NCBI RefSeq assembly: GCF_026011735.1
Contig: NZ_BRVN01000008.1
Span: forward strand, 1-64,000
Origin: Dietzia sp. NCCP-2495
GTDB lineage: Bacteria; Actinomycetota; Actinomycetes; Mycobacteriales; Mycobacteriaceae
Length of the DNA stretch: 64,000 bases
Direction: 5' to 3'
The notes below the pieces were generated by a model. The model searched no databases. It saw only the letters and a list, made by a program, of their open reading frames with translations, and had not been told where the DNA came from. Each line of letters opens with the position of its first letter. The first letter of the stretch is position 1. Position numbers and translations under genes: made by a program. Positions 1 to 64,000 of this stretch are shown one piece after another.

Positions 1-28
1 AGGCGTTGCCGGGATCGTGAGGTAGGGC

Positions 29-472
29 TCAGCCCAGCACCCGTGGATCGCCTGCCTGCCAACTGACCGATTGCCGGCGCAGGACGATCCGCCATCCCTC
101 GGGGCGGTGCTCGACAACATCGTCGTAGGTGCCGGCGATGGTGAACAGCTCGGTCCGGCCGTCGATGCTCCGCACGTGCTGGGCGTGGAAATAGCTCGAC
201 ACGGTCACCGTGTCGCCGTAGGAATCGAGGAGCGCCGAACCCACCAGATGCTGGCTGGCATCGAGCGGTTCGAGAGCCGTCGCGCAGGTTCCGGCGATCG
301 CTGACGGTCCGGTCTCGGCCGGCAGTCCCGCGAACTCCATGGTCCCGTCCGGGGCGAACACCGACTCGAGACCGGTCCAGTCGTGACGATCAAGCGCGTG
401 TGCATAACGCGAGGTCAGGGCGAGGATCTCTACTTTGTCGTCGGCGGTCAGTGAGGCGTGGGAAGTGGGCAT
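29..472 (-). CDS. SnoaL-like (NTF2-fold) protein
   Basis: Predicted 147-residue protein of the SnoaL/NTF2-like superfamily (small cone-shaped alpha+beta barrels that include ketosteroid isomerase and small hydratases). The N-terminal helix pattern (LTSRYAHALDRHDWTGLESVF) followed by APDGTMEF is typical of the SnoaL_4 group. I chose the ATG at 472 because the family homology starts about there; a longer start at 517 would add 15 low-complexity residues. It is divergent from the P450 operon, and the shared operator at 559-576 lies between them, so it probably belongs to the same regulon. It is one of four SnoaL-like genes under that motif. The specific reaction is unknown. Nothing recognisable is visible in bases 1-28. 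Confidence 0.75.
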   Translation of the reverse strand: MPTSHASLTADDKVEILALTSRYAHALDRHDWTGLESVFAPDGTMEFAGLPAETGPSAIAGTCATALEPLDASQHLVGSALLDSYGDTVTVSSYFHAQHVRSIDGRTELFTIAGTYDDVVEHRPEGWRIVLRRQSVSWQAGDPRVLG

Positions 473-526
473 AGTAGTGGCTCGTTCCGGTTCTCGTGGC
501 TGATCGACTGGCATCAAAAGCAGCCG

Positions 527-555
527 TTGACAGTGTGGTGAGGCTCACATAACGT
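527..555 (+). promoter_or_regulatory. sigma-A-type promoter of the P450 operon
   Basis: TTGACA at 527-532 and TAACGT at 550-555 with a 17-base spacer. The predicted start of transcription (about 562) falls inside the operator at 559-576. This is the best -35 box in the regulon. Confidence 0.65.
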
Positions 556-558
556 AGC

Positions 559-576
559 AGAAGCGAGTTCAATTCA
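559..576 (-). promoter_or_regulatory. regulon operator, site 1
   Basis: On the minus strand this reads TGAATTGAACTCGCTTCT, a close match to the window-wide consensus TGAATYGAACTNRGTTCA. It starts 3 bases after the -10 hexamer, covering the predicted transcription start of the 594 operon, and also lies upstream of the divergent gene ending at 29. Confidence 0.7.
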
Positions 577-593
577 ACAGGAAGGAAGCGGAC

Positions 594-977
594 ATGGTTG
601 ACAGCAGCCGCGAGGTCCGGGCGACCTCTGAGATGAAGATCCACGACGGGGTGGACAGCGACCAGCTCCGCTCGGTCGTCACGCAACTCGCCTCGAGTAC
701 GGAGGCCGAAGGCGATCACCTGTACGGGCACAACTTCTACGTCGACGATGCGGCGGGGATCCTCTTCGCTCACGAGCACTACCGGGACGCCGACGCGTTT
801 CTGCAGCACCTCAAGGAGATGGACCAGGAGGTGGTGGGTGCGCTCATGTCGAAGGTCGACGTCCTCGACCTCCGGATCTACGGGTCCATCAACGACGAGC
901 TCCGCGGGCTGCTCGAGGGGTTCGGCTCCGTCCGCACCTTCGACTACGTCGGCGGATTCACCAACCGGGGGGCGTGA
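594..977 (+). CDS. dimeric alpha+beta-barrel (ABM/EthD-like) protein
   Basis: Predicted 127-residue cytoplasmic protein resembling antibiotic-biosynthesis-monooxygenase-like dimeric alpha+beta barrels: the central stretch GHNFYVDDAAGILFAHEHY and the following DADAFLQHLKEM helix fit the fold. The ATG at 594 follows a good ribosome site (GGAAGGAAG, 580-588). It is the first gene of the P450 operon and its stop overlaps the GTG start of the P450 (GTGA at 974-977), implying translational coupling. Small proteins of this fold often accompany P450 clusters, as EthD does with EthB in ether degradation. Its exact role (accessory protein or enzyme) is unknown. Confidence 0.7.
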   Translation: MVDSSREVRATSEMKIHDGVDSDQLRSVVTQLASSTEAEGDHLYGHNFYVDDAAGILFAHEHYRDADAFLQHLKEMDQEVVGALMSKVDVLDLRIYGSINDELRGLLEGFGSVRTFDYVGGFTNRGA

Positions 978-2254
978 TCGTGACCACCGATTTCCAGTAC
1001 GAGAAGTTCTTCGGTCTCGACGCGGAGCAGTTGAAGTGCCCGCACACCGCCTTCGAGGAGGTCCGGTCGGAATGTCCGGTCTCCCGTAGTGACGCCCTGG
1101 GCTTCTGGGTCGTGGCCGACCACGAGAACGCGCAGAAGGTGTTCAAGGACGCGAAGGTGTTCTCCACGAAGAAGATGCTCGGCGAGCAGGTGTCCGACGA
1201 GTGGCAGCGTCTGGTGGACCTGGCTTCCCAGCGTCCTGGCGCCAAGGAGGAGCTCGGTGAGGACTACGGCACGAGTGATCGGAAGGTGCTCCTGTTCGCC
1301 GACCCGCCGGAGCACGGACACCACCGCAAGCTGATCATGGGGGCGCTCACGCCCAACGCCCTGAAGTCCTGGGCTCCCAGGATTGAAGAGACCGCGGACA
1401 TCTTCGTGGGCGGTATCACCGCCGGCGAGGAGGTCGAGTTCGTGGACGGGTTCGCGAACAAATACACGATGACCGTCATCGCCGACATTCTCGGATTCCC
1501 GCGGGACATGGTGCCGCAGATGCTCGACTGGACCGAGGGTTTCAACTCGATGGTCGGTAATCCGGACCAGACGGACGAACAGATCGAGGCGCTCGTCGAC
1601 ACCCGCTACGGATTTGACGTCTACTGCAACCGGCAGATCGACGACCGGATCGCCGCTCCGACGGAAGACCTGATCTCCCGGATTGTGAAGCTCAACGCCG
1701 ACAGTGACGCACCGCTCGGCAGGGACGACCTGTTCCAGGTCATCCAACTGTCGATGGTGGGCGGAAGCGAGACCTCGGCGACCGCGCTGTCGAAGATGAT
1801 CGAGTTCCTCGGCAAGAATCCCGAGATGTGGGCCGAGCTCAAGGCCGACACCGCGCGGATTCCCGCCTTCATGGAGGAGATGCTGCGGATGTACTCGCCG
1901 GTTCAGGGGTCGTTCCGTGGGGTCACGGAGGATGTCGAACTCGGCGGTCAGCAGCTCAAGGCCGGGGACATGCTCTGGGTGGGAATGGGCACGTCGAACC
2001 GTGACCCGAAGGTGTTCGACGACCCGGACCGGATGGACATCGACCGAGAGCGACTCGCCGCCACGCACGTGGCTTTCGGCGGGGGTCCGCACGTGTGCCC
2101 GGGGACCTCGCTGACGCGGATGGAGCTGCGGTTGATGCTCGAGAAGCTCATCACCGGCTTCTCTGGCGTCGAGCTGGTCGATTCCGATCCGGCATCCAAG
2201 CAGAGCTTCAACTTCTACGGACCTGCCGCACTGCCGGTCCGCTTCATCGCGTAA
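974..2254 (+). CDS. cytochrome P450 (first of two)
   Basis: Soluble bacterial class I P450 of 426 residues. It has the I-helix acid-alcohol pair GGSET (Glu about 266), the K-helix ExxR (EEMLR near 301-305) and the heme loop FGGGPHVCPG with the thiolate Cys at about 375. It starts at the GTG overlapping the previous stop; a second GTG at 980 is possible. Electrons probably come from the ferredoxin at 4908 and the reductase at 5110 in the same region. Sequence features alone do not assign a CYP family or substrate; the neighbourhood suggests hydroxylation of an alicyclic or branched hydrophobic compound. It is followed by a 108-base gap with nothing recognisable before the EthD gene. Confidence 0.93.
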   Translation: MIVTTDFQYEKFFGLDAEQLKCPHTAFEEVRSECPVSRSDALGFWVVADHENAQKVFKDAKVFSTKKMLGEQVSDEWQRLVDLASQRPGAKEELGEDYGTSDRKVLLFADPPEHGHHRKLIMGALTPNALKSWAPRIEETADIFVGGITAGEEVEFVDGFANKYTMTVIADILGFPRDMVPQMLDWTEGFNSMVGNPDQTDEQIEALVDTRYGFDVYCNRQIDDRIAAPTEDLISRIVKLNADSDAPLGRDDLFQVIQLSMVGGSETSATALSKMIEFLGKNPEMWAELKADTARIPAFMEEMLRMYSPVQGSFRGVTEDVELGGQQLKAGDMLWVGMGTSNRDPKVFDDPDRMDIDRERLAATHVAFGGGPHVCPGTSLTRMELRLMLEKLITGFSGVELVDSDPASKQSFNFYGPAALPVRFIA

Positions 2255-2362
2255 CAGCCGCACGGCACCCGCGGCGCGCCCAGCGCGATCTTCGCGCCCG
2301 GATCGCTCAACGCCGATGGAGTGTCCCGTCGGCGCAGACACCACACGAAAGGACCTCACACC

Positions 2363-2731
2363 ATGGTCAACGTCGAGAATCAGCCCGTATACCTGTTCGC
2401 CCTGTACCGCTGGTCGGGCACCTCGCCCGAGGAGTTCCGCGAGCACTACCTGGAGAAGCACGCCGACATCGGCAAGTCGATCCCAGGTGTGGCGTGGTGG
2501 CACACCTTCCTCAACAACAATCCGATGATGAACTGGGGGATCCCGGAGGGGGCGCCCAAGCCGGATGCATTCTCGATCATGGCCTTCGAGTCCGAGGAAG
2601 CACTGAAGAAGGCGCCGGAGAGCGAAGGGTGGGCAGCGGCCAACAGCGACAACACGGGCTTCGTCCAACACATCGACGTCTACGAGGTCTCGCGGGTCCA
2701 GCTCGTGTCCGAGAGCCTCTCTCAGTCGTAG
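2363..2731 (+). CDS. EthD-domain protein
   Basis: Predicted 122-residue EthD-family dimeric alpha+beta barrel. The diagnostic order is visible: a short strand (YLFALYRW), TSPEEFREHYLEKHADIGKSIPG, then an acidic segment ending AFSIMAFESEEALKKAPES. The ATG at 2363 is preceded by GAAAGGA (2346-2352). EthD is required with P450 EthB for alkyl ether oxidation in Rhodococcus ruber, though its chemistry there is unclear; here it directly follows a P450, so an accessory role to that enzyme is the reasonable guess. Transcription probably ends at the hairpin 2765-2793. Confidence 0.8.
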   Translation: MVNVENQPVYLFALYRWSGTSPEEFREHYLEKHADIGKSIPGVAWWHTFLNNNPMMNWGIPEGAPKPDAFSIMAFESEEALKKAPESEGWAAANSDNTGFVQHIDVYEVSRVQLVSESLSQS

Positions 2732-2764
2732 TCGCAGCCGGGCCCAGGTGAGTCGGGCCCACGA

Positions 2765-2793
2765 GGGGGTCCGGGAGATTCTCCCGGGCCCCC
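2765..2793 (+). terminator. hairpin terminator after the EthD gene
   Basis: Thirteen-base-pair stem, GGGGGTCCGGGAG (2765-2777) against CTCCCGGGCCCCC (2781-2793), with one G-U pair and a 3-base loop, followed by TTC. The rest of the 2732-3060 gap holds the promoter and operator of the next gene and no convincing ORF. Confidence 0.65.
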
Positions 2794-2988
2794 TTCGACG
2801 TGTGTGTCCGTCCGAGAGGGGGTCGAGTGACACGCACCGAAGTGGACGTTCGTGTACTGCCTGCCGCATCAACCGTGTGACACGCCGAGCTGCACCGATT
2901 CATGAATGGGCTCAGTTTTACATTTGGCCTGCGCAAACGGCAGCGACGGGCGAGATATGAGGAAGTCAAAGTATTTGCCGAATGTGCC

Positions 2989-3017
2989 TTGCATCACTGT
3001 GTGGCCATGGTTACAGT
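2989..3017 (+). promoter_or_regulatory. promoter of the second P450 operon
   Basis: TTGCAT at 2989-2994, 17-base spacer, TACAGT at 3012-3017. Transcription should begin near 3024, at the edge of operator site 2. Confidence 0.55.
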
Positions 3018-3026
3018 GGTCCCTAA

Positions 3027-3045
3027 TCAACTTCAGTTCAATTCG
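3027..3045 (-). promoter_or_regulatory. regulon operator, site 2
   Basis: Minus-strand reading CGAATTGAACTGAAGTTGA: it matches the consensus left arm GAATTGAACT and has one extra base before the right arm, the same 19-base variant as site 11. It starts 9 bases after the -10 hexamer TACAGT and 16 bases before the ATG at 3061. Confidence 0.6.
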
Positions 3046-3060
3046 AAAGAGAGGCGCACG

Positions 3061-3531
3061 ATGAGTGACGAACTGCGGAGCAAGAACCTGGAGCTGGTGC
3101 GGGCCTACACCGACGCGCTGAACAAGTGGGACATCGACACGATGCGTGAGATGTCTACCGAGGACGTCGTGTTCGAGCTCCCCTTCCGGCCGCCGACATT
3201 CGAGCGCGAAACGGCCGGCCGGGCGAACTACATGGAGGTGCTGGGGCAGGCCCGGGACCACATGATCGACGGTTCCGAGAACCTGCACGACATGACCCTG
3301 GACACGCTCGCGAGCGATCCGAACGTCGTGATCGCCACCTACAAGAGCGACATGACGCTCCGCAGCGGTACCCGGTACGCGAACGAGTACATCTCCCGCT
3401 TCGTGATCCGCGACGGCAAGGTGGCCCGCTTCGTCGAGTACTACGACTCGATCAAGCTCTTCACCGCCCTCGGCGGCTCGCTCGTCGAGGCCGGCGAGAA
3501 CGAGCTGCTCCCCGAGGGGCTCAAGTCCTGA
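3061..3531 (+). CDS. SnoaL-like (ketosteroid-isomerase-fold) protein
   Basis: Predicted 156-residue NTF2-fold protein: helix NLELVRAYTDALNKWDIDTM, then MSTEDVVFELPFRP, and the C-terminal strand pair YISRFVIRDGKVARFVEYYDS, which is the usual SnoaL end motif. The ATG at 3061 follows GAGAGG and lies just after operator site 2, so the longer upstream reading frame would run through the promoter and is rejected. It is first in an operon with P450, ferredoxin, reductase and aldehyde dehydrogenase. Probable isomerase or hydratase acting on an oxidised intermediate; no residue-level assignment is possible. Confidence 0.8.
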   Translation: MSDELRSKNLELVRAYTDALNKWDIDTMREMSTEDVVFELPFRPPTFERETAGRANYMEVLGQARDHMIDGSENLHDMTLDTLASDPNVVIATYKSDMTLRSGTRYANEYISRFVIRDGKVARFVEYYDSIKLFTALGGSLVEAGENELLPEGLKS

Positions 3532-3598
3532 CCCCGCTGCCGGCGTCGCCGGCGACCTCTCTCCCCGAACCCTCTCTACACCCCTAGGAGTACCTCTC

Positions 3599-4858
3599 AT
3601 GGGTAAGGCCCTGCCTGATCCCGACGCCGTCGTCGCCGATCAGCCGAAGTGCCCCTTCGTCGACATGTGGTCCGACGAGTACAACGAGAACAACCTCGAG
3701 ATCCTCAAGCACCTGCGCGAGGAGCACGATCTGGCGTTCCACAAGCAGGGGAACACAACCGTCCCGCTGGTGACGCGCTACAAGGACATGTGGAAGATCC
3801 AGCGTGACTGGCGGACCTTCCAGTCCGGACGTGCAGCCTCGCACCTCGCGGACCGACGCTACGACGATCCCAATGACACCCCGACGTTCATCCCGCTCGA
3901 CACCGACCCCCCGGTGCACAGCGAGTGGCGTCAGATCATCGAGCCCCTCATGACCCTCAAGAAGATGGAGGCGCACTCCGAGATGATCGACGGGATCGCC
4001 GACGATCTGCTCAGCGGGCTCAGTGGGCGCACCCGGTTCAAGGTCATGAGCGAGTTCGTCCGACCGCTGCAGGCCAGGGCGATCTTCGCCGCGATCCTCG
4101 GGGTCCCGGCCGACAGTGACCGGATCATCCAGTTCTCCGAGTGGGCGCAGGACGCGCTGATCGTTCCCGAGCGGGCGGTCGAGGCGTTCGGAAAGCTGTC
4201 CGGCGCCCTCATGGAGATCCTCCAGGAGCGTCGTGCCAACCCCCGTGGCGACGACGACGTGGTGACCGTCCTCGCCAACTGCCGTCCCGGTGGTGAGGTT
4301 CCCGAGGACGGCGACCTGATCAAGATCATGATCGCGCTGACCCTCGGTGGGCTGGAGTCGACCGGCACCGTGCTCAGCGGAACGATCCACCACATGGCCA
4401 CCCACCCCGACGACCTCAAGGAGCTCCAGGGCGACATGTCCCTGCTCGACGAGGCGATCGAGGAGGCGCTCCGACTTTTCGTCAACGTCACGCTCACGCA
4501 GCGGACGGTGACCAAGGAGACCACCCTCAACGGGTACGACCTCAAGCCCGGTGACAAGATCTGGAATCTTCCCGGATCGGCCAATCGTGACGAGACCGTG
4601 TTCCCGAACGGCGACGCCTGGGACGTCCACCGTGAGAACAAGCGGCACGTCTCGTTCGGCGCCGGAATCCACCGCTGTCTCGGGTCGAACCTCGCCCGCA
4701 TCTTCCTCCGGGTGGCCTTCACGGCAGTCCTCACCCGGATGCCCGGTATCGCCCTGGTCCAGGGGCAGACCATCAAAACCCACTCGATGCCGACCCGCGG
4801 CTTGACCGAGTTCGAGGTCACCGTCGACGAGATCTCGCCTGCTGCCGCCGCCGGCTGA
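3599..4858 (+). CDS. cytochrome P450 (second of two)
   Basis: P450 of 419 residues with K-helix ExxR (EEALR), heme loop FGAGIHRCLG (thiolate Cys about 360) and an I-helix reading GGLEST: the conserved acid is Glu (about 253) and the conserved Thr is replaced by Ser (about 254), which may alter proton delivery. Start ATG at 3599 with TAGGAG at 3585-3590. It lies between the SnoaL gene and the ferredoxin/reductase genes, so it is the most direct electron acceptor of that pair. It differs clearly from the P450 at 974, suggesting two separate oxidations rather than recent duplication. Confidence 0.93.
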   Translation: MGKALPDPDAVVADQPKCPFVDMWSDEYNENNLEILKHLREEHDLAFHKQGNTTVPLVTRYKDMWKIQRDWRTFQSGRAASHLADRRYDDPNDTPTFIPLDTDPPVHSEWRQIIEPLMTLKKMEAHSEMIDGIADDLLSGLSGRTRFKVMSEFVRPLQARAIFAAILGVPADSDRIIQFSEWAQDALIVPERAVEAFGKLSGALMEILQERRANPRGDDDVVTVLANCRPGGEVPEDGDLIKIMIALTLGGLESTGTVLSGTIHHMATHPDDLKELQGDMSLLDEAIEEALRLFVNVTLTQRTVTKETTLNGYDLKPGDKIWNLPGSANRDETVFPNGDAWDVHRENKRHVSFGAGIHRCLGSNLARIFLRVAFTAVLTRMPGIALVQGQTIKTHSMPTRGLTEFEVTVDEISPAAAAG

Positions 4859-4907
4859 CGCACCGGACGAGCACAGCGGGAACGACGCACTCCAGAAAGG
4901 ACTCATC

Positions 4908-5102
4908 ATGAAGGTGAAGATCGACCACGAATTCTGTGTCGGCCACGCGCGCTGCTTCGCGCTGGAGCCCGACTACATCGCCGAGGACGAGCGCGGACGC
5001 GGCGTCGTCCGTGAGGACGCGCCCGAGATGTCGGCCGAGACGGCGCGCCGCCTGGTCCGGGCCTGCCCGGAATCCGCGATCTCGATCGTGCGGGAATCCT
5101 GA
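4908..5102 (+). CDS. [3Fe-4S] ferredoxin
   Basis: Sixty-four-residue single-cluster ferredoxin of the P450-partner type. Three ligand cysteines are visible: C10 and C16 in CVGHARC and the last in RACPE near residue 54. The position between the first two that would hold a fourth Cys is His/Ala, as in [3Fe-4S] actinobacterial ferredoxins. It sits 49 bases after the second P450 and 7 bases before the reductase gene, so it likely shuttles electrons from the reductase to one or both P450s. Confidence 0.92.
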   Translation: MKVKIDHEFCVGHARCFALEPDYIAEDERGRGVVREDAPEMSAETARRLVRACPESAISIVRES

Positions 5103-5109
5103 GGCGACA

Positions 5110-6111
5110 ATGACCATGGTTCAGGACCCTTTGCGCACCGGGATCGTCGACCCGGGCGAGGACGCGGGCGGAGACGCGACGATCGATGCGGTGGTCGAGC
5201 GCCGACGCGATCTCGCCGAGGGCGTCATCGAGCTCGTTATTCGAGCTGCCGATCGTAGTGATCTGCCCCGCTGGGAGCCCGGCGCCCATGTGGACATCGT
5301 CCTCGACGACGGTGAGATCCGGCAGTACTCACTATGTGGGGATCCGTCGGACCGCACTACGTACCGGGTGGCGATTCTGCTCGAGAATGAGGGGAGGGGA
5401 GGATCGCGGCGCATTCACGCCGATCTTCAGGCCGGGACGCCGCTGACCCTGAAGGGTCCGCGAAACCACTTCCCGCTCCATGATTCCCCTCGCTACCTGT
5501 TCATCGCGGGTGGGATCGGTGTGACGCCACTGATCCCCATGATGCGCGCGGTGGAGGCGGCCGGTGCCGAGTGGCGGTTCGTCTACGGCGGCCGGAATGA
5601 GTCGACGATGGGATATGTCGACGAGCTGCGAGAGATGGGCGACCGCGTCACGATCTGGCCCGAGGACGCGAACGGACTCATCGACCTCGACGGTCTCCTC
5701 GGAACCGCGGAGGAGGGCACGCTGGTCTACAGCTGTGGGCCCGAGCCCCTCCTGGCCGCGGTCGAGGAGCGGTGTGTGTCGTGGCCCAGCGGAGCATTGA
5801 ATATCGAGCGGTTCACCGCTGTCGACATCGACACCTCTGCTGATACCGGCTTCGAGGTCGAACTGGCCCAGACCGGGATCACGGTCCAGGTGTCGGCCGA
5901 GCAGACGATCCTCGAGGTGGTCACCGACGCAGGTGTCTACGTTCCGACGTCGTGCACCGAAGGAACGTGTGGTTCCTGCGAGACCCCGATCCTCGAGGGG
6001 ACCGCGGAGCATCGCGACGTCGTCCTGTCCCCGGAGGAGCAGGACGCCCAGGAAACGATGATGATCTGCGTCTCCCGGGCCTCCTGCCCGCGCCTCGTGT
6101 TGGATCTGTAG
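5110..6111 (+). CDS. phthalate-dioxygenase-reductase-like oxidoreductase
   Basis: Three-domain flavin/iron-sulfur reductase of 333 residues: flavin-binding RQYSL (71-75), NAD-binding GGIGVTP (134-140), and a C-terminal plant-type [2Fe-2S] domain with CTEGTCGSC (Cys 282, 287, 290) and Cys 320. The order is that of PDR/VanB-type reductases, not the FAD-only ferredoxin reductases usual for P450s. The ATG at 5110 is chosen because the frame upstream overlaps the ferredoxin gene. Having its own [2Fe-2S] domain, it could reduce the ferredoxin or a P450 directly. Confidence 0.92.
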   Translation: MTMVQDPLRTGIVDPGEDAGGDATIDAVVERRRDLAEGVIELVIRAADRSDLPRWEPGAHVDIVLDDGEIRQYSLCGDPSDRTTYRVAILLENEGRGGSRRIHADLQAGTPLTLKGPRNHFPLHDSPRYLFIAGGIGVTPLIPMMRAVEAAGAEWRFVYGGRNESTMGYVDELREMGDRVTIWPEDANGLIDLDGLLGTAEEGTLVYSCGPEPLLAAVEERCVSWPSGALNIERFTAVDIDTSADTGFEVELAQTGITVQVSAEQTILEVVTDAGVYVPTSCTEGTCGSCETPILEGTAEHRDVVLSPEEQDAQETMMICVSRASCPRLVLDL

Positions 6112-6173
6112 CACCGAGCGACATCGGCCGGCCGTCCTGGCATCACCCTTAATCACTCACATCAGGAGGAACA

Positions 6174-7736
6174 ATGCTCCCCAGGAGCTACAGCGAGTTC
6201 TACATCGACGGACAGTGGCGGCCGACCGAATCGACCGAGAAGTTCACCGTCGTGTCCCCGTCCACCGGTGAGGCGATCGGCGAGGTCCCGCGCGCCACTC
6301 GCGCCGACATCGATGCCGCCGTCGAGGCGGCCCGTCGGGCGTTCTACGAGACCGACTGGGCCGACCGGCCTGTCGAGGAGCGCGCAGCGCTGTGTGAGGC
6401 ACTCGCCACCCGGCTCTACGAGGTCAAGGACGAGATGGCCGAGCTGCTCGTGGACGAGCTCGGGTGCACCCGGATGCTCGCGGACGTCTACCAGGCGGTG
6501 GCTCCGACATTGCACTGGAACTACAACGCCGAGGTCGGACGGACGTATCCGTTTCAGGAAGTGCGCAAAGCGGACCTCGGGCCGCTCGCCGGAGGGTCCG
6601 CCGGCGGCATGATCATGCCTTACGAGACCCAGGCACTCGTGGTCAAGGAGCCGGTCGGGGTGGTGGCGACCATGGTCGCCTACAACTTCACCATGCCCGG
6701 GACGTCGCAGAAGGTCGCCCCGGCGATCGTGGCGGGCTGCACTGTGGTGGTCAAGGTTCCCGAGCCCAATCCGCTCGCGGTGTTCGCTCTCGGCCGGTTG
6801 ATCGACGAGGTCGGATTCCCTCCCGGTGTGATCAACATCGTCGCCGCGGGCCCGGACGAGTCAGCTCACCTCGTGTCGCACCCCGACGTGGACATGGTCA
6901 GCTTCACCGGGTCAACCACCGTGGGGTCCCACATCGGCCGCGAGTGTGGATCGCTCATCCGCCCGGTGGTGTTGGAGCTCGGCGGGAAGTCCGCCGCGAT
7001 CGTCCTCGACGACGCCGACCTCGACACCACCGTGCCGACCCTCCTGGGAGTCAGCGTGATTCCCAGTAGCGGGCAGAGCTGCGTGTGCCAGAGCCGCTTC
7101 CTGGTGTCCGAGGCGCGGCACGACGAGCTGGTGGAGCGACTGGTCACGGCCATGGCGGATATCAAGGTCGGCGACCCGCACGCCTCCGACACGGACATGG
7201 GGCCGCTGATCACCAAGGCACACCGCGAACGGGTGCTGGGGATGATCGAGCGAGCCGTCGAGCAGGGCGCGAAGGTCGCATTCGGTGGCGGCGTTCCCGA
7301 GGGGCTGGATGCCGGCTGGTATGTCGAGCCCACGCTGTTGGTCGACGTGACGCCGGACATGGAGATCGCACAGGAGGAGGTGTTCGGCCCGGTCGTCGCC
7401 GTGCTCAAGTACACCGACGAGGACGACGCGGTGCGGATCGCCAACGACAGCCGCTACGGTCTGGCGGGATCGGTCTACACGACTGATGTGGAGCGTGGAT
7501 TCAAGCTTGCGCGGAAGGTGCGCACCGGCACCTTCTCAGTCAACTCCTTCTCGGCGGACTTCAACTCCCCGTTCGGCGGATTCAAGGAATCGGGCATCGG
7601 GCGTGAGCACGGAGTGGCCGGTCTGGAGGGTTACCTGATCCCCAAGACGATTTCGGTCGACCCGTCGATGTCCATCCCGGACTCTGTTGTCGAGCAGGCG
7701 GATGTCGTCACCACCGGCGCCCGCAAGGGGGCCTGA
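6174..7736 (+). CDS. NAD(P)-dependent aldehyde dehydrogenase
   Basis: ALDH-superfamily enzyme of 520 residues. Motifs in order: the catalytic Asn region VAYNFTMPG, the cofactor loop FTGSTTVG, the general-base ELGGKSA, and the nucleophile in GQSCVC (Cys about 303). The start at 6174 has a perfect AGGAGGA (6164-6170). As last gene of the P450 operon it probably oxidises an aldehyde, formed from a P450-made alcohol, to the carboxylic acid that a CoA ligase then activates. An insertion-like stretch rich in Gly/Ala (LAGGSAGGMI) precedes the catalytic Asn region. Confidence 0.92.
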   Translation: MLPRSYSEFYIDGQWRPTESTEKFTVVSPSTGEAIGEVPRATRADIDAAVEAARRAFYETDWADRPVEERAALCEALATRLYEVKDEMAELLVDELGCTRMLADVYQAVAPTLHWNYNAEVGRTYPFQEVRKADLGPLAGGSAGGMIMPYETQALVVKEPVGVVATMVAYNFTMPGTSQKVAPAIVAGCTVVVKVPEPNPLAVFALGRLIDEVGFPPGVINIVAAGPDESAHLVSHPDVDMVSFTGSTTVGSHIGRECGSLIRPVVLELGGKSAAIVLDDADLDTTVPTLLGVSVIPSSGQSCVCQSRFLVSEARHDELVERLVTAMADIKVGDPHASDTDMGPLITKAHRERVLGMIERAVEQGAKVAFGGGVPEGLDAGWYVEPTLLVDVTPDMEIAQEEVFGPVVAVLKYTDEDDAVRIANDSRYGLAGSVYTTDVERGFKLARKVRTGTFSVNSFSADFNSPFGGFKESGIGREHGVAGLEGYLIPKTISVDPSMSIPDSVVEQADVVTTGARKGA

Positions 7737-7844
7737 GCGAGGGGGCTGGTCAATCAGGCGGGAAGCGGGGCCCGGCCGGGTCGTGGCTCCCGCCGGCCAG
7801 CACACCGGGCCCGCCCGTCTCCTCGACTTTCCTCCACCCCTGTC

Positions 7845-7901
7845 GAGACGAGCGTTCCGCCAGCACCTGCCGACGGCAGATGCTGGCGGAACGCTCGTCT
7901 C
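7845..7901. repeat. long perfect palindrome between convergent genes
   Basis: Two 21-base arms, 7845-7865 and 7881-7901, are perfect inverted copies (left arm GAGACGAGCGTTCCGCCAGC plus A). Inside, CTGCC/GGCAG (7867-7871, 7875-7879) extends the hairpin around a GAC loop. It lies between the convergent aldehyde dehydrogenase and ABC permease genes, so it may act as a two-way terminator, but it is much longer than other terminators here and lacks a T-run. A REP/MITE-like element is possible. No other feature is visible in the 7737-7946 gap. Confidence 0.8.
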
Positions 7902-7946
7902 ATTGCCTGGGTGGCAAAGCAGGACGGTTGCGGCGATGGATGGGGG

Positions 7947-8726
7947 TCAGTTTCCGCTCGGCGCATGCCGCCGGAGCACCAGGTAGCCCAGCACGCCGGC
8001 CGCGACTGCGGTCGTCAGGAGGTACTTGGAACCGGTCAGGGCGGTCTGGTGGAGGAACCAGCTACCGATCCCGGACCAGCCGATGTCGCGCACGATCAGC
8101 AGCATCACCAAGGCCACCAGCGCGAGCAGGGCCACCAGGAGTGCCCAGAATCCCATCAGCGAGATGCGGCGGAACACCGCGGCGAACAGAAACGTCACGA
8201 CCATCACCGCGAGCGAGAGTGAGCCGGCCAGGAGTCCGCCGCCCAGCAGGCCGTTGCTGCTCGTCATGAACGGCGAGTCGAATTGGTAGGCGTGGATGCC
8301 GAAGCCGTTCGTGACCCGCTCGATCCAGGCGGCCAGTGTGTAGGCGACCCCGACGCCGGCCGAGACCGCCGCGAACGCCAGGTAGGTGCCCAGCACGAAT
8401 GTGCGTCGGCTGTAGCTCAGGGCCATCGCGAACGGCAGCGTGTGCGTGACCGTGTACGCAGCCAAGAAGGCGAGGGTCCACACCGCCGCCTGCGAGGCGC
8501 CGCCGTACATCGGATCCTCGGCGGCCACGCGGTCGCCCAGAGCGGCATGGATCCACAGCGTGATCTCGATCGACAGTGCCCACACCAGGACGAACACCAT
8601 CGCCGGCACGAGGATCAGGTTGGTGGGGACGATGAAGTGCAGTCGGAACGCCGCCGGGATCCGGGCGACCCACGAAGGCGAGCGGGGTCGGTCGAGGCGC
8701 GGTGCGTCGAGGGTGGCGGCGGTCAT
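7947..8726 (-). CDS. ABC transporter membrane protein of a GntR-linked module
   Basis: Predicted integral membrane protein of 259 residues with about six hydrophobic segments (for example FIVPTNLILVPAMVFVLVWAL, LLGGGLLAGSLSLAVMVVTF and the two C-terminal spans). It has no recognised substrate-binding motif. Its ATG overlaps the ATPase stop by four bases (8723-8726), so the two are coupled. By analogy with ytr-type GntR/ABC modules it is the permease of a small export or stress-response system. It lacks the regulon operator and seems unrelated to the catabolic genes. Confidence 0.75.
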   Translation of the reverse strand: MTAATLDAPRLDRPRSPSWVARIPAAFRLHFIVPTNLILVPAMVFVLVWALSIEITLWIHAALGDRVAAEDPMYGGASQAAVWTLAFLAAYTVTHTLPFAMALSYSRRTFVLGTYLAFAAVSAGVGVAYTLAAWIERVTNGFGIHAYQFDSPFMTSSNGLLGGGLLAGSLSLAVMVVTFLFAAVFRRISLMGFWALLVALLALVALVMLLIVRDIGWSGIGSWFLHQTALTGSKYLLTTAVAAGVLGYLVLRRHAPSGN

Positions 8727-9694
8727 GATGCGCTCTCCGGGTCGATGGTCGGATTCGGGGACGGTGTCGTCGTCGTTGGCGCAGTCGATCCCTCCGTAGC
8801 TCCTACTCCGTCGCCGACGGCGCCGGCAGTGACCGACGTCAGGTGCACGATCAGCTGCTGCAGTGAGACCGCGAGGACCTCGACGCCGCGGGCGCTGGCC
8901 CGCCGGAGTTCATGCTCCTCGAGCGCGCCCCACACGGTGGTGCGTGTCATGCGCCCCAGCGACTCGGTGTGCAGGACCTGCCGGAAGTCGGTGAGGTCGC
9001 GCACGGCGTCCGCGGGGCCGAGGAGGGTCACCGCCCGGCCGCGCAGCGTGTCGACCGGTTCGTCGAGCAGTATCCGCCCGCGGTCGATGAGGACCACGTT
9101 CTCGATGAGGTGCGCGATCTCGTCGATGAGGTGCGAGGAGAGGTCGATGGTGCGGGGGTGCTCGGCGTAGTCCTCGAGTAGCCGGTCGTAGAACAGCTGC
9201 CGGGCCACGGCATCCAGTCCCGTATAGGGCTCGTCGAAAAATGTCAGCTCCGCGCGGGAGGCGATCCCGATGATCACCGCCACCGCCGAGCGCTGCCCCC
9301 GCGACATCTTCTTGATGCGAGTCCTGCCCGGCACACTGAAGTCGCGGGCCAGTCGGTCGGCCAGGTGCTGGTCCCAGTGCGGATACGCCCTGGCGGCGGC
9401 CGCGAACGCGTGGCGGGCCATGGCGTCCTCGATGTACTTCTGGTCTTCGCGGACGAAGCAGATGTGCGGCAGGACCCGCTCGTTCTCGTGGGGGTGCTCG
9501 CCGAACACCGACACCTCGCCGCTGGTGGGCCAGTCCTGGCCGGACGCGACCGACATGAGTGAGGTCTTGCCGGCACCGTTGCGTCCGAGCAGACCATGGA
9601 TGACGTCGGCCTCCAGTGACACGGTCACCGAGTCGAGCGCCGTGGCCGACTTGTGTCTGCGGGTGAGGTCGCGGACCTCGACGGCGTTACTCAT
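8723..9694 (-). CDS. ABC transporter ATP-binding protein
   Basis: ATPase of 323 residues with Walker A GRNGAGKT (37-44), a degenerate signature MSRGQRSA in place of LSGGQ, Walker B with LTFFDEPYTGLD and the switch His in SSHLIDE. The C-terminal 100 residues form an extra domain ending in a low-complexity Thr/Pro tail. The start codon directly follows the TAG of the GntR gene (TAGATG), so expression is coupled to the regulator. Function as an exporter ATPase of the YtrB kind is inferred from the operon layout. Confidence 0.88.
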   Translation of the reverse strand: MSNAVEVRDLTRRHKSATALDSVTVSLEADVIHGLLGRNGAGKTSLMSVASGQDWPTSGEVSVFGEHPHENERVLPHICFVREDQKYIEDAMARHAFAAAARAYPHWDQHLADRLARDFSVPGRTRIKKMSRGQRSAVAVIIGIASRAELTFFDEPYTGLDAVARQLFYDRLLEDYAEHPRTIDLSSHLIDEIAHLIENVVLIDRGRILLDEPVDTLRGRAVTLLGPADAVRDLTDFRQVLHTESLGRMTRTTVWGALEEHELRRASARGVEVLAVSLQQLIVHLTSVTAGAVGDGVGATEGSTAPTTTTPSPNPTIDPESAS

Positions 9695-10081
9695 CTACGC
9701 CTTCTCCTTCAGCTGGCTGTGGTCAGTGGTGGTGCGGATCAGCTCCACCACGTCCTCCGCGCTCAGCCCGAGGGTGCGGGCCTCGTCGAGCATGGGGGTG
9801 ATGAAGTGATCCGCGAACCGTTGTTGTCTCTCGGCTCGCAGGAGCTCCCTGGCGCCGTCGGCGACGAACATCCCAAGACCTCTACGTTTGACGAGGATCC
9901 CGCGGTCTACCAGGAGGTTGACGCCTCTGGCAGCGGTCGCCGGGTTGATGCGGTGGAAGGCCGCGAGCTCATTGGTCGACGGGGCGCGCTCGCCCTCGGA
10001 GAGCGAGCCGTCGAGGACTGATGCCTCGACCTGGGTGGCGATCTGCACGAAAAGCGGTCTGCCGTCGTCCACTGACGTCAC
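9695..10081 (-). CDS. GntR-family regulator, YtrA type
   Basis: Regulator of 128 residues: N-terminal winged helix (FVQIATQVEASVLDGSLSEGERAPSTNELA, INPATAARGVNLLVDRGIL) with a short C-terminal helical segment, the size and layout of the YtrA subgroup. The start is GTG at 10081; no good ribosome site precedes it, so the mRNA may be leaderless. It heads the ABC operon and probably represses it through the inverted repeat at 10098-10113. Confidence 0.85.
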   Translation of the reverse strand: MTSVDDGRPLFVQIATQVEASVLDGSLSEGERAPSTNELAAFHRINPATAARGVNLLVDRGILVKRRGLGMFVADGARELLRAERQQRFADHFITPMLDEARTLGLSAEDVVELIRTTTDHSQLKEKA

Positions 10082-10097
10082 CCCTATAGTTGGCTGG

Positions 10098-10113
10098 TTA
10101 GTTACTCAACTAA
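10098..10113. promoter_or_regulatory. inverted repeat, likely operator of the GntR/ABC operon
   Basis: TTAGTTACTCAACTAA: six-base arms TTAGTT/AACTAA around ACTC, 16 bases upstream of the GntR start. This size fits a GntR-family site and it is unrelated to the TGAATYGAACT regulon motif. Confidence 0.55.
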
Positions 10114-10427
10114 TGAACCATTTGACCGAAGGGGTGTCAAGGGCGGATCCGGAGTTGCTGACCGGGTCAGACGGAATCGGTTCAGCCGTCACTCCCGTAC
10201 GTTCTGGCGGCTGCGGTCCTGGGGAAACGCTGACCGGAGTGACGGCTGAGTGGCCGTGGGGAGTGTGGCGGCCGCGTGACGGCTGAGTGGCGGCGGGCAG
10301 TGTGGCGACGGGCTGAGTGCGGCGGGCTGAGCGGAGGTCGAGTGCGGCGGGCCGACCGGCTTTGGAGGAGTTGCGAGCGACGGAGCGAAGGTCGCGGGAG
10401 ACGGGGAGGCGCACCCGCGCGCCGGCG
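10114..10427. other. non-coding G-rich gap with short direct repeats
   Basis: About 310 bases between the GntR promoter and the end of coaA. No gene is visible. It contains a 16-base direct repeat GTGACGGCTGAGTGGC at 10239-10254 and 10276-10291 and further degenerate GAGTGCGGCGGG units up to about 10360. No function is evident. Confidence 0.5.
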
Positions 10428-11360
10428 TCAGATCTTGCGCAGGCGCAGCCGTTGGATCGAGTGGTCCGAGTTCTTCCGCAACACCAGGGTCGCCCGCGGC
10501 CGCGTCGGCAGGATGTTCTCCACGAGATTCGGCCGGTTGATCGAGGTCCAGATCTCGCGCGCGGCGAGCCGGGCGGCCTTGTCGGACAGGTCGGCGTAGT
10601 GCGCGAAGTGCGAGTTCGGGTTGGAGAACGACGTCTTACGTAGGGAGAGGAATCGTTCGATGTACCACTGCTCGATGTCCTCGATGCGCGCGTCGACGTA
10701 GAGGGAGAAGTCGAACAGGTCCGAGACCATGAGCCGTGGCCCGGTCTGGAGGACATTGAGGCCCTCCACGATGAGAATGTCCGGACGCCGCACCTCGATG
10801 TGCTCGTTCGGCACGATGTCGTATTTGGTGTGCGAGTAGACGGGCGCCCGGACCAGCGGGGCGCCGGACTTCACCTCGGTGACGAACCGCAGCAGCGCAC
10901 GCCGGTCGTAGGACTCGGGGTAGCCCTTGCGGTGCATGATCCCGCGCCGCTCGAGTTCGCGGTTGGGCAGGAGGAAGCCGTCGGTGGTGAGCAGGTCAAC
11001 GCGGGGGTGGGAGTCCCACCGGGTGAGGAGCGCGCGAAGTACGCGAGCGGAGGTGGACTTGCCCACGGCCACAGATCCGGCGACCCCGATCACGAACGGC
11101 ATCGGGGCGTCCGAGGCCTCGCCGAGGAACAGGTTGGTGGACTGGAACAAGCGTTGCCGCGCGGAGACCTGCAGGTGGATGAGGCGACTGAGCGGGAGGT
11201 AGATCTCCGCGATCTCGTCCAGGTCGAGATGGTCGCCGAGGCCGCGCAGGCCCTCGAGGTCCTGTTCGGAGAGCACCATCGGCATGGCCCGGCGCAACCG
11301 GCGCCAGCTGCGGCGGTCGAACTCCACGTACGGCGTGTAGTCGCCGGCATGTCTGCTCAC
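10428..11360 (-). CDS. coaA: pantothenate kinase, type I
   Basis: CoaA of 310 residues, which phosphorylates pantothenate as the first step of coenzyme A synthesis in the cytoplasm. The P-loop [12 protein letters not shown] lies near residue 92, followed by the family motifs [20 protein letters not shown] and [11 protein letters not shown]. It starts at GTG 11360. It is divergent from glyA, an arrangement also found in Mycobacterium (coaA-glyA1), which marks this as core chromosome. The enzyme also supplies the CoA used by the surrounding acyl-CoA pathways, but the position is probably ancestral rather than functional. Confidence 0.97.
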
Positions 11361-11415
11361 AACACCCGATTGTGTCAGGTTCGTACGTGGTAGGGGACGT
11401 GAGGGGCCGGGGCAC

Positions 11416-11421
11416 TAGAGT
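11416..11421 (+). promoter_or_regulatory. probable -10 element of glyA
   Basis: TAGAGT lies 7-8 bases before a likely transcription start near 11428; no clear -35. It supports starting GlyA at 11505, since an ATG at 11433 would leave almost no leader. Confidence 0.4.
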
Positions 11422-11504
11422 GGACGACGACGATGACGACGACGAGCCCTTCCGTCACCCGAGAAGTTTCGTCCACGGTGAACGCCAATGTGCGAGGAGC
11501 AGAC

Positions 11505-12809
11505 ATGAACGACCCGAACACCGACGTGTTCTCCGCATCCCTGTCCGACCTGGACCCCGAGGTCGCGGAGGCGATGGCCGGTGAGCTCGCCAGGCAGCGG
11601 GACACGCTCGAGATGATCGCGTCGGAGAACTTCGTGCCGCGCGCGGTGCTCCAGGCCCAGGGCTCGGTCCTGACCAACAAGTACGCCGAGGGATACCCGG
11701 GTCGCCGCTACTACGGTGGCTGTGAGCATGTCGACGTGGTGGAGAACCTGGCACGCGATCGCGCCAAGGAGGTCTTCGGCGCCAAGTACGCCAACGTGCA
11801 GCCGCACGCGGGCGCGCAGGCCAACGCCGCCGTGCTCATGGCGCTGGCGAAGCCGGGAGCGAAGATCATGGGCCTGTCGCTCGCCCACGGTGGCCACCTC
11901 ACCCACGGCATGAAGCTCAACTTCTCGGGTCAGCTGTACGAGGTCGTCGCCTACGAGGTCGACCCGGAGACCATGCAGGTCAACATGGACACCGTCCGAG
12001 AGATGGCCCTGGCCGAGAAGCCGGATGTGCTCATCGCCGGCTGGTCCGCCTACCCGCGGACGCAGGATTTCGCGAAGTTCCGTGAGATCGCCGACGAGGT
12101 GGGCGCCAAGCTGTGGGTCGACATGGCGCACTTCGCGGGCCTGGTGGCCGCGGGACTGCACCCCAGCCCGGTGCCGCACGCGGACGTGGTGTCCACCACC
12201 GTCCACAAGACGCTGGGCGGCCCACGGTCGGGCATGATCCTCACCAACGATCTCGAGCTGTTCAAGAAGATCAACTCCAGCGTGTTCCCCGGGCAGCAGG
12301 GCGGCCCGCTCATGCACGCGGTCGCCGCCAAGGCCACGGCGATGAAGATCGCCGGCAGTGAGCAGTTCCGCGAGCGTCAGCAGCGCACACTCGAGGGTGC
12401 GAAGATGCTCGCCGAGCGCCTCACACAGCAGGACTGCAAGGACGCCGGTGTCGACGTGCTCACTGGTGGCACCGACGTGCACCTGGTTCTGGTGGACCTG
12501 CGCAACTCGGAGCTCGACGGTCAGCAGGCGGAGGACCTCCTCCACGAGGTCGGCATCACCGTCAACCGCAATGCGGTGCCGTTCGACCCGCGGCCGCCGA
12601 TGGTCACCTCGGGCCTGCGGATCGGCACCCCGGCGCTCGCCACCCGCGGCTTCACCGCCGACGAGTTCCGCGAGGTCGCGGACATCATCGGTACAGCTCT
12701 GGCCGGGGGCAAGGACGCCGACGTCGCCGCGCTCCGTGACCGCGTCGCCGCGCTGGCCAAGGCCAAGCCGCTGTACGAGGGCCTGGAAGATTGGAAGATC
12801 CTGGGCTGA
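11505..12809 (+). CDS. glyA: serine hydroxymethyltransferase
   Basis: GlyA of 434 residues, a PLP enzyme interconverting serine and glycine with tetrahydrofolate. The N-terminal [11 protein letters not shown]-like stretch ([12 protein letters not shown]), [18 protein letters not shown], and the PLP-lysine motif [14 protein letters not shown] (Lys about 235) are all intact. The ATG at 11505 is preceded by GAGGAG (11494-11499). It is core chromosome, followed by a strong terminator. In M. tuberculosis the next genes would be desA2 and phoH2; here catabolic genes follow instead. Confidence 0.97.
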
Positions 12810-12827
12810 GCAGTCCGGTGAACGCGC

Positions 12828-12856
12828 GAAACCCCCCGCTGCACGCGGGGGGTTTC
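12828..12856 (+). terminator. rho-independent terminator of glyA
   Basis: Twelve-base-pair perfect stem GAAACCCCCCGC/GCGGGGGGTTTC with the five-base loop TGCAC; the right arm ends in TTTC, giving a short T-run. Confidence 0.9.
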
Positions 12857-12919
12857 TGCTTCCCTGGGTTCCAGCTTTGAGCGGTGCTGGCTGTGAGGGG
12901 GCCCAGCTCTGAGCGGGGT

Positions 12920-13288
12920 CTACTCGGTGAAGCGGACCTTGGGCGTGCGGCAGATGAGGAGGCGGCGGACCTTGTCACCGTCGACCAGCTGGGCGGTCGC
13001 GTTGAAGCTCGCCTCGAACTCGCCGTCGCGTCGGGTCTCGCCGAGACAAAGCTCAGTGTCGCCGACACGTGCACCGGAGAGGATGTGATGGGTCAGAACG
13101 CTCTTCTCGCGCTGCTCGAGGTAGATCACCAGGCCGGCACGGTCTCCGTAGAACTCGGCCGCGGAGTCCCCTTTCGAGAACTGGATGGACAGCTCGAAAT
13201 CGTCGGTGATGTGGTTCAGGACCCGGTCGGGGTCGTCCGAGTCCATGATCTCGAACCAGGCGTGTAACAGCGGGGTGGGAATGGACAC
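12920..13288 (-). CDS. SnoaL-like (NTF2-fold) protein
   Basis: Predicted 122-residue NTF2-like protein: LLHAWFEIMDSDDPDRVLNHITDDFELSIQFS, then a barrel strand set ending VRRLLICRTPKVRF. It follows the other SnoaL-like gene (13314-13691) by 25 bases on the same strand and probably shares its promoter and operator site 3. The two proteins are only distantly alike. No catalytic assignment; hydratase/isomerase-like handling of pathway intermediates is possible. Confidence 0.7.
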   Translation of the reverse strand: MSIPTPLLHAWFEIMDSDDPDRVLNHITDDFELSIQFSKGDSAAEFYGDRAGLVIYLEQREKSVLTHHILSGARVGDTELCLGETRRDGEFEASFNATAQLVDGDKVRRLLICRTPKVRFTE

Positions 13289-13313
13289 AGCGTGTGCTCC
13301 GTTGCTCGTGGGT

Positions 13314-13691
13314 TCAGTTGCCGAGGGTGGGGGAGGCCAGGCCGAGTTCGGGATCGAACGCCACCTGGTAGCCGGTGATCAGGCCGTCCTCGCCGATCCG
13401 GGCGGACGCGAGGAAGTGACCGGTGATCGTCACGCCGTCCTCGACCACGGCGCCGTAGACGAACTCGAGCTCGCCCTCACGGGTCGCATGCGTGGGAACG
13501 TGGCGACGGTCCACCGGACCGCGGCCCTCGAGATACTCGCGGACCCCCTGTCGGTTCTCGCCGCGAACAGCGGTCTCGGGGAGAATGATGGCGAAGGAGA
13601 CCCCGGGGGCCAGGAGTTCGAGTCCTGCGTCGAGATCGCGCGAGTCGATGCGCTCGTAGTAGGTCACGAGGGTTGAGTCATTCAAGGACAT
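13314..13691 (-). CDS. SnoaL-like (NTF2-fold) protein, possibly leaderless
   Basis: Predicted 125-residue NTF2-like protein (TLVTYYERIDSRDLDAGLELLAPGVSFAIILP, C-terminal ITGYQVAFDPEL). The start codon at 13691 is the first base of operator site 3, and a -10 hexamer (TAAGTT on the minus strand) lies six bases upstream of the ATG, so transcription should begin at the A of the ATG: a leaderless mRNA. The gene is divergent from the ACAD at 13808. Confidence 0.75.
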   Translation of the reverse strand: MSLNDSTLVTYYERIDSRDLDAGLELLAPGVSFAIILPETAVRGENRQGVREYLEGRGPVDRRHVPTHATREGELEFVYGAVVEDGVTITGHFLASARIGEDGLITGYQVAFDPELGLASPTLGN

Positions 13692-13708
13692 GAATCGAAC
13701 TTAGTTCA
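13691..13708 (+). promoter_or_regulatory. regulon operator, site 3
   Basis: TGAATCGAACTTAGTTCA matches the consensus at every position. It contains the -10 hexamer of the minus-strand gene and touches its start codon, so binding would block that promoter directly. Confidence 0.75.
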
Positions 13709-13726
13709 GCCAAGGTGGGGTTTCAA
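13698..13726 (-). promoter_or_regulatory. promoter of the minus-strand SnoaL pair
   Basis: On the minus strand TTGAAA (13726-13721), 17-base spacer, TAAGTT (13703-13698). Predicted transcription start is at or next to the ATG at 13691. Confidence 0.55.
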
Positions 13727-13731
13727 TAGGC

Positions 13732-13760
13732 TTGCGTGATCTGCCTCACCGTGATGTCAT
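13732..13760 (+). promoter_or_regulatory. promoter of the 13808 operon
   Basis: TTGCGT (13732-13737), 17-base spacer, weak -10 TGTCAT (13755-13760), placed 4 bases before operator site 4 as at the other sites. Confidence 0.4.
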
Positions 13761-13764
13761 GTGG

Positions 13765-13782
13765 TGAACTGAACTCAGCTCA
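13765..13782 (+). promoter_or_regulatory. regulon operator, site 4
   Basis: TGAACTGAACTCAGCTCA, two mismatches from the consensus. It covers the predicted start of transcription of the ACAD operon. Confidence 0.72.
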
Positions 13783-13807
13783 AGTTGTGAGATATCGGAG
13801 GTCCCTC

Positions 13808-14932
13808 GTGGCACAACAGATCCGGACGATCCAGCCGGAAGCAGACCCCTCGATCATCCTGCCCTCGGAAGAGCGGGAGGAGCTCCGCGCGGTGATCACC
13901 GGATTCGTCGACCGGCACGCCTCCCACGAGGCGGTCCGGGAGTCCGCCGACTCTAAGCCGGGCTACTCGCCCTCGCGGTGGGCCACGCTCAACGACGAGT
14001 TGCAGATCGCCGCCCTCGCCGTGCCCGAGGAGCTCGGTGGCCACGGCTTCGGTTTCGGCGACCTCGGTGTCGTCCTTGAGGAGGCCGGCGCGGCCCTGCT
14101 TCCCGAGCCGATCCTCGCCAGTGCCGTCGTGGGGTGCCAGGCGCTCGTCCGAGCCGACGATGCCACAGCCGTAGAGGAGCTTCTCGCCGGCGTCCTCGGT
14201 GGCCAGACCGTCCTCGCGACCGCACTTGATCAGACCGTCGCGCTCGAGTCCGCCGACGGGGGGACGGTCGCCAGGGGGCTGGCCGAGGGGGTGCTGTGGG
14301 GTGCTGCGGCCGACCACCTTGTCGTCGTCGCCACCTCCGGCGCCGACACCGTGCTCGCGGTGATCGACCTCGCCGACCTCACCCCCTCGCCGCGGGAGGT
14401 CGTCGACCTCACCCGCCGCCGCGCGGACCTGCCGCTCGAGGGCGCGCCGGCCCGAGTCCTCGTCGGCCCGGGCCGGGCCGCACAGGTCCTCGGCGAACTG
14501 CGTCTCATCCAGTCCGCGTCGCTCGCCGCCGAGCACGCCGGCATCGCCTCACGTCTGGTCGACGCCACCGTCGAGTACGTGCAGCAGCGCCAGCAGTTCG
14601 GACGCGCGATCGGCTCGTACCAGGCCATCAAGCACCGGCTCGCCGACATGCTCGTGGACCGCGAACGGTCCCGCGCCGCCGCCCTGTACGCCATGGCCGT
14701 CCTCGACGAGGAGGGTGCGGAGGACGCCGAGATGGCGGTTGCCGTGGCCTCCGCCGTGTGCGCGGACGCGGCCACGCGCAACGCGTACGAGACAATCCAG
14801 CTCCACGGGGGGATCGGCTTCACCTGGGAGCACTCCGCCCACTATTACCTCCGAAGGATGCTCGGCGACGAGGGCGCGTTTGGAGGCGGTCGCGCCGCAC
14901 GCCGCGAGATCGCCGACCTGGCCGGGGTCTGA
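13808..14932 (+). CDS. acyl-CoA dehydrogenase, FadE27/28-like subunit
   Basis: ACAD of 374 residues. The GTG at 13808 with GGAGG (13797-13801) is chosen because upstream in-frame starts fall inside the promoter and operator. The C-terminal IQLHGGIGFTWEHSAHYYLRR and the short N-terminal domain match the subunit class that, in mycobacterial cholesterol side-chain oxidation (FadE27, FadE28), pairs with a FadE26/29-type partner in an alpha2beta2 dehydrogenase. A suitable partner type is encoded at 31030, also under regulon control. It introduces a 2,3 double bond into an acyl-CoA; the specific substrate is unknown. Confidence 0.88.
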   Translation: MAQQIRTIQPEADPSIILPSEEREELRAVITGFVDRHASHEAVRESADSKPGYSPSRWATLNDELQIAALAVPEELGGHGFGFGDLGVVLEEAGAALLPEPILASAVVGCQALVRADDATAVEELLAGVLGGQTVLATALDQTVALESADGGTVARGLAEGVLWGAAADHLVVVATSGADTVLAVIDLADLTPSPREVVDLTRRRADLPLEGAPARVLVGPGRAAQVLGELRLIQSASLAAEHAGIASRLVDATVEYVQQRQQFGRAIGSYQAIKHRLADMLVDRERSRAAALYAMAVLDEEGAEDAEMAVAVASAVCADAATRNAYETIQLHGGIGFTWEHSAHYYLRRMLGDEGAFGGGRAARREIADLAGV

Positions 14933-14945
14933 GGGGAGTGGGGGA

Positions 14946-15641
14946 ATGGGAGCGAGAAGTCAGCCGGTCGTGGGCAACCCCACGACCGTGATGCCGGGGA
15001 TCTCGGCGCACGAGCTCATCACCACCACCCGGGCGGTACGCCTGCGGATGGACCTCGACCGACCCGTCGCGCCGGAAATGCTCGAGGCCTGCGTCGCCGA
15101 TGCGCTGCAGGCGCCGCAGGGGTCAAACCTCATGCGGACCGAGTTCGTGGTGGTCCGTGACCCGAGCAGGATCGCGCGACTCGGCGCGATCTACCGCGAA
15201 GAGTTCGACGGTTTCTACCGCGCCAGCGAGGTCGGGCTGTTCAAGCGTGTCGACGCCGACGACCGACACGCTGCCCAGAGTCGGCGCACCCGCGACTCAG
15301 CGGAGCACCTGGCCGAGGTGATGGACCGGGTGCCCGCGATCGTCATCCCGTGCCTGACCCCGCGCCTGACCGACGGGGACCTTCTCGCCGCCAAGCACCG
15401 GCTCGCCACCGTGTATCCCACCGTGTGGAACTTCATGCTCGCGGCACGCCTACGAGGGCTCGGCACCTGCTGGACGGGCATGACGCTCGGACGGGAGGCG
15501 GAGGTCGCCGAGATCGTGGGCATCGACCACACGGCCGTCGAACAGGTCTGCATGATCCCCGTCGCGTACTACACGGGGGAGACGTTCAAGCCGGCGTGGC
15601 GGCCGCCGGCCGAGGACTTCATCCACTGGGACACCTGGTGA
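14946..15641 (+). CDS. nitroreductase-family FMN oxidoreductase
   Basis: Predicted 231-residue nitroreductase-fold flavoprotein: N-terminal TTTRAVRLRMDLDRPVAPEMLEACVADALQAPQGSN, the typical FMN-phosphate Arg region, and near the C-terminus ARLRGLGTCWTGMTL and the basic-aromatic tail. Start ATG at 14946, 13 bases after the ACAD stop; an internal ATG at 14991 is possible. It overlaps the MFS gene start. Members reduce nitro groups, quinones or enones; within this operon a ring enone or quinone substrate is more plausible than a nitro compound. Confidence 0.8.
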   Translation: MGARSQPVVGNPTTVMPGISAHELITTTRAVRLRMDLDRPVAPEMLEACVADALQAPQGSNLMRTEFVVVRDPSRIARLGAIYREEFDGFYRASEVGLFKRVDADDRHAAQSRRTRDSAEHLAEVMDRVPAIVIPCLTPRLTDGDLLAAKHRLATVYPTVWNFMLAARLRGLGTCWTGMTLGREAEVAEIVGIDHTAVEQVCMIPVAYYTGETFKPAWRPPAEDFIHWDTW

Positions 15642-17230
15642 CCGCAGGGCCCGGACGAGAGCCCGACAGCGGGGCGGGGCGTGACTCTGTTCTGCGAAAC
15701 CGCGTGTTCCGGGCCCTGATCACCGTCCAGCTGATCAACGCGATCGCGGTGTGGATCCACGTCGTGGCGGTCCAGTGGGTGCTCACCGAGCGCGGCGAGT
15801 CCGCTCTCGTGATCTCGCTGGCGCCCGCCGCGATGGCCGTGCCGTTCCTCCTGCTGTCCATGCCCGCCGGGGTGGTCGCGGGCTACGCCTCCCGCAAGAA
15901 GCTGATGGCGGGGGCCACCACCACCTCGGCCGTCGCGGCGGCCGCGGCGTGCCTGCTCACCGCTCTCGGCCGTGACGAGGCGTTCGCCATGGTGCTTTCC
16001 GTGCTGCTGGTCGGCTCCGCACTGGTGCTGGTGGGCGTCCCGTGGCAGTCGCTGTTGCCGGAGACCGTCGAGCGGGAGGACATCCCCTCCGCCGCGGTGG
16101 TGGACGGTGCCGTGTTCAACGTCGCGCGTGCCCTCGGGCCGCTCATCGCCGGTATCGGCCTGGGCCTGGTCGGCGCGGCGTGGACGTTCGCGTTCGTGTC
16201 CTTCCTGGCCGCGGTGTGCGCGGTGTTGTTGATCCGATCCGAGCGTGCTGCGCCTGATCGCACGCATCCTGGCCGACCAATCCTTCCCGAGCTGGTCGGC
16301 GCACTGCGGTTCGTCGCCTACTCCGCCTGGACGACCCGGCTGCTGGTCCAACTCGTCCTCTTCGGCATCCCGTCCAGCGCCCTGTGGGCCCTGATCTCAC
16401 TCGTGGCCTACGACAGTCTCGCGATGGACTCCAGCGGTTTCGGCGTGCTCATGGCACTGGTCGGGTCGGGTGCGGTTCTCGCGGCGTTCACCCTGGGAGG
16501 GCTCCGACGCCGATTGCGTGTGCGGTCGTTCGCGGCCCTGGGGGCGGCGACCTACGGCGCTGCGCTGCTCGTCCTGGCCACCTCGTCCTCGGCGCTCGTG
16601 GTGGGCGTCGCGGTGTTCTTCGCCGGTGCCGCCTGGGTCAGCGTGCAGAGCACCTGGATGAGCATGGGGCACCAGTTCTTCCCGGATTGGATCCGCCCGC
16701 GGCTCATCGCCGTGATCCTCCTGGCGTTCCAGGGGACGCAGGCCGTCGGCGCCTTGCTGTGGGGGTCCCTCACCGACTCGCTCGGGCTCCCGGGCGCGCT
16801 CGCGATCGCCGCCGGACTGCTCGCCGTGAGCGCGCTGTCGCTGCGGTTCGTCGGCCTCGGGGCAGAGTCCGGGATCGAGCCCGTGCTGCTCTCCGGAGCA
16901 CCGCCGATCGTGGTCGAGGAGGACAGCCGCGGAACCGTCGAGGTCCGGTACCGGTACGAGGTCGACGACGACCACGTCGCCGAGTTCGAGACCGCGATGA
17001 GGCACCTACGTCGGTCGCGTCTGCGCCTCGGCGGATGGGCCTGGACTCTCGACCGCGACGAAGGTCGAACCGGCGAATACGTCGAGTCCTATCGCGTGGC
17101 GAGCACAGCCGTGTTCACAGAGCAGGAACACAGCCGACTCACGGTGCCGGAGGAGCGGCTCCGCGAGCGCGTGCGGTCCTGCTCGGTCGCGATTGGCGGA
17201 CCAGAGCTTCGGGTGTTGGACCACCGCTGA
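15638..17230 (+). CDS. MFS exporter with a C-terminal cytoplasmic domain
   Basis: MFS_3 (EntS-like) transporter of 530 residues with 10-12 membrane spans up to about residue 415, followed by a soluble domain of about 100 residues (VEVRYRYEVDDDHVAEFETAMRHLRRSRLRLGG, then YVESYRVAS) that looks like a dimeric alpha+beta barrel of the kind found at the end of this family. The GTG at 15638 overlaps the nitroreductase stop (GTGA). EntS-type members export small molecules such as siderophores; here it may expel toxic intermediates or substrate. Confidence 0.8.
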   Translation: MTAGPGREPDSGAGRDSVLRNRVFRALITVQLINAIAVWIHVVAVQWVLTERGESALVISLAPAAMAVPFLLLSMPAGVVAGYASRKKLMAGATTTSAVAAAAACLLTALGRDEAFAMVLSVLLVGSALVLVGVPWQSLLPETVEREDIPSAAVVDGAVFNVARALGPLIAGIGLGLVGAAWTFAFVSFLAAVCAVLLIRSERAAPDRTHPGRPILPELVGALRFVAYSAWTTRLLVQLVLFGIPSSALWALISLVAYDSLAMDSSGFGVLMALVGSGAVLAAFTLGGLRRRLRVRSFAALGAATYGAALLVLATSSSALVVGVAVFFAGAAWVSVQSTWMSMGHQFFPDWIRPRLIAVILLAFQGTQAVGALLWGSLTDSLGLPGALAIAAGLLAVSALSLRFVGLGAESGIEPVLLSGAPPIVVEEDSRGTVEVRYRYEVDDDHVAEFETAMRHLRRSRLRLGGWAWTLDRDEGRTGEYVESYRVASTAVFTEQEHSRLTVPEERLRERVRSCSVAIGGPELRVLDHR

Positions 17231-17264
17231 CGCGGCGGGCTCCCGCGCATAACCCGCACGAGGG

Positions 17265-17900
17265 GTGGAGCAGGAAGGTGTCGACACCATTTCCTACGAG
17301 CTCGGGGCCCGCGCAGAGCTGGACGAGACCGGAGACCTGGTCCGCCAACTGGGGCGTCGGGCGTTCACCGCGGTGGCGGACACCCGTGATCTCGACCAGG
17401 TCGAGGCGGTCGTCGCAGAGGCGACCGAGCAGTTCGGTGGAATCGACATCGTCTGCGCCAATGCGGGCATCGCCTCGTGGGCGACCAGCTGGGAGATGAC
17501 CGCCCTCCGGTGGAAGGAAATGGTCGACATCAATCTGACGGGCGTCTTCAACACCGTCCGTGCGGCACTGCCAGGGATGATCTCGCGCGGACGGGGTGGG
17601 TCGATTGTCCTCACGAGTTCCACCGCGGGCATCAACGGCTACCAGAACACCGCGCATTACACCGCGGCTAAGTACGGCGTGATCGGTCTCACGAAGGTGA
17701 TGGCGCAGGAGGTCGGGCAGTACTCGATTCGCGTGAACGCCGTCTGTCCCACGACGGTCAACACGCCGCTGGTGATCAACGACGGCACGTTCAGGCTTTT
17801 CGCACCGAATGTCGAGAACCCGGGGGCAACGTCATCCGTCAGTGACGGCAGGGTCGGCGGTGGGGGCCCGGGAATTCACCTTTACATTTCAATGAACTGA
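17265..17900 (+). pseudogene. remnant of a mycofactocin-type SDR, both ends missing
   Basis: The readable part resembles mycofactocin-coupled SDRs (carveol-dehydrogenase group): a stretch like LDETGDLVRQLGRRAFTAVADTRD, then VCANAGIASW, active-site YTAAKYGVIGL (Tyr/Lys intact) and NTPLVINDGTFRLFAPNVENP. The N-terminal nucleotide-binding half with TGxxxGxG is absent; the frame begins mid-domain straight after the MFS gene. After NVENPG the sequence becomes unrelated, so about 60 C-terminal residues are lost too. A functional short protein is unlikely. Operator site 5 begins within its last codons. Confidence 0.75.
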
Positions 17901-17910
17901 GTTCAAATCG
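17893..17910 (-). promoter_or_regulatory. regulon operator, site 5
   Basis: Minus-strand CGATTTGAACTCAGTTCA (two mismatches to consensus); its core TGAACTGAGTTCA on the plus strand is an almost perfect dyad. A -10 hexamer TACATT at 17883-17888 lies 4 bases upstream of it. It controls the operon starting at 17973. Confidence 0.72.
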
Positions 17911-17972
17911 GTGATACCGTGAATCTCATCACACGAGCGATGAAGACAGCCGATCCGATAGTGGGAGTGACC

Positions 17973-19283
17973 ATGGACAGCACCGCCGACCTACTCGTCA
18001 TCGGCGCCGGGATGGCCGGACTGACCGCCGCCGCGCGGGCCACCGCGAACGGCGCGACGGTCACGGTCCTCGAGAAGGGATCGGCGACCGGAGGGTCGGC
18101 GCAGTTCGCAGGGTATGCGTGGACCGCGCCCACCCGGGAGATGATGTCGGAGATCAACCCCCATGGTGACCGGGCCCTGCGCAACGCGATCGTCGACGAC
18201 TTCGCCGCGGGACTGGACTGGATCCGCGGACGCGGGGTCGAGTGTGCGGACGGCGTCCCGGTCCTGCGCTACGGCATCGGACACGCCTTCGACACAGTCC
18301 AGTACCTGGACGCCTGTGTGCGGGAGATCAAGGCCGGTGGAGGACAGGTCCTGACCGACGCCGAGGTGCGCTCCCTGGTCACGGACGGTGACACGGTCGT
18401 GGGCGCGGACGCGGTGGTGGGCGGTGAGTCGGTGCAGTTCCGCGCGGGCACGGTCCTGCTGGCGACCGGCGGGTTCCAGGCGAACCATGAATTGATCGAC
18501 GAGCACCTGCATGCCAACGCCTCACAGCTCCCGCTGAGGTCCAACCCCCACAGCGACGGCGGGGGACTGCGCCTGGCCACGTCGGTGGGTGCCGACATCG
18601 GACCGCGTGACGCCGGCTTCTACGGCCACCTCATCCCCGCGGGCCTTAAGTTCCGCGACTCCGGCGACTTCGTGGAACTGTCCCTCTACTACTCCGAGCA
18701 CGCGTTGCTGTTCAACCTCGGGAACAAGCGCTTCTATGACGAGACGCAGGGCGATCACCTCACCGCAAACGCACTCATGGAGCAGCCCGAGTCGCGCGGC
18801 CTGCTGGTCGCCGACGCCCGTGTCTACGAGGAGTTCATCTGCGGCTCGTACGTCGAGGGCGCGGTCGCCGTTGACAAGTACTCCGAGACCGCCAAGCGCG
18901 GTGGCCGGTGTGGCATCGCCGCGACGCTCGAGGACTTCGAGTACCTGCCCGAGGAGTGGGGCTATGACGGCGCCGCGATCGCCGAGGAGATCCGCAAGGT
19001 CAACGCCGCCGGACAGAAGGTGTTCCCGCCCCGCGAGTACGACTTCGACCCGCTCGACCGCGGGCCGTACTACATCATCGAGACCACACCCGCGGTGACG
19101 TTCCCACTGGTGGGGATCCGGATCGACGAGAACGCCTCGGTGCTGCGCGCGGACGGCAGCCCGATCCCCGGCCTGCTCGCCGCCGGATCCGACGTCGGCG
19201 GCATCTACCGCCGCGCGTACGCCGGAGGAATCTCCGCAGCACTGGTGTTCGGCCTGCGCGCCGGCGACTCCGCGACCCGGTGA
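17973..19283 (+). CDS. FAD-dependent dehydrogenase (FAD_binding_2 family, KstD-like)
   Basis: Flavoprotein of 436 residues. The N-terminal dinucleotide motif is VIGAGMAGLTAAARA, followed by EKGSATGGSAQFAG, a central ATGGFQANHELI and C-terminal GIRIDENASVL ... GLLAAGSDVGGIYRRAYAGGISAALVFG. This family includes 3-ketosteroid-delta1-dehydrogenase, fumarate reductase and tricarballylate dehydrogenase flavoproteins. Start ATG at 17973 after GGGAGTG; ATGs at 17919 and 17940 are less likely. In this operon with an OYE-like reductase and an alcohol dehydrogenase it probably acts on a cyclic ketone or enone. Membrane anchoring is not seen. Confidence 0.85.
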   Translation: MDSTADLLVIGAGMAGLTAAARATANGATVTVLEKGSATGGSAQFAGYAWTAPTREMMSEINPHGDRALRNAIVDDFAAGLDWIRGRGVECADGVPVLRYGIGHAFDTVQYLDACVREIKAGGGQVLTDAEVRSLVTDGDTVVGADAVVGGESVQFRAGTVLLATGGFQANHELIDEHLHANASQLPLRSNPHSDGGGLRLATSVGADIGPRDAGFYGHLIPAGLKFRDSGDFVELSLYYSEHALLFNLGNKRFYDETQGDHLTANALMEQPESRGLLVADARVYEEFICGSYVEGAVAVDKYSETAKRGGRCGIAATLEDFEYLPEEWGYDGAAIAEEIRKVNAAGQKVFPPREYDFDPLDRGPYYIIETTPAVTFPLVGIRIDENASVLRADGSPIPGLLAAGSDVGGIYRRAYAGGISAALVFGLRAGDSATR

Positions 19284-19297
19284 GAGAGGCGAAACCC

Positions 19298-21253
19298 ATG
19301 ACCGAACAGGCGCGCTTCCCGCACGCATTCTCCCCGTACGCGATCGGCCCGCTCACCCTGCGCAACCGCCTCGTCGCCCTGCCCGCCGGCACCAGCATGG
19401 CCGTCGACGGAGTGCCCACCCACGCCGACCAGGAGCACTTCGAACGCATCGCCGGGGGCGGCGTGGGCCTCATCATCGGCGGCGCCACCGTCGTGCACCC
19501 GTCCACCACGCTGCGCTCACGCAAGCTGGTCGAGGCATACATCGACGAGGTGGTGCCCGCACTGACCGACAAGGCTCAGGCGGTCCACCGGCACGGCGCC
19601 AAGATCATCGGCCAACTGTGCCACCTGGGCCGCGAGTTCATCGGCGGGGAATCCGACTCGCCACCCACCGCGCCGTCGGCGATCAAGACCGTGCGCGACG
19701 CCTACCCGCCGCACGAGTTGTCCTCCGAGGAGATCGCGGACATCGTGCGGGGGTGGGGCATCTCGACCGAGAATCTCGTCCGAGCCGGATATGACGGTGC
19801 CGAGATCCACGCCGCCCACGGCTATCTACCCGCCCAGTTCATGTCCGAGCTCACCAACCACCGGACCGACTCCTACGGCGGGTCGTTCGAAAACCGGATG
19901 CGCTTCCTCGACGAGGTGGTGGCCGTGATGCGCGCGGCGCTCCCCGAGACCATGGTCCTGGGCGTGCGGTTGTCCGGCGAGGAGGAGATCCCCGGCGGCA
20001 TGGGCATCGACGAGTGCGTGCGGATTGCCGAGCACCTCGCCGCCTCCGGGTCGGTGGACTACTTCAGCATCACCCACGGCACCCGGGGAAAGTACGTCAA
20101 GGATTCGACCAACCCGGACGCCGTGGCCGTGGATTCCGCCGCCCGGGTGCGCGCGGCGACCGGCCTGCCCGTCCTGGTGGGTCAGCGGATCCGGGACGCC
20201 GCGACCGCCGACCACATCGTCAAGACCGGCAAGGCCGACCTCGTCGGCATGGCCCGCGCGCTCATCGCCGACCCCGATCTGCCGGAGAAGTCCCGCACCG
20301 GCAGACTTACAGAGATCCGTGGCTGCCTGGGGATCAACCAGGACTGCCGGGCTTTCGATCCCCACCTGCACTGCGCGGTCAACGCCGAGATCGGACGCGG
20401 ACGCCACGCCTCGTTCGGGGTTCTGGCAGACACTCCGAAAAACGTCGTGGTGATCGGCGGTGGCCCGGCCGGGCTCGAGGCGGCCCGGGTGGCCGCCGGC
20501 CGCGGCCACACCGTGACGGTGTTCGAGGCGCGGTCCGAGCTCGGCGGGACCGTGCAGGTCGCCGCGCAGTCTCCGCACCGCGCCACTATCGGCGACATCG
20601 TCGACTATCTGTCACACGAGATGCGCCGGCTGGGGGTCGAGGTCAATCTCGGTGCCCGGATCGACCCCGACGATCTCGCCGACATCCTGGAGATGGCCGA
20701 TCACGTCGTCGTCGCCACCGGATCTTCGCCCGGCCCCCTGCCCACGCCGGCACGACCTGCCCAGGCTTCCGGCGCCCCGGCTCTGGTCACCGTGGACGAC
20801 GTCCTCACCGGCACCATTCCCGAGGCGCCGGGTCGTGCGGCGGTCTACGACCCGGGCGACGGCTTCTGGCCCGCCTACAGTGCCGCGGAGGCGCTGCTCG
20901 CCCGTGGGTGGGAGGTCGACGTGGTCACGCCGCTCACGGCGCTGGCGCATCGCGTCCCCGCCGAGAGCGTCGGCCCGCTCCTGTCCCGCTTGGGGGCCGG
21001 GGGAGCCCGCCTGCACGTCGCGAGTGAGCTCACCCCGGATGCTGGGCGAGCGACGATCACCCCCGTCTTCGGCGGAGCACCCACACCGATCGAGGTCGAC
21101 CTCCTCGTGTGGCACACCCCGCGCACGCCAGTCGGTGAGCTGGCGCGGAAGCTGGGGCAGCAGGCCACGGTCTCGGTGATCGGTGACTGCGTGACCCCGC
21201 GACGGATCAGTCACGCGATCGCCGAGGGCTACCGGGTGGGAGCGGAGATCTGA
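19298..21253 (+). CDS. OYE-like/2,4-dienoyl-CoA-reductase-type flavoenzyme lacking one cluster Cys
   Basis: Large two-part flavoenzyme of 651 residues: N-terminal FMN TIM barrel (PLTLRNRLVALPAGTSMA, IHAAHGYLPAQFMSE, NRTDSYGG-like HRTDSYGGSFENR), a linker normally carrying the [4Fe-4S] ligands, and a C-terminal FAD/NAD domain (VVVIGGGPAGLEAARVAAGRG). The cluster motif reads GCLGINQDC then HLHC, so the second Cys of the usual C-x2-C-x3-C pattern is Ile. Start ATG at 19298 with GAGAGGCG; a GTG at 19280 overlapping the previous stop is possible. It likely reduces a C=C bond in an enone or dienoyl intermediate. Confidence 0.85.
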   Translation: MTEQARFPHAFSPYAIGPLTLRNRLVALPAGTSMAVDGVPTHADQEHFERIAGGGVGLIIGGATVVHPSTTLRSRKLVEAYIDEVVPALTDKAQAVHRHGAKIIGQLCHLGREFIGGESDSPPTAPSAIKTVRDAYPPHELSSEEIADIVRGWGISTENLVRAGYDGAEIHAAHGYLPAQFMSELTNHRTDSYGGSFENRMRFLDEVVAVMRAALPETMVLGVRLSGEEEIPGGMGIDECVRIAEHLAASGSVDYFSITHGTRGKYVKDSTNPDAVAVDSAARVRAATGLPVLVGQRIRDAATADHIVKTGKADLVGMARALIADPDLPEKSRTGRLTEIRGCLGINQDCRAFDPHLHCAVNAEIGRGRHASFGVLADTPKNVVVIGGGPAGLEAARVAAGRGHTVTVFEARSELGGTVQVAAQSPHRATIGDIVDYLSHEMRRLGVEVNLGARIDPDDLADILEMADHVVVATGSSPGPLPTPARPAQASGAPALVTVDDVLTGTIPEAPGRAAVYDPGDGFWPAYSAAEALLARGWEVDVVTPLTALAHRVPAESVGPLLSRLGAGGARLHVASELTPDAGRATITPVFGGAPTPIEVDLLVWHTPRTPVGELARKLGQQATVSVIGDCVTPRRISHAIAEGYRVGAEI

Positions 21254-22323
21254 TGACGCACAGTGGGCGGGAACATGAGTCCGACCGGGGCGCCGAGCAG
21301 GCGGTCCCGGCCCAGATGCAGGCCTGGCAGTGGACCGGAACCGGGCGGCCTCTCACGCTGTCCACCGTCGACGTGCCCGAGCCGGGGCCTGGCGAGGTGC
21401 TGCTGCGCGTGCGCGCGGCCGGGATGTGCCACTCCGATGTCGGTGAACTCGACGAACCGTCGTGGGCGGTCAACATCCACAAGAACCCCATCACCCTCGG
21501 CCATGAGATCGCCGGCGACGTGGTGGCGGTGGGCCCCGGTGTCCGCGCGAGCACAGCGGGAGCCGGGGGCGACGGCGCCGGTGGTGCGACAGACGTAAAG
21601 GATGACGACGACGTCGTCGTCATCGGCGGTCGGTACGGCGTCCACCCGATGGGCGTCACCGTGCCCGGATACGGCCGGGACGGCGGATACGCCGCGTACC
21701 ACGTGGCGCCCGCCGCCGACCTGGTCCCGCTACCCGACGGCGTCTCCTACGCCCACGGCGCCCTCGGCACCGACGCCGGCATGACCTCCCATCACGCCGT
21801 GGCAGTGGTCGCCGGGGTCCGTGCCGGGCACCGGGTCGGGATCATCGGCCTCGGCGGACTCGGACAGATCGGCGCACGTATCGCCGTGCTGCTCGGCGCG
21901 ACCGTGTACGCGGCCGACCCCAACCCGTCCGCGCGGGCGCTGGGAGAGGAGATCGGACTGGCCGACGTGTGCGCCGACGCCTCCGGCCTCGCGGGTCTCG
22001 GTCTGGACTCGGTGATCGACTTCGCCGGGTTCGGCTCCACGGCCCAGGCTGCCGTGACCGCGATCCGGGTCGGCGGCACCGTCGTGATGGTGGGGATGGG
22101 CGCGCACATCAGTGAGCTCGTCACCGCCGACGTGGTCCACCAGAAGGCCCTCATCCGCGGTTCGTCCGGCGGCACCCGCGAGGACATCGCGGCGGTGTAC
22201 CGGTATCTCCACGACGGCGAGATCACCCCGGTCGTCGAGCACCTGACATTCGACCGGGTCGACGAGGGCATCGACCGGCTGCGGCGCGGCGACGTGACCG
22301 GCCGGCTCGTAGTGACGCGGTGA
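21253..22323 (+). CDS. zinc-type alcohol dehydrogenase without the structural-zinc lobe
   Basis: MDR-superfamily alcohol dehydrogenase of 356 residues. Catalytic zinc residues are present (GMCHSD and GHE in LGHEIAGDVV), as is the NAD motif GIIGLGGLGQIGARIA. The loop that normally carries four structural-zinc cysteines is replaced by a low-complexity stretch (STAGAGGDGAGG ... KDDDDVVV). Its start overlaps the previous stop by one base (TGATG). In the operon it probably oxidises a ring or side-chain alcohol, or works in reverse, for the neighbouring KstD-like and OYE-like enzymes. Confidence 0.85.
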   Translation: MTHSGREHESDRGAEQAVPAQMQAWQWTGTGRPLTLSTVDVPEPGPGEVLLRVRAAGMCHSDVGELDEPSWAVNIHKNPITLGHEIAGDVVAVGPGVRASTAGAGGDGAGGATDVKDDDDVVVIGGRYGVHPMGVTVPGYGRDGGYAAYHVAPAADLVPLPDGVSYAHGALGTDAGMTSHHAVAVVAGVRAGHRVGIIGLGGLGQIGARIAVLLGATVYAADPNPSARALGEEIGLADVCADASGLAGLGLDSVIDFAGFGSTAQAAVTAIRVGGTVVMVGMGAHISELVTADVVHQKALIRGSSGGTREDIAAVYRYLHDGEITPVVEHLTFDRVDEGIDRLRRGDVTGRLVVTR

Positions 22324-22405
22324 CGCGGGTTGCTGTTGGCGCGGTGGCGTCGGCTCGTTCTCTGCACGCAGTCCACACAGGCACATGACGAAGGGAAGTC
22401 CCCTG

Positions 22406-23203
22406 ATGACGGGAAACGAGGCGTCCGGTCGGTTCGCGGGCACGGTGGCACTGGTCACCGGCGGCGCGTCCGGGATCGGCGCGGCGGTGTCGCGCCAGCT
22501 CGCCGCGGAAGGTGCGCGATCAGTTCACGTGGTGGACCTGGCACGCGAGGCGGCGGAGTCCGTCGCCGCGGAGATCGGCGGTACCGCGCACGGCGTCGAC
22601 GTGTCGGATCCGCAGGCGGTGGCCGAACTCTTCGAGCGGGTGCTCGCATCCGACGGGGGAGTGGACGTGGTGGTGCACGCCGCGGGGATCGACGACCCGG
22701 TCGCGAAGGGACACATCTTCGAGGCCGCTGATTCCGGTAAGCCGGTGGACGTTCTCAGCAGGCTCGACGACGACCGGTGGCGCCGGATCCACGCCGTCAA
22801 CCTCGACGGGACCTTCCACATCCTCCGCGAGGCGGTGCGCGCCATGCGCCCGGCCGGTGGGGGATCCATTGTGACGGTCGGGTCGTCGGCGGGGTTCGAC
22901 ACTCTCGTGGGCTACCCGCACTACGCCTCGTCCAAGGCGGCGGTGCACGCGCTGAGCCAGTCCGTGGCCAAGGAGGTCGTCCACTTCGGGATCCGGGTCA
23001 ACACCGTCGCGCCCGGACCGGTCGACACCGCGATGGCGGCGAGGACACCCGAGTCCGTGCGAAAGGCGATGAACTCTGGGAGCGCGTTCGGCTACGCGAC
23101 CCCTGAGCAGCTGTCGGACAGCATCCTCTACCTGGCGTCCGACCAGGCCTCGAACGTGGTCGGCGCAGTACTCCTGAGCAACGGCGGGCGCTTCACGGTC
23201 TGA
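22406..23203 (+). CDS. short-chain dehydrogenase/reductase
   Basis: Classical SDR of 265 residues: cofactor motif VTGGASGIGAAVS, Asp at the end of strand 2 (VVDLA, favouring NAD), VHAAGI in place of NNAG, and the active-site YASSKAA. An insertion (FEAADSGKPVDVLSRL) precedes helix 4. The ATG at 22406 is chosen over that at 22385 because AAGGGAAG lies at 22391-22398. It follows the alcohol dehydrogenase by 82 bases and is probably in the same operon. Substrate unknown; oxidation of a hydroxyl to a ketone is the default guess. Confidence 0.88.
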   Translation: MTGNEASGRFAGTVALVTGGASGIGAAVSRQLAAEGARSVHVVDLAREAAESVAAEIGGTAHGVDVSDPQAVAELFERVLASDGGVDVVVHAAGIDDPVAKGHIFEAADSGKPVDVLSRLDDDRWRRIHAVNLDGTFHILREAVRAMRPAGGGSIVTVGSSAGFDTLVGYPHYASSKAAVHALSQSVAKEVVHFGIRVNTVAPGPVDTAMAARTPESVRKAMNSGSAFGYATPEQLSDSILYLASDQASNVVGAVLLSNGGRFTV

Positions 23204-23261
23204 TCCGGCGACAGTTTTCTCATTCGCCTCCGAGGACTCGAGCCCATGCCTTACGGTCATA

Positions 23262-23279
23262 TGAATTGAGTTCAATTAG
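23262..23279 (-). promoter_or_regulatory. regulon operator, site 6
   Basis: Minus-strand CTAATTGAACTCAATTCA; plus-strand core TGAATTGAGTTCA is a near-perfect dyad. A -10 hexamer TACGGT at 23252-23257 ends 4 bases before it. It serves the first solute-binding protein gene. Confidence 0.7.
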
Positions 23280-23318
23280 GGACTCTGGGCAAAGGGGCCC
23301 TGGACGAAGGAGAGGCAA

Positions 23319-24374
23319 ATGAGGTCATTCAGAGCAGGGGCGGCGGTGGCGGGCTCCGTCGCCGTGATGCTGGACGCGGCGGCGTGCGGCTCCACGCAGG
23401 ACTCCGGTTCGGAGCTGGCGGGAAGCTGGGACGAGATCGTCTCCGCCGCCTCCGGTGAAGGTTCCGTGACGCTGTACTCCAACCATGCTCCGGCCAATCT
23501 CGAGGCGCTCAAGGTGGCGTTCGAGGAGGAGTATCCGGAGATCACGCTGACATACGTCCGGGGGACCGACGCCGACCTGATTCCCAAGGTCGAGGTCGAG
23601 AACCAGACCGGAAACGCCGTGGCCGACGTGCACATGACGACCGATGCCGGCTGGGTGGCCCGCGGGGCCGAGTCCGACCAGTTCTCCGTGCCCGTGGTCG
23701 CCCCCGGCGCCGACGCTCCCGAGTACCGCGCTGAGGACGCGATGCTCGGCGAGGCGTTCTTCATGACCAGTGCCACCTCGATCGGGCTCGCCTGGAACTC
23801 CGACGAGGTCCCCGAGGGGCTCGAGGTTCCGCAGGACCTGCTCGACCCCCGCTTCGACGGCAGGGTGGGAGTCGTGTCGCCGGCGGGCTTCCCGGCCGTG
23901 GTCCACATCTACAAGCGTATGGACATCGACTACGCGGACGGGTACGTCGAGGACCTCGCCGAACTGAACCCCAAAATCTACACCAGCGCTCCCGGCGTGA
24001 CCCAGGCGCTGGCCTCCGGTGAGGTGTGGGTGGCCCCCGGAGCGTCGATGGACGTTCTCGTCGAGCGCGACAAGGGTGCGCCCGTCGACTTCACCCTGCC
24101 GCCCAACCCGATCGGCGTCCCGTTCTACTCCCATGTGCTGTCCGCGGCGCCCAATCCGAACGCCGCGCAACTCCTGGCCGACTTCATGCTCACCGAGAAG
24201 GGGCAGGCGGCACTGTCGAAGAACTACATCGCGGTGCTGCCCGACGTGCTCGGGACCGGTGTCGAGGGCTCAGACGTCGTGGCGCAGGATCTCGAGGTCG
24301 CCGATCCGGCATCGATCGAGCCGGACGCCGTCTCCGAGTACGTCGCCCGGTGGGAGGGCCTGTTCTTGAACTGA
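23319..24374 (+). CDS. ABC importer solute-binding lipoprotein (first copy)
   Basis: Family-1-type periplasmic binding protein of 351 residues, probably a lipoprotein: signal peptide ending in a weak lipobox with Cys at about 23 (LDAAACGS). Motifs: WDEIVSAASGEGSVTLYSNH, the ligand-cleft stretch GTDADLIPKVEVENQ, and PNPNAAQLLADFMLTEKGQ near the C-terminus. It resembles AfuA/SfuA/phosphonate-type binding proteins but lacks the adjacent Tyr-Tyr typical of ferric-ion binders. It is clearly paralogous to the next gene. Regulon operator site 6 upstream suggests its ligand is the catabolic substrate (possibly an organic anion) rather than iron. Confidence 0.88.
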   Translation: MRSFRAGAAVAGSVAVMLDAAACGSTQDSGSELAGSWDEIVSAASGEGSVTLYSNHAPANLEALKVAFEEEYPEITLTYVRGTDADLIPKVEVENQTGNAVADVHMTTDAGWVARGAESDQFSVPVVAPGADAPEYRAEDAMLGEAFFMTSATSIGLAWNSDEVPEGLEVPQDLLDPRFDGRVGVVSPAGFPAVVHIYKRMDIDYADGYVEDLAELNPKIYTSAPGVTQALASGEVWVAPGASMDVLVERDKGAPVDFTLPPNPIGVPFYSHVLSAAPNPNAAQLLADFMLTEKGQAALSKNYIAVLPDVLGTGVEGSDVVAQDLEVADPASIEPDAVSEYVARWEGLFLN

Positions 24375-24434
24375 CAGGTGTTCTCGCAGGTGGGCACCCG
24401 AAAGTGCGTGTGCGAAGTTCACGGCTGTGACCTA

Positions 24435-24463
24435 TTGCTTATCAGTGACCCACGTCATACACT
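24435..24463 (+). promoter_or_regulatory. promoter of the second solute-binding protein
   Basis: TTGCTT (24435-24440), 17-base spacer, TACACT (24458-24463); operator site 7 begins 5 bases later. Confidence 0.6.
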
Positions 24464-24468
24464 TCGAG

Positions 24469-24486
24469 TGAATCGACTTCAGTTCG
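24469..24486 (+). promoter_or_regulatory. regulon operator, site 7
   Basis: TGAATCGACTTCAGTTCG, three mismatches to consensus, covering the predicted transcription start of the second binding-protein gene. Confidence 0.68.
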
Positions 24487-24519
24487 AATCTTCTATCGCC
24501 CTGCGGAAAGGGGATGCAC

Positions 24520-25572
24520 GTGCGCTTCTCAAGGATCAAGGCAGCGGTGGCGGGAGTGGCCGCCACCGCGCTCGTCCTGTCCGGTTGTAGCTCAGGCGGG
24601 AGCGGCTCGTCCGAGCTCGCGGGCTCGTGGGACGAGATCGTCGCCGCCGCCACCGAAGAGGGGGCGGTCACGATCTACTCCACCCACTCGCCGGACAATC
24701 TCGAGGCGCTGAAGCAGGCGTTCGAGGCCGAGTACCCGGGGATCACGTTGACCTACGTCCGTGGCACCGACGCGGACATCCTGCCGAAGATCGAGGTGGA
24801 GAACTCCACCAACTCGGGCGTCGCGGACGTCCACATGACCACCGACGCGGGATGGATCGACCGCAGCCTCGACGCCGGATACTCGGCCGAGATCGTGGGC
24901 ACCTCGTTCGACGACCCCGCCTACAACCGCGACGAGAACGTGATGGAGGACAAGTTCTTCCTCACCAGCGCCACGGTGTTCGGCATGGGGTGGAACACAA
25001 TCCACGTCCCAGAAGGGATGACCTCGCCGGACGATGTCTTCGCGCCCGAACTCAAGGGCAAGGTCGGCATCCAGAACCCTAGCGGTATCCCGACCTACGT
25101 CGACATGTACCGCCGCATCAACGAGGACTACGGCACCGGCTTCGTCGACCGTCTTCCGGCGGCCGAACCGCGGGTCTACGCGAGCGCGGTGGGTATCACC
25201 CAGGCGCTCGCCTCGGGCGAGGTCTGGGCGGCCCCGATGGCCGCGAGCAACGTGCTTACGGAGATCGAGAAGGGTGCCCCGCTCGGCTTCGCTCTTCCCG
25301 AGAACCCCTACGGCGTGCCGTGGTACTCACACGTGCTGGCATCGGCTCCGAACCCCAACGCCGCGCAGTTGCTCGCCGACTTCCTCATCACGCCCGCCGG
25401 GCAGGAGGCCATCTCCGCCGACTATCTCGCCGCACTGCCGGATATCCCGGGCACGGGCGTCCCCGGTTCGGACGTCACCGCCCAGGACGTCGAACTGGGC
25501 GACGTGGACTCCTTCGATTCCGAGTCGGTCGAGGAGTACCAGGCCGAGTGGGAGGCCAAGTTCCTGGGTTGA
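24520..25572 (+). CDS. ABC importer solute-binding lipoprotein (second copy)
   Basis: Paralogue of the preceding gene, with a better lipobox (VLSGC). Shared blocks include ELAGSWDEIV, NLEALKQAFEAEYPGITLTYVRGTDAD, VADVHMTTDAGW, ITQALASGEVW and PNPNAAQLLADFLIT. The GTG at 24520 is preferred because AAAGGGG lies 6 bases upstream; the ATG at 24514 would touch that site. It has its own promoter and operator, so each binding protein is separately induced. The strong hairpin after the stop probably limits read-through into the permease gene, giving excess binding protein. Confidence 0.88.
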   Translation: MRFSRIKAAVAGVAATALVLSGCSSGGSGSSELAGSWDEIVAAATEEGAVTIYSTHSPDNLEALKQAFEAEYPGITLTYVRGTDADILPKIEVENSTNSGVADVHMTTDAGWIDRSLDAGYSAEIVGTSFDDPAYNRDENVMEDKFFLTSATVFGMGWNTIHVPEGMTSPDDVFAPELKGKVGIQNPSGIPTYVDMYRRINEDYGTGFVDRLPAAEPRVYASAVGITQALASGEVWAAPMAASNVLTEIEKGAPLGFALPENPYGVPWYSHVLASAPNPNAAQLLADFLITPAGQEAISADYLAALPDIPGTGVPGSDVTAQDVELGDVDSFDSESVEEYQAEWEAKFLG

Positions 25573-25582
25573 CACGCGGACC

Positions 25583-25619
25583 CGCCGGCACGGGATGCCG
25601 CTGGCGTCCCGTGCCGGCG
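25583..25619 (+). terminator. strong intercistronic hairpin
   Basis: CGCCGGCACGGGA (25583-25595) pairs perfectly with TCCCGTGCCGGCG (25607-25619), extended inward by four more pairs around GCT. No T-run follows, so it may attenuate or protect the upstream mRNA rather than end transcription completely. The permease starts 52 bases later with no separate operator. Confidence 0.75.
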
Positions 25620-25670
25620 TCATGTCTCGGCCCCGTCAACTGACCGATATGAATCCGAGGTCTGAAGTTA

Positions 25671-27344
25671 ATGACTAGTCCAGGCTCGCGCACACACTGG
25701 CGGAAGCGCCTGTTGTATGTGCCCCTCGTCCTCGTGCTCGCGTACCTGGTCGTCTGGCCGCTGTACAAGCTGCAGTCGCTGGCGTTCGAGAACGGCGCAC
25801 GTGGATACCGCTCCCAGTACGGACGGGCCGATATCGTCGAAACCCTACAGACGACGGCTGCTCTCGCCTTCTTCTCGTTGGTGATCGCGATGGTGTGCGG
25901 CACCGTGTTGGCCTACGCCACCACGCGGCTGCCCCGGCGGATGGGTTTCCTCAAGATGGTCCCCATCCTGCCGATCGTCATCCCGTCGGTCGCCAACGTC
26001 GTGGGGTTCGCGTTCCTGCTCTCACCCGGGCCGGGCTATATCAACATGGCGCTGCGCATGCTGCCCTGGTGGGATCACCTCCAAGCCGGGCCGATCAACG
26101 TGTACAGCTCCACGTGGATCATCATCATCACCGGCTTCAGCCTGACCTCGTTCGTCTATCTCTTCGTCAGCGCCGGAATGCAGAACATCAGCGGCGAGCA
26201 CCTCGAGGCCGCGCAGATCAGTGGTTCGGGCTCGATCGGAACGTTCTTCAAGGTCGTCCTCCCGCTGCTGCGTCCGTCCTTGATCTACGGCGCCGGCGTG
26301 GCACTCCTGCTGGGGCTGGGCCAGTTCACCGCACCGCTGCTGTTGGGCCAGAACGAGGGCGTCAAGGTCCTCGCGACCGAGATGTACATGCGTGCCTCCG
26401 AATCGCCGATCAACTTCGCCGCTGCCGCTGCCGCGGGGTCGCCGCTGGTCATCGTCGGCATCATCGTCGTCTTCGGCCAGAAGATCCTCCTGGGAAACCA
26501 GTCCCGCTTCGTCACCCACGGTGGGAAGTCCTTTGCCCCGGTGTCCGGGTCCTCGCCCTGGGCCGCGGTGATCGTGGCACTGTACGGGCTGGTGGCGCTC
26601 GTGCTCCCACTCGTCGGAGTGATCATGGTGTCGCTGATGCCGTACTGGTCCGGCACGCTCACCTGGGACCTGTTCACGCTGACCAACTACCGGGCCCTGC
26701 TGACCACGCCCGGGATCGTCGATTCTGTCGTGACCAGTGTCGTGACCTCGATCGCGGCTGTGCTGATCTGTGTGCCGATCGGGTTCGGCGTGGCCAACCT
26801 GATGGTTCGCCACAGGGAACTGAAGTGGCTGCGCACCATCGCGGACCTCATCACGGCCATGCCGATGGGCATCCCCGCGGTGATCTTCGGCGTGGGCTTC
26901 CTGCTGACCTACACTGAGCCTCCGCTCATCCTCTACGGGACCCGCGCGGTCATCATCCTCGTCTACGTGGTCCTCATGATCCCGTTCGCGACCAGGATGC
27001 AGCTCACGGCCCTGATCGCAATGGGTGACAAGTACGAGGAGGCGTCCGCGGTCTCCGGGGCCGGCCCGGTGGCCACGATGCTTCGGGTGACGCTCCCGAT
27101 GCTGCGTCCCGCGATCCTCAGTTCCATCGTGCTGATGTTCATCCTCCTGACCCATGAGTTCGCGGCGTCCCTGATGGTCCGCTCCGCGACGACCCAGGTG
27201 ATGGGAACCCTGCTGTATGACCACTGGAGCAACGGCTCGTACACCCTCGTCGCCGCGATGGCGATCCTCATGTCTGCCGTGACCGGCACCGGCGTCGCCG
27301 TCGCGATGCTCGTGGGTGGTCGAAACGTCCTGGAAAAGCTGTGA
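25671..27344 (+). CDS. ABC importer permease, fused double unit (FbpB/SfuB type)
   Basis: Membrane protein of 557 residues carrying two permease units in one chain, about 12 spans in all. Each half has an EAA loop: EHLEAAQISGSGSIGTFFKV (near 180) and KYEEASAVSGAGPVATMLRV (near 455). This arrangement is typical of ferric-iron, phosphonate and thiamine-type importers. It works with the ATPase at 27421 and one or both binding lipoproteins. Start ATG at 25671. Location within the regulon argues for uptake of a pathway substrate. Confidence 0.92.
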   Translation: MTSPGSRTHWRKRLLYVPLVLVLAYLVVWPLYKLQSLAFENGARGYRSQYGRADIVETLQTTAALAFFSLVIAMVCGTVLAYATTRLPRRMGFLKMVPILPIVIPSVANVVGFAFLLSPGPGYINMALRMLPWWDHLQAGPINVYSSTWIIIITGFSLTSFVYLFVSAGMQNISGEHLEAAQISGSGSIGTFFKVVLPLLRPSLIYGAGVALLLGLGQFTAPLLLGQNEGVKVLATEMYMRASESPINFAAAAAAGSPLVIVGIIVVFGQKILLGNQSRFVTHGGKSFAPVSGSSPWAAVIVALYGLVALVLPLVGVIMVSLMPYWSGTLTWDLFTLTNYRALLTTPGIVDSVVTSVVTSIAAVLICVPIGFGVANLMVRHRELKWLRTIADLITAMPMGIPAVIFGVGFLLTYTEPPLILYGTRAVIILVYVVLMIPFATRMQLTALIAMGDKYEEASAVSGAGPVATMLRVTLPMLRPAILSSIVLMFILLTHEFAASLMVRSATTQVMGTLLYDHWSNGSYTLVAAMAILMSAVTGTGVAVAMLVGGRNVLEKL

Positions 27345-27420
27345 GTCCGCGGGCCCCGGAAACCGGGTTCGACGACCGTTCCGCCGCGCAATGCCGGCAC
27401 CACGAATGTGAGGAGTACCG

Positions 27421-28530
27421 ATGACCGCCACGATCGAGATCTCAGGTCTGACCAAGCAATACGGAACCAACGTCGTCGTCGACGAACTCGACGTCGAGAT
27501 CAACGCGGGGGAGTTCCTCGTCCTGCTCGGCCCGAGTGGATGTGGCAAGACCACGACACTCAGATGCCTGGCCGGGCTCGAGACCCCGGAGAAGGGGTCG
27601 ATCACCTTCAACGGCGAGCCGATGTTCGACGCCGCGGCCCGGACGAACGTCCCGCCGAACAAGCGGAGCATCGGCATGGTGTTCCAGTCCTACGCGCTCT
27701 GGCCGAACATGACGGTGCGCAAGAACATCGCCTATCCGCTCAAAGCGCGAAAGATGAAGGACGCCATCGCCGGGGGGCGGGTCGAGGAGGCCGCGGCGAT
27801 GGTGGACTGTGGGCACCTGCTCGACCGGCTCCCCGCGCAACTCAGTGGTGGACAGCAACAGCGCATTGCGGTGGCCCGCGGAATGGCGGCGAGGCCCGAC
27901 CTCATGTTGTTCGACGAACCGTTGAGCAACCTCGACGCTCTGCTGCGCGACCAGGTGCGGACCGAAATCCACCGACTCCACGCCGAGCTCGGATTCGGTG
28001 CCGTGTTCGTGACTCACGACCATTCCGAGGCGTTCGCGCTAGGGGACAGGCTCGCGATCATGAAGAGCGGCAAGATCGAACAGCTCGCGACGCCACAGGA
28101 TGTCTTCGATCAACCGGTCAGTGAGTACGTCGCGGACTTCATCGGCATGTCCAACCGGCTCGAGCTCCATCGCTCGGGACTGGAATGGACCACCGCCGCC
28201 GGCACGGAACTGCCGCTGAAGTGCGAGACCAACGGCTACAACGCCGTGGCCGCGCGGTTGTGGCCGGACGACATCACCCTGCACAGTGCGACCGAGGACG
28301 TGTCGGATCGTGAGATCGTCCTCGACGCCACGCTGGAGTCCGCGGAGTTCGGTGGCCGTCACTATGACGTCCAGGTGGCCGCGGGCCCGGAGACGTACCG
28401 CTTGCGGGCCTCGTCGGCGGTCCACGGGCAGTGGCTCCGCACCGCCGCGGTGGGAGAGCCCGTCGTCATCAGCTTCCGTTCGGATGACCTCAAGATCTAC
28501 CCGCTCGACCAGGCCGCAGCTGCAGCCTGA
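27421..28530 (+). CDS. ABC importer ATPase with TOBE-like C-terminus
   Basis: ATPase of 369 residues with Walker A GPSGCGKTT, Q-loop VFQSYALWPNMTV, signature LSGGQQQRIAVARG, Walker B LMLFDEPLSNLD and switch THDHSEAFAL. About 130 further residues form a regulatory TOBE-type domain. It follows the permease by 76 bases, with GAGGAG before the ATG. The family (PotA/FbpC-like) energises importers of iron, polyamines and organic anions. A small hairpin after it (28542-28557) may end the transport operon. Confidence 0.93.
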   Translation: MTATIEISGLTKQYGTNVVVDELDVEINAGEFLVLLGPSGCGKTTTLRCLAGLETPEKGSITFNGEPMFDAAARTNVPPNKRSIGMVFQSYALWPNMTVRKNIAYPLKARKMKDAIAGGRVEEAAAMVDCGHLLDRLPAQLSGGQQQRIAVARGMAARPDLMLFDEPLSNLDALLRDQVRTEIHRLHAELGFGAVFVTHDHSEAFALGDRLAIMKSGKIEQLATPQDVFDQPVSEYVADFIGMSNRLELHRSGLEWTTAAGTELPLKCETNGYNAVAARLWPDDITLHSATEDVSDREIVLDATLESAEFGGRHYDVQVAAGPETYRLRASSAVHGQWLRTAAVGEPVVISFRSDDLKIYPLDQAAAAA

Positions 28531-28541
28531 CCAGCGTGGAC

Positions 28542-28557
28542 GGCCGGAAATCCGGCC
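28542..28557 (+). terminator. short hairpin after the ABC operon
   Basis: GGCCGGA/TCCGGCC with an AA loop, followed by AAATTGAATT. It is short and followed by A/T-rich sequence that already belongs to operator site 8; terminator function is only likely. Confidence 0.4.
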
Positions 28558-28561
28558 AAAT

Positions 28562-28579
28562 TGAATTAAGTTCAAGAAT
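28562..28579 (-). promoter_or_regulatory. regulon operator, site 8
   Basis: Minus-strand ATTCTTGAACTTAATTCA (core TGAATTAAGTTCA on the plus strand). It lies just upstream of the -35 of the 28655 operon and pairs with site 9, whose start is 51 bases away (about five helical turns), allowing bound repressors to meet. Confidence 0.6.
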
Positions 28580-28583
28580 ATGG

Positions 28584-28612
28584 TTGACGAGGACATCGCA
28601 GCCGTGTAGACA
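28584..28612 (+). promoter_or_regulatory. promoter of the 28655 operon
   Basis: TTGACG (28584-28589), 17-base spacer, TAGACA (28607-28612), flanked on both sides by operators 8 and 9. It would drive the long aldolase/ACAD operon. Confidence 0.6.
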
Positions 28613-28630
28613 TGAACTGAATCCAGTTCA
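28613..28630 (+). promoter_or_regulatory. regulon operator, site 9
   Basis: TGAACTGAATCCAGTTCA, three mismatches to consensus; directly follows the -10 hexamer and covers the transcription start. Confidence 0.7.
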
Positions 28631-28654
28631 AAGAACCCTCGAAAGGAAACGATC

Positions 28655-29443
28655 ATGGTGCAGACCGATCACGTTCTGTTGGAGAAGGACGGCCCCGTCG
28701 CCCGCGTCTGGCTGAACCGCCCGCACGTCAAGAATGCCGTCACGGTGGAGCTCCTCCACCGACTGGACGAGATCATCAAGGAGGTCGACGCCGACCCCGA
28801 TCTCCGGGTCCTCGTCCTCCGCGGTGTGCAGAACCAGTTCTGCTCGGGCTTCGACCTCAACGAGCTGCTCGGCGACTTCGTCGGCACCACCAATGCCATG
28901 GACGTCGGCGTCCTCTCGGCTCAGGTGTGCGACCGCCTGTACTCCATGAACACCCCGTCCGTCGCCGTCCTCGAGGGCTTCGTCACCGCCGGTGGCTTCG
29001 AGCTCATGATCTCGTGTGACTTCGCGATCGCCGCGGACGACGCGAAGATCGGCGACTTCCACATCCGTCGTGCACTGTTCGGCGGCGCCGGCCCGATCTA
29101 CCGCCTCCCGCGCATGATCGGTCTCCGCAAGACCAAGGAGCTCATGCTCACGGGCAAGCTGCTCTCGGGTAAGGAGGCCAAGGACTTCGACCTCATCAAT
29201 GACTCGGCTCCGGCCGACAAGCTCGACGAGTGCGTCGAGGAGTTCATCGGCCAGCTCACCGACAAGAGCCCGTTCATGATGAAGCTCACGAAGATGGCCG
29301 TGAACCAAGGCCTGGACGCGGACATCAAGTCGCTCATGATCATGGAGCACTTCGCGGTGGGCAACTCGCTGCAGTCGGCTGACGGCAAGGAGGGTGTCCA
29401 GGCATTCCTCGAGAAGCGTGAGCCGAAGTGGGTCGGCCGCTGA
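28655..29443 (+). CDS. enoyl-CoA hydratase/isomerase (crotonase family)
   Basis: Crotonase-fold protein of 262 residues. Oxyanion-hole segments QNQFCSGFDLNELL and EGFVTAGGFELMISCDFAIAADDAKIGD are present; the residues following (FGGAGPIYRLPRMIG) match the catalytic-loop region, where hydratases usually have a Glu pair. Here GGFEL supplies one Glu, and the second acidic residue is not obvious, so isomerase or another crotonase reaction is possible. It heads a long operon and is followed by DUF35 and thiolase-like genes, so it most likely prepares a hydroxyacyl-CoA for cleavage by them. Confidence 0.85.
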   Translation: MVQTDHVLLEKDGPVARVWLNRPHVKNAVTVELLHRLDEIIKEVDADPDLRVLVLRGVQNQFCSGFDLNELLGDFVGTTNAMDVGVLSAQVCDRLYSMNTPSVAVLEGFVTAGGFELMISCDFAIAADDAKIGDFHIRRALFGGAGPIYRLPRMIGLRKTKELMLTGKLLSGKEAKDFDLINDSAPADKLDECVEEFIGQLTDKSPFMMKLTKMAVNQGLDADIKSLMIMEHFAVGNSLQSADGKEGVQAFLEKREPKWVGR

Positions 29444-29498
29444 TCTGACAGCACTCAACGGAGCGGGAAACGTCCACGTACAAGAGCAGGAGCACACG

Positions 29499-29876
29499 AT
29501 GTCCCAGAACGAGAATCAGAACCCGCAGTTGCGGGGGAGTCGGTGTGGAGACTGCTCGACGGTGGCGTTTCCCGCGTCCGTGAGCTGTCAGCGCTGTGGC
29601 GGTTCCGACACGACCGAGATCGACCTGTCCGGCACCGGCACGGTGTGGACCGCGACGATCCAGCGTTTCGCGCCCAAGTCGCCCCCGTACGTCCCGCCGG
29701 CCGACGGGTTCCGCCCCTTCGGGGTGGGGTACGTCGAGCTCCCCGAGGGCGTCAAGGTGGAGGCCCTCCTCGACGGGGACTCGCCCGCCGAGCTCATCGG
29801 CAGCGAGGTCGTGTTGGTCGAGTCCCATCCCGTGCCGCGGTTCGCCACGGTCGCGGCCACCCCGAAGGAGAACTGA
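29499..29876 (+). CDS. DUF35 zinc-ribbon/OB-fold protein
   Basis: Predicted 125-residue DUF35 protein: N-terminal rubredoxin-like zinc ribbon (CGDC and CQRC) followed by an OB-fold (GTGTVWTATIQRFAPKSPPYVPP, PFGVGYVELPEGVKVEALLDG). DUF35 proteins act as partners of thiolase-like enzymes; in steroid side-chain degradation a DUF35 domain is required with the aldolase Ltp2. The ATG at 29499 has AGGAG upstream, and the stop overlaps the next gene by one base, supporting a one-to-one complex with the thiolase-like protein at 29876. Confidence 0.9.
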   Translation: MSQNENQNPQLRGSRCGDCSTVAFPASVSCQRCGGSDTTEIDLSGTGTVWTATIQRFAPKSPPYVPPADGFRPFGVGYVELPEGVKVEALLDGDSPAELIGSEVVLVESHPVPRFATVAATPKEN

Positions 29877-31033
29877 TGTCGGACGTGTTCATCGTCGGTG
29901 CCGGGCTGTCCAAGTTCGGCCGCCAGGACGGCGTCACCGGCCGGCAGATGGCCGTCACGGCGATCCGGACCGCCCTGGCAGATGCCGAGCTGACGTGGTC
30001 GGACGTGCAGATCGCGTTCGGCGGCAGCGACGGGTCGGGTCTGGCGGACACCCTGGTCGCCGACCTGGGGCTGACCGGAATCCCTTTCACCAACGTCAAG
30101 AACGGCTGTGCGACCGGCGGTAGCGCCCTGGTCTCGGCGATCAACGCGATCCGCTCCGGTGCCGCCGAGGTCGCCCTGGCCGTGGGCTTCGACAAGCACC
30201 CGCGAGGTGCTTTCGACCCGCGTGCCGAGGAGTGGGGCCTGTCCGAGGGATACGGCACCCACGGACTCATGGTCACCACCCAGTTCTTCGCGATGAAGAT
30301 CACCCGCTACATGGCACGTCACGGGATCTCCGAGATCACGCTCGCCCGGGTCGCCGAGAAGGCGTACCGGAACGGGAGTATCAACCCCAACGCCTGGCGT
30401 CGGGATCCCAAGACGATCGAGGAGATCGCCGCGTCGCCGATGGTCAACGACCCGCTCACGCAGTTCATGTTCTGCAATCCGGGCGAGGGCGGCGCCGCGA
30501 TCCTGCTGGCATCCGAGAAGGTGGCGGAGCGCATGGGCGGCCGTGCCGTCGCGGTACGCGCCGTGTCCACCGGTACCCGACCCTTCGGCTCGTTCGAGGT
30601 CTTCAGCCCCGCCGTCCAGGGGGAGGGAGAGCCCAGCAGCGTGAGTACCGAGGTGGCGCGTCGTGCGTTCGAGACGGCCGGCGTCGCACCGTCCGACATC
30701 CAGGTCGCTCAACTCCAGGACACCGAGTCCGGCGCCGAGATCATGCACATGGCCGAGTGCGGATTCTGCGAGGACGGTGAGCAGGAGCAGATCCTCGCCC
30801 GGGGCGATACCGAGATCGGCGGTCGGTTCCCGGTCAATACCGACGGCGGATGCCTGGCAAACGGCGAGCCGATCGGTGCCTCCGGACTCCGTCAGGTCCA
30901 CGAGATCGTCACGCAACTCCGCGGCGAGGCGGGGGAGCGGCAGGTCCCGAACTCTCCTCGACTCGGATTCACCCACGTCTACGGCGCACCCGGTATCAGT
31001 GCGTGCACCATTCTCGAAGGAGGACGTCGATGA
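29876..31033 (+). CDS. thiolase-like protein (SCP2-thiolase/Ltp2-type, likely aldolase)
   Basis: Thiolase-fold protein of 385 residues. The N-terminal nucleophile position is occupied (VKNGCATGGSALVSA, Cys about 78), but the C-terminal motifs differ from true thiolases: instead of a CxGGG-type Cys it has FTHVYGAPGISAC. That pattern and the adjacent DUF35 gene fit the lipid-transfer/Ltp2 group, members of which catalyse retro-aldol cleavage of beta-hydroxyacyl-CoA. Start ATG overlaps the DUF35 stop (TGATG); its stop overlaps the next ACAD start (ATGA). Thiolysis cannot be excluded. Confidence 0.87.
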   Translation: MSDVFIVGAGLSKFGRQDGVTGRQMAVTAIRTALADAELTWSDVQIAFGGSDGSGLADTLVADLGLTGIPFTNVKNGCATGGSALVSAINAIRSGAAEVALAVGFDKHPRGAFDPRAEEWGLSEGYGTHGLMVTTQFFAMKITRYMARHGISEITLARVAEKAYRNGSINPNAWRRDPKTIEEIAASPMVNDPLTQFMFCNPGEGGAAILLASEKVAERMGGRAVAVRAVSTGTRPFGSFEVFSPAVQGEGEPSSVSTEVARRAFETAGVAPSDIQVAQLQDTESGAEIMHMAECGFCEDGEQEQILARGDTEIGGRFPVNTDGGCLANGEPIGASGLRQVHEIVTQLRGEAGERQVPNSPRLGFTHVYGAPGISACTILEGGRR

Positions 31034-32256
31034 CCCCCCAGACCTCCGGGGCCACTGCGACGCAGCCGGCCGGCCTGACCGAATTCATCGACTCCGCGCG
31101 AGCCTGGCTGTCCACCGTCGCCGCGCCACGCCAGTCCCGCCCGTGGGGCGAGGGATCAGATGCCGTCGTGGTGTTCGAGAACTGGACTCCCGAGCAGGAG
31201 CGAGTCGAGACCGACCGCCGCCGCGACTACGAGAAGGCCAAGTTCGACGCCGGATTCGGCGCGCTTACCTGGGGCCCCGAGTACGGCGGTCAGGGACTGC
31301 CGATCGCGTTCGACCTCGCCTTCCGCCGTCTCGAGGCCGAGTTCGACCTGCCGCAGCGCACCGAGATGTTCCCGGTCACGCAGCAGCTGATCGCCCCGAC
31401 CATCGCACAGTGGGGAACCGAGGAGCAGCGCTCCGAGTACGTGCGGGCGATGCTGCGCACCGACCTCATCGCGTGCCAACTGTTCTCCGAGACCGAGGCC
31501 GGGTCCGACCTGGCGTCGGTGCGGACACGTGCGGTGAAGTCCGGCGAGAAGTGGTTACTGAACGGTGCCAAGGTCTGGACGTCGGGAGCACCGGTGTCCG
31601 ACTACGGCGTGGCGGTGTGCCGGACAGACCCGGAGGTGCCCAAGCACCAGGGACTGACGGTCTTCATCGTGCCCCTCGACAGCCCCGGGATCACCGTGCG
31701 GCCTATCCGCCAGATGACCGGCGGCTCGTCGTTCAACGAGGTGCTCATCGACGGCGTCGAGCTGGACGATTCCTTCCGTCTCGGCCCGGTCGGCGCGGGC
31801 TGGAAGGTCGCCCTCACCGTGCTGGCCGCGGAGCGCCTTGACTCGGGCAACCTCGGTCTCGACAACGCCGACCAGGCCGTCGAACTCGCCCGCAACATCG
31901 GCCGGGACCTCGACGCACTTGAGAAAGACACGGTCGCCGACCTGATCTGCCGGAGCTTCGTCCAGCGCCTGGTGGGGATGCGCGTGGCCGCCGCCGTGGT
32001 GGCCGGTCGCGAACCGGGCCCGGAGGCGTCGGTCGGCAAACTGCTCGCCACGGACACCATGGCGCGCACCTCGGAGACGGTCCGCACGCTGCTCGGCCCC
32101 GAACTCACCCTGCGCGGCGAGAAGTGGGGGACCTGGGCGTGGACCGAACACGTCCTCGGCGCCCCCGGCTACCGGATCGCCGGCGGAACCGACGAGATCC
32201 AACGAAACATCCTCGCCGAGCGCGTGCTCGGCCTACCGAGGGAGCCCAGGGCATGA
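31030..32256 (+). CDS. acyl-CoA dehydrogenase, FadE26/29-like subunit
   Basis: ACAD of 408 residues with FSETEAGSDLASVRTRA, FMN/FAD-region KVWTSGA and C-terminal RIAGGTDEIQRNILAERVLGLPRE, the signature of FadE26/FadE29-type subunits. In those systems the enzyme is an alpha2beta2 heterotetramer with a second ACAD subunit. The only gene here of the complementary type is at 13808, about 17 kb away but with the same operator. The EGT catalytic Glu of homotetrameric ACADs is Gly here (AGGTDE), as in this group. It overlaps both neighbours by four bases. Confidence 0.88.
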   Translation: MTPQTSGATATQPAGLTEFIDSARAWLSTVAAPRQSRPWGEGSDAVVVFENWTPEQERVETDRRRDYEKAKFDAGFGALTWGPEYGGQGLPIAFDLAFRRLEAEFDLPQRTEMFPVTQQLIAPTIAQWGTEEQRSEYVRAMLRTDLIACQLFSETEAGSDLASVRTRAVKSGEKWLLNGAKVWTSGAPVSDYGVAVCRTDPEVPKHQGLTVFIVPLDSPGITVRPIRQMTGGSSFNEVLIDGVELDDSFRLGPVGAGWKVALTVLAAERLDSGNLGLDNADQAVELARNIGRDLDALEKDTVADLICRSFVQRLVGMRVAAAVVAGREPGPEASVGKLLATDTMARTSETVRTLLGPELTLRGEKWGTWAWTEHVLGAPGYRIAGGTDEIQRNILAERVLGLPREPRA

Positions 32257-33242
32257 CGACCGCCGACACCACCTCCGAGGACGCACAGGTGGCCGCGCTC
32301 CGCGAGCGCGTGATCGCCGGACTCGAGGCCGCGGGCGTGGCCGGACCGTTCGGCACGCTCGATCCCATGCTCGGTGGGCATTCGGGTCTGACCTACCGGA
32401 TCGCCGGTGCCGGTGAGTCCTTCGTGATCAAGGCTGTGCCCCCGGGGCAGAAGGCCATCGGACGCCACGACATGCTCCGCCAGGCGCGGATCATGACCGC
32501 CCTCGAGAAGACTGACGTCCCCGTGCCCGGCATCCGGGCCACTGACGAGACCGAGCCCGGCTGGTTCGCGATGGACCTCATCCCGGGTGAATCGCTGGAG
32601 CCGGTCCTCGACGACCCCGCGGTCGAGCCGACCCTGGCGGCCGCCCGCATGCGGCGCGCAGCCGAGATCCTCCCGGTGCTGCACGCGGTCCCGCTGGACT
32701 CGCTGCCGATCGACGGCGACGTGCTCACTCCCGCGGACGAGCTCAAGCGCTGGTCCCGCACGATGGGCGCGGTCCCACCGGAACTCGTCCCCGACGCCGC
32801 CCGGTTGGAGGACATGCTCGCGGCACGCATCCCTGATGCGGTCGACCCGGTGTTGGTCCACGGCGACTACCGGCTCGGGAACATCCTCTCTGACCGCACC
32901 GAGCCGGCGGCACTGATCGACTGGGAGATCTGGAGCCCCGGCGACCCGCGCGTCGAACTGGGCTGGTTCCTGGTGTTCGCCGACGGATCGAACTTCCCCG
33001 GGGTCGGCCGCGAGGTCCCCGGACTGCCCTCGGCCGACGAACTGATCGACATCTACAGGGCCGCCGCCGGACCGCTCACCGACTTCACCTGGTTCGACGC
33101 GCTCGGCCGGTTCAAGATGGCCGCGATCATGGGCCACAACCTGCGGCGTCACCGCGAGGGCCGGCACCACGACCCGGCCCAGGAGCAGCTCCCCGACACG
33201 ATCAGCAGACTCATCGTCACCGGCATCGAACGCCTGGCCTGA
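32253..33242 (+). CDS. APH-family phosphotransferase (ACAD10/11-kinase-like)
   Basis: Aminoglycoside-phosphotransferase-fold kinase of 329 residues. The catalytic loop HGDYRLGN and metal-binding DWEIWSPGDPR are intact, as is the N-terminal FVIKAVPPG lysine strand. Relatives include FadE36 of mycobacteria, the kinase domains of mammalian ACAD10/11 and LvaA of Pseudomonas, which phosphorylates 4-hydroxyacyl-CoA. The neighbouring ACAD at 33271 is of the ACAD11/LvaC type, so together they may convert a 4-hydroxyacyl-CoA to an enoyl-CoA through a phosphate ester. It overlaps the preceding ACAD gene (ATGA). Confidence 0.85.
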   Translation: MTTADTTSEDAQVAALRERVIAGLEAAGVAGPFGTLDPMLGGHSGLTYRIAGAGESFVIKAVPPGQKAIGRHDMLRQARIMTALEKTDVPVPGIRATDETEPGWFAMDLIPGESLEPVLDDPAVEPTLAAARMRRAAEILPVLHAVPLDSLPIDGDVLTPADELKRWSRTMGAVPPELVPDAARLEDMLAARIPDAVDPVLVHGDYRLGNILSDRTEPAALIDWEIWSPGDPRVELGWFLVFADGSNFPGVGREVPGLPSADELIDIYRAAAGPLTDFTWFDALGRFKMAAIMGHNLRRHREGRHHDPAQEQLPDTISRLIVTGIERLA

Positions 33243-33270
33243 CGCAGAACCCGAGAAACGAGAGACGATC

Positions 33271-34494
33271 ATGGACTTCGCGTTCACCCCTCGCACGGCG
33301 GAACTCGCCGCCAAGCTCGAGACGTTCATGAAAGAACATGTCTTCCCCGCCGAGGAGGTGTACGACCGCCAGATCTCCGAGAACGACAATCCGCACGAGC
33401 AGCCCCAGGTCATGCGGGACCTCCAGAAGACCGCCCGCAAGCAGGGGTTGTGGAACCTCTTCATGGCCCACGGCGACCTCGGCGCCAGCCTGACGAATCT
33501 CGAGTACGCGCCGCTGGCCGAGATCGTCGGCCGGTCGCTCATCGGCAACGAGGCGATCAACTGCTCCGCCCCCGACACCGGGAACATGGAGATCCTCGCG
33601 CTGTACGGGACCGAGGAGCAGAAGAAGCAGTGGCTCGAGCCGCTGCTGAACTGTGAGATCCGTTCGGCGTTCGCCATGACCGAGCCGGATGTCGCGAGCT
33701 CGGACGCGACAAACATCTCGACCAGCATCCTCCGCGACCGCGACGAGTACGTCATCAACGGTCGCAAGTGGTACGCCTCGGGCGTGCTGGACCCGGACTG
33801 CAAGCTCATGATCGTCATGGGCAAGTCGGATCCTGATGAGTCGACGTACCGCCAGCAGTCGATGATCCTCGTCCCGATGGACACCCCCGGCGTGACGGTT
33901 GTGCGCGACCTGCCGATGCTCGGCTACCACGATCGACTCGGCCACGGCGAGGTCCTGTTCGAGAACGTCCGCGTCCCGGCGTCGAACATGCTCGGTGAGG
34001 AGGGCGGAGGCTTCGCGATCGCCCAGGGGCGCCTCGGACCCGGTCGTATGCACTACGCGATGCGCGCCATCGGCATCGCCGAGCGGGCGCTGGAGATGAT
34101 GTGCCAGCGCGCGACCGACCGCGTGGCGTTCGGCGAGCCGCTGGCCAAGCGCGGAGTGATCCGGGAGTGGATCGCGCGGAGCCGCATCGAGATCGACCAG
34201 ATCCGCCTCATCACCTTCAAGGCGGCATGGCTCATGGACACCCAGGGCAACGCCGCGGCCCGCTCCGAGGTGGCCGCGATCAAGGTCAGCGCCATGGAGA
34301 CCGCCCACCGGGTCGTCGACCGGGCGGTGCAGACCTACGGTGCCGCCGGCGTCAGTGACGACAACATCCTCGGCCGCTTCTACTCGCTGACCCGCGCGTT
34401 GCAGATCGCGGACGGACCGTCCGAGGTCCACCTGCGCACGATGGCGCGTCTGGAACTGAAGAAGTACACCCCCTCGAAGGAGAACGCGCGATGA
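33271..34494 (+). CDS. ACAD11/LvaC-like acyl-CoA dehydrogenase
   Basis: ACAD of 407 residues with the family-specific pattern MDFAFTPRTAELAAKLETFMKEHVFPAE, APDTGNMEILALYGT, AMTEPDVASSDATNI and C-terminal LQIADGPSEVHLRTMARLEL. The EGT Glu position is Asp (ADGP). It is a close paralogue of the ACAD at 49594, and both follow a phosphotransferase gene. In ACAD10/11 and the levulinate pathway this partner processes 4-phosphorylated acyl-CoAs, so I infer the same here rather than simple dehydrogenation. It starts 28 bases after the kinase; its stop overlaps the next SDR. Confidence 0.88.
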   Translation: MDFAFTPRTAELAAKLETFMKEHVFPAEEVYDRQISENDNPHEQPQVMRDLQKTARKQGLWNLFMAHGDLGASLTNLEYAPLAEIVGRSLIGNEAINCSAPDTGNMEILALYGTEEQKKQWLEPLLNCEIRSAFAMTEPDVASSDATNISTSILRDRDEYVINGRKWYASGVLDPDCKLMIVMGKSDPDESTYRQQSMILVPMDTPGVTVVRDLPMLGYHDRLGHGEVLFENVRVPASNMLGEEGGGFAIAQGRLGPGRMHYAMRAIGIAERALEMMCQRATDRVAFGEPLAKRGVIREWIARSRIEIDQIRLITFKAAWLMDTQGNAAARSEVAAIKVSAMETAHRVVDRAVQTYGAAGVSDDNILGRFYSLTRALQIADGPSEVHLRTMARLELKKYTPSKENAR

Positions 34495-35255
34495 GCACCG
34501 CACCCCGACTTCTCGACGGCAAGGTCGCCCTGGTCACCGGCGCCACCCGCGGGCTGGGAAAGGCCACGGCGTTCGCCCTCGCCGAGGCCGGCGCGACTGT
34601 CATCGTCTCGAGCCGTAAGACGGACCATTGCGAGGCGGTGGCCGCGGAGATCACCGAGGCCACCGGCACCACGGCCCACCCGCTCGCCCTGCACGTGGGC
34701 GACTGGGACGCGATCGAGCCGGCGGTCGACGCGATCGTCGCCGAGCACGGGTCGCTCGACGTTGTGGTGAACAACGCCGGCATCGCGCCGCTCGCCCCGT
34801 CCTCGCTCGAGGTCAGCGAGGGACTGTTCAGCAAGACGATCGACGTCAACCTCAAGGGCCCATTCCGCCTCATGGCCGTGGCCGGCGACAGGATGGTCAC
34901 CGCCGGTGGCGGGTCGATCATCAACATCTCGAGTATCGGCGCCGAGCGTCCGAGCCCGCCGGAGGCCACGTACGCGGCATCGAAGAACGGGCTCAACGCG
35001 CTGACCCGGGCGTTCGCCCAGGAGTACGCGCCGACGGTGCGGGTCAACTGCATCATGCCGGGCGCGTTCGCCTCGGACATGGCGGCGGACTGGGATGAGG
35101 AGTTCCTCGGCCTGGTGGTGAACCGGCTCCCCGCCGGGCGCCTCGGTGATCCGAAGGAGCTCGCCGGCATGGTCGTCCACCTGGCCTCGGACCAGGCGGG
35201 CTACACGACCGGCGCACTCATCCCGGTCGACGGCGGTCGGACGGCGGTCTACTGA
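34491..35255 (+). CDS. short-chain dehydrogenase/reductase
   Basis: Classical SDR of 254 residues: VTGATRGLGKA cofactor motif, SSRK after strand 2 (suggesting NADP preference), NNAGIAP, catalytic Ser in INISSIG and YAASKNG. It overlaps the ACAD stop by four bases and the next SDR by one, so it is made in step with them. Probably oxidises the 3-hydroxyacyl-CoA produced downstream of the kinase/ACAD pair, or a ring alcohol. Confidence 0.88.
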   Translation: MSTAPRLLDGKVALVTGATRGLGKATAFALAEAGATVIVSSRKTDHCEAVAAEITEATGTTAHPLALHVGDWDAIEPAVDAIVAEHGSLDVVVNNAGIAPLAPSSLEVSEGLFSKTIDVNLKGPFRLMAVAGDRMVTAGGGSIINISSIGAERPSPPEATYAASKNGLNALTRAFAQEYAPTVRVNCIMPGAFASDMAADWDEEFLGLVVNRLPAGRLGDPKELAGMVVHLASDQAGYTTGALIPVDGGRTAVY

Positions 35256-36019
35256 TGGCCACCCCCGCGGACATGTTCGACCTGACCGGCCGTGTGGCCG
35301 TGGTGACCGGAGCGTCCTCCGGGCTGGGGGACGGGTTCGCCCGCACCCTCGCCGCCGCGGGCGCCACCGTGGTGGCCGCCGCCCGCCGTGCCGACCGGCT
35401 CGCCTCGCTCGCGGCTGATCTGCCTGGGCTGGTCCCGGTCGAGTGCGACATCACCGTGCCCGCCGACCGCGAGCGCCTCGTCGCCGTGGCATCGGAGATC
35501 AACGGCGGCGTCGACATCCTGGTGAACAACGCCGGCCGGCCGGGCCCCCCGGACGCGCTGACCGAGAGCGCCGAGGAGTTCGACGACATCCTGCGGGTCA
35601 ACCTCACGTCCGGCTTCCATCTTTCGGTGGCCGCCGTGACGGCACTGCCGGAGGACCGGGGCATGTCGATCGTCAACATCTCGTCGGTGGTCGGCCTCGT
35701 CTCGACCGCCCCGATTGGCGGTGCCGGGTACGCGGCGAGCAAGTCCGCCGTGATCGGCACGACCCGCGAGCTCGCGGGTCAGTGGGGCCGGCGGGGGATC
35801 CGTGTCAACGCGGTGGTCCCGGGCTGGTTTGATACGGAGATGACCGACGGACTGTTCACCAACGACAAGTCCGCCGGGTGGGTGCGCCGCAACTCCATGC
35901 TCGGCCGGGGCGGCAGGGCGGGCGAGGTGGACGGCGCGGTGCTGTTCCTCGCCTCCGACGCCTCCAGTTATGTCACCGGGCACGTCCTCACCGTGGACGG
36001 TGGGTGGACGGCGAGATGA
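35255..36019 (+). CDS. short-chain dehydrogenase/reductase
   Basis: Classical SDR of 254 residues: VTGASSGLGDGFARTLAAAGATVVAAARR, NNAGRPG, IVNISSVVG and YAASKSA. It closely resembles the SDR at 48682 (TGASSGLGAGFARALSSAGATVVLAARR), which sits in the second kinase/ACAD module, so the two modules are paralogous. Arg after strand 2 suggests NADP. The 3-hydroxyacyl-CoA dehydrogenase role of LvaD is a reasonable analogy, not proven. Confidence 0.88.
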   Translation: MATPADMFDLTGRVAVVTGASSGLGDGFARTLAAAGATVVAAARRADRLASLAADLPGLVPVECDITVPADRERLVAVASEINGGVDILVNNAGRPGPPDALTESAEEFDDILRVNLTSGFHLSVAAVTALPEDRGMSIVNISSVVGLVSTAPIGGAGYAASKSAVIGTTRELAGQWGRRGIRVNAVVPGWFDTEMTDGLFTNDKSAGWVRRNSMLGRGGRAGEVDGAVLFLASDASSYVTGHVLTVDGGWTAR

Positions 36020-37095
36020 CGACGACGGCGACGGGTGCGGCTGCCGCGGCGGAACCCCCACTCGAGATGCGGGCCCTGCGGCTCAGCGAGTGGGGCGCGG
36101 CGCCGACCCTCGACCGTGTCCCGGTCCCGCGACCCGGCCCGGGGCAGGTGCTGCTGCGCGTCGACGCCGCGGGCCTGTGCCATTCCGACCTGCACATCAT
36201 GGACGCCGCGCCGGGTGTGCTGCCATACGAGCTGCCGTTCACCCTCGGCCACGAGGTCGTGGGCACGGTCGTCGAGGTGGGCGACGCCGCCGATGCCGGC
36301 TGGCTCGGGAGGAGCTGCGGGGTCCACGGCGTGTGGTCCTGCGGTAGCTGCCGCAAGTGCCTGGCCGGTCGCGACAACTACTGCGTGACCCTCACCGGCC
36401 CCATCGGGTGCGGCACCGGACGCGACGGCGGCCTGGCCGATTACATGCTGGTGCCGTCCGTGCGACATCTCGTCGAGGTGGACGCAGCGGCCGGACCCGC
36501 GGTGGCCCCGTTGACCGACGCGGCTCTCACCGCCTATCACGCGGTCACGTCCCAGCCTGTGGACCCGGCGGGCGCGATCGTCGTGGTGATCGGCGTCGGC
36601 GGACTCGGCCACCTCGCCGTGCAGCTGCTCGCCGCGCGTGAGCCGGCGGTACTGATCGGCGTGGACCCGCGGGCGTCCGCTCGCGAGCTGGCCGTACGAC
36701 TGGGCGCTGACCACGCGGTGGACTCGGTCGACGAGGCCACCGCGCTCGTGGCAGAGCTCGCGGGTGACACCGGTGCCGACCTGGTCATGGACTTCGTCGG
36801 AGCCGCCCCGACGCTGGACAGCGCGTCGGGACTCATGGCGACCGGGGCGACCCTGGTCGTGGTGGGCTCGGCCGGCGGCCATCTCACCGTCGACAAGCAG
36901 GGTTCGCTGCCGCGGGGCTGGCGCGTCGAGGCGCCCTTCTGGGGCCCGCACCGACACCTGCAGGACGTCATGGACCTGGCCTCCACCGGTGCGCTGTCCG
37001 CCGTTGTCGAGACGCGGGGCCTCGATGAGGTCCTGGACGCCTACGAGGACCTGCGACACGGCCGGGCGGCGGGCCGCCTCGTCGTCGTCCCCTAA
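36016..37095 (+). CDS. zinc-dependent alcohol dehydrogenase
   Basis: MDR alcohol dehydrogenase of 359 residues with both zinc sites: catalytic GLCHSD and GHEVVG, structural CGSCRKCLAGRDNYC; cofactor motif VIGVGGLGHLAVQLL. Start ATG overlaps the SDR stop (ATGA at 36016-36019). Unlike the enzyme at 21253 it keeps the structural lobe. It is the last of a tightly overlapping run from 29876. Oxidation of a primary or secondary alcohol intermediate is likely. Confidence 0.92.
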   Translation: MTTTATGAAAAAEPPLEMRALRLSEWGAAPTLDRVPVPRPGPGQVLLRVDAAGLCHSDLHIMDAAPGVLPYELPFTLGHEVVGTVVEVGDAADAGWLGRSCGVHGVWSCGSCRKCLAGRDNYCVTLTGPIGCGTGRDGGLADYMLVPSVRHLVEVDAAAGPAVAPLTDAALTAYHAVTSQPVDPAGAIVVVIGVGGLGHLAVQLLAAREPAVLIGVDPRASARELAVRLGADHAVDSVDEATALVAELAGDTGADLVMDFVGAAPTLDSASGLMATGATLVVVGSAGGHLTVDKQGSLPRGWRVEAPFWGPHRHLQDVMDLASTGALSAVVETRGLDEVLDAYEDLRHGRAAGRLVVVP

Positions 37096-37142
37096 CGCCA
37101 CATCACCCACATTCCCTCACACCATCCAAGGAGAACGCGACC

Positions 37143-38645
37143 ATGAAGCAGCTGGCCCGGGACGTCACCGAACGTGCAACGCGAACCCCCGACGCCATCG
37201 CTGTCGTCGACGGGGAGGGCACCCACACGACCGCCGAGGTGGCCGAGGCCGCCCGCGAACTCGCCCGCGTGCTGGAGGCCGCGACCGACGGCCCCGCCAC
37301 CGTGCTGATCCGCGCCGACAACTCCTGGCGCACCGTCGCCGCCGCGATCGCGGTGGGCCTGACAGGTGGCCTGCTCGGCGTGATGAGCGGACACGCGAAC
37401 AAGTCGGAGTTCGACATCGCGATGGAGGACCTCCAGCCCGATGTGGTGGTGGCCGACGGACCCCTGGGCGAGGTCTGGGACCTGGCCGGGCACGGTTTCG
37501 TCCTCGCCGGCAACGCACTGGCCGGCTGGGAGGTCTACGGGCCGGCCGACAGCTCCTCCCGCGGCGTCGAGCGGTGGAAGGGCGGCGCGGTGGCGGCCAT
37601 GACCTCCGGCTCGACCGGTCGGCCCAAGTGCGTCATCCAGACCGAGGACGCCCTGCGCTACGCCGGACAGTCGACGATCGAAGCGGTGGGACTGGAACCC
37701 GGCGACGCGATCGGTGCGCTCGTCCCGCTGTCCTCCGCCGCGGCCATCTGTTTCGGCATGTACCTGCCCGCGATGCTCGGGGGCGCCATGGTGGCCGACG
37801 CGAAGTGGAACCCGGAGCGCGCCGTCGCGCTCCTGCGGGACAACGCGGTCGCCTGGACGATGCTCGTGCCCACGATGGCGCTGCAGCTCACGCTCGTCGA
37901 CGGTGCCGACGGCGCGCTGTCGGCCATGAAGGCCATGACCGTCGGCGGCGGGCCGATGAACCAGAATTCGCTGCACTCGGCCGAGACCAAGCTCGGGACC
38001 ACGTTCCTGCGGGTGTTCGGCATGTCAGAGGCGCTCGGCCACACCACGCCGCTGCCGGGTGACGACGTCGAGGTGCGGCTCGGGCGCGACGGTCGGCCAT
38101 TCCCGGGAACCGTGTCCCGCGTGGTCGACGAGAAGGGGAACGTCCTCGGCGCCGGCGAGATCGGCTCACTCCAGGTCCGGGGGCCATCTGTGTTCCTCGG
38201 CTACGCGCGCGGGGGCCTGCCCGTCGCGCCCGACGTCACCGAGGACGGCTTCCTCGCCACCGGTGACCGCGCGGTGCTTTTCGACGACGGCTGCGTGAGT
38301 ATCCGGGGCCGCGAGAAGGACCTCATTATCCGCGGCGGCCGCAACATCGACATCAACGAGGTCGAGGCGGCCCTTGCCGGAATCGCTGGCATCCACCAGG
38401 TCTGCGTGGTGCCCGTGCCCGACCCCGTGTTGGGAGAGCGGGCGGCCGCCCTGGTCGTGCCCGACGGTCGCGCGCCCGGTCTGGAGGAGATCCGACGTGA
38501 TCTCGAGGCCGCGGACTTTCCGAAGTTCAAATGGCCGGAGTTCGTGATCGAGGTTGACTCGCTCCCGCAGTCGCGGGTCGGCAAGCTCGACCGTGCGGGT
38601 GCCGCGACCCTCGCGGCCTCGCTCTCCGGCGGCGGAACCGGGTAA
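37143..38645 (+). CDS. acyl-CoA synthetase (AMP-binding)
   Basis: ANL-superfamily ligase of 500 residues: P-loop-like MTSGSTGRPK (near 160), FGMSEALGHTT at the A5 region, TGDRAVL, REKDLIIRGGRNI and the catalytic lysine in SRVGKLDR near the C-terminus. It activates a carboxylic acid to the CoA thioester through an adenylate. GGAGAA precedes the ATG. As the only ligase within the regulon segment it is the best candidate for activating the acid made by the P450/aldehyde dehydrogenase system. Confidence 0.9.
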   Translation: MKQLARDVTERATRTPDAIAVVDGEGTHTTAEVAEAARELARVLEAATDGPATVLIRADNSWRTVAAAIAVGLTGGLLGVMSGHANKSEFDIAMEDLQPDVVVADGPLGEVWDLAGHGFVLAGNALAGWEVYGPADSSSRGVERWKGGAVAAMTSGSTGRPKCVIQTEDALRYAGQSTIEAVGLEPGDAIGALVPLSSAAAICFGMYLPAMLGGAMVADAKWNPERAVALLRDNAVAWTMLVPTMALQLTLVDGADGALSAMKAMTVGGGPMNQNSLHSAETKLGTTFLRVFGMSEALGHTTPLPGDDVEVRLGRDGRPFPGTVSRVVDEKGNVLGAGEIGSLQVRGPSVFLGYARGGLPVAPDVTEDGFLATGDRAVLFDDGCVSIRGREKDLIIRGGRNIDINEVEAALAGIAGIHQVCVVPVPDPVLGERAAALVVPDGRAPGLEEIRRDLEAADFPKFKWPEFVIEVDSLPQSRVGKLDRAGAATLAASLSGGGTG

Positions 38646-38684
38646 CACGGCGTGAGCGGCTGCTATAGCCGATATGGTGTGATC

Positions 38685-38702
38685 TGAAGTCAGTTTTATA
38701 CA
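38685..38702 (-). promoter_or_regulatory. regulon operator, site 10 (TetR autoregulation)
   Basis: Minus-strand TGTATAAAACTGACTTCA, four mismatches to consensus; a -10 hexamer TATGGT at 38673-38678 lies 6 bases upstream. It precedes only the TetR gene, suggesting autoregulation. It is one of the weaker matches. Confidence 0.5.
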
Positions 38703-38740
38703 ATTTCCAGGAAAGTACACCGAGTATGGGGGAGTGACGC

Positions 38741-39355
38741 ATGGCGGTCGCGACGAAAACCGAGAGTCCGCGTTCCAAGCGCACGGTCATTCTTGACGCG
38801 GCCGTGGCGCACTTCGGCAGTGTCGGGTACGAACACACCAAGTGGGCGACGGTCGCGCAGGACGTGGGGATCGGCCAGACCGCGCTGTACCACTACTTCG
38901 AGTCCAAGGCGCACTGCCTGCTCACCATCATGAGTTCGGAGCTCGAGCGGTATCGCGAGAGATTCGAGGCCGCGGTCGAGGGTTCGGCCGATGCCGACAC
39001 CGCCCTGCGGGCGGCGGTCGCGAGTGCCTACGACATCACGGAGAGTGAAGCTCTGTCGGCCCGGATCCTCCTCGACCACATCGACATGTTGGCGACGCCC
39101 CGGTCGTCCGCCCGCGAGGAAGAGGTGCGGGTCCGTGCACGCGAGCTGGTGCGCGTGGTGGAGAAGAACTGGAGCGACCTGCTCGGGCGGGGAATGGACT
39201 CGGGGGAGTTCCCGAGGCGCGACGAGAAGGAGCTCGGCCGGTTCGTGCTGGGACTCATCAACTCGGTGTGGAGTTGGTACCGTCCCGGCGGATCGCGGAA
39301 GCTCCCCGAGATCGCGGATTCGGTCACCAGCGCCTGCCTGCGACTGGTGCACTGA
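38741..39355 (+). CDS. TetR-family regulator, candidate master repressor of the regulon
   Basis: TetR regulator of 204 residues. N-terminal helix-turn-helix: KRTVILDAAVAHFGSVGYEHTKWATVAQDVGIGQTALYHYFESK; the rest is an all-helical ligand-binding domain (LSARILLDHIDMLATPRS, RFVLGLINSVWSWYRPGG) similar to the KstR2/PaaR-like acyl-CoA-responsive group. It is the only regulator gene inside the stretch that carries the TGAATYGAACTNRGTTCA sites and has such a site in its own promoter. The ligand is probably an acyl-CoA intermediate; that is inference. Confidence 0.88.
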   Translation: MAVATKTESPRSKRTVILDAAVAHFGSVGYEHTKWATVAQDVGIGQTALYHYFESKAHCLLTIMSSELERYRERFEAAVEGSADADTALRAAVASAYDITESEALSARILLDHIDMLATPRSSAREEEVRVRARELVRVVEKNWSDLLGRGMDSGEFPRRDEKELGRFVLGLINSVWSWYRPGGSRKLPEIADSVTSACLRLVH

Positions 39356-39373
39356 GCCCGAGCCGTCCCGGCG

Positions 39374-39441
39374 ATCTCACCCACCCCGCAGTCTGATCCA
39401 CCCCGGCATCTCACCCACCCGGAAGTCTGATCCACCCCGGC
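39374..39441 (+). repeat. 34-base tandem repeat, two copies
   Basis: Units 39374-39407 and 39408-39441 (ATCTCACCCACCC... ending CCACCCCGGC) differ at two positions. The second unit supplies the left arm of the terminator hairpin, so the repeat may come from duplication of terminator DNA. Confidence 0.8.
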
Positions 39442-39457
39442 GGGAACGTCGGGGTGG
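39432..39457 (+). terminator. hairpin terminator after the TetR gene
   Basis: CCACCCCGGC (39432-39441) pairs with GTCGGGGTGG (39448-39457) with one G-U pair, then TACTTT. Confidence 0.6.
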
Positions 39458-39475
39458 TACTTTGCCCTTAGTGTC

Positions 39476-39494
39476 TGAAGTGAATTCAAGTTCG
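39476..39494 (+). promoter_or_regulatory. regulon operator, site 11
   Basis: TGAAGTGAATTCAAGTTCG, the 19-base variant also seen at site 2. A TAGTGT hexamer (39469-39474) ends two bases upstream. It controls the EthD/MBL pair. Confidence 0.55.
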
Positions 39495-39502
39495 GAGAAG
39501 TG

Positions 39503-39829
39503 ATGTACAACCTGATCGTCATGGCATCCAGGCCGAGTGAATGGACCCACGAGCAGTTCATCGAGTGGTGGCGCGGCGAGCACGCCGACGTGACCTACCC
39601 ACTGCCCGGGCTGCGTCGCTGGTCCCACACCGCTGTCAAGGAGACCGGTCCCAACCGGCACTCACAGGGGTGGGACGGGGTGTCCGTGCTGTCCTTCGAC
39701 TCGAAGGAGGCGTACGAGGAGATGCTGAAGAGTCCGGAGTGGGCCAAGGCCGCCGAACACGTGGGGTCCATGGGAGGTCGCGCCATCATGGTGATGGGCG
39801 AAGAGCAGATCATGGTCCCGGGACCGTGA
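39503..39829 (+). CDS. EthD-domain protein
   Basis: Predicted 108-residue EthD-family alpha+beta barrel: MASRPSEWTHEQFIEWWRGEHADVTYPLPGLRRW, VLSFDSKEAYEEMLKSPEW. ATG at 39503 with GGAG at 39494-39497; a GTG at 39500 is adjacent. Its stop overlaps the GTG start of the MBL hydrolase, so the two are probably partners. It is the third small protein of this general fold in the regulon. Confidence 0.82.
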   Translation: MYNLIVMASRPSEWTHEQFIEWWRGEHADVTYPLPGLRRWSHTAVKETGPNRHSQGWDGVSVLSFDSKEAYEEMLKSPEWAKAAEHVGSMGGRAIMVMGEEQIMVPGP

Positions 39830-40854
39830 CCTCGCAGGGGTCGGACTGGGCCGAGGTCGGGTGCTACCAGGTGGCCGACTCGGTCTACCGGATCCCCCTG
39901 CCTATGCCGCAGGACGGCCTGCGGGCCATCAACGTCTACGTTGTCCGCGGTGACGAGGGCGTGTCGCTGATCGATGCGGGATGGAACGTCCCGGGAAATC
40001 TGGAGATCCTCCGGGAGGGACTCGCGTCCGTCGGTGCGGCGCTCGAGGACATCACGGACGTCCACGTCACGCATATCCATCGGGATCACTACACGATGGG
40101 GCCCGAGCTGCGCAGACGAGTCGGGTCGCGCATCCACCTCGGCCGCGCGGAGGAGCCCGGACTCACCGTGCTCCGCGACCTGGCGAACGCCGTGCCCATG
40201 GATTCGCTCGAGCAGCTCCGGCGCGGCGGTGCTCCCGGCGTCGCCGAGACCGCCCTGGCCCGGGGGCTCGAGGACGACTGGTTCGAGCGGGACTGGGAAC
40301 TTCCCGACGAGTGGACGGAGCAGGGCCCGGTTTCGGTCGCGGGGCGCGAGATGCGGGCCACCGTGACGTCGGGCCACACCAAGGGGCATCTGGTCTTTGA
40401 CGACACCGGTCTCGGGGTGACCTTCACCGGTGATCACGTGCTGCCACGCATCACCCCGTCGATCGGGTTCGAGCTCGGAGGGTGGGACAACCCGCTCGGG
40501 GACTACCTGACCTCGCTCGCCGCGATGCTGGATCGACCCGATTCGGTCATGCTCCCGGCCCACGGCGTGGTCGGTGGAAGCGTGCACGCGCGCGTGCGCG
40601 AACTGCTCGACCATCACGATTTGCGGCTCGACGCCACCCGTCGGGTCCTGCTCGCGACCCCGGGGGTCACTGGTCTCGGCGTGGCCACCGCGCTCCCGTG
40701 GACGCGCCGGGAACGCCGTTTCTCCGAGCTCGACGACTTCAACCAGATGATCGCGATCTGCGAGACCATGGCGCACCTCGACGTGCTGGTCGCGCGGGGA
40801 CAGGCCACAGTCGACCGGGTGGTGGGCGAGGCGCAGCACTTCATCGCCTCCTGA
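39826..40854 (+). CDS. metallo-beta-lactamase-fold hydrolase
   Basis: MBL-fold protein of 342 residues with metal motif THIHRDHYTMG, distal His in VTSGHTKGH, Asp in FTGDHVLPRITPS and a final His in LPAHGVVGG. The C-terminal helical extension (LDHHDLRLDATRRVL ... FNQMIAICETMAHLDVL) is typical of the group acting on thioesters or lactones. GTG at 39826 overlaps the EthD stop. A thioesterase or lactonase releasing an acid intermediate is plausible, but substrate is not visible. Confidence 0.85.
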   Translation: MTSQGSDWAEVGCYQVADSVYRIPLPMPQDGLRAINVYVVRGDEGVSLIDAGWNVPGNLEILREGLASVGAALEDITDVHVTHIHRDHYTMGPELRRRVGSRIHLGRAEEPGLTVLRDLANAVPMDSLEQLRRGGAPGVAETALARGLEDDWFERDWELPDEWTEQGPVSVAGREMRATVTSGHTKGHLVFDDTGLGVTFTGDHVLPRITPSIGFELGGWDNPLGDYLTSLAAMLDRPDSVMLPAHGVVGGSVHARVRELLDHHDLRLDATRRVLLATPGVTGLGVATALPWTRRERRFSELDDFNQMIAICETMAHLDVLVARGQATVDRVVGEAQHFIAS

Positions 40855-40927
40855 CGGCGTATGCGGGCTGCCCACCGAATCCTCCTGAAGGCGTCTGCGG
40901 GCCACCCACCGAAGCGGGAGGGAGCCC

Positions 40928-41677
40928 TCAGCGTGCGGTCCACCCGCCGTCGGCGTAGACCTCCGCTCCGGTCATGAAGCCGGCGTCGTCGCTGGCGAGG
41001 AACGCGACGCAGCCCGCGATCTCGGCGGGGGTTCCGAGCCGGCCCATGGGGGTGTTGGCGAGCATCCCGCGATGTCGTTCGGATCCCTCGTACCGCTCGA
41101 GTAACTGCAGGGTCTCGATGAAGCCCGGGTGTAGGGAGTTCACCCGGACGCCTTTGGTGGCCCAGTGCAGCGCGGCGTTCTTGGTCATGGTCCGCACCGC
41201 GCCCTTGGCGGCGTGGTAGGCGAAACTGTTGCCGAAGCCGCCGACGCTGCCGAGGATCGAGCACACATTGACGATCGCGCCGCCGCCGGTGCGCTCGATC
41301 GCCGCCCCGGCGTGCTTCATCCCGAGCCATACGCCGGTCTGGTCCACGTCGATCACGCGCTGCCAGTGCTCCGGCGACTCGTCCTCGACAGATTTGATGC
41401 TGCCGATCGCCGCGTTGTTGACCAGGGCGTCGATCCGACCGTGGACCTCGAGGGTGCGCTCAACGGCCGCGATCCAGCCATCCTCCGATGACACGTCGAG
41501 TTCTAGTGCGAGATGACCGCGGGCGGGGAGTGAGGCGGTCAGGTCGGCGACCTGGGAGCCGGCGAGGTCGGCGGCCACGATGACGGCGCCCTCACTGGCG
41601 AGACGTGCGCAGATCTCGGTGCCAATCCCTCCGGTGGCGCCCGTGACCAGGACGATCCGATCGGTGAAGCGTTCCAT
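40928..41677 (-). CDS. short-chain dehydrogenase/reductase
   Basis: Classical SDR of 249 residues: VTGATGGIGTEI, AADLAG (NAD-type Asp), NNAAIGS, IVNVCSILG and YHAAKGA, ending ADGGWTAR. The ATG at 41677 follows GAGAGGG on the minus strand; a longer frame to 41743 would reach the operator and is rejected. It lies downstream of operator site 12 and may also be cotranscribed with the MaoC gene upstream. It resembles 3-alpha/7-alpha-type hydroxy-ring SDRs in length and motifs, but no specific substrate can be given. Confidence 0.88.
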   Translation of the reverse strand: MERFTDRIVLVTGATGGIGTEICARLASEGAVIVAADLAGSQVADLTASLPARGHLALELDVSSEDGWIAAVERTLEVHGRIDALVNNAAIGSIKSVEDESPEHWQRVIDVDQTGVWLGMKHAGAAIERTGGGAIVNVCSILGSVGGFGNSFAYHAAKGAVRTMTKNAALHWATKGVRVNSLHPGFIETLQLLERYEGSERHRGMLANTPMGRLGTPAEIAGCVAFLASDDAGFMTGAEVYADGGWTAR

Positions 41678-41742
41678 GAGTGCCCTCTCGGTAGCGTGCG
41701 ATTCGGCGCGGTGCGGGTGCGGTCGGGACCGCGAGGCGCGCA

Positions 41743-41760
41743 TGAATCGAACTCGGTTCA
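41743..41760 (+). promoter_or_regulatory. regulon operator, site 12, with promoter
   Basis: TGAATCGAACTCGGTTCA, a full match to the consensus. On the minus strand the perfect -10 hexamer TATACT (41765-41760) abuts it, so it covers the start of transcription for the SDR gene at 41677. Confidence 0.75.
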
Positions 41761-41782
41761 GTATACGATGATGGTCCGCAGC

Positions 41783-42244
41783 TCAGGCGGGAAATGCCAC
41801 CATGAGAGCGTCGGCCACGCATGCGGGGGAGTCTTGCCCCTCGATTTCGATCGTGTACCGGACGCAGCCGAGCACGCCGCCGTGATCGATCTCGCGCGTC
41901 CACTCCACACTGCCACGGGCCCGAAGTCGGGAGCCCGGCCGGACGAACGACGGGAACCGCACCTTATCGAGCCCGTAGTTGATCGCCCGACCTGCGGCGT
42001 CGAACGTGAACAAGTCGGAGCTGAGTCGGGGGATCAGTGACAGGGTGAGATAGCCGTGGGCGACGGTGGAGCCGAGCTCTGAGGCGGCCGCCCGTTCCGT
42101 GTCGACATGGATCCACTGGTGGTCTTCGGTGGTGTCCGCGAACGCGTTGATCCGATTCTGGGTGATGGTGAACCAGTCGCCCGCGCCGAGGTCGGTGCCG
42201 GCGGCGTTCTTGAACTCGTCCACGTTTCGGAAGGTGATGGTCAT
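41783..42244 (-). CDS. MaoC-like (R)-enoyl-CoA hydratase
   Basis: Single hot-dog MaoC protein of 153 residues. The hydratase motif is intact: INAFADTTEDHQWIHVD followed by GSTVAHGYLTLSL (catalytic Asp and His). It closely resembles the MaoC at 61317 (VDAFADATGDHQWIHVD, TTIAHGYLTLSLLP), so the two clusters share a related step. It probably hydrates a trans-2-enoyl-CoA to the (R)-3-hydroxyacyl-CoA. Operator site 13 lies 28 bases upstream of its ATG. Confidence 0.92.
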   Translation of the reverse strand: MTITFRNVDEFKNAAGTDLGAGDWFTITQNRINAFADTTEDHQWIHVDTERAAASELGSTVAHGYLTLSLIPRLSSDLFTFDAAGRAINYGLDKVRFPSFVRPGSRLRARGSVEWTREIDHGGVLGCVRYTIEIEGQDSPACVADALMVAFPA

Positions 42245-42272
42245 GAGTGGGTTTGCTCCCGTTTTCGAGTAC

Positions 42273-42290
42273 TGAATTCAGTTCGGTTGC
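42273..42290 (-). promoter_or_regulatory. regulon operator, site 13
   Basis: Minus-strand GCAACCGAACTGAATTCA, four mismatches to consensus. A TAGAGT hexamer on the minus strand (42300-42295) ends four bases before it. It is the last regulon site seen in the window. Confidence 0.6.
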
Positions 42291-42335
42291 GAGAACTCTA
42301 CCTCGCCCGGGGTGAGGGGCATGGGGTCCGGCAAC

Positions 42336-42794
42336 TCAGGCGAGCCGGAACTCGACGATCGGAATGTCCGCGGGTCGGACTGCGCCGTGTTTCGAGACCA
42401 CGCTTTCCAGGAACCTCTACGACTCTGGGTGATCTGTCCGGTAGCGGGCAAGTGCCTGCGCCGACTGGTCCGCGGGGAGCATCGTCGCTGTTGCCGGGTG
42501 GCGGCGAAGGCGTCCGGTACTGATGAAGCACGTCGGGGTAGCGCGGAGATTCCGGTACCACTGTGAGGCATGCCCGAAGCCGCTGGCGACGAGTAGCCGG
42601 TCGGGGGCCGGGCGATCGATCACCTCCAGGCAGACGAATCGCGGCCTGCCCGATGATCACCCCGTGTGCTCGAGGAGCATCAGTCGATTCCCGAGTATGC
42701 CCCCGAGTCCCCACCGGTAGAGGTGGATAGGCGCCCCTGCCGTGTGTCGGTTCCGCAGTACTGCCAGCCCGATTCCGCTGGGGGAGAGGTCCAT
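42336..42794 (-). pseudogene. DDN-type nitroreductase (deazaflavin-dependent family) with two nonsense codons
   Basis: Reading the minus strand from an ATG at 42794 gives one continuous frame of 153 codons that matches the short F420-dependent/DDN nitroreductase family: APIHLYRWGLGGILGNRLMLL, EHTG-stop-SSG-RPRFVCLEV, LLVASGFGHASQWYRNLRA, ending PADIPIVEFRLA. Two in-frame stops break it: TGA at 42659-42657, where the family has Arg in HTGRRSG (CGA to TGA), and TAG at 42419-42417. There is no frameshift, so loss is recent. It fills most of the gap between the MaoC promoter and the next gene. Confidence 0.8.
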
Positions 42795-42891
42795 GCACCC
42801 ACGGTCGCACCATCGGCGGCGGGGCGCGACCAGTGGCGGGGCGCGACCACGGATTCGCCGGCGGTGATGGTCGCCAGCGCCCGGGGCGGGA

Positions 42892-42897
42892 TACCGT
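42892..42897 (+). promoter_or_regulatory. -10 element for a probable leaderless transcript
   Basis: TACCGT ends 7 bases before the GTG at 42905, placing the transcription start at or next to that codon. No clear -35. Confidence 0.4.
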
Positions 42898-42904
42898 ACT
42901 CAGG

Positions 42905-43681
42905 GTGAACTCGGGTGACAGGGTGGATGCGAGGCCGGGAGTCGGTCCGATGCGGCAGGGATTGACGATTGGGTACGTCCCGGGCGTGCAGCCCGACAAG
43001 TGGCTGACCCGCTGGCGTGAGCGGCACCCCGACATCCCGGTGGCCGCGAGACGAGTGGGTGATCCGCGGACGGACCTTGCCCATACTGCGGGGGAGAACG
43101 GTTTCGACGTGGTGTTCTTCCGCGAGTCCGCCGACGATTCACGCACGGCGCCGGAAGGCCTGCTGCGGGTGCCGTTGTACACCGAGACGATGGCGGTTCT
43201 CGCGGAGAAGGACCATGAACTGGGAGCGTTCGACTCGCTGACGAAGGACGATCTGGAGGGTGAGACCTGGCTCGATCCGGTGGACACACTTGTCGCATCT
43301 CCGGACGAGGTCGCCTCCGCGGTCGATCTGGTGGCGGCGAATGTCGGGCTCCTGGTCCTGCCGCTCCCGTATGCACGGTCGCTCAGTCGGCGCGACGTGG
43401 TGATCCGTCCGCTGGAGGGTGTGCCCGCCACGCGGATGGGCGTGGCGTGGTCCTCGAAGCGTGAGGGGGATGTGCTGATCGACGAGTTCGTCGGCATCGT
43501 CCGTGGCCGCAAGGCGGCGAGTTCGCGTGGCGGGTCTGACGCGCCGCGGGAGAAGCGGACGGCGAGAGAGAAGGCCGCGGCCAAGGCGCAGGCCCGTGCT
43601 GAACGTTCGGGAAAGGTTGGTGGCGGAACCAGCGGCCGGTCCGCACGGGGCGGCCGCTCGACTGGCCGACGGTCGCGCTGA
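42905..43681 (+). CDS. LysR-type effector-binding domain protein without HTH
   Basis: Protein of 258 residues containing a LysR-substrate-binding-like domain (LTIGYVPGVQPDKWLTRWRERHPDIPVAARRV, FDVVFFRE, LLRVPLYTETMAVLAEKDHEL, NVGLLVLPLPYARSLSRRDVVIRPL) but no N-terminal DNA-binding helix-turn-helix. The last 45 residues are very rich in Lys, Arg and Ala (EKRTAREKAAAKAQARAERS, then Gly/Arg/Ser), perhaps a nucleic-acid-binding tail. GTG at 42905 is favoured by the -10 position; ATG at 42950 is an alternative. Similar stand-alone domains occur in related actinobacteria; the function is unknown to me. Confidence 0.75.
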   Translation: MNSGDRVDARPGVGPMRQGLTIGYVPGVQPDKWLTRWRERHPDIPVAARRVGDPRTDLAHTAGENGFDVVFFRESADDSRTAPEGLLRVPLYTETMAVLAEKDHELGAFDSLTKDDLEGETWLDPVDTLVASPDEVASAVDLVAANVGLLVLPLPYARSLSRRDVVIRPLEGVPATRMGVAWSSKREGDVLIDEFVGIVRGRKAASSRGGSDAPREKRTAREKAAAKAQARAERSGKVGGGTSGRSARGGRSTGRRSR

Positions 43682-43715
43682 GGACGAGCATCGTCGCAGG
43701 CGCGGCGAAGCCCGC

Positions 43716-44318
43716 TCAGCGAGCGCCGGGGGCGCCGACCATGGCCAGGGCGAACTCGAGGTGACGGGCCACCACGTCGTCGGCGGACAGCGGACCGTCG
43801 GGCCTGTACCAGGACGCGATGGAGACGCAGAGCGAGGCGATGGCACGCGCTGTGTCCTCGGGATGCTCGCACGTGAATTCGCCGGCGTCGACGCCCGCAC
43901 GGATCGCCTGCTCGATCATCGCCTGCTGTAAGTCGCGTTGGGCGACATGGTGGGCTCGGACGTCCGCGTCCATGCTGCGCATCTCGGTCGAGGCCACGAA
44001 GGCGTGGTCGCGCCGTGCCATGTGGAACCGGGCGAGGCATTCCACCACGTTCGAGAATCTGGTCGTGGGGGAATGGCCGGCGTCCTCGGCGGCAGCCGCG
44101 GTGTGCGCGAGCATCTCGGCCATCGCGGCGTCGACCACCGCGGCCAGGATCGCCTGCTTGGACTTGTAGTGGTGATACAGGCCGGGAACCGAGAGTCCCG
44201 CGGTCTCGGCGATCATCCGGATCGACGCCCCGTGGTACCCGTGCCGGGCGAACACCTCGAGCGCGGCACGAAGCGGCGGGGACAGCCCGTCGGGGCCGAA
44301 TTCTCGCCAGTTGTCCAT
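43716..44318 (-). CDS. TetR-family regulator of the second catabolic cluster
   Basis: TetR regulator of 200 residues: helix-turn-helix LRAALEVFARHGYHGASIRMIAETAGLSVPGLYHHYKSKQAILAAVVDA, then an all-helical effector domain (ARFHMARRDHAFVASTEMRSM, AIASLCVSIASWYRPDGP). The ATG at 44318 follows GAGGAGAA. It is divergent from the ligase gene at 44461, with an 18-base palindrome in between that is its probable operator. The sequence differs from the TetR at 38741, in keeping with the change of operator type. Confidence 0.9.
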   Translation of the reverse strand: MDNWREFGPDGLSPPLRAALEVFARHGYHGASIRMIAETAGLSVPGLYHHYKSKQAILAAVVDAAMAEMLAHTAAAAEDAGHSPTTRFSNVVECLARFHMARRDHAFVASTEMRSMDADVRAHHVAQRDLQQAMIEQAIRAGVDAGEFTCEHPEDTARAIASLCVSIASWYRPDGPLSADDVVARHLEFALAMVGAPGAR

Positions 44319-44366
44319 GCGTCCATTCTCCTCGTCGGTCGTTGTGGTCCCGCGGTACCCCCAGGG

Positions 44367-44394
44367 TTGACACTCCATGTGGTGTGGGTAACAC
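44367..44394 (+). promoter_or_regulatory. promoter of the second cluster
   Basis: TTGACA (44367-44372), 16-base spacer, TAACAC (44389-44394). The palindrome at 44403-44420 follows 8 bases later. Confidence 0.5.
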
Positions 44395-44402
44395 TATGTC
44401 AC

Positions 44403-44420
44403 ACCGAGCGATCGTTCGGT
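44403..44420. promoter_or_regulatory. palindromic operator of the divergent TetR/ligase pair
   Basis: ACCGAGCGATCGTTCGGT is a near-perfect 18-base palindrome, one mismatched pair, of the ACCGA...TCGGT kind common for TetR proteins. It covers the predicted transcription start of the ligase operon. Confidence 0.7.
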
Positions 44421-44460
44421 CGGGAACGTGTCGGGCCGAAAGGCGAAACGGAGGTTGGGA

Positions 44461-46149
44461 ATGAGCAGCACGGGATCACGGCCCTGGCGGGAGCTGTACC
44501 GCCCGGGGCTAGACGAGGACGTGGTGTCGCGGCCCTCGACGATCGTGGATGCCTGGCGCCGTCGCGTCGACGCGAACCCCGACGGCCGCGCTATCGCCTA
44601 CTTCGACACAGCTCTGACCACGCGTGAGGTGGACGCACAGTCGGACGCACTCGCCGTAGCGCTCCAGGATCGCGGTGTCGGGGCGGGGGACCGCGTGGGG
44701 ATCCATCTGCAGAACATTCCCCAGTACGCCCTGGCGATGCTGGCACTGTGGAAGATCGGGGCGGCGGCGGTAGTGCTCAACCCCATGTACTTCGGGCGAG
44801 AACTGCGGCTTCCAGTCGAGGATTCGGGCGCCGTCGGCGTGATCGCGACGGACCGTGACGTGCCCGCGATCCGCGAAGCCGTCACCGGTACCGCCGTGGC
44901 CTGGATCCTCAGCACCAGCGAGCGCGACCTGCAGACGCGTGACGACCCCCGCGTCTACCAGGACACGGAGAAGGCCGCCCCTTCCACGGACGGCGACCTG
45001 GTCGAGGCGATCACCCGGTTCGAGGGGCAGGCGCCGACGCCGGCCGAGATCGCGCCGGACGACCTGGCGCTGTTGACCTACACCTCGGGCACCACCGGTC
45101 CGCCCAAGGGTGCGATGAACTCGCACGCGAATGTGGTGGCCGTGGCCCGCAGCTTCGGCGAATTCGTCGGAGTGGTCCCGGGCGACGTGGTCCTCGCCAT
45201 CGCCCCGCTGTTCCACATCACGGGCGCGGTCATCAACGCGACGCTCGGCCTGATCAGCGACACGACTCTCGTCTTTGCCGGCCGGTTCCGGCCTGAGGTC
45301 ATCCTCGACGCGTTCGCCGAACACCGTGTGACGTACACGATCGGTTCAATCACCGCCTACAACGCACTCATGCGCCTAGACGAAGCGGGCCCTGAACACT
45401 TCGCCTCCGTCAAGAGCCTCTACAGCGGTGGGGCGCCCATCCCACCGTCGACAGTCGAACGGTTTGAGGAACGGTTCGGCCACTACATCCACAACGCCTA
45501 CGGCATGACGGAGACGACTTCCGGGGTCGTCGCGGTACCTCTCGGGCGCCGCGCACCCGTCGACCAGGCCAGCGGCACCCTGTCCATCGGCGTGCCGCTC
45601 CCCGGGATCGACGCGGAGGTCGTCGGTCCGGACGGGGACCGGGTCGCCCCTGGTGAACAGGGTGAACTCGTACTGTCCGGTCCGCAGATCGTCTCCGGGT
45701 ACTGGCGGAACGAGGCGGCCACCGCGTCGACCATGCCCGGTGGCCGACTCCATACCGGGGATGTCGCCGTGATGGACGCAGACGGGTGGGTGTACCTCGT
45801 AGACCGCCTCAAGGACCAGATCAACGCCTCCGGGTACAAGGTCTGGCCTCGAGAGGTCGAGGACGCACTGTACGAGCACGAGGCGGTGTTCGAAGCGGCG
45901 GTCGTCGGTCTGCCCGACGAGTACCGCGGAGAGAAGGTGGTCGCGTTCGTCTCCCTCAAGGCCGGACACGCCGCCACACCGGACGAGTTGGTCGCTTTCG
46001 CCTCCGAGCGGCTCGCCGCCTACAAGAGGCCGTCGGAGATCCATCTCCTCGGCGAACTCCCCAAGACACAGACGGGCAAGATCCGTCGCCGCGAACTGCG
46101 CGACGACAACACCCCAGCCACCCCCTCACACTCTTCCGAAGGGAACTAG
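44461..46149 (+). CDS. acyl-CoA synthetase (AMP-binding)
   Basis: Ligase of 562 residues, longer and different from the one at 37143. P-loop-like TYTSGTTGPPKGAM, A5 motif NAYGMTETTSG, LHTGDVAVMDADGWVYLVDRLKDQINASGYKVWP and the catalytic lysine in KTQTGKIRRRELR. ATG at 44461 with GGAGGTTGGGA upstream. It is first in the second cluster and is followed by a proton-coupled transporter, suggesting that a carboxylic acid is imported and then activated. Medium-chain or alicyclic acid specificity cannot be told from the sequence. Confidence 0.92.
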   Translation: MSSTGSRPWRELYRPGLDEDVVSRPSTIVDAWRRRVDANPDGRAIAYFDTALTTREVDAQSDALAVALQDRGVGAGDRVGIHLQNIPQYALAMLALWKIGAAAVVLNPMYFGRELRLPVEDSGAVGVIATDRDVPAIREAVTGTAVAWILSTSERDLQTRDDPRVYQDTEKAAPSTDGDLVEAITRFEGQAPTPAEIAPDDLALLTYTSGTTGPPKGAMNSHANVVAVARSFGEFVGVVPGDVVLAIAPLFHITGAVINATLGLISDTTLVFAGRFRPEVILDAFAEHRVTYTIGSITAYNALMRLDEAGPEHFASVKSLYSGGAPIPPSTVERFEERFGHYIHNAYGMTETTSGVVAVPLGRRAPVDQASGTLSIGVPLPGIDAEVVGPDGDRVAPGEQGELVLSGPQIVSGYWRNEAATASTMPGGRLHTGDVAVMDADGWVYLVDRLKDQINASGYKVWPREVEDALYEHEAVFEAAVVGLPDEYRGEKVVAFVSLKAGHAATPDELVAFASERLAAYKRPSEIHLLGELPKTQTGKIRRRELRDDNTPATPSHSSEGN

Positions 46150-46155
46150 AACACC

Positions 46156-47526
46156 ATGACCGAGGTCTACACAGACTCTCACGGAGCCGCGCAGGGCAGC
46201 GGCTCCGCTGCGGCCGCGGCCCGGCCCGGCAAAGGCAACCGGAATGCCGTCAGATCACTGGTCGCGAGCACCACCGGCCAGCTCTTCGAATGGTACGAAT
46301 GGACCGCCTACGCGGTGTTCGCCCCGTTCATCGCCGCGGCGATGTTCAACGACGCCAACCCGGTCTCGGCGCTGCTCGCGACCTTCGCCGTCTTCGCCGT
46401 CGGGTTCCTCATGCGCCCGCTCGGCGGCATCGTCTTCGGCCGCATCGCCGACGTCAAGGGCCGCAAGCACGTCCTCATCGTGACCATGCTGATGATGGCC
46501 GGAGCGAGCCTGCTGATCGGTGTGCTGCCGAGCTACGAGTCGATCGGCATCGCCGCGTCGGCGCTCCTGCTCCTGTCACGGATGATCCAGGGCTTCGCCC
46601 ACGGCGGCGAGTCGGCGACCGCGTACAGCTATGTCGCCGAGATCGCGCCGCCGCACCGCCGCGGCATGTGGGGCAGCCTGGTGTTCGTCGCCATCATGGG
46701 CGGCACCGTGATCGCCTACGGCATCGGCGGTGGCATCACCGCGCTGATGTCCGAGTCCGCTGTGGGCGAGTGGGGCTGGCGGATCCCGTTCCTGATCGGC
46801 GCGTTGTTCGCCCTCTTCGTCCTCTACCTGCGTCGCAGCATGGAGGAGTCGGAGGTCTTCGACACCGCCGAGGCCGTCGAGTCCGGCGATAAGGACGTGT
46901 CTGCGGACACGGTCGTGACGACCTTCTCCCGCGGCCGTATGGCCGGCGCGATCGGGCTCGTCGTGGCCATGGTCTCCGGCATCACCGTCGCGCACTACAC
47001 GTGGAGCTCGTACGCCTCCACCTTCGCCATCACGCAGCGTGACATGGACGCCGGCTCCGCCTTCTGGATGATCTTCGGCAGCCAGCTCATCGCGCTGTGC
47101 ACCCTGCCGTTGTGGGGCCTGCTGTCGGACAAGATCGGTCGCCGCCCGGTGATCTTCATCTTCGCCGTGGGCACCATCATCACCACGCCGTTCCTCATGG
47201 GGATGATCAGCGATCAGCCGTGGACGCTGTTCGTGACCTCCCTGATCGCCATGACCCTCGTCGCGGCGGCCGGGTCGATCCTCTCCTCGTTCATGTCCGA
47301 GGCGTTCCCCACCAAGATGCGCTCGGCTGGCATCGGTTTCGCGTACTCGTTGTCCGTCGCCGTGTTCGGCGGCAGCGCCCCGTACCTCAACGCCCAGTTC
47401 ATCCAGTGGGACCTGTACTGGCTGATCAGCGCCTACATCGTCTTCCTGTGCGTGTGCACGATCATCGCCACGGCCGTCATGAAGGAGACCCGCGGCAGCG
47501 ACCTGCACAAGGTCGGTAGCAACTGA
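46156..47526 (+). CDS. MFS metabolite:proton symporter (MHS family)
   Basis: Transporter of 456 residues with 12 predicted spans. The family motifs of the MHS group (KgtP, ProP, ShiA) are visible: FEWYEWTAYAVFAPF, GRIADVKGRKHVL, LSRMIQGFAHGGESATAYSYVAEIAPPHRRGMWG and LLSDKIGRRPVI. It should import an organic acid with protons across the cytoplasmic membrane. It starts 6 bases after the ligase stop and ends at a strong terminator, so ligase and transporter form one transcription unit. Confidence 0.92.
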   Translation: MTEVYTDSHGAAQGSGSAAAAARPGKGNRNAVRSLVASTTGQLFEWYEWTAYAVFAPFIAAAMFNDANPVSALLATFAVFAVGFLMRPLGGIVFGRIADVKGRKHVLIVTMLMMAGASLLIGVLPSYESIGIAASALLLLSRMIQGFAHGGESATAYSYVAEIAPPHRRGMWGSLVFVAIMGGTVIAYGIGGGITALMSESAVGEWGWRIPFLIGALFALFVLYLRRSMEESEVFDTAEAVESGDKDVSADTVVTTFSRGRMAGAIGLVVAMVSGITVAHYTWSSYASTFAITQRDMDAGSAFWMIFGSQLIALCTLPLWGLLSDKIGRRPVIFIFAVGTIITTPFLMGMISDQPWTLFVTSLIAMTLVAAAGSILSSFMSEAFPTKMRSAGIGFAYSLSVAVFGGSAPYLNAQFIQWDLYWLISAYIVFLCVCTIIATAVMKETRGSDLHKVGSN

Positions 47527-47533
47527 TCCGCTC

Positions 47534-47564
47534 ACCCGACCGGCCACCCGGTGGCCGGTCGGGT
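47534..47564 (+). terminator. terminator after the ligase-transporter operon
   Basis: Fourteen-base-pair perfect stem ACCCGACCGGCCAC/GTGGCCGGTCGGGT with a 3-base loop, followed by CCTGCT. Confidence 0.8.
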
Positions 47565-47608
47565 CCTGCTCCACCACCCGATCGACCATCTACGACGAGG
47601 ATCGAGCA

Positions 47609-48685
47609 ATGACCACATCACCGTCAGAGCACGAGGACCTGCCCATCGCGGACCTACTAAGCCCGGATCTGGTGGGCCCCCGGCTCGCCGAGGCCACCGG
47701 CGACGAGTCCTGGAAGGATTTCTCCGCCGAGCTCATCGCCGGCGGCAAGTCCAACCTCACGTTCACCCTCCGCTCGGACGCCGGCGAGGTCATCCTCCGC
47801 CGTCCGCCCACGGGCAAGCTCCTCCCCAGTGCCCACGACATGGAGCGCGAGGCGCGCATCCAGCTCGGCCTCGGCCCCACCGACGTACCGGTCGCGCAGG
47901 TGCTGCTCAACGAGACCACCGGCGAGGACCTGGGCGTTCCGTATTACGTGATGGAGAAGGTGGTCGGCCACGTCATCCGTGACGAGCTACCGGCGGGCTT
48001 CGCCGGGTCCGACGACGACAAGGCCGCCATGGCCGACGCGCAGATCGACGCCCTGGTGGCGCTCCATTCCGTCGACCAGGACGCCGTCGGACTGGGGGAT
48101 CTCGGTCGCCCGGACGGCTATCTCGAGCGGCAGCTGCGTCGCTGGCTGGGGCAGTCAGAGAAGGCCCACGAGTCCGTCCGCACGGACCGCCTGGCGGAAC
48201 TGGCCGCCCGTCTCGGCGAGAGCATGCCCACCTCGCCGTCGTCCCGGATCACCCACGGCGACTACCGCCTGGACAACTACGTCGTGGACCCGTCCGACCC
48301 CGGCAGGATCCTCGCGATCCTCGACTGGGAGCTGTCGACCCTCGGCGATCCCGTCGCGGACCTCGCGCAGACGGTCCTGTACTGGGGCGATCCCGACGGA
48401 CCGACGGTCCCGCTGATCCCGTCGCTCACCACCGAAACCGGCTGGCCCGGCCCGGACCGCCTACTCGAGCGCTACTGCGCGGCGACCGGCACCGATCCGT
48501 CAGAGATGCCCTGGTACCTGGCGTTCGCCACCTTCAAGTTCGCGGCCATCGCGCAGGGCGTGGCCACCCGTTCGCTCGCCGGCGACATGGCCGGCCAGGA
48601 CTTCGGTGACATCGGACCGCAGATCCGCGACCTGGTCGACCACGGCCACTCGATCCTCGACTCCCGGAAGGGGACCTCTTCATGA
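47609..48685 (+). CDS. APH-family phosphotransferase (ACAD10-kinase-like)
   Basis: Kinase-fold protein of 358 residues: Gly-rich segment AGGKSNLTFTLRS, catalytic lysine-region VILRRPPTGKLLPSAHDMEREARI, catalytic loop THGDYRLDN and metal-binding ILDWELSTLGDPVADL. This is the typical ACAD10/FadE36-like phosphotransferase. It is less like the kinase at 32253 than the paired ACADs are like each other. With the SDR at 48682 and the ACAD at 49594 it makes a second copy of the kinase-ACAD-SDR module. Confidence 0.9.
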   Translation: MTTSPSEHEDLPIADLLSPDLVGPRLAEATGDESWKDFSAELIAGGKSNLTFTLRSDAGEVILRRPPTGKLLPSAHDMEREARIQLGLGPTDVPVAQVLLNETTGEDLGVPYYVMEKVVGHVIRDELPAGFAGSDDDKAAMADAQIDALVALHSVDQDAVGLGDLGRPDGYLERQLRRWLGQSEKAHESVRTDRLAELAARLGESMPTSPSSRITHGDYRLDNYVVDPSDPGRILAILDWELSTLGDPVADLAQTVLYWGDPDGPTVPLIPSLTTETGWPGPDRLLERYCAATGTDPSEMPWYLAFATFKFAAIAQGVATRSLAGDMAGQDFGDIGPQIRDLVDHGHSILDSRKGTSS

Positions 48686-49521
48686 CCGACACTGGCACCA
48701 CTACTCCCGCCACCACCGGCTCCGCGCCGGTCGATCCCCGTACCGGCCCCCAGACCGCCGTGCCCGTGTTGGACCGCTTCCGCATGGACGGCCGCGTCGT
48801 GGTGATCACCGGCGCCTCGTCGGGCCTGGGCGCAGGGTTCGCCCGCGCGCTGTCCTCCGCCGGTGCGACGGTCGTGCTCGCCGCACGTCGCAAGGACCGC
48901 CTCGAGGCGCTCGCCGAGGAACTGCGCTCCCGCGGCGGTACGGCCTCGACCGTGGCCTGCGACGTCGCCGACCCCGCCTCGTGTGCCGAGATGGTCCGCG
49001 CGACGATGGACGAGCACGGCCGGGTGGACGTGCTGGTCAACAACGCCGGCCTCGGCACCGCGGTGCCCGCGCTCAAGGAGACCCCTGACCAGTTCCGCTC
49101 GGTCGTGGACGTGAACCTGAACGGGGCGTACTGGGCGGCCAAGGAGTGCGCGGCGGTCATGGAGCCGGGCTCGAGCATCGTCAACGTGGCGAGCGTGCTG
49201 GGACTGACCGCCGGGTTCGCACCGCAGGCCGCGTACTCCGCCACCAAGGCCGCGGTGATGGGCCTGACCCGCGACCTGGCCTCGCAGTGGGGTTCGCGCC
49301 GCGGGATCCGGGTCAACTCACTCGCTCCCGGCTACTTCGCCTCCGAGATGACCGACGAGATCCCCGAGCAGATGCTCGCCGACATCACCGGTAGCACGAT
49401 CTTCGGCCGGCTCGGTCTCCAGCCGGAGCTGGACGCCGCCCTGCTGTTCCTCGCCTCCGACGCCTCCTCGTTCGTCACCGGTACGACCCTCGTCGTGGAC
49501 GGTGGCATGACCCTGCACTGA
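48682..49521 (+). CDS. short-chain dehydrogenase/reductase
   Basis: SDR of 279 residues with an extra Thr/Pro-rich N-terminus of about 30 residues. Motifs: ITGASSGLGAGFARALSSAGATVVLAARR, NNAGLGT, IVNVASVLG, YSATKAA. Start ATG overlaps the kinase stop (ATGA). Closest relative in the window is the SDR at 35255. A later start inside the extension cannot be excluded. Probable 3-hydroxyacyl-CoA or alcohol dehydrogenase in the module. Confidence 0.88.
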   Translation: MTDTGTTTPATTGSAPVDPRTGPQTAVPVLDRFRMDGRVVVITGASSGLGAGFARALSSAGATVVLAARRKDRLEALAEELRSRGGTASTVACDVADPASCAEMVRATMDEHGRVDVLVNNAGLGTAVPALKETPDQFRSVVDVNLNGAYWAAKECAAVMEPGSSIVNVASVLGLTAGFAPQAAYSATKAAVMGLTRDLASQWGSRRGIRVNSLAPGYFASEMTDEIPEQMLADITGSTIFGRLGLQPELDAALLFLASDASSFVTGTTLVVDGGMTLH

Positions 49522-49593
49522 CCGTCGCTTCCCTTCCGTCTCCGCGCCCGTCGCGCCCGGATCCAACCCAGTCTCTCTACAGGAGTAAAGATC

Positions 49594-50799
49594 ATGGAGT
49601 TCGCTCACAGTCAGCGCAGCCTCGAGCTGCAGGAGAACATGTGGGAGTTCATGCGCGAGCATGTGTTCCCGGCCGAGCCCGTGTGGGAGGAGTACCTCCG
49701 CGAGCACGGCGACAACGCCTACCCGCCGGTGATGGAGGACCTCAAGGCCGAGGCCCGCCGCCGTGGCCTGTGGAATCTCTTCCTGCCCGAGTGGTCCGGA
49801 ATCTCCAACCTCGAGTTCGCCGCGGTGTCGGAGATCTCGGGCTGGTCGCCGGTCATCGCGCCCGAGGCCATCAACTCGCAGGCGCCGGACACCGGCAACA
49901 TGGAGACGTTCCACCTGTTCGGCACCGACGAGCAGAAGGCCAAGTACCTCGAGCCGCTCAAGGAGGGAAAGATCCGCTCGGCATACGCGATGACCGAGCC
50001 CGACGTCGCCTCCTCGGACGCCACGAACATCCAGACCGTCATCCGGCGCGAGGGCGACGAGTACGTGATCAACGGCCGTAAATGGTGGATCACCGGCGTG
50101 GCCGACACCCGCTGCGAAATCTTCATCGTCATGGGCAAGACCGATACCGAGGCCGAGACGCACCGCCAGCAGTCGATGGTGCTCGTCCCGCGCGACACAC
50201 CGGGCCTGACCATCGAGCGCAACCTGCCGCTGTTCGGCTACCAGGACCAGCACGGCCACTGCGAGCTCGTGTTCCGCGACGTGCGTGTGCCGGTCGAGAA
50301 CCTGCTGGGCGAGGAGGGCGCCGGATTCGCGATCGCCCAGGCTCGCCTCGGACCGGGCCGCATCCACCACGCGATGCGCGCCATCGGCATGGCCGAGCGG
50401 GCGCTCGCGCTCATGGTGGACCGTGCCAAGTCCCGCCACGCCTTCGGCGGCTACCTCTCCGAGCAGGGCGTGGTGCAGGAGCACATCGCCAACTCGCGCA
50501 TCGAGATCGACCAGGCGCGCCTGCAGGTGCAGCACTGCGCCTGGATGATCGACACGGTCGGCGCCAAGGAGGCCCGGTTCGAGATCTCCGCCATCAAGGT
50601 CATCGCCCCCCAGGTCGCCTGCACGGTCATCGACCGGGCGATCGAGATCTTCGGTGGCGCCGGAGTCTCGGACGACACCCCGCTGGCCTACTTCTACGCC
50701 TGGGCCCGGGCGCTGCGGATCGTCGACGGCCCGGACGCCGTGCACCGCCGCACCATCGCCCGTGGCGAGCTCCGTCGGACGCCGCCGTACATCGGCTGA
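49594..50799 (+). CDS. ACAD11/LvaC-like acyl-CoA dehydrogenase
   Basis: ACAD of 401 residues, close paralogue of the one at 33271: REHVFPAEPVWEEYLREHGDN, QAPDTGNMETFHLFGTDEQK, AMTEPDVASSDATNIQT, FAIAQARLGPGRIHHAMRAIGMAERAL and LRIVDGPDAVHRRTIARGEL with Asp at the EGT position. AGGAG precedes the ATG at 49594. Together with the kinase at 47609 it probably converts a 4-hydroxyacyl-CoA, through its phosphate, to an enoyl-CoA. Confidence 0.9.
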   Translation: MEFAHSQRSLELQENMWEFMREHVFPAEPVWEEYLREHGDNAYPPVMEDLKAEARRRGLWNLFLPEWSGISNLEFAAVSEISGWSPVIAPEAINSQAPDTGNMETFHLFGTDEQKAKYLEPLKEGKIRSAYAMTEPDVASSDATNIQTVIRREGDEYVINGRKWWITGVADTRCEIFIVMGKTDTEAETHRQQSMVLVPRDTPGLTIERNLPLFGYQDQHGHCELVFRDVRVPVENLLGEEGAGFAIAQARLGPGRIHHAMRAIGMAERALALMVDRAKSRHAFGGYLSEQGVVQEHIANSRIEIDQARLQVQHCAWMIDTVGAKEARFEISAIKVIAPQVACTVIDRAIEIFGGAGVSDDTPLAYFYAWARALRIVDGPDAVHRRTIARGELRRTPPYIG

Positions 50800-50805
50800 G
50801 AACTG

Positions 50806-50847
50806 AAACTAGGATCTCCAACTAAGAAACTAGGATGTCCAACCAAG
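50806..50847 (+). repeat. 21-base tandem repeat upstream of the thiolase gene
   Basis: Units 50806-50826 and 50827-50847 (each beginning AAACTAGGAT and ending AAG) differ at two positions. The period is exactly two helical turns, and each unit contains a TAGGAT -10-like hexamer, so this may be a duplicated promoter or a regulator binding array. Confidence 0.8.
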
Positions 50848-50881
50848 TAGGTCGGACCCTCGAGAGAAGGAAGTTCTACAC

Positions 50882-52024
<1,143 letters not shown>

Positions 52025-52048
52025 TCCGCCACCGCGGCTGACAAACAG

Positions 52049-52083
52049 CGGAGCCCGTCACGCACGTCGCGTGACGGGCTCCG
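52049..52083. terminator. bidirectional terminator between convergent genes
   Basis: Fifteen-base-pair perfect stem CGGAGCCCGTCACGC/GCGTGACGGGCTCCG with loop ACGTC, followed by CCCATTT. It separates the thiolase gene from the minus-strand alcohol dehydrogenase gene. Confidence 0.88.
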
Positions 52084-52090
52084 CCCATTT

Positions 52091-52131
52091 CCGGCCCCGC
52101 TGACCTCAGGCCCGGCCCCGCTGACCTCAGG
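52091..52131. repeat. 20-base direct repeat across the end of the next gene
   Basis: CCGGCCCCGCTGACCTCAGG occurs at 52091-52110 and 52112-52131, separated by one C. The second copy contains the stop codon of the minus-strand gene, so the repeat duplicates its 3-prime end. Confidence 0.85.
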
Positions 52132-53230
52132 CGCCGGTGAGGACCACCGCGCGCCCGAGGATTTCGCCGCGGTCGAGCGCCTCATACGTCGCCGGTGCCT
52201 CGTCGAGCGAGACGCGCCGCGAGATAACCCAGCCCAGGTCGAGCTTTCCGGCCGCGAGCAGCCGGATGAGATCGGGCACGTCACGCCGTGCGCGGGCCCC
52301 GTAGGAGCCCTTGATCTGGATCTTGCGCCGGACGATGCGGGCGAGGTCCACGTCGAGGGTGGTCCCGGCAGGAGGGATCCCGACGACGACGGCACGACCG
52401 CCTTCTCTGGAGATGTTCACGGCAAGATTCGTGGTACCCGCCGATCCGAGCGCCTCGAAGGCCACGTCCACCCCGCGGCCGCCCGTGAGCTCGGCGACCG
52501 CCTCCGCGGCATCCACCTCCGAACTGTTCACCGTGTGCGTGGCACCCATCCGGCGGGCGAGGTCCAGCTTGTCGTCGTCGACATCGATCGCGATCACACT
52601 CTCGGCGCCACTGGCGGCCGACAGTTGCACGATGTTCTGTCCGACCCCTCCCACGGCGATCGCCGCCACCGACTCGCCGGTCCGCACCCCGCCCACGTTC
52701 CGCACGGCGCCGTACGCGGTGAACAGGGAGCAGCCGAGAATGGCGGTGTCGGTGAGGTCCAGGGAATCCGCGAGGCGGAACACACTGGTCGCGGGGGTGA
52801 CGCTGTACTCGGCCATCCCGCCCATCGAGTACATCGACAGGGGAGAGCCGTCGGTTCGGTGGAGGCGGGTCTCGCCGTCGTAGAGCGTGCCCCGCAGGCG
52901 GTTGAACTCGAAGAACGTCGAGCACAGGTCCTCCATGCCACGCGCGCAGTTCTCGCAGGCGCCGCACGGCATGATGAACGACCCCACCACCCGGTCGCCC
53001 GGCGCAACGTTCGTCACGCCGGCGCCGACCTCGACGACGATCCCGGAGATCTCGTGGCCGAGCACGCCCGGCAGCGGGAATCCGACTTCACCCTTCATCA
53101 CGTGCAGGTCCGTGTGGCAGACCCCGCACGCGTGGTTGTGCACCAGCACCTCACCCGCGCGCGGCTCGGGGATCGGGATGTCCTCGATCACCAGGGGAGC
53201 ATTCGTCTCCACACACACCGCGGCCTTCAT
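52127..53230 (-). CDS. zinc-dependent alcohol dehydrogenase
   Basis: MDR alcohol dehydrogenase of 367 residues with catalytic HACGVCHTDLH and GHEISG, structural CGACENCARGMEDLC and cofactor segment AVGGVGQNIVQLS. The ATG at 53230 (MKAAVC) follows GAGAGG; an upstream in-frame start at 53272 is less likely. It is similar in type to the enzyme at 36016. It lies upstream of an ACAD remnant on the same strand. Substrate unknown; alcohol intermediates of the adjoining pathways are likely. Confidence 0.92.
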   Translation of the reverse strand: MKAAVCVETNAPLVIEDIPIPEPRAGEVLVHNHACGVCHTDLHVMKGEVGFPLPGVLGHEISGIVVEVGAGVTNVAPGDRVVGSFIMPCGACENCARGMEDLCSTFFEFNRLRGTLYDGETRLHRTDGSPLSMYSMGGMAEYSVTPATSVFRLADSLDLTDTAILGCSLFTAYGAVRNVGGVRTGESVAAIAVGGVGQNIVQLSAASGAESVIAIDVDDDKLDLARRMGATHTVNSSEVDAAEAVAELTGGRGVDVAFEALGSAGTTNLAVNISREGGRAVVVGIPPAGTTLDVDLARIVRRKIQIKGSYGARARRDVPDLIRLLAAGKLDLGWVISRRVSLDEAPATYEALDRGEILGRAVVLTGA

Positions 53231-53275
53231 CTGCGCACCTCTCGTCGGTCGGTCCCCCGATGGTGCCGACACTAC

Positions 53276-53861
53276 TCAGCTGCTGTGCCCCAGGAGGGCG
53301 TCCGAGATGATGCGCATCTGGATCTCGCTGGTGCCCTCGAAAATGCGCGTCAGCCGGGCGTCGCGCCAGTGCCGCTCCACCTGGAAGTCGGTGGTGTAGC
53401 CCGCGCCGCCGTGGATCTAAATGCCCTGGGACGTGACCCGCTCGGCCATCTCCGTGGCGACGAGCTTGCACATGGCGGCCTCGGTCGAACACCTTCTGCC
53501 CGAGTCGATGTCGGTGGCCACGGAGTACATGAGCTGGCGCGCGGCCTCGATGTCCGCGGCCATCTTGGCGATCTCGAATCGCAGGTACTGGAAGTCGCCG
53601 ATGGGTCGGCCGAACTGCTCGCGCGTCGCCACGTATGCGATCGAATCCTCCAGCGCGGCGCGCGCCAGGCCGATCGCCCGGGCGGCGGTGTGAGCCCGAC
53701 CCACCTCGAGACCCGAGACCGCCATGTAGATCCGGGTCGAGAGCGTTGGCGACGGGCAGGACCTCCTTGGCGGTGAACTCCCTGGCCAGGTCGCGGATCG
53801 CGAGCCGCTCCTCGGTGAGGTAGACGGGGGTTCCGGGGCGGGCGGTGGGCTTGTGGGTCAT
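53276..53861 (-). pseudogene. acyl-CoA dehydrogenase with internal deletion, frameshift and nonsense codon
   Basis: The minus strand starts like an intact ACAD (LTEERLAIRDLAREFTAKEVLPVANALDP from the ATG at 53861), then jumps near 53735 in a different frame to the C-terminal domain (GLEVGRAHTAARAIGLARAALEDSIAYVATREQFGRPIGDFQ). About 190 middle codons are missing. A TAG at 53419-53417 interrupts the C-terminal motif GI[15 protein letters not shown] (CAG to TAG), after which [22 protein letters not shown] is still readable. The gene is dead by three lesions. Confidence 0.85.
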
Positions 53862-53899
53862 CCGGGGCGGTCTTCCTTGTCCGAGGTGTGGCGGTGTCG

Positions 53900-55045
53900 T
53901 CAGGTGAGGCGGTCGGTGTCCGTGCCGAGGAGCGGAGCGGGACCGGTGGCCAGGTGCGCCCCGTCGAAGGTCGCCGGGTGGGCGGCGACGAGATAGGTGC
54001 CGACGCCCGGCTGGTCGAGCGGGGAGAAGAGCGGATTTGCCCGGAGATCGCCTTCGGCCACGACGTCCGCGAAGGTGCGGTACCGCTCGTGGAGCACCAC
54101 GGAGTCGGTGAGCGCGCTCGCGACCTGCTCTGTGGTGTGGGCGGCGAACCACCGGGCGAACAGTGCGGCCAGCACCTCGCGGTAGGAGTAGCGGTCGGCC
54201 TCGGTGGAGAAGTCGGCCCCGGTCGCGGACTCCAGGGCGTCGACGGCTTCGCGGGTGTCGGTAACGCGGGCCAGGTCGTGGAAGTGCCGGGTGGTCAGGG
54301 CCACCACCATGAAGCGACCGCCGTCCGAGGCGGTGAAATCGGTGCCGAAGGTGCCGTAGACGTGGTTGCCGACCGCGGGCCGGGAGGAGCCGTCGAGCTG
54401 CGGCTCGGTGAGGTAGCCCAGGGTCCCCGCGGTCGGCAGCGCCACGTCGTCGAGCGGCAGGACGATCCGCCTGCCGCGTCCGGTCTGATCCCGCTCGCGG
54501 ACGGCGGCCACCACGGCCAGTGCCGCGTGGAGACCGGCGGCCACGTCCCAGGCCGGGAGCGCGTGGTTGACCACCTGTCCGCCACCCGGGCCGGTGATGG
54601 ACGGGAACCCGAGCGCCGCGTTGACCGTGTAGTCGACCCCGGGCCGGCCGTCGCGGCGGCCGAGCAGTTCCAGGGTGATCACGTCCGGGCGGAGGCGAGC
54701 GAGCGTCTCGTGGCTCAGCCAGTCCCGGCCCCCCGTGTTGGTGACGAGGATCCCGCCGCCGTCGCCGGGCGCGGTGACCAGCTCGCGCAGCGACCGTCGG
54801 CCGTCCTCGGAGCGCAGGTCGAGTGTGACCGACGCCTTGCCGCGATTGAGCCCGGTCCAGTAGATCGACGTGCCGTCCGGCGCCAGCGGCCATCGGTGCA
54901 CATCCGCGCCGCCGCCGACCGGGTCGACTCGGATCACCTCGGCTCCCAGCTGTGCGAGCGTGAGCCCGCACAGGGGAGAGGCCACGAAACTGGACAGCTC
55001 CACGACGCGGATGCCCTCGAGGGGGCGGCCGGTGGGCTCAGACAT
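53900..55045 (-). CDS. CaiB/BaiF family III CoA-transferase
   Basis: CoA-transferase of 381 residues: N-terminal IRVVELSSFVASPLCGLTLAQLGAEVIRVDP, GLNRGKASVTLDL, and the catalytic Asp in PAWDVAAGLHAAL (Asp about 167). It transfers CoA between acids, usually through an aspartyl thioester, for example from succinyl-CoA to a substrate acid. The ATG at 55045 follows GGAGG. It is divergent from the ACAD/CoA-transferase operon at 55172 and the two transferases may form related activities. Compared with the one at 56362 it is more divergent in its middle section. Confidence 0.88.
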   Translation of the reverse strand: MSEPTGRPLEGIRVVELSSFVASPLCGLTLAQLGAEVIRVDPVGGGADVHRWPLAPDGTSIYWTGLNRGKASVTLDLRSEDGRRSLRELVTAPGDGGGILVTNTGGRDWLSHETLARLRPDVITLELLGRRDGRPGVDYTVNAALGFPSITGPGGGQVVNHALPAWDVAAGLHAALAVVAAVRERDQTGRGRRIVLPLDDVALPTAGTLGYLTEPQLDGSSRPAVGNHVYGTFGTDFTASDGGRFMVVALTTRHFHDLARVTDTREAVDALESATGADFSTEADRYSYREVLAALFARWFAAHTTEQVASALTDSVVLHERYRTFADVVAEGDLRANPLFSPLDQPGVGTYLVAAHPATFDGAHLATGPAPLLGTDTDRLT

Positions 55046-55171
55046 CGATACCTCCGGAAATGTTCGTTCGCGACGTCGAGAGACAACCCAAACTCTGATA
55101 ATGGTTGCTAGCGTACAGGTGGTCAGGGGCAGGTGGGCCCCTGAAGTCCGGCCGCTGGCGAGAGGTGCACG

Positions 55172-56365
55172 ATGGGGGATCAGTCCATGACGTCGGAGGT
55201 GGGCGCGGAGGACTTCGCGGACATCCTGTCGGCCACGCGCGAGTACGTCCGCACTGTTGTGGTGCCCCGCGAGCAGGAGATCGCCGACGCGGACGCGGTG
55301 CCCGAGGACATCCGCGCCGGACTCGCCGCTATGGGACTGTTCGGCTACGCCATCCCGCAACAATGGGGCGGCCTCGGGCTGGACCTGCGCCAGGACGTGG
55401 AGCTGGCCATGGAGTTCGGCTACACGACCCTGGCGATGCGCTCGCTCTTCGGCACCAACAACGGGATCGCCGGGCAAGTGCTCGTCAACTACGGGACCGA
55501 CGAGCAGAAGGCGCAGTGGTTGGAGGCGATCGTCTCCGGGGAGGTGATCGCCTCCTTCGCGCTGACCGAGGACGGCGCGGGCTCGAACCCGGCGGGGCTG
55601 TCCACGAAGGCTGTACGCGACAGGGACGACTGGGTGATCGACGGGGCCAAGCGCTTCATCACCAACGCGCCCGTGGCCGGCCTGTTCGTGGTGTTCGCCC
55701 GCACCCGTCCGGCAGATTCCGGAGGGACGGGCATCGCGGTGTTCCTGGTCCCCGCGGACACGCCGGGCGTGAGCGTCGGTCCCCGGGACAGGAAGATGGG
55801 CCAGGAGGGCGCGTGGACCGCCGAGGTGTCCCTTGACGGCGTCCGCGTCCCGGGCTCTGCGCTGGTCGGGGGCGACGAGGACGCCGGGTACCGCGCCGCC
55901 ATGACCTCCCTCGCGCGCGGCCGCGTGCACATCGCGGCGCTGGCGGTGGGCGCCGCGCAGCGCGTGCTGGACGAAGCACTGGCGCACGCGGTGGTCACCA
56001 CCCAGGGCGGCACACCTATCGGGGACTTCCAGTTGGTCCAGGCCATGCTCGCGGAGATACAGACGGGGGTGATGGCCGGACGGGCCCTGGTCCGCGAGGC
56101 GGCGGAGGCCTATGTCTCCGGCAGCGACCGGCGGATCGCGCCCTCAGCAGCGAAGCTGTACTGCACCGAGATGGTGGGCAGGGCGGCGGACCTGGGGGTC
56201 CAGATCCACGGCGGCAGCGGCTACATGCGCGGCGTGCCCGTCGAGCGGATCTACCGCGACGTCCGGCTCCTGCGCCTGTACGAGGGCACCAGCGAGATCC
56301 AGAAACTCATCATCGGCGGCGGGCTGGTCCGGGCCCAGGCCGCTCGCACCTCGGGGTCACAGTGA
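55172..56365 (+). CDS. acyl-CoA dehydrogenase
   Basis: Typical homotetrameric ACAD of 397 residues: ALTEDGAGSNPAGLSTKA, DGAKRFITNAP, VQIHGGSGYMRGVPVERIYRDVRLLRLYEGTSEIQ with the catalytic Glu in YEGT. A second ATG at 55187 is possible. Its stop overlaps the GTG of the CoA-transferase at 56362. By position it should oxidise the CoA ester made by that transferase, as in (R)-benzylsuccinate-like or alkylsuccinate-type routes; the actual acid is unknown. Confidence 0.92.
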   Translation: MGDQSMTSEVGAEDFADILSATREYVRTVVVPREQEIADADAVPEDIRAGLAAMGLFGYAIPQQWGGLGLDLRQDVELAMEFGYTTLAMRSLFGTNNGIAGQVLVNYGTDEQKAQWLEAIVSGEVIASFALTEDGAGSNPAGLSTKAVRDRDDWVIDGAKRFITNAPVAGLFVVFARTRPADSGGTGIAVFLVPADTPGVSVGPRDRKMGQEGAWTAEVSLDGVRVPGSALVGGDEDAGYRAAMTSLARGRVHIAALAVGAAQRVLDEALAHAVVTTQGGTPIGDFQLVQAMLAEIQTGVMAGRALVREAAEAYVSGSDRRIAPSAAKLYCTEMVGRAADLGVQIHGGSGYMRGVPVERIYRDVRLLRLYEGTSEIQKLIIGGGLVRAQAARTSGSQ

Positions 56366-57537
56366 CCGCCGACCTGCTGCCGCTGGCCGGGTACACCGTC
56401 GTGGCCGTCGAGCAGGCGGTGGCCGCCCCACTGGCCACCCGGCACCTGGCCGACCTCGGCGCCCGGGTGATCAAGATCGAAAGACCGGGGGAGGGGGACT
56501 TCGCGCGGCACTACGACGCCACGGTGCACGGCCAGGCCTCCCACTTCATCTGGCTGAACCGCGGCAAGGAGTCGATCGAGCTCGATCTGGCTTCGCCGCG
56601 GGGCCTGGAGGTCGCGGAGGCATTGATCGACCGGGCCGACGTACTGGTGAGCAACCTGGCGCCCGGATCGATGGGCCGGCTCGGTCTGGGGGCCGAGGCC
56701 ATCCGGGCGCGGCGGGAGGACCTCGTCGTCGTCACCATCTCCGGATTCGGGGACGGCGGGCCCTACACCCACCGCAAGGCCTACGACATGCTGGTGCAGG
56801 CCGAGTCCGGCCTCTGCTCGATCACCGGCACGCCCGAGACGGCCACCAAGACGGGCGTGCCCGCATCCGACATTGGCACCGGGATGTACGCGCTCTCGGC
56901 GGTGCAGGCCGCCCTACTGCGCCGGGAGCGCACCGGGGTCGGCGCCACGATCGAGGTGTCGATGTTCGAGGCCACCGCCGAGTGGATGGGCCACCCGATG
57001 TACATCCGCATGTACGACGACCGGCAGGTCGACCGAATGGGACTGTCCCACGCCTCGATCTGCCCGTACGACGCGTTCCCGACCCGCGACGGACAGGTGC
57101 TCATTGGCGTCCAGAACGACCGCGGCTGGGCCGCGTTGGTACGCGACGTGCTGGGCAGGCCCGACCTGGTCGCCGATCCGCGGTACAGCACCAACATCGC
57201 GCGCGTCGCCCGCCGCGCGGAGGTCGATGCGCTCATCGGGTCGCTGACCGGTCGGTTCGACTCGCAGGAGCTGGCCGACAGGCTGGACGAATACGGGGTC
57301 CCGGCCGCGCGGCTCAATGACGTCGCGGGGCTGGTGGAGCATCCGCAGCTGGTCGCGCGCGATCGGTGGCGCGAGGTCGACACCCCGGCCGGTCCCGTGC
57401 AGGGGCTGCTGCCGCCCCTGACCTTCACAGATGTAAAGCTATCGATGGGCGCCGTCCCGGAGCTCGGCCAACACACCGGGGCGATCCTAGCCGAACTGGG
57501 CCTCGCCGCGGACCACACAGGGAAAGAGGACACGTGA
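56362..57537 (+). CDS. CaiB/BaiF family III CoA-transferase
   Basis: CoA-transferase of 391 residues: [55 protein letters not shown] and catalytic Asp in [17 protein letters not shown] (Asp 170, the CaiB Asp169 position). GTG at 56362 overlaps the ACAD stop. With the ACAD and the SDR at 57534 it forms a compact operon that would activate an acid, desaturate it and oxidise a hydroxyl group after hydration by a MaoC protein nearby. Confidence 0.93.
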
Positions 57538-58277
57538 CCGGATTGCTCGAAGGCCGCACCGCCGTGGTAACCGGCGGCGCGCGCGGGATCGGACTGGAGA
57601 TCGCCCGCACCTTCATCGACGCGGGCGCGCGCGTCGTGGTGGGGGACATCGACGACGAGGCGGGCGCCGAGGCCGTCGCCGCACTGGGCGGCGAGGACGC
57701 GGCCCGCTACGTCCGCTGTGACGTGCGGGACGGGGAGTCGGTGGAGGCGATGATCGACGCGGCCGAGGAGGCGTTCGGCCCGCTGGCCGTGTTCGTCAAC
57801 AACGCCGGAGTGACCCGCGACGCCACCATGCGCAAGATGACCGAGCAACAGTTCGACGACATCATCGCGATTCATCTCAAGGGCACCTGGAACGGCACCA
57901 GGGCCGCCGCCGGTCGGATGCGCGGGCACGGGAGCGGGGCGATCGTTAACCTCTCCTCCATCTCCGGCAAGGTGGGCCTGGTCGGCCAGACCAACTACTC
58001 GGCGGCCAAGGCCGGGATCGTGGGGCTGACCAAGGCTGCGGCCAAGGAGGTCGCCTTTGCCGGCGTCCGGGTCAACGCGGTGCAGCCCGGCCTGATCCGC
58101 ACGGCGATGACGCTGGCCATGCCGGAGCGGGTGTGGGACGAGAAGATGGCGGAGATCCCGATGGGGCGGGCGGGCGAGCCGTCGGAGGTGGCGCAGGTGG
58201 TGCTCTTCCTGGCCAGTGACATGTCCAGCTACATGACCGGCACGGTCCTGGAGATCACGGGCGGCCGCCACATCTAG
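57534..58277 (+). CDS. short-chain dehydrogenase/reductase (FabG-like)
   Basis: SDR of 247 residues: [20 protein letters not shown] (NAD-type Asp), [30 protein letters not shown], and the C-terminal [16 protein letters not shown] at 57534 overlaps the transferase stop. The NNAGVTRD segment is characteristic of FabG/acetoacetyl-CoA-reductase-like enzymes, so oxidation of a 3-hydroxyacyl-CoA is a good fit. Confidence 0.9.
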
Positions 58278-58307
58278 GCGGGCGACGGTGGGCGCCCGAA
58301 CCCGTGC

Positions 58308-59060
58308 TCAGCCGCCGAGGTCCCATCGGATCGGCTGCTCGAGCGCCGACCGGAAGCGCTTCTCCAGGTAAGTCGTGTGGTCGGTGATGTGCCGGGACAT
58401 GAGATCGGCCGCCGCGTCGCCGTCTCCGTCGGCGATGGCCCGGTAGATGTCCTCGTGGATCGAGCACGTGTGGGCGCGCTGCCGCTGTGGGTACTCCACG
58501 CCCATCGTGGCGCCGGCGAGGATGCCGACCATCGCCTCGAAGAGATACCCGAACAAAGCGTTGCCCGAGCCCCAGGCGATGAGGGCGTGGAAGCGTTCGG
58601 ACTCGGCGGTGAACGTCGCGGCGTCGCGGCTGTGGGCGCGCAGGGCCTCGACGTTGGCCCGGAGTTCCTCGAGCGCCTCGGGGCTGATCCGCAGTGCGGC
58701 CAGCCGCGCGATGGACGGTTCCATGGCCGCTCGCGCCTCCATGATGGTGGAGAACGGGGCGTTCTCGAACTGCAGGAGCAGGCTCAGCGACGTGGCGAGC
58801 GCCCCGGCGTCCGGTTGCTGGACGATCGGACCGCCGCCGGGCCCGGGCTTGAAGGCCAGCGCGCCCTGCAGTTCGAGGTAGCGCAGGGATTCCCGGAGGG
58901 TGCCGCGGCCCACGCCGTACTCCTCGAGCATGCGGTGTTCGGGCGGCAGCTTGTCGCCCACGATGTTGCCGCGGCGCGCGATGTCCTCGACGATCTGCTT
59001 TGCCACCAGCAGCGCCGTCTTCTGTCCGCGGGGCGTCCAGCCGCGGTTGCCGCCGGTCAC
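58308..59060 (-). CDS. GntR-family regulator, FCD (FadR) type
   Basis: Regulator of 250 residues: N-terminal winged helix (LLVAKQIVEDIARRGNIVGDKLPPEHRMLEEYGVGRGTLRESLRYLELQGAL) and an all-helical FCD effector domain (IMEARAAMEPSIARLAALR, FHALIAWGSGN, HEDIYRAIADGDGDAAADLMSRHI) carrying the metal-binding Asp/His positions. GTG at 59060 overlaps the MaoC stop, so it is cotranscribed with it. It probably controls the divergent 60 kb operons through TATAGACTATA at 60071. Confidence 0.9.
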   Translation of the reverse strand: MTGGNRGWTPRGQKTALLVAKQIVEDIARRGNIVGDKLPPEHRMLEEYGVGRGTLRESLRYLELQGALAFKPGPGGGPIVQQPDAGALATSLSLLLQFENAPFSTIMEARAAMEPSIARLAALRISPEALEELRANVEALRAHSRDAATFTAESERFHALIAWGSGNALFGYLFEAMVGILAGATMGVEYPQRQRAHTCSIHEDIYRAIADGDGDAAADLMSRHITDHTTYLEKRFRSALEQPIRWDLGG

Positions 59061-60067
59061 GGCATCAGCGCGGTGAAGGCCCAGTCGAGCACGTCCACCC
59101 CGCCCTCGTCGGCATCGTCGACGCGATGGGCGCGGACCCGGGAACGGACCTCGAGTGCGGTACCGCCCCCGTCGAGTGGGGTGGCCTCGCCGATCTCGAC
59201 GGTGCTGGATAGGGTGTCGCCCTCGCGCACCGGTCCGGTGTGGTCGCACGAGTGCCAGCCGAGGACGGTGAGCATCGCCGGCAGTGCGCGGGTCGCCTGG
59301 GCGAGTGCGAGTCCGATGGTGTGGCCGCCGTAGACGAGTCGGTGACCGCCGGCGACGCGTCGGTCGTGGTGGGTCTCGGCGATATTGAGCGTGAGCCGGG
59401 CCAGCTCGGGGGCGTTGCTCACCACGTCGGCGCCGGGGCGGATCACGGTACCGGGGGCGGGGACCGGGTCGGCGGCGCCGGGCACGGCCGCGCGGTAGGC
59501 GGCGATGTCCCAGCCTGTCGGCGCGGCCCAGTGGCGTCCGGCGGCCACGCCGATGTCCGACAGGTCGTCGGCGTGGGGCACGGTGTCGGGGTCGGTGCCG
59601 GGGCCGAGCGGCAGCAAGGCGCAGCGGTGGAAGTCGAGCACCGTCCGGCCGTCCTGGTCGCTGGTGGTCATCCGCAGCGCGGCCAGTCCGGTGACGGGGC
59701 GGCCCGGGGTGACGCGGTTGCGCTTGAGCCCCACGACCTCGGTGCGGGTGATGAGGGTGTCGCCGATGCGGGGATGGTGGTGCAGGCGCAGTCCGCGATA
59801 GAACAGGTTGGCCTTGACATGGCGGGTGACCAGGGTCGACTGACCGATCGCGACATCCGTCACCAGCCCCGGGTGGGCGAGGGGGCCGCCGGTCACCGCC
59901 GCGGCGAGGTGCCGGTCGAGGGGGAGGCGGAGCCGGTCTCCGACGATGGACTGGTGGGCGACGGCGAGACCGTCGGTGAGGGTCACCGAGGGGGAGCGGT
60001 CGAAGACCTGCCCGCGGGTGAGATCCTCGAAGAAGGGGCCGGAAGGTGCGGCCGCATTGCTGCGCAT
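59057..60067 (-). CDS. double hot-dog MaoC-family hydratase
   Basis: Protein of 336 residues containing two MaoC-type hot-dog domains, like mesaconyl-CoA hydratases and the FAS1-type dehydratase domain proteins: N-terminal FFEDLTRGQVFDRSPSVTLTDGLAVAHQSIVGD, C-terminal GGHRLVYGGHTIGLALAQATRAL. The C-terminal half carries the hydratase-like HRLVYGGHT stretch. Hydration or dehydration of a branched or dicarboxylic acyl-CoA would fit the adjacent CoA-transferases, though the specific substrate is unknown. Its ATG is 4 bases from the GntR palindrome. Confidence 0.85.
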   Translation of the reverse strand: MRSNAAAPSGPFFEDLTRGQVFDRSPSVTLTDGLAVAHQSIVGDRLRLPLDRHLAAAVTGGPLAHPGLVTDVAIGQSTLVTRHVKANLFYRGLRLHHHPRIGDTLITRTEVVGLKRNRVTPGRPVTGLAALRMTTSDQDGRTVLDFHRCALLPLGPGTDPDTVPHADDLSDIGVAAGRHWAAPTGWDIAAYRAAVPGAADPVPAPGTVIRPGADVVSNAPELARLTLNIAETHHDRRVAGGHRLVYGGHTIGLALAQATRALPAMLTVLGWHSCDHTGPVREGDTLSSTVEIGEATPLDGGGTALEVRSRVRAHRVDDADEGGVDVLDWAFTALMP

Positions 60068-60070
60068 GAT

Positions 60071-60081
60071 TATAGACTATA
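60071..60081. promoter_or_regulatory. palindrome, probable GntR operator
   Basis: TATAGACTATA is a perfect 11-base palindrome in a GC-rich surrounding, directly upstream of the MaoC start and in the divergent gap before the ACAD gene. It is the natural site for the GntR protein encoded in the same operon. Confidence 0.55.
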
Positions 60082-60156
60082 GGTCACGTCCGGACGGTGG
60101 GTGCGAGAGTGCACCGCCGTGCCGGGCGACGAGGTTCCCACGAGGGTGACGACGAG

Positions 60157-61320
60157 GTGTGGCAGGTGCCCGGACACAGCGACGAAGAGACCTACCTGAT
60201 CGCCACGGTCCGGGAGTTCATCGACCGTGAGGTCAAGCCGTCCGTCCACGGGGTGGAGCACGCGAACACCTACCCCGAGAACTGGATCGAGCAGATGAAG
60301 CAGATCGGGATCTACGGCCTGGCCGTGCCCGAGGAGTACGGCGGCACGCCGGTGTCCATGCCCTGCTACGTCCGCGTGACAGAGGAGCTCGCACGGGGAT
60401 GGATGTCCCTGGCCGGCGCGATGGGCGGGCACACCGTGGTGTCCAAGCTGCTCTCCGAGTTCGGTACCGAGGACCAGAAGCGCGCGTACCTGCCGCGACT
60501 GGCCACGGGCGAGATGCGGGCGACGATGGCCCTCACCGAGCCCGGGGGCGGCTCGGACCTACAGGCCATGACCACCGTCGCCCGGCGGGACGGGGACGCG
60601 CTGGTGATCACCGGCGCCAAGACGTTCATCACCAACGCGCGGCGCTCGGGGCTGATCGCGTTGCTGTGCAAGACCGATCCTGCCGCCGAACCACGGCACC
60701 GGGGAATCTCGATCGTGTTGGTCGAACACGGACCCGGGCTCACCGTCTGCCGTGACCTGCCCAAGCTCGGCTACAAGGGGGTAGAGACCTGCGAGTTGTC
60801 CTTCGACGGGTACCGCACGCCCGCCTCGCAGATCGTCGGCGGTACGCCGGGGCAGGGCTTCGGACAGATGATGAAGGGACTGGAGACCGGCCGTATCCAG
60901 GTGGCCAGTCGCGCGCTGGGGGTGGCTGCGGCAGCACTGGAGGACTCGCTGGCCTACGCACAGTCCCGGGAGTCGTTCGGGCAACCGATCTGGAAGCACC
61001 AGGCCGTGGGGCACCACCTGGCGAACATGGCCACCAAGCTCACAGCGGCGCGGCAGCTCACGCTGTTCGCGGCCGAGAAGTACGACAGCGGCCAGCGCTG
61101 CGACATGGAGGCCGGAATGGCGAAACTGTTCGCCTCCGAGGTGGGGATGGAGGTCGCGCTGGACGCGGTCCGGATCCACGGCGGGTACGGCTACTCCACA
61201 GAATTCGACGTCGAACGTTACTTCCGCGACGCCCCACTGATGATCGTCGGCGAGGGCACCAACGAGATCCAACGCAACGTCATCGCCGCACAACTGGTGG
61301 CACGAGGAGGACTGGAATGA
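60157..61320 (+). CDS. acyl-CoA dehydrogenase
   Basis: ACAD of 387 residues from the GTG at 60157 (frame open from a GTG at 60097, but the earlier part is Arg-rich and unlike the family). Motifs: ALTEPGGGSDLQAMTTVA, GAKTFITNARRSG, VRIHGGYGYSTEFDVERYFRDAPLMIVGEGTNEIQ with the catalytic Glu. The start is uncertain because no strong ribosome site is present. Its stop overlaps the MaoC at 61317, so the ACAD, hydratase and thiolase genes form a complete beta-oxidation operon. Confidence 0.88.
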   Translation: MWQVPGHSDEETYLIATVREFIDREVKPSVHGVEHANTYPENWIEQMKQIGIYGLAVPEEYGGTPVSMPCYVRVTEELARGWMSLAGAMGGHTVVSKLLSEFGTEDQKRAYLPRLATGEMRATMALTEPGGGSDLQAMTTVARRDGDALVITGAKTFITNARRSGLIALLCKTDPAAEPRHRGISIVLVEHGPGLTVCRDLPKLGYKGVETCELSFDGYRTPASQIVGGTPGQGFGQMMKGLETGRIQVASRALGVAAAALEDSLAYAQSRESFGQPIWKHQAVGHHLANMATKLTAARQLTLFAAEKYDSGQRCDMEAGMAKLFASEVGMEVALDAVRIHGGYGYSTEFDVERYFRDAPLMIVGEGTNEIQRNVIAAQLVARGGLE

Positions 61321-61769
61321 CCGTGTTCGAGGGACTCGACCAGATCGAGGCCGCGATCGGGACCCACATCGGCTACAGCGAGTGGATGGAGATCACGCAG
61401 GAACGGGTGGACGCCTTCGCCGACGCCACCGGTGACCACCAGTGGATCCACGTCGACCCGGCGCGGGCCGCCGACGGGCCCTACGGGACGACCATCGCGC
61501 ACGGTTACCTCACCCTGTCCCTGCTGCCGGTGCTCGGCGCCGAGATCCTGGATATCCGCGGGTTCTCGATGATGATCAACTACGGACTCGAGAAGGTGCG
61601 CTTCCCGGCGGCCGTGCCCGTGGGCTCGCGGATCCGAGCAGGGATCGAACTCACCTCGCTGCAGCGCAAGGCCTCGGGGATCCAGCTCAACAGCGTGGTG
61701 ACCGTCGAGATCGAGGGCGGCGACCGGCCGGCGCTCGTCGCCGAGACCGTCCGGCTGATGGTGGAGTGA
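61317..61769 (+). CDS. MaoC-like (R)-enoyl-CoA hydratase
   Basis: Single hot-dog hydratase of 150 residues with the catalytic pattern VDAFADATGDHQWIHVD and TTIAHGYLTLSLLP, close to the gene at 41783. Overlap with the ACAD stop (ATGA) implies equal expression. It hydrates the enoyl-CoA made by that ACAD. The thiolase starts 4 bases after its stop. Confidence 0.93.
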   Translation: MTVFEGLDQIEAAIGTHIGYSEWMEITQERVDAFADATGDHQWIHVDPARAADGPYGTTIAHGYLTLSLLPVLGAEILDIRGFSMMINYGLEKVRFPAAVPVGSRIRAGIELTSLQRKASGIQLNSVVTVEIEGGDRPALVAETVRLMVE

Positions 61770-61773
61770 GCAG

Positions 61774-63030
61774 GTGACCCGAATCGACTCCCGCATGGCC
61801 GAGGCGCTGGCCGACGTGGTGGTGTGCGAACCCGTCCGGACCCCGGTCGGCCGCCGCCACGGCGCGTTCGCCCCGCTGCAGGCCTCGGACCTCGCCGCCG
61901 CCGCGATCCGGGGACTCGTCGAGCGCACCGGCCTCGGTCCGACCGACGTCGACGACGTGGTCCTGGGCCAGTGCTACCCCAACGGCGAGGCCCCGGCGAT
62001 CGGCCGGGTGGCCGCCCTCGACGCCGGCCTGGACATTGCCACCCCGGGGATCCAGATCGACCGCCGCTGCGGCTCGGGACTCCAGGCGGTGCTCACCGCG
62101 GCCATGCAGGTCGCTATTGGCGTCAGTGACGTGGTGATCGCTGGCGGCGCCGAGTCGATGTCGGGCAGCGAGTTCTACTCCCTGGGCCTGCGGGGCGGGG
62201 TCCGCGGCGACAGGGTCGAGTTCATCGACCGCATCGCCCGCGGGCGGGTCACCTCCGGCGGCAGGGACCACCCGGTCGAGGGCGGGATGCTCGAAACGGC
62301 CGAGAACCTGCGGGCCGAGTACGGCATCAGCCGGGCGGAGCAGGACGAGCTCGCCGCCGAGAGTCAGCGCCGCGCGATCTCGGCCCAGGACTCCGGGGTG
62401 TTCAGCGAGGAGATCGTGCCCGTGCAGGTCGACAGGGGACGGGGCGACGTCGTCGTCGTCGATACCGACGAGCACCCCCGCCGAGGTGTCACCGCCGACT
62501 CCCTCGCCGCCCTGCGACCCGTCCGGTCCCGCGTCGACCCGGCGGCCACGGTGACCGCCGGCAACGCCTCGGGGGAGAACGACGGCGCCGCGGTGTGTGT
62601 CGTGACGACACGACGGCGCGCCGGCGAGCTCGGCCTGCGGGCCTTCGTGCGTCTCCTCGAGTGGGCCGTTACCGGGGTCCACCCCGCGCGCATGGGGATC
62701 GGCCCCGTCCCCGCCACGGCGACGTTGCTGTCCGACCTCGACCTCCGCCTGGCCGACTTCGACCTCATCGAGCTCAACGAGGCCTTCGCCGCCCAGGTGC
62801 TGGCGTGCCTGCGCGAATGGGAAGCAGGGTCCGGCTTCACCGTCGCCGACCGCGAGCGGCTCAACGTGCACGGCTCCGGTATCTCGCTCGGCCACCCCGT
62901 AGGGGCCACCGGCGCGCGCATCCTCGCCACCATGTCCCGCGAGCTCGACCGACGCGGCGGCCGCTACGCGCTGGAGACCATGTGCCTCGGCGGGGGCCAG
63001 GGGCTGGCGGCGGCGTTCGAACGGGTCTGA
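61774..63030 (+). CDS. acetyl-CoA acyltransferase (thiolase)
   Basis: Thiolase of 418 residues with intact nucleophile [10 protein letters not shown] (Cys about 99), [20 protein letters not shown] and [10 protein letters not shown] (Cys about 404). Start GTG at 61774; an ATG at 61795 also exists. It completes the ACAD-MaoC-thiolase operon. No separate 3-hydroxyacyl-CoA dehydrogenase is within this operon; the SDR at 57534 is the nearest candidate. Confidence 0.93.
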
Positions 63031-63110
63031 TTCACCTCGGTGCCGGGTGTTCACGACTTATTTACTCACAGTCATGTGATTCTCACCTCCGCGGCGTAGC
63101 GTCGCACCCA

Positions 63111-63209
63111 ACGGTCGGTGGGGAAGCCGACCGTCGGGAGGTCCCAGCCGATGATCGTCAGACGCGATCGGGAGGGGGCCGGCACCCGGCCCCGTCACCG
63201 CGAGGTGAC
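63111..63209 (+). other. structured leader of the phoH2 operon
   Basis: After a TAGCGT -10-like hexamer (63097-63102) there are three inverted repeats in 100 bases: ACGGTCGG/CCGACCGT (63111-63134), GGGGCCGG/CCGGCCCC (63175-63193) and GTCACC/GGTGAC (63194-63209). The first lies at the very 5-prime end of the predicted mRNA, just before the GGGAGG of the small ORF. I do not recognise a known riboswitch class. Confidence 0.45.
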
Positions 63210-63270
63210 CTGGTCCGACCGGTCCATCCCGAACCGCCCGCGGGTGCCGCGGGACAGGAGCGCACCGTGA
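63151..63270 (+). CDS. small ORF upstream of phoH2 (possible PhoAT-type antitoxin)
   Basis: ATG at 63151 with a good ribosome site GGGAGG (63136-63141) opens a 39-codon frame ([20 protein letters not shown]...), strongly basic and without hydrophobic core. Its TGA overlaps the phoH2 GTG (GTGA at 63267-63270), the same coupling seen across the window. In mycobacteria PhoH2 is reported to be preceded by a small antitoxin gene, phoAT. Position and overlap fit that role; the sequence alone does not prove it. Confidence 0.45.
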
Positions 63271-64000
63271 CCGACACCGTACGTACCTACGTCCTCGACA
63301 CCTCGGTTCTACTGTCCGACCCGTGGGCCGTCACCCGATTCGCCGAGCACCACGTTGTTCTGCCCATCGCCGTGATCGGGGAACTCGAGGACAAGCGTCA
63401 CCATCCCGAGCTCGGCTACTTCGCCCGGGAGGCGCTGCGCCTGTTGGAGGATCTGAGGCTGCGTCACGGTCGCCTCGACGGGGACCTGATCGTCACCGAG
63501 GTCGGGGGAACGCTGCGCGTCGAGCTCAACCACACCGATCAGTCCGTTCTGCCCTCCGGTTTCCGGAACACCGGGAACGACTCGCGGATCCTCGCGTGCG
63601 CGCTCAACCTGCGGGCGGAGGGAGCCGAGACCGTCCTGGTGTCCAAGGACATCCCGCTCCGCGTCAAGGCGGGCTCGGTGGGGCTTCCGGCCGACGAGTA
63701 CCACGCCCAGGACGTGGTGCTGACCGGCTACAACGGGGTCAGTGACCTGCCGGCCACCCAGGACCTCGTCGACGACCTGTTCTCCACCGGCAAGGTCAGC
63801 CCACTGGCGGCACGTGCTGCCGGACTCGATGCCGACACGCCCGTGCACTGCGGGATCCGCGTCCAGACCGAGTCGTCCTCCGCCCTAGCTCGGGTCACCG
63901 ACGACGGCGGGCTCAAGCTCGTGCGGGGCGACGTCGAGGTGTTCGGACTCCGCGGACGCTCAGCGGAGCAGCGGATCGCGATCGACTGCCTCCTCGACGA
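63267..64000 (+). CDS. phoH2: PhoH2: PIN-domain/PhoH-type ATPase (partial, runs off the window)
   Basis: The first 244 codons are present; no stop occurs before the window ends. The N-terminal PIN ribonuclease domain is clear: [49 protein letters not shown] and [13 protein letters not shown] supply the acidic active-site residues. The PhoH ATPase/helicase half should follow outside the window. PhoH2 proteins combine RNA helicase and RNase activity. It is core chromosome: in M. tuberculosis it lies two genes after glyA. Confidence 0.92.

Follow-up and report, generated by a model that had tools for sequence, protein, structure and literature searches.

A conserved 18-bp palindrome, the probable operator of a TetR-family repressor, in a catabolic gene cluster of Dietzia

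We identified thirteen copies of an 18-bp palindrome in a 64,000-nucleotide stretch of Dietzia DNA (the window), each preceding genes of a catabolic cluster. Judging from the sequence, these sites are very probably the operators of one TetR-family repressor, TetR1, for uptake and CoA-dependent breakdown. Co-occurrence, position, conservation and natural loss lend strong support to the original prediction of a distinct regulon under the TetR protein encoded at 38741, here TetR1, the predicted binder. The regulon is best read as being of the FadR/KstR2-like repressor kind, widespread and apparently undescribed, as no description of this operator and regulator was found in the open-access literature and the few subscription papers covered.

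The operator motif and its placement

The motif consists of an even 18-bp palindrome, TGAAYTGA-RY-TCARTTCA, with the half-site TGAAYTGA (Table 1). All thirteen sites first noted by eye were located within five bases of their original positions in the window. The original pattern matched 11 times at up to three mismatches, against 0.05 expected, and the even palindrome TGAAYTGARYTCARTTCA matched 16 times at up to four mismatches with overlapping registers counted. The latter matches cover 12 of the 13 places, the thirteenth (operator 2) having five mismatches. In 30 first-order Markov simulations, TGAAYTGARYTCARTTCA was found a mean of 0 times at up to three mismatches and 0.3 times at exactly four. 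A position matrix trained on ten of the thirteen sites, at a threshold of at least 16 bits, returned thirteen non-overlapping places in the window, exactly those originally predicted; the three sites outside the training set are operators 2, 10 and 11. Each of the 24 top-scoring matrix positions in the window, the lowest at 11.2 bits, overlaps one of these places. The matrix outperformed a sequence-only profile with uniform background, which recovered five of the thirteen places in the same genome (E 0.6 to 2.5).

The geometry first proposed needed revision. The odd core AAC-NNN-GTT is held by only 16 of 162 sites in the window and its relatives, and the odd-centred dyad was therefore dropped. 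An extra central base had been described in two sites; operators 2, 8, 10 and 13 have better registers and operator 11 fits without insertion, so no site carries one.

All thirteen sites fall in promoter gaps once four starts are redrawn downstream of those of the longest open reading frames (3061, 13667 on the minus strand, 13808, and 41677 on the minus strand); gaps make up a fraction of 0.108 of the window. Shine-Dalgarno-like sequences lie upstream of 3061, 13808 and 41677, start 13808 also fits the N-terminal beginnings of related proteins, and the basis for 13667 is the reading frame alone. The distance from operator to start codon is 8 to 65 bases or, where a site is the outer one of a pair, 80. 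As had been noted, one site overlaps the tail of a pseudogene: operator 5 shares eight bases with a truncated SDR remnant (17265-17900).

At up to three mismatches, 10 of 11 places in the whole genome fall within the window, and the backwards-pattern control gave three forward matches genome-wide. The prediction withstood the refuting test proposed with it, a motif equally common inside genes or in unrelated promoters. The off-window site precedes a gene for an NADP-type oxidoreductase on another contig, in both G000 and G072, where the encoded proteins are 87% identical, and a 51% identical relative lies beside a site in the Rhodococcus BH4 cluster. Taken by itself, with three control matches genome-wide, this site could have arisen by chance; what speaks against that is its conservation in G072.

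Table 1. Putative operators and associated genes in the window, with matrix scores for operators and the basis of assignment for genes.
Feature	Coordinates	Strand	Context	Score or basis
Operator 1	559..576		17 bases 5' of gene 594	23.9 bits
Operator 2	3023..3040 (earlier 3027-3045)		20 bases 5' of SnoaL-like gene, likely start 3061	19.4 bits
Operator 3	13691..13708		between divergent SnoaL-like (-) and acyl-CoA dehydrogenase (+) genes	26.5 bits
Operator 4	13765..13782		25 bases 5' of acyl-CoA dehydrogenase 1, likely start 13808	26.5 bits
Operator 5	17893..17910		5' of flavoprotein gene	25.6 bits
Operator 6	23262..23279		5' of solute-binding protein 1	27.3 bits
Operator 7	24469..24486		5' of solute-binding protein 2, ABC permease, ABC ATPase	24.8 bits
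Operator 8	28557..28574 (earlier 28562)		80 bases 5' of core CoA operon	26.0 bits
Operator 9	28613..28630		24 bases 5' of enoyl-CoA hydratase gene	28.6 bits, strongest
Operator 10	38680..38697 (earlier 38685)		43 bases 5' of regulator gene	20.1 bits
Operator 11	39476..39493		47 bases 5' of metallo-hydrolase gene	17.1 bits
Operator 12	41743..41760		65 bases 5' of SDR start	26.6 bits
Operator 13	42268..42285 (earlier 42273)		23 bases 5' of MaoC gene	24.5 bits
Oxidative front-end	594..7736	+	predicted operon limits	Pfam, PDB searches, gene calls
Acyl-CoA dehydrogenase 1	13808..14932	+		Pfam; best NCBIfam match IpdE2, below cut-off
Flavoprotein dehydrogenase, OYE-type reductase, zinc-type dehydrogenase, SDR	17919..23203	+		Pfam, NCBIfam
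Solute-binding protein 1	23319..24374	+		Pfam
ABC importer (solute-binding protein 2, fused permease, ATPase)	24514..28530	+		Pfam, NCBIfam
Core CoA operon	28655..38645	+	predicted operon limits	Pfam, NCBIfam
TetR1, TetR-family regulator (TetR_C_24, FadR/KstR2 side)	38741..39355	+	proposed binder	Pfam, PDB, model, co-occurrence
MBL-fold hydrolase	39541..40854	+		Pfam, PDB search
SDR dehydrogenase	40928..41677	-	start redrawn from 41743 to 41677	Pfam
MaoC-like dehydratase	41783..42244	-		Pfam

Gene content and conservation

The front-end encodes a small protein, a P450 whose best solved relative is a reconstructed CYP125, an EthD protein, a SnoaL-like protein, a second P450, a flavin/2Fe-2S reductase and an aldehyde dehydrogenase. 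The core CoA operon encodes an enoyl-CoA hydratase, a ChsH2-type OB-fold protein (29394-29876), a lipid-transfer-type thiolase and two acyl-CoA dehydrogenases, further an APH-type kinase, two SDRs, a zinc-type dehydrogenase and an acyl-CoA ligase, the last encoded directly upstream of TetR1. We name no pathway because none of the catabolic enzymes exceeds a curated NCBIfam cut-off among the matches listed. Searching the enzymes against Pfam, NCBIfam and PDB, and plasmid searches, gave no pathway name, and no description recognisable as this cluster was found in open-access literature on terpene, abscisic acid and steroid-type degradation. The available part of a Dietzia alkane and pristane transcriptome study (PMC12472514) held nothing that could be linked to it.

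The sites are better conserved than their surroundings: compared with G072, another genome of the genus, they are 84% identical (197/234) and the remainder of the same gaps 54% (529/980). Orthologous promoters inspected by eye carry a 14-bit site in 13 of 13 cases in G072, 9 of 10 in G034, also of this genus (three promoters are absent), and 11 of 11 and 9 of 11 in G088 and G003, in stretches that leave out the P450 promoters. Operators 3 and 12 are kept in all four genomes, and operator 9 is the identical 18-mer in each. The gap of operator 3 also contains two sites in an annotated Rhodococcus record. Operators 5, 6 and 7 are in the same place in G072, G003 and G088, operator 2 in G072 and G034, and the gene behind operator 1 is likewise preceded by a site in the latter two. 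Operator 13 has counterparts in G072, G034 and G088 and none at 14 bits in G003; operator 8 has weaker ones in G072 and G088 and none at 14 bits in G003 or G034.

Among the best 80 of 110 loci found by similarity to TetR1, we counted 247 sites of at least 16 bits, compared with 7 on reversed sequences. A site adjoins the tetR gene in 73 of these 80 (reversed control 1), with counterparts of operator 10 upstream in 40 and of operator 11 downstream in 59. Seven lack a 16-bit site beside tetR, and two of these seven (L023 and L085) have no site at all. Nine of the core CoA operon gene families are each matched in 41-68 of 82 related loci, the acyl-CoA ligase in 68, counting best tblastn matches, which may include paralogues. 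Close relatives occur in many soil actinobacterial genera, including Dietzia, Rhodococcus, Gordonia, Nocardia, Williamsia, Streptomyces, Nocardioides and Pseudonocardia. Two related Rhodococcus plasmid records with third-party annotation, which closely resemble each other and come from a collection with incomplete gene tables, have all their sites of at least 17 bits in gaps (10/10 and 10/10).

Tables of presence and absence are the fairer test, because the 80 loci were picked by similarity to TetR1. At least three sites occur in 16 of 20 family genomes with TetR1 (E 1e-20, own genome included) versus 1 of 131 without, and any site in 17 of 20 versus 24 of 131. In a class-wide sample (TetR1 at E 1e-40), which shares genomes with the family sample, the one studied here among them, any site is found in 6 of 6 genomes with TetR1 versus 40 of 290 without. 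Among genomes lacking TetR1, G097 in the family has three matches and G337 in the class sample has four. Three family genomes, G102, G139 and G119, have TetR1 and no site within two mismatches. At E 1e-40 the core enoyl-CoA hydratase finds no match in any of these three, but it does in G072 and G036, where sites are present.

TetR1 as the predicted regulator

TetR1 belongs to the Pfam families TetR_N (40.3 bits, cut-off 24) and TetR_C_24 (61.3 bits, cut-off 26.4). Its predicted structure is all-helical (pLDDT 92.6), the matches of a structure search are TetR-family proteins, and among the solved structures similar to it are PfmR, KstR2, FadR and AibR with isovaleryl-CoA. The best NCBIfam match is the Bacillus-type FadR equivalog NF053878, at 47.2 bits under a cut-off of 200. 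In the manner of FadR- and KstR2-like operators, the sites form an even palindrome close 5' of CoA-metabolism genes, one of them at the regulator's own gene.

In the absence of substrate, TetR1 would occupy the palindromes just 5' of the start codons and block transcription of its own gene, the ABC importer, the two-P450 front-end and the CoA-dependent pathway. The ligase encoded directly 5' of TetR1 would convert an acid delivered by the front-end or by import to its CoA ester, and that ester or a later one would most likely bind TetR1 and release it from DNA. The substrate may be an alicyclic, branched or 4-hydroxy acid, possibly a terpenoid, and the earlier suggestion that the regulon serves a single compound is plausible.

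For a CoA thioester as inducer, as in FadR- and KstR2-like regulators, the structural evidence is the resemblance of the modelled fold to CoA-bound FadR and AibR. The fold does not settle this, because the lowest E-values in the structure search belong to DarR proteins, which bind c-di-AMP; these matches comprise complexes of DarR with c-di-AMP or with DNA, one of them titled dimer-of-dimers DNA binding. TetR1 might act as an activator, or respond to something other than a CoA ester, such as a nucleotide. We consider this improbable, as the sites are placed as for a repressor, the acyl-CoA ligase gene directly adjoins TetR1 and is matched in most related loci, and PfmR (3vpr), the best profile match among solved structures at 86 bits, aligns better with the model (2.2 Å, 31% identity) than the top DarR chain does (3.1 Å, 23%).

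It is very unlikely that the sites are bound by a second TetR protein, TetR2 (43716-44378), in which case TetR2 would also control the ligase, transporter, kinase, SDR and dehydrogenase genes next to it. TetR2 shares the C-terminal Pfam family of TetR1 and is encoded 1.4 kb from the nearest site. However, no site is found at its promoter or at the genes from 44428 to 50799, matches to it, some of 28-29% identity, occur in no more than 9 of 82 related loci as against the 73 of 80 with a site beside TetR1, and G139 keeps a TetR2 relative with no 14-bit site in the 20 kb read; TetR2 was rejected as the binder on these grounds. We give still less credence to assigning the sites to a steroid regulon of KstR or KstR2 whose consensus has drifted, even though TetR1 resembles KstR2 in sequence and fold and a P450 and an acyl-CoA dehydrogenase have steroid-pathway enzymes among their relatives. 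The window contains no exact consensus of KstR (TnnAACnnGTTnnA, taken as quoted in the original prediction), KstR2 (AnCAAGnnCTTGnT) or BkaR, and a separate KstR is encoded on another contig at 317 bits, over the cut-off of 280 for a model that TetR1 matches at 39-40 bits. The sites also track TetR1 across the 151 family genomes, in a scoring that covered TetR1 and the sites. The proposed distinction from KstR is thus upheld.

With TetR1 as the probable repressor, roughly 30 genes (by predicted operon limits) are tied to one predicted switch. We think it reasonably probable that this is a widespread, undescribed actinobacterial regulon, in which TetR1, through its operator, runs a conserved CoA-dependent back-end served by a dedicated ABC importer and several solute-binding proteins. 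Interchangeable oxidative front-ends would join it, on other replicons too, once they gain the operator, and the pathway would serve a class of environmental compound without known breakdown. The front-ends in question are two P450s in Dietzia, a luciferase-like monooxygenase on the RHA1 plasmid pRHL1 and DUF1254/DUF1214 proteins elsewhere. Because the operator is specific enough to flag unlinked enzymes, finding what induces these promoters offers a route to the substrate. Once the inducer is known, the regulator and operator could serve as a biosensor.

Comparison with known systems

TetR1 is similar in fold to the TetR-type FadR of Bacillus, including its stearoyl-CoA complex (3whc). However, it falls below the equivalog cut-off, and its regulon is not one of general fatty-acid oxidation. 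The Bacillus FadR operator is reportedly also an 18-bp sequence of the TGAA..TTCA type, with inner half-site spacing said to be unlike that of the TetR1 operator. PfmR, from a different organism, Thermus thermophilus, is the closest by profile and close in fold; it reportedly has another operator sequence and phenylacetate and fatty-acid targets.

The mycobacterial BkaR is likewise an autoregulating TetR repressor of a CoA pathway, but its 16-bp core, given as GTTA(N)T(N4)A(N)TAAC in the available part of PMC3920632, has no exact match in the window. Mycobacterial TetR motifs are catalogued in PMC4482099, as far as its available text shows.

KstR2, as described in the available part of PMC3068626, is a TetR repressor inside a CoA-dependent catabolic cluster of mycobacteria and Rhodococcus, conserved among actinomycetes. 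Its even palindrome lies 22-82 bp before repressed genes, and 285 bp before one judged not to be repressed. The KstR2 motif published there is the 14-bp AnCAAGnnCTTGnT, present in three copies per genome, whereas the TetR1 motif is 18 bp long, occurs thirteen times locally and at least once elsewhere, and is associated with another gene set.

Operator motif and gene context

All thirteen operator copies of the original prediction are present in the window. The predicted pattern gives 11 matches there at up to three mismatches, against 0.05 expected. Written as an even palindrome, TGAAYTGARYTCARTTCA, it has 16 matches at up to four mismatches when overlapping registers are included, and these account for 12 of the 13 places; in simulations the mean was 0 at three or fewer mismatches and 0.3 at exactly four. 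A symmetric matrix built from 10 of the sites recovers, at a threshold of 16 bits, exactly the same 13 separate places, and each of its 24 top positions in the window (down to 11.2 bits) overlaps one of them. Four sites fit better in a register 4 or 5 bases leftward, and the extra central base once proposed for two sites is needed in none. The odd core first described is held by only 16 of 162 sites (13 from the window plus 149 distinct sites at other loci), among which A3 and A8 are the strongest symmetric positions (96% each).

The sites were also said to lie in promoter gaps, which make up 10.8% of the window. All 13 do so once four gene starts are placed downstream of those of the longest ORFs; three redrawn starts have a Shine-Dalgarno-like sequence, and the fourth (13667) is placed by reading frame alone. 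The next start follows the end of a site by 8–65 bases, or 80 for the outer site of the pair at 28557 and 28613, a placement expected of a repressor's binding site. Two Rhodococcus plasmid records with third-party annotation, themselves close relatives of one another, have 10 of 10 and 10 of 10 sites of at least 17 bits wholly within gaps. The reported overlap with a pseudogene tail is with a truncated SDR gene and spans 8 bases. This gene is probably a local remnant, since none lies between the MFS and flavoprotein genes in the same-genus genome G072.

The host genome assembly (3.69 Mb, 64 contigs) contains 11 places within three mismatches, 10 of them in the window; the backwards pattern gives 3 forward matches in the same genome. 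The eleventh place is intergenic, and 11 bases separate it from a downstream ORF encoding ADH_N_2 and ADH_zinc_N domains. The G072 counterpart of this ORF (87% identical) likewise has a site and is likewise not on the main contig. In Rhodococcus BH4 the cluster itself includes a gene for a protein of 51% identity, which forms a divergent pair with its neighbour, and a site separates the two. With a uniform background, a sequence-only profile returned 9 rows at E ≤10 from the host genome, all in the window and representing only 5 distinct places. By this profile the clustering is significant genome-wide whereas single sites are not.

Co-occurrence of TetR1 and the operator

Comparative genomics solidly supports the reading of the 13 sites and TetR1, the TetR-family regulator proposed to bind them, as a real regulon. 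A scan of genome contigs found relatives of TetR1 in Dietzia (the closest), Williamsia, Nocardia, Nocardioides, Rhodococcus, Gordonia, Streptomyces, Pseudonocardia and other actinobacteria. The best 80 of 110 loci, 52–83% identical in TetR1, contain 247 sites of at least 16 bits versus 7 on reversed sequences, with at least one site in 78. A site occurs just upstream of tetR in 40, just downstream in 59, and in either position in 73 (reversed control, 1).

Among 151 genomes of the family, TetR1 is present at E 1e-20 in 20 and absent in 131. Sites within two mismatches average 3.95 per genome with TetR1 versus 0.22 without; at least three occur in 16/20 versus 1/131, and any in 17/20 versus 24/131. 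In a class-wide sample, which shares some genomes with the family set and uses a TetR1 threshold of E 1e-40, any match is found in 6/6 genomes with TetR1 versus 40/290 without, one of the latter having four. The four genomes of the genus that lack TetR1 have no motif match.

Three TetR1-bearing family genomes (G102, G139 and G119) have no site within two mismatches, and the core enoyl-CoA hydratase finds no match at E 1e-40 in any of them; this gene is matched in G072 (98%) and G036 (85%). By the matrix, G102 has weaker sites of 17.5 and 16.5 bits and the 20 kb read of G139 has none. In both of these genomes of the genus (loci L109 and L110) an orphan copy of the regulator adjoins SHMT; the core catabolic genes are absent, and the intervening catabolic genes are gone except for MaoC in G102.

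The 13 sites are 84% identical to G072 (197/234) versus 54% for the rest of the same gaps (529/980). Counted by eye, sites of at least 14 bits occur at the same promoters in 13/13 cases in G072 and at 9/10 promoters still present in G034; within the stretches fetched, the counts are 11/11 in G088 and 9/11 in G003.

Genes putatively under the operators and the candidate inducer

Features of the window and of related sequences
Feature	Coordinates	Content
Front-end	594-7736	Small unknown protein, two P450s, EthD, SnoaL-like, flavin/2Fe-2S reductase, aldehyde dehydrogenase
Middle		SnoaL-like, acyl-CoA dehydrogenase, flavoprotein, OYE-type reductase, zinc-type dehydrogenase, SDR
Middle, transport		Two solute-binding proteins, permease, ATPase
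Truncated SDR gene	17265-17900	adh_short match begins at profile position 35; N-terminus missing
Core, first part	28655-38645 (whole core)	Enoyl-CoA hydratase, ChsH2-type OB-fold protein, lipid-transfer-type thiolase, two acyl-CoA dehydrogenases
Core, second part		APH-type kinase, two SDRs, zinc-type dehydrogenase, acyl-CoA ligase
TetR1	38741-39355 (+)	TetR_N and TetR_C_24 domains
After core		MBL hydrolase, SDR, MaoC
MaoC gene to TetR2	42298-43681	Degenerate-looking sequence
ORF	42833-43681 (+)	LysR substrate-binding domain match
TetR2 cluster	43716-50799	TetR_C_24 regulator (TetR2); ligase, MFS-type transporter, APH kinase, SDR, acyl-CoA dehydrogenase genes; adjoins regulon
Site outside window	C10:106938	Before ADH-type gene
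pRHL1 region	L100:13066-26950	Five sites of at least 14 bits
Related loci	L112:3765-7765, L102:3444-8365	Operator copies near DUF1254/DUF1214 and extra solute-binding protein genes

Most core genes are matched in 63–72 of 82 related loci, several of which are short; SDR3 is matched in 46, the zinc-type dehydrogenase in 41, and the two P450s in 0 and 2. The flavoprotein (62%), SnoaL-like protein (43%) and MFS protein (39%) all have relatives encoded on plasmid pRHL1 of R. jostii RHA1, where the sites adjoin a luciferase-like monooxygenase gene and components of a different ABC importer. TetR1 has no match on this plasmid, which suggests that its operator copies are controlled from elsewhere in the RHA1 genome. 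Sites also occur near DUF1254/DUF1214 genes in G072 and R. qingshengii.

The predicted model of TetR1 (mean pLDDT 92.6) has DarR, PfmR, KstR2, AibR and FadR as fold neighbours, and profile similarity is to PfmR and KstR2. The lowest fold-search E-values belong to DarR, a c-di-AMP protein, and the fold-match titles include AibR with isovaleryl-CoA and FadR with stearoyl-CoA. A CoA ester is favoured as the putative inducer because an acyl-CoA ligase gene lies directly upstream of TetR1. The APH-type kinase next to acyl-CoA dehydrogenases is reminiscent of 4-hydroxyacyl-CoA breakdown, and the thiolase/OB-fold pair of retro-aldol cleavage of branched side chains. The closest solved structure to acyl-CoA dehydrogenase 2 is Tcur3483, a steroid-type enzyme.

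The TetR2 cluster contains no operator sites. In six genomes of the genus, a TetR2 relative is found in all six and the cluster's ligase in five.

Comparison with known regulators

The operator was originally distinguished from the KstR consensus, and this distinction holds: no exact KstR consensus (as quoted in that prediction) occurs in the window, and the host has a separate KstR, above the cut-off, on contig C6. The window likewise has no exact KstR2 or BkaR consensus. We recognised no published account of the operator or the cluster in the open-access literature and the few subscription journals covered. The regulon is most likely undescribed, and a description may exist in the subscription literature. 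It is a regulon of a familiar kind, and the question of value is the substrate of its pathway. The KstR2 motif spans 14 bp (PMC3068626) and the BkaR core 16 bp (PMC3920632), whereas the palindrome of the window spans 18 bp.
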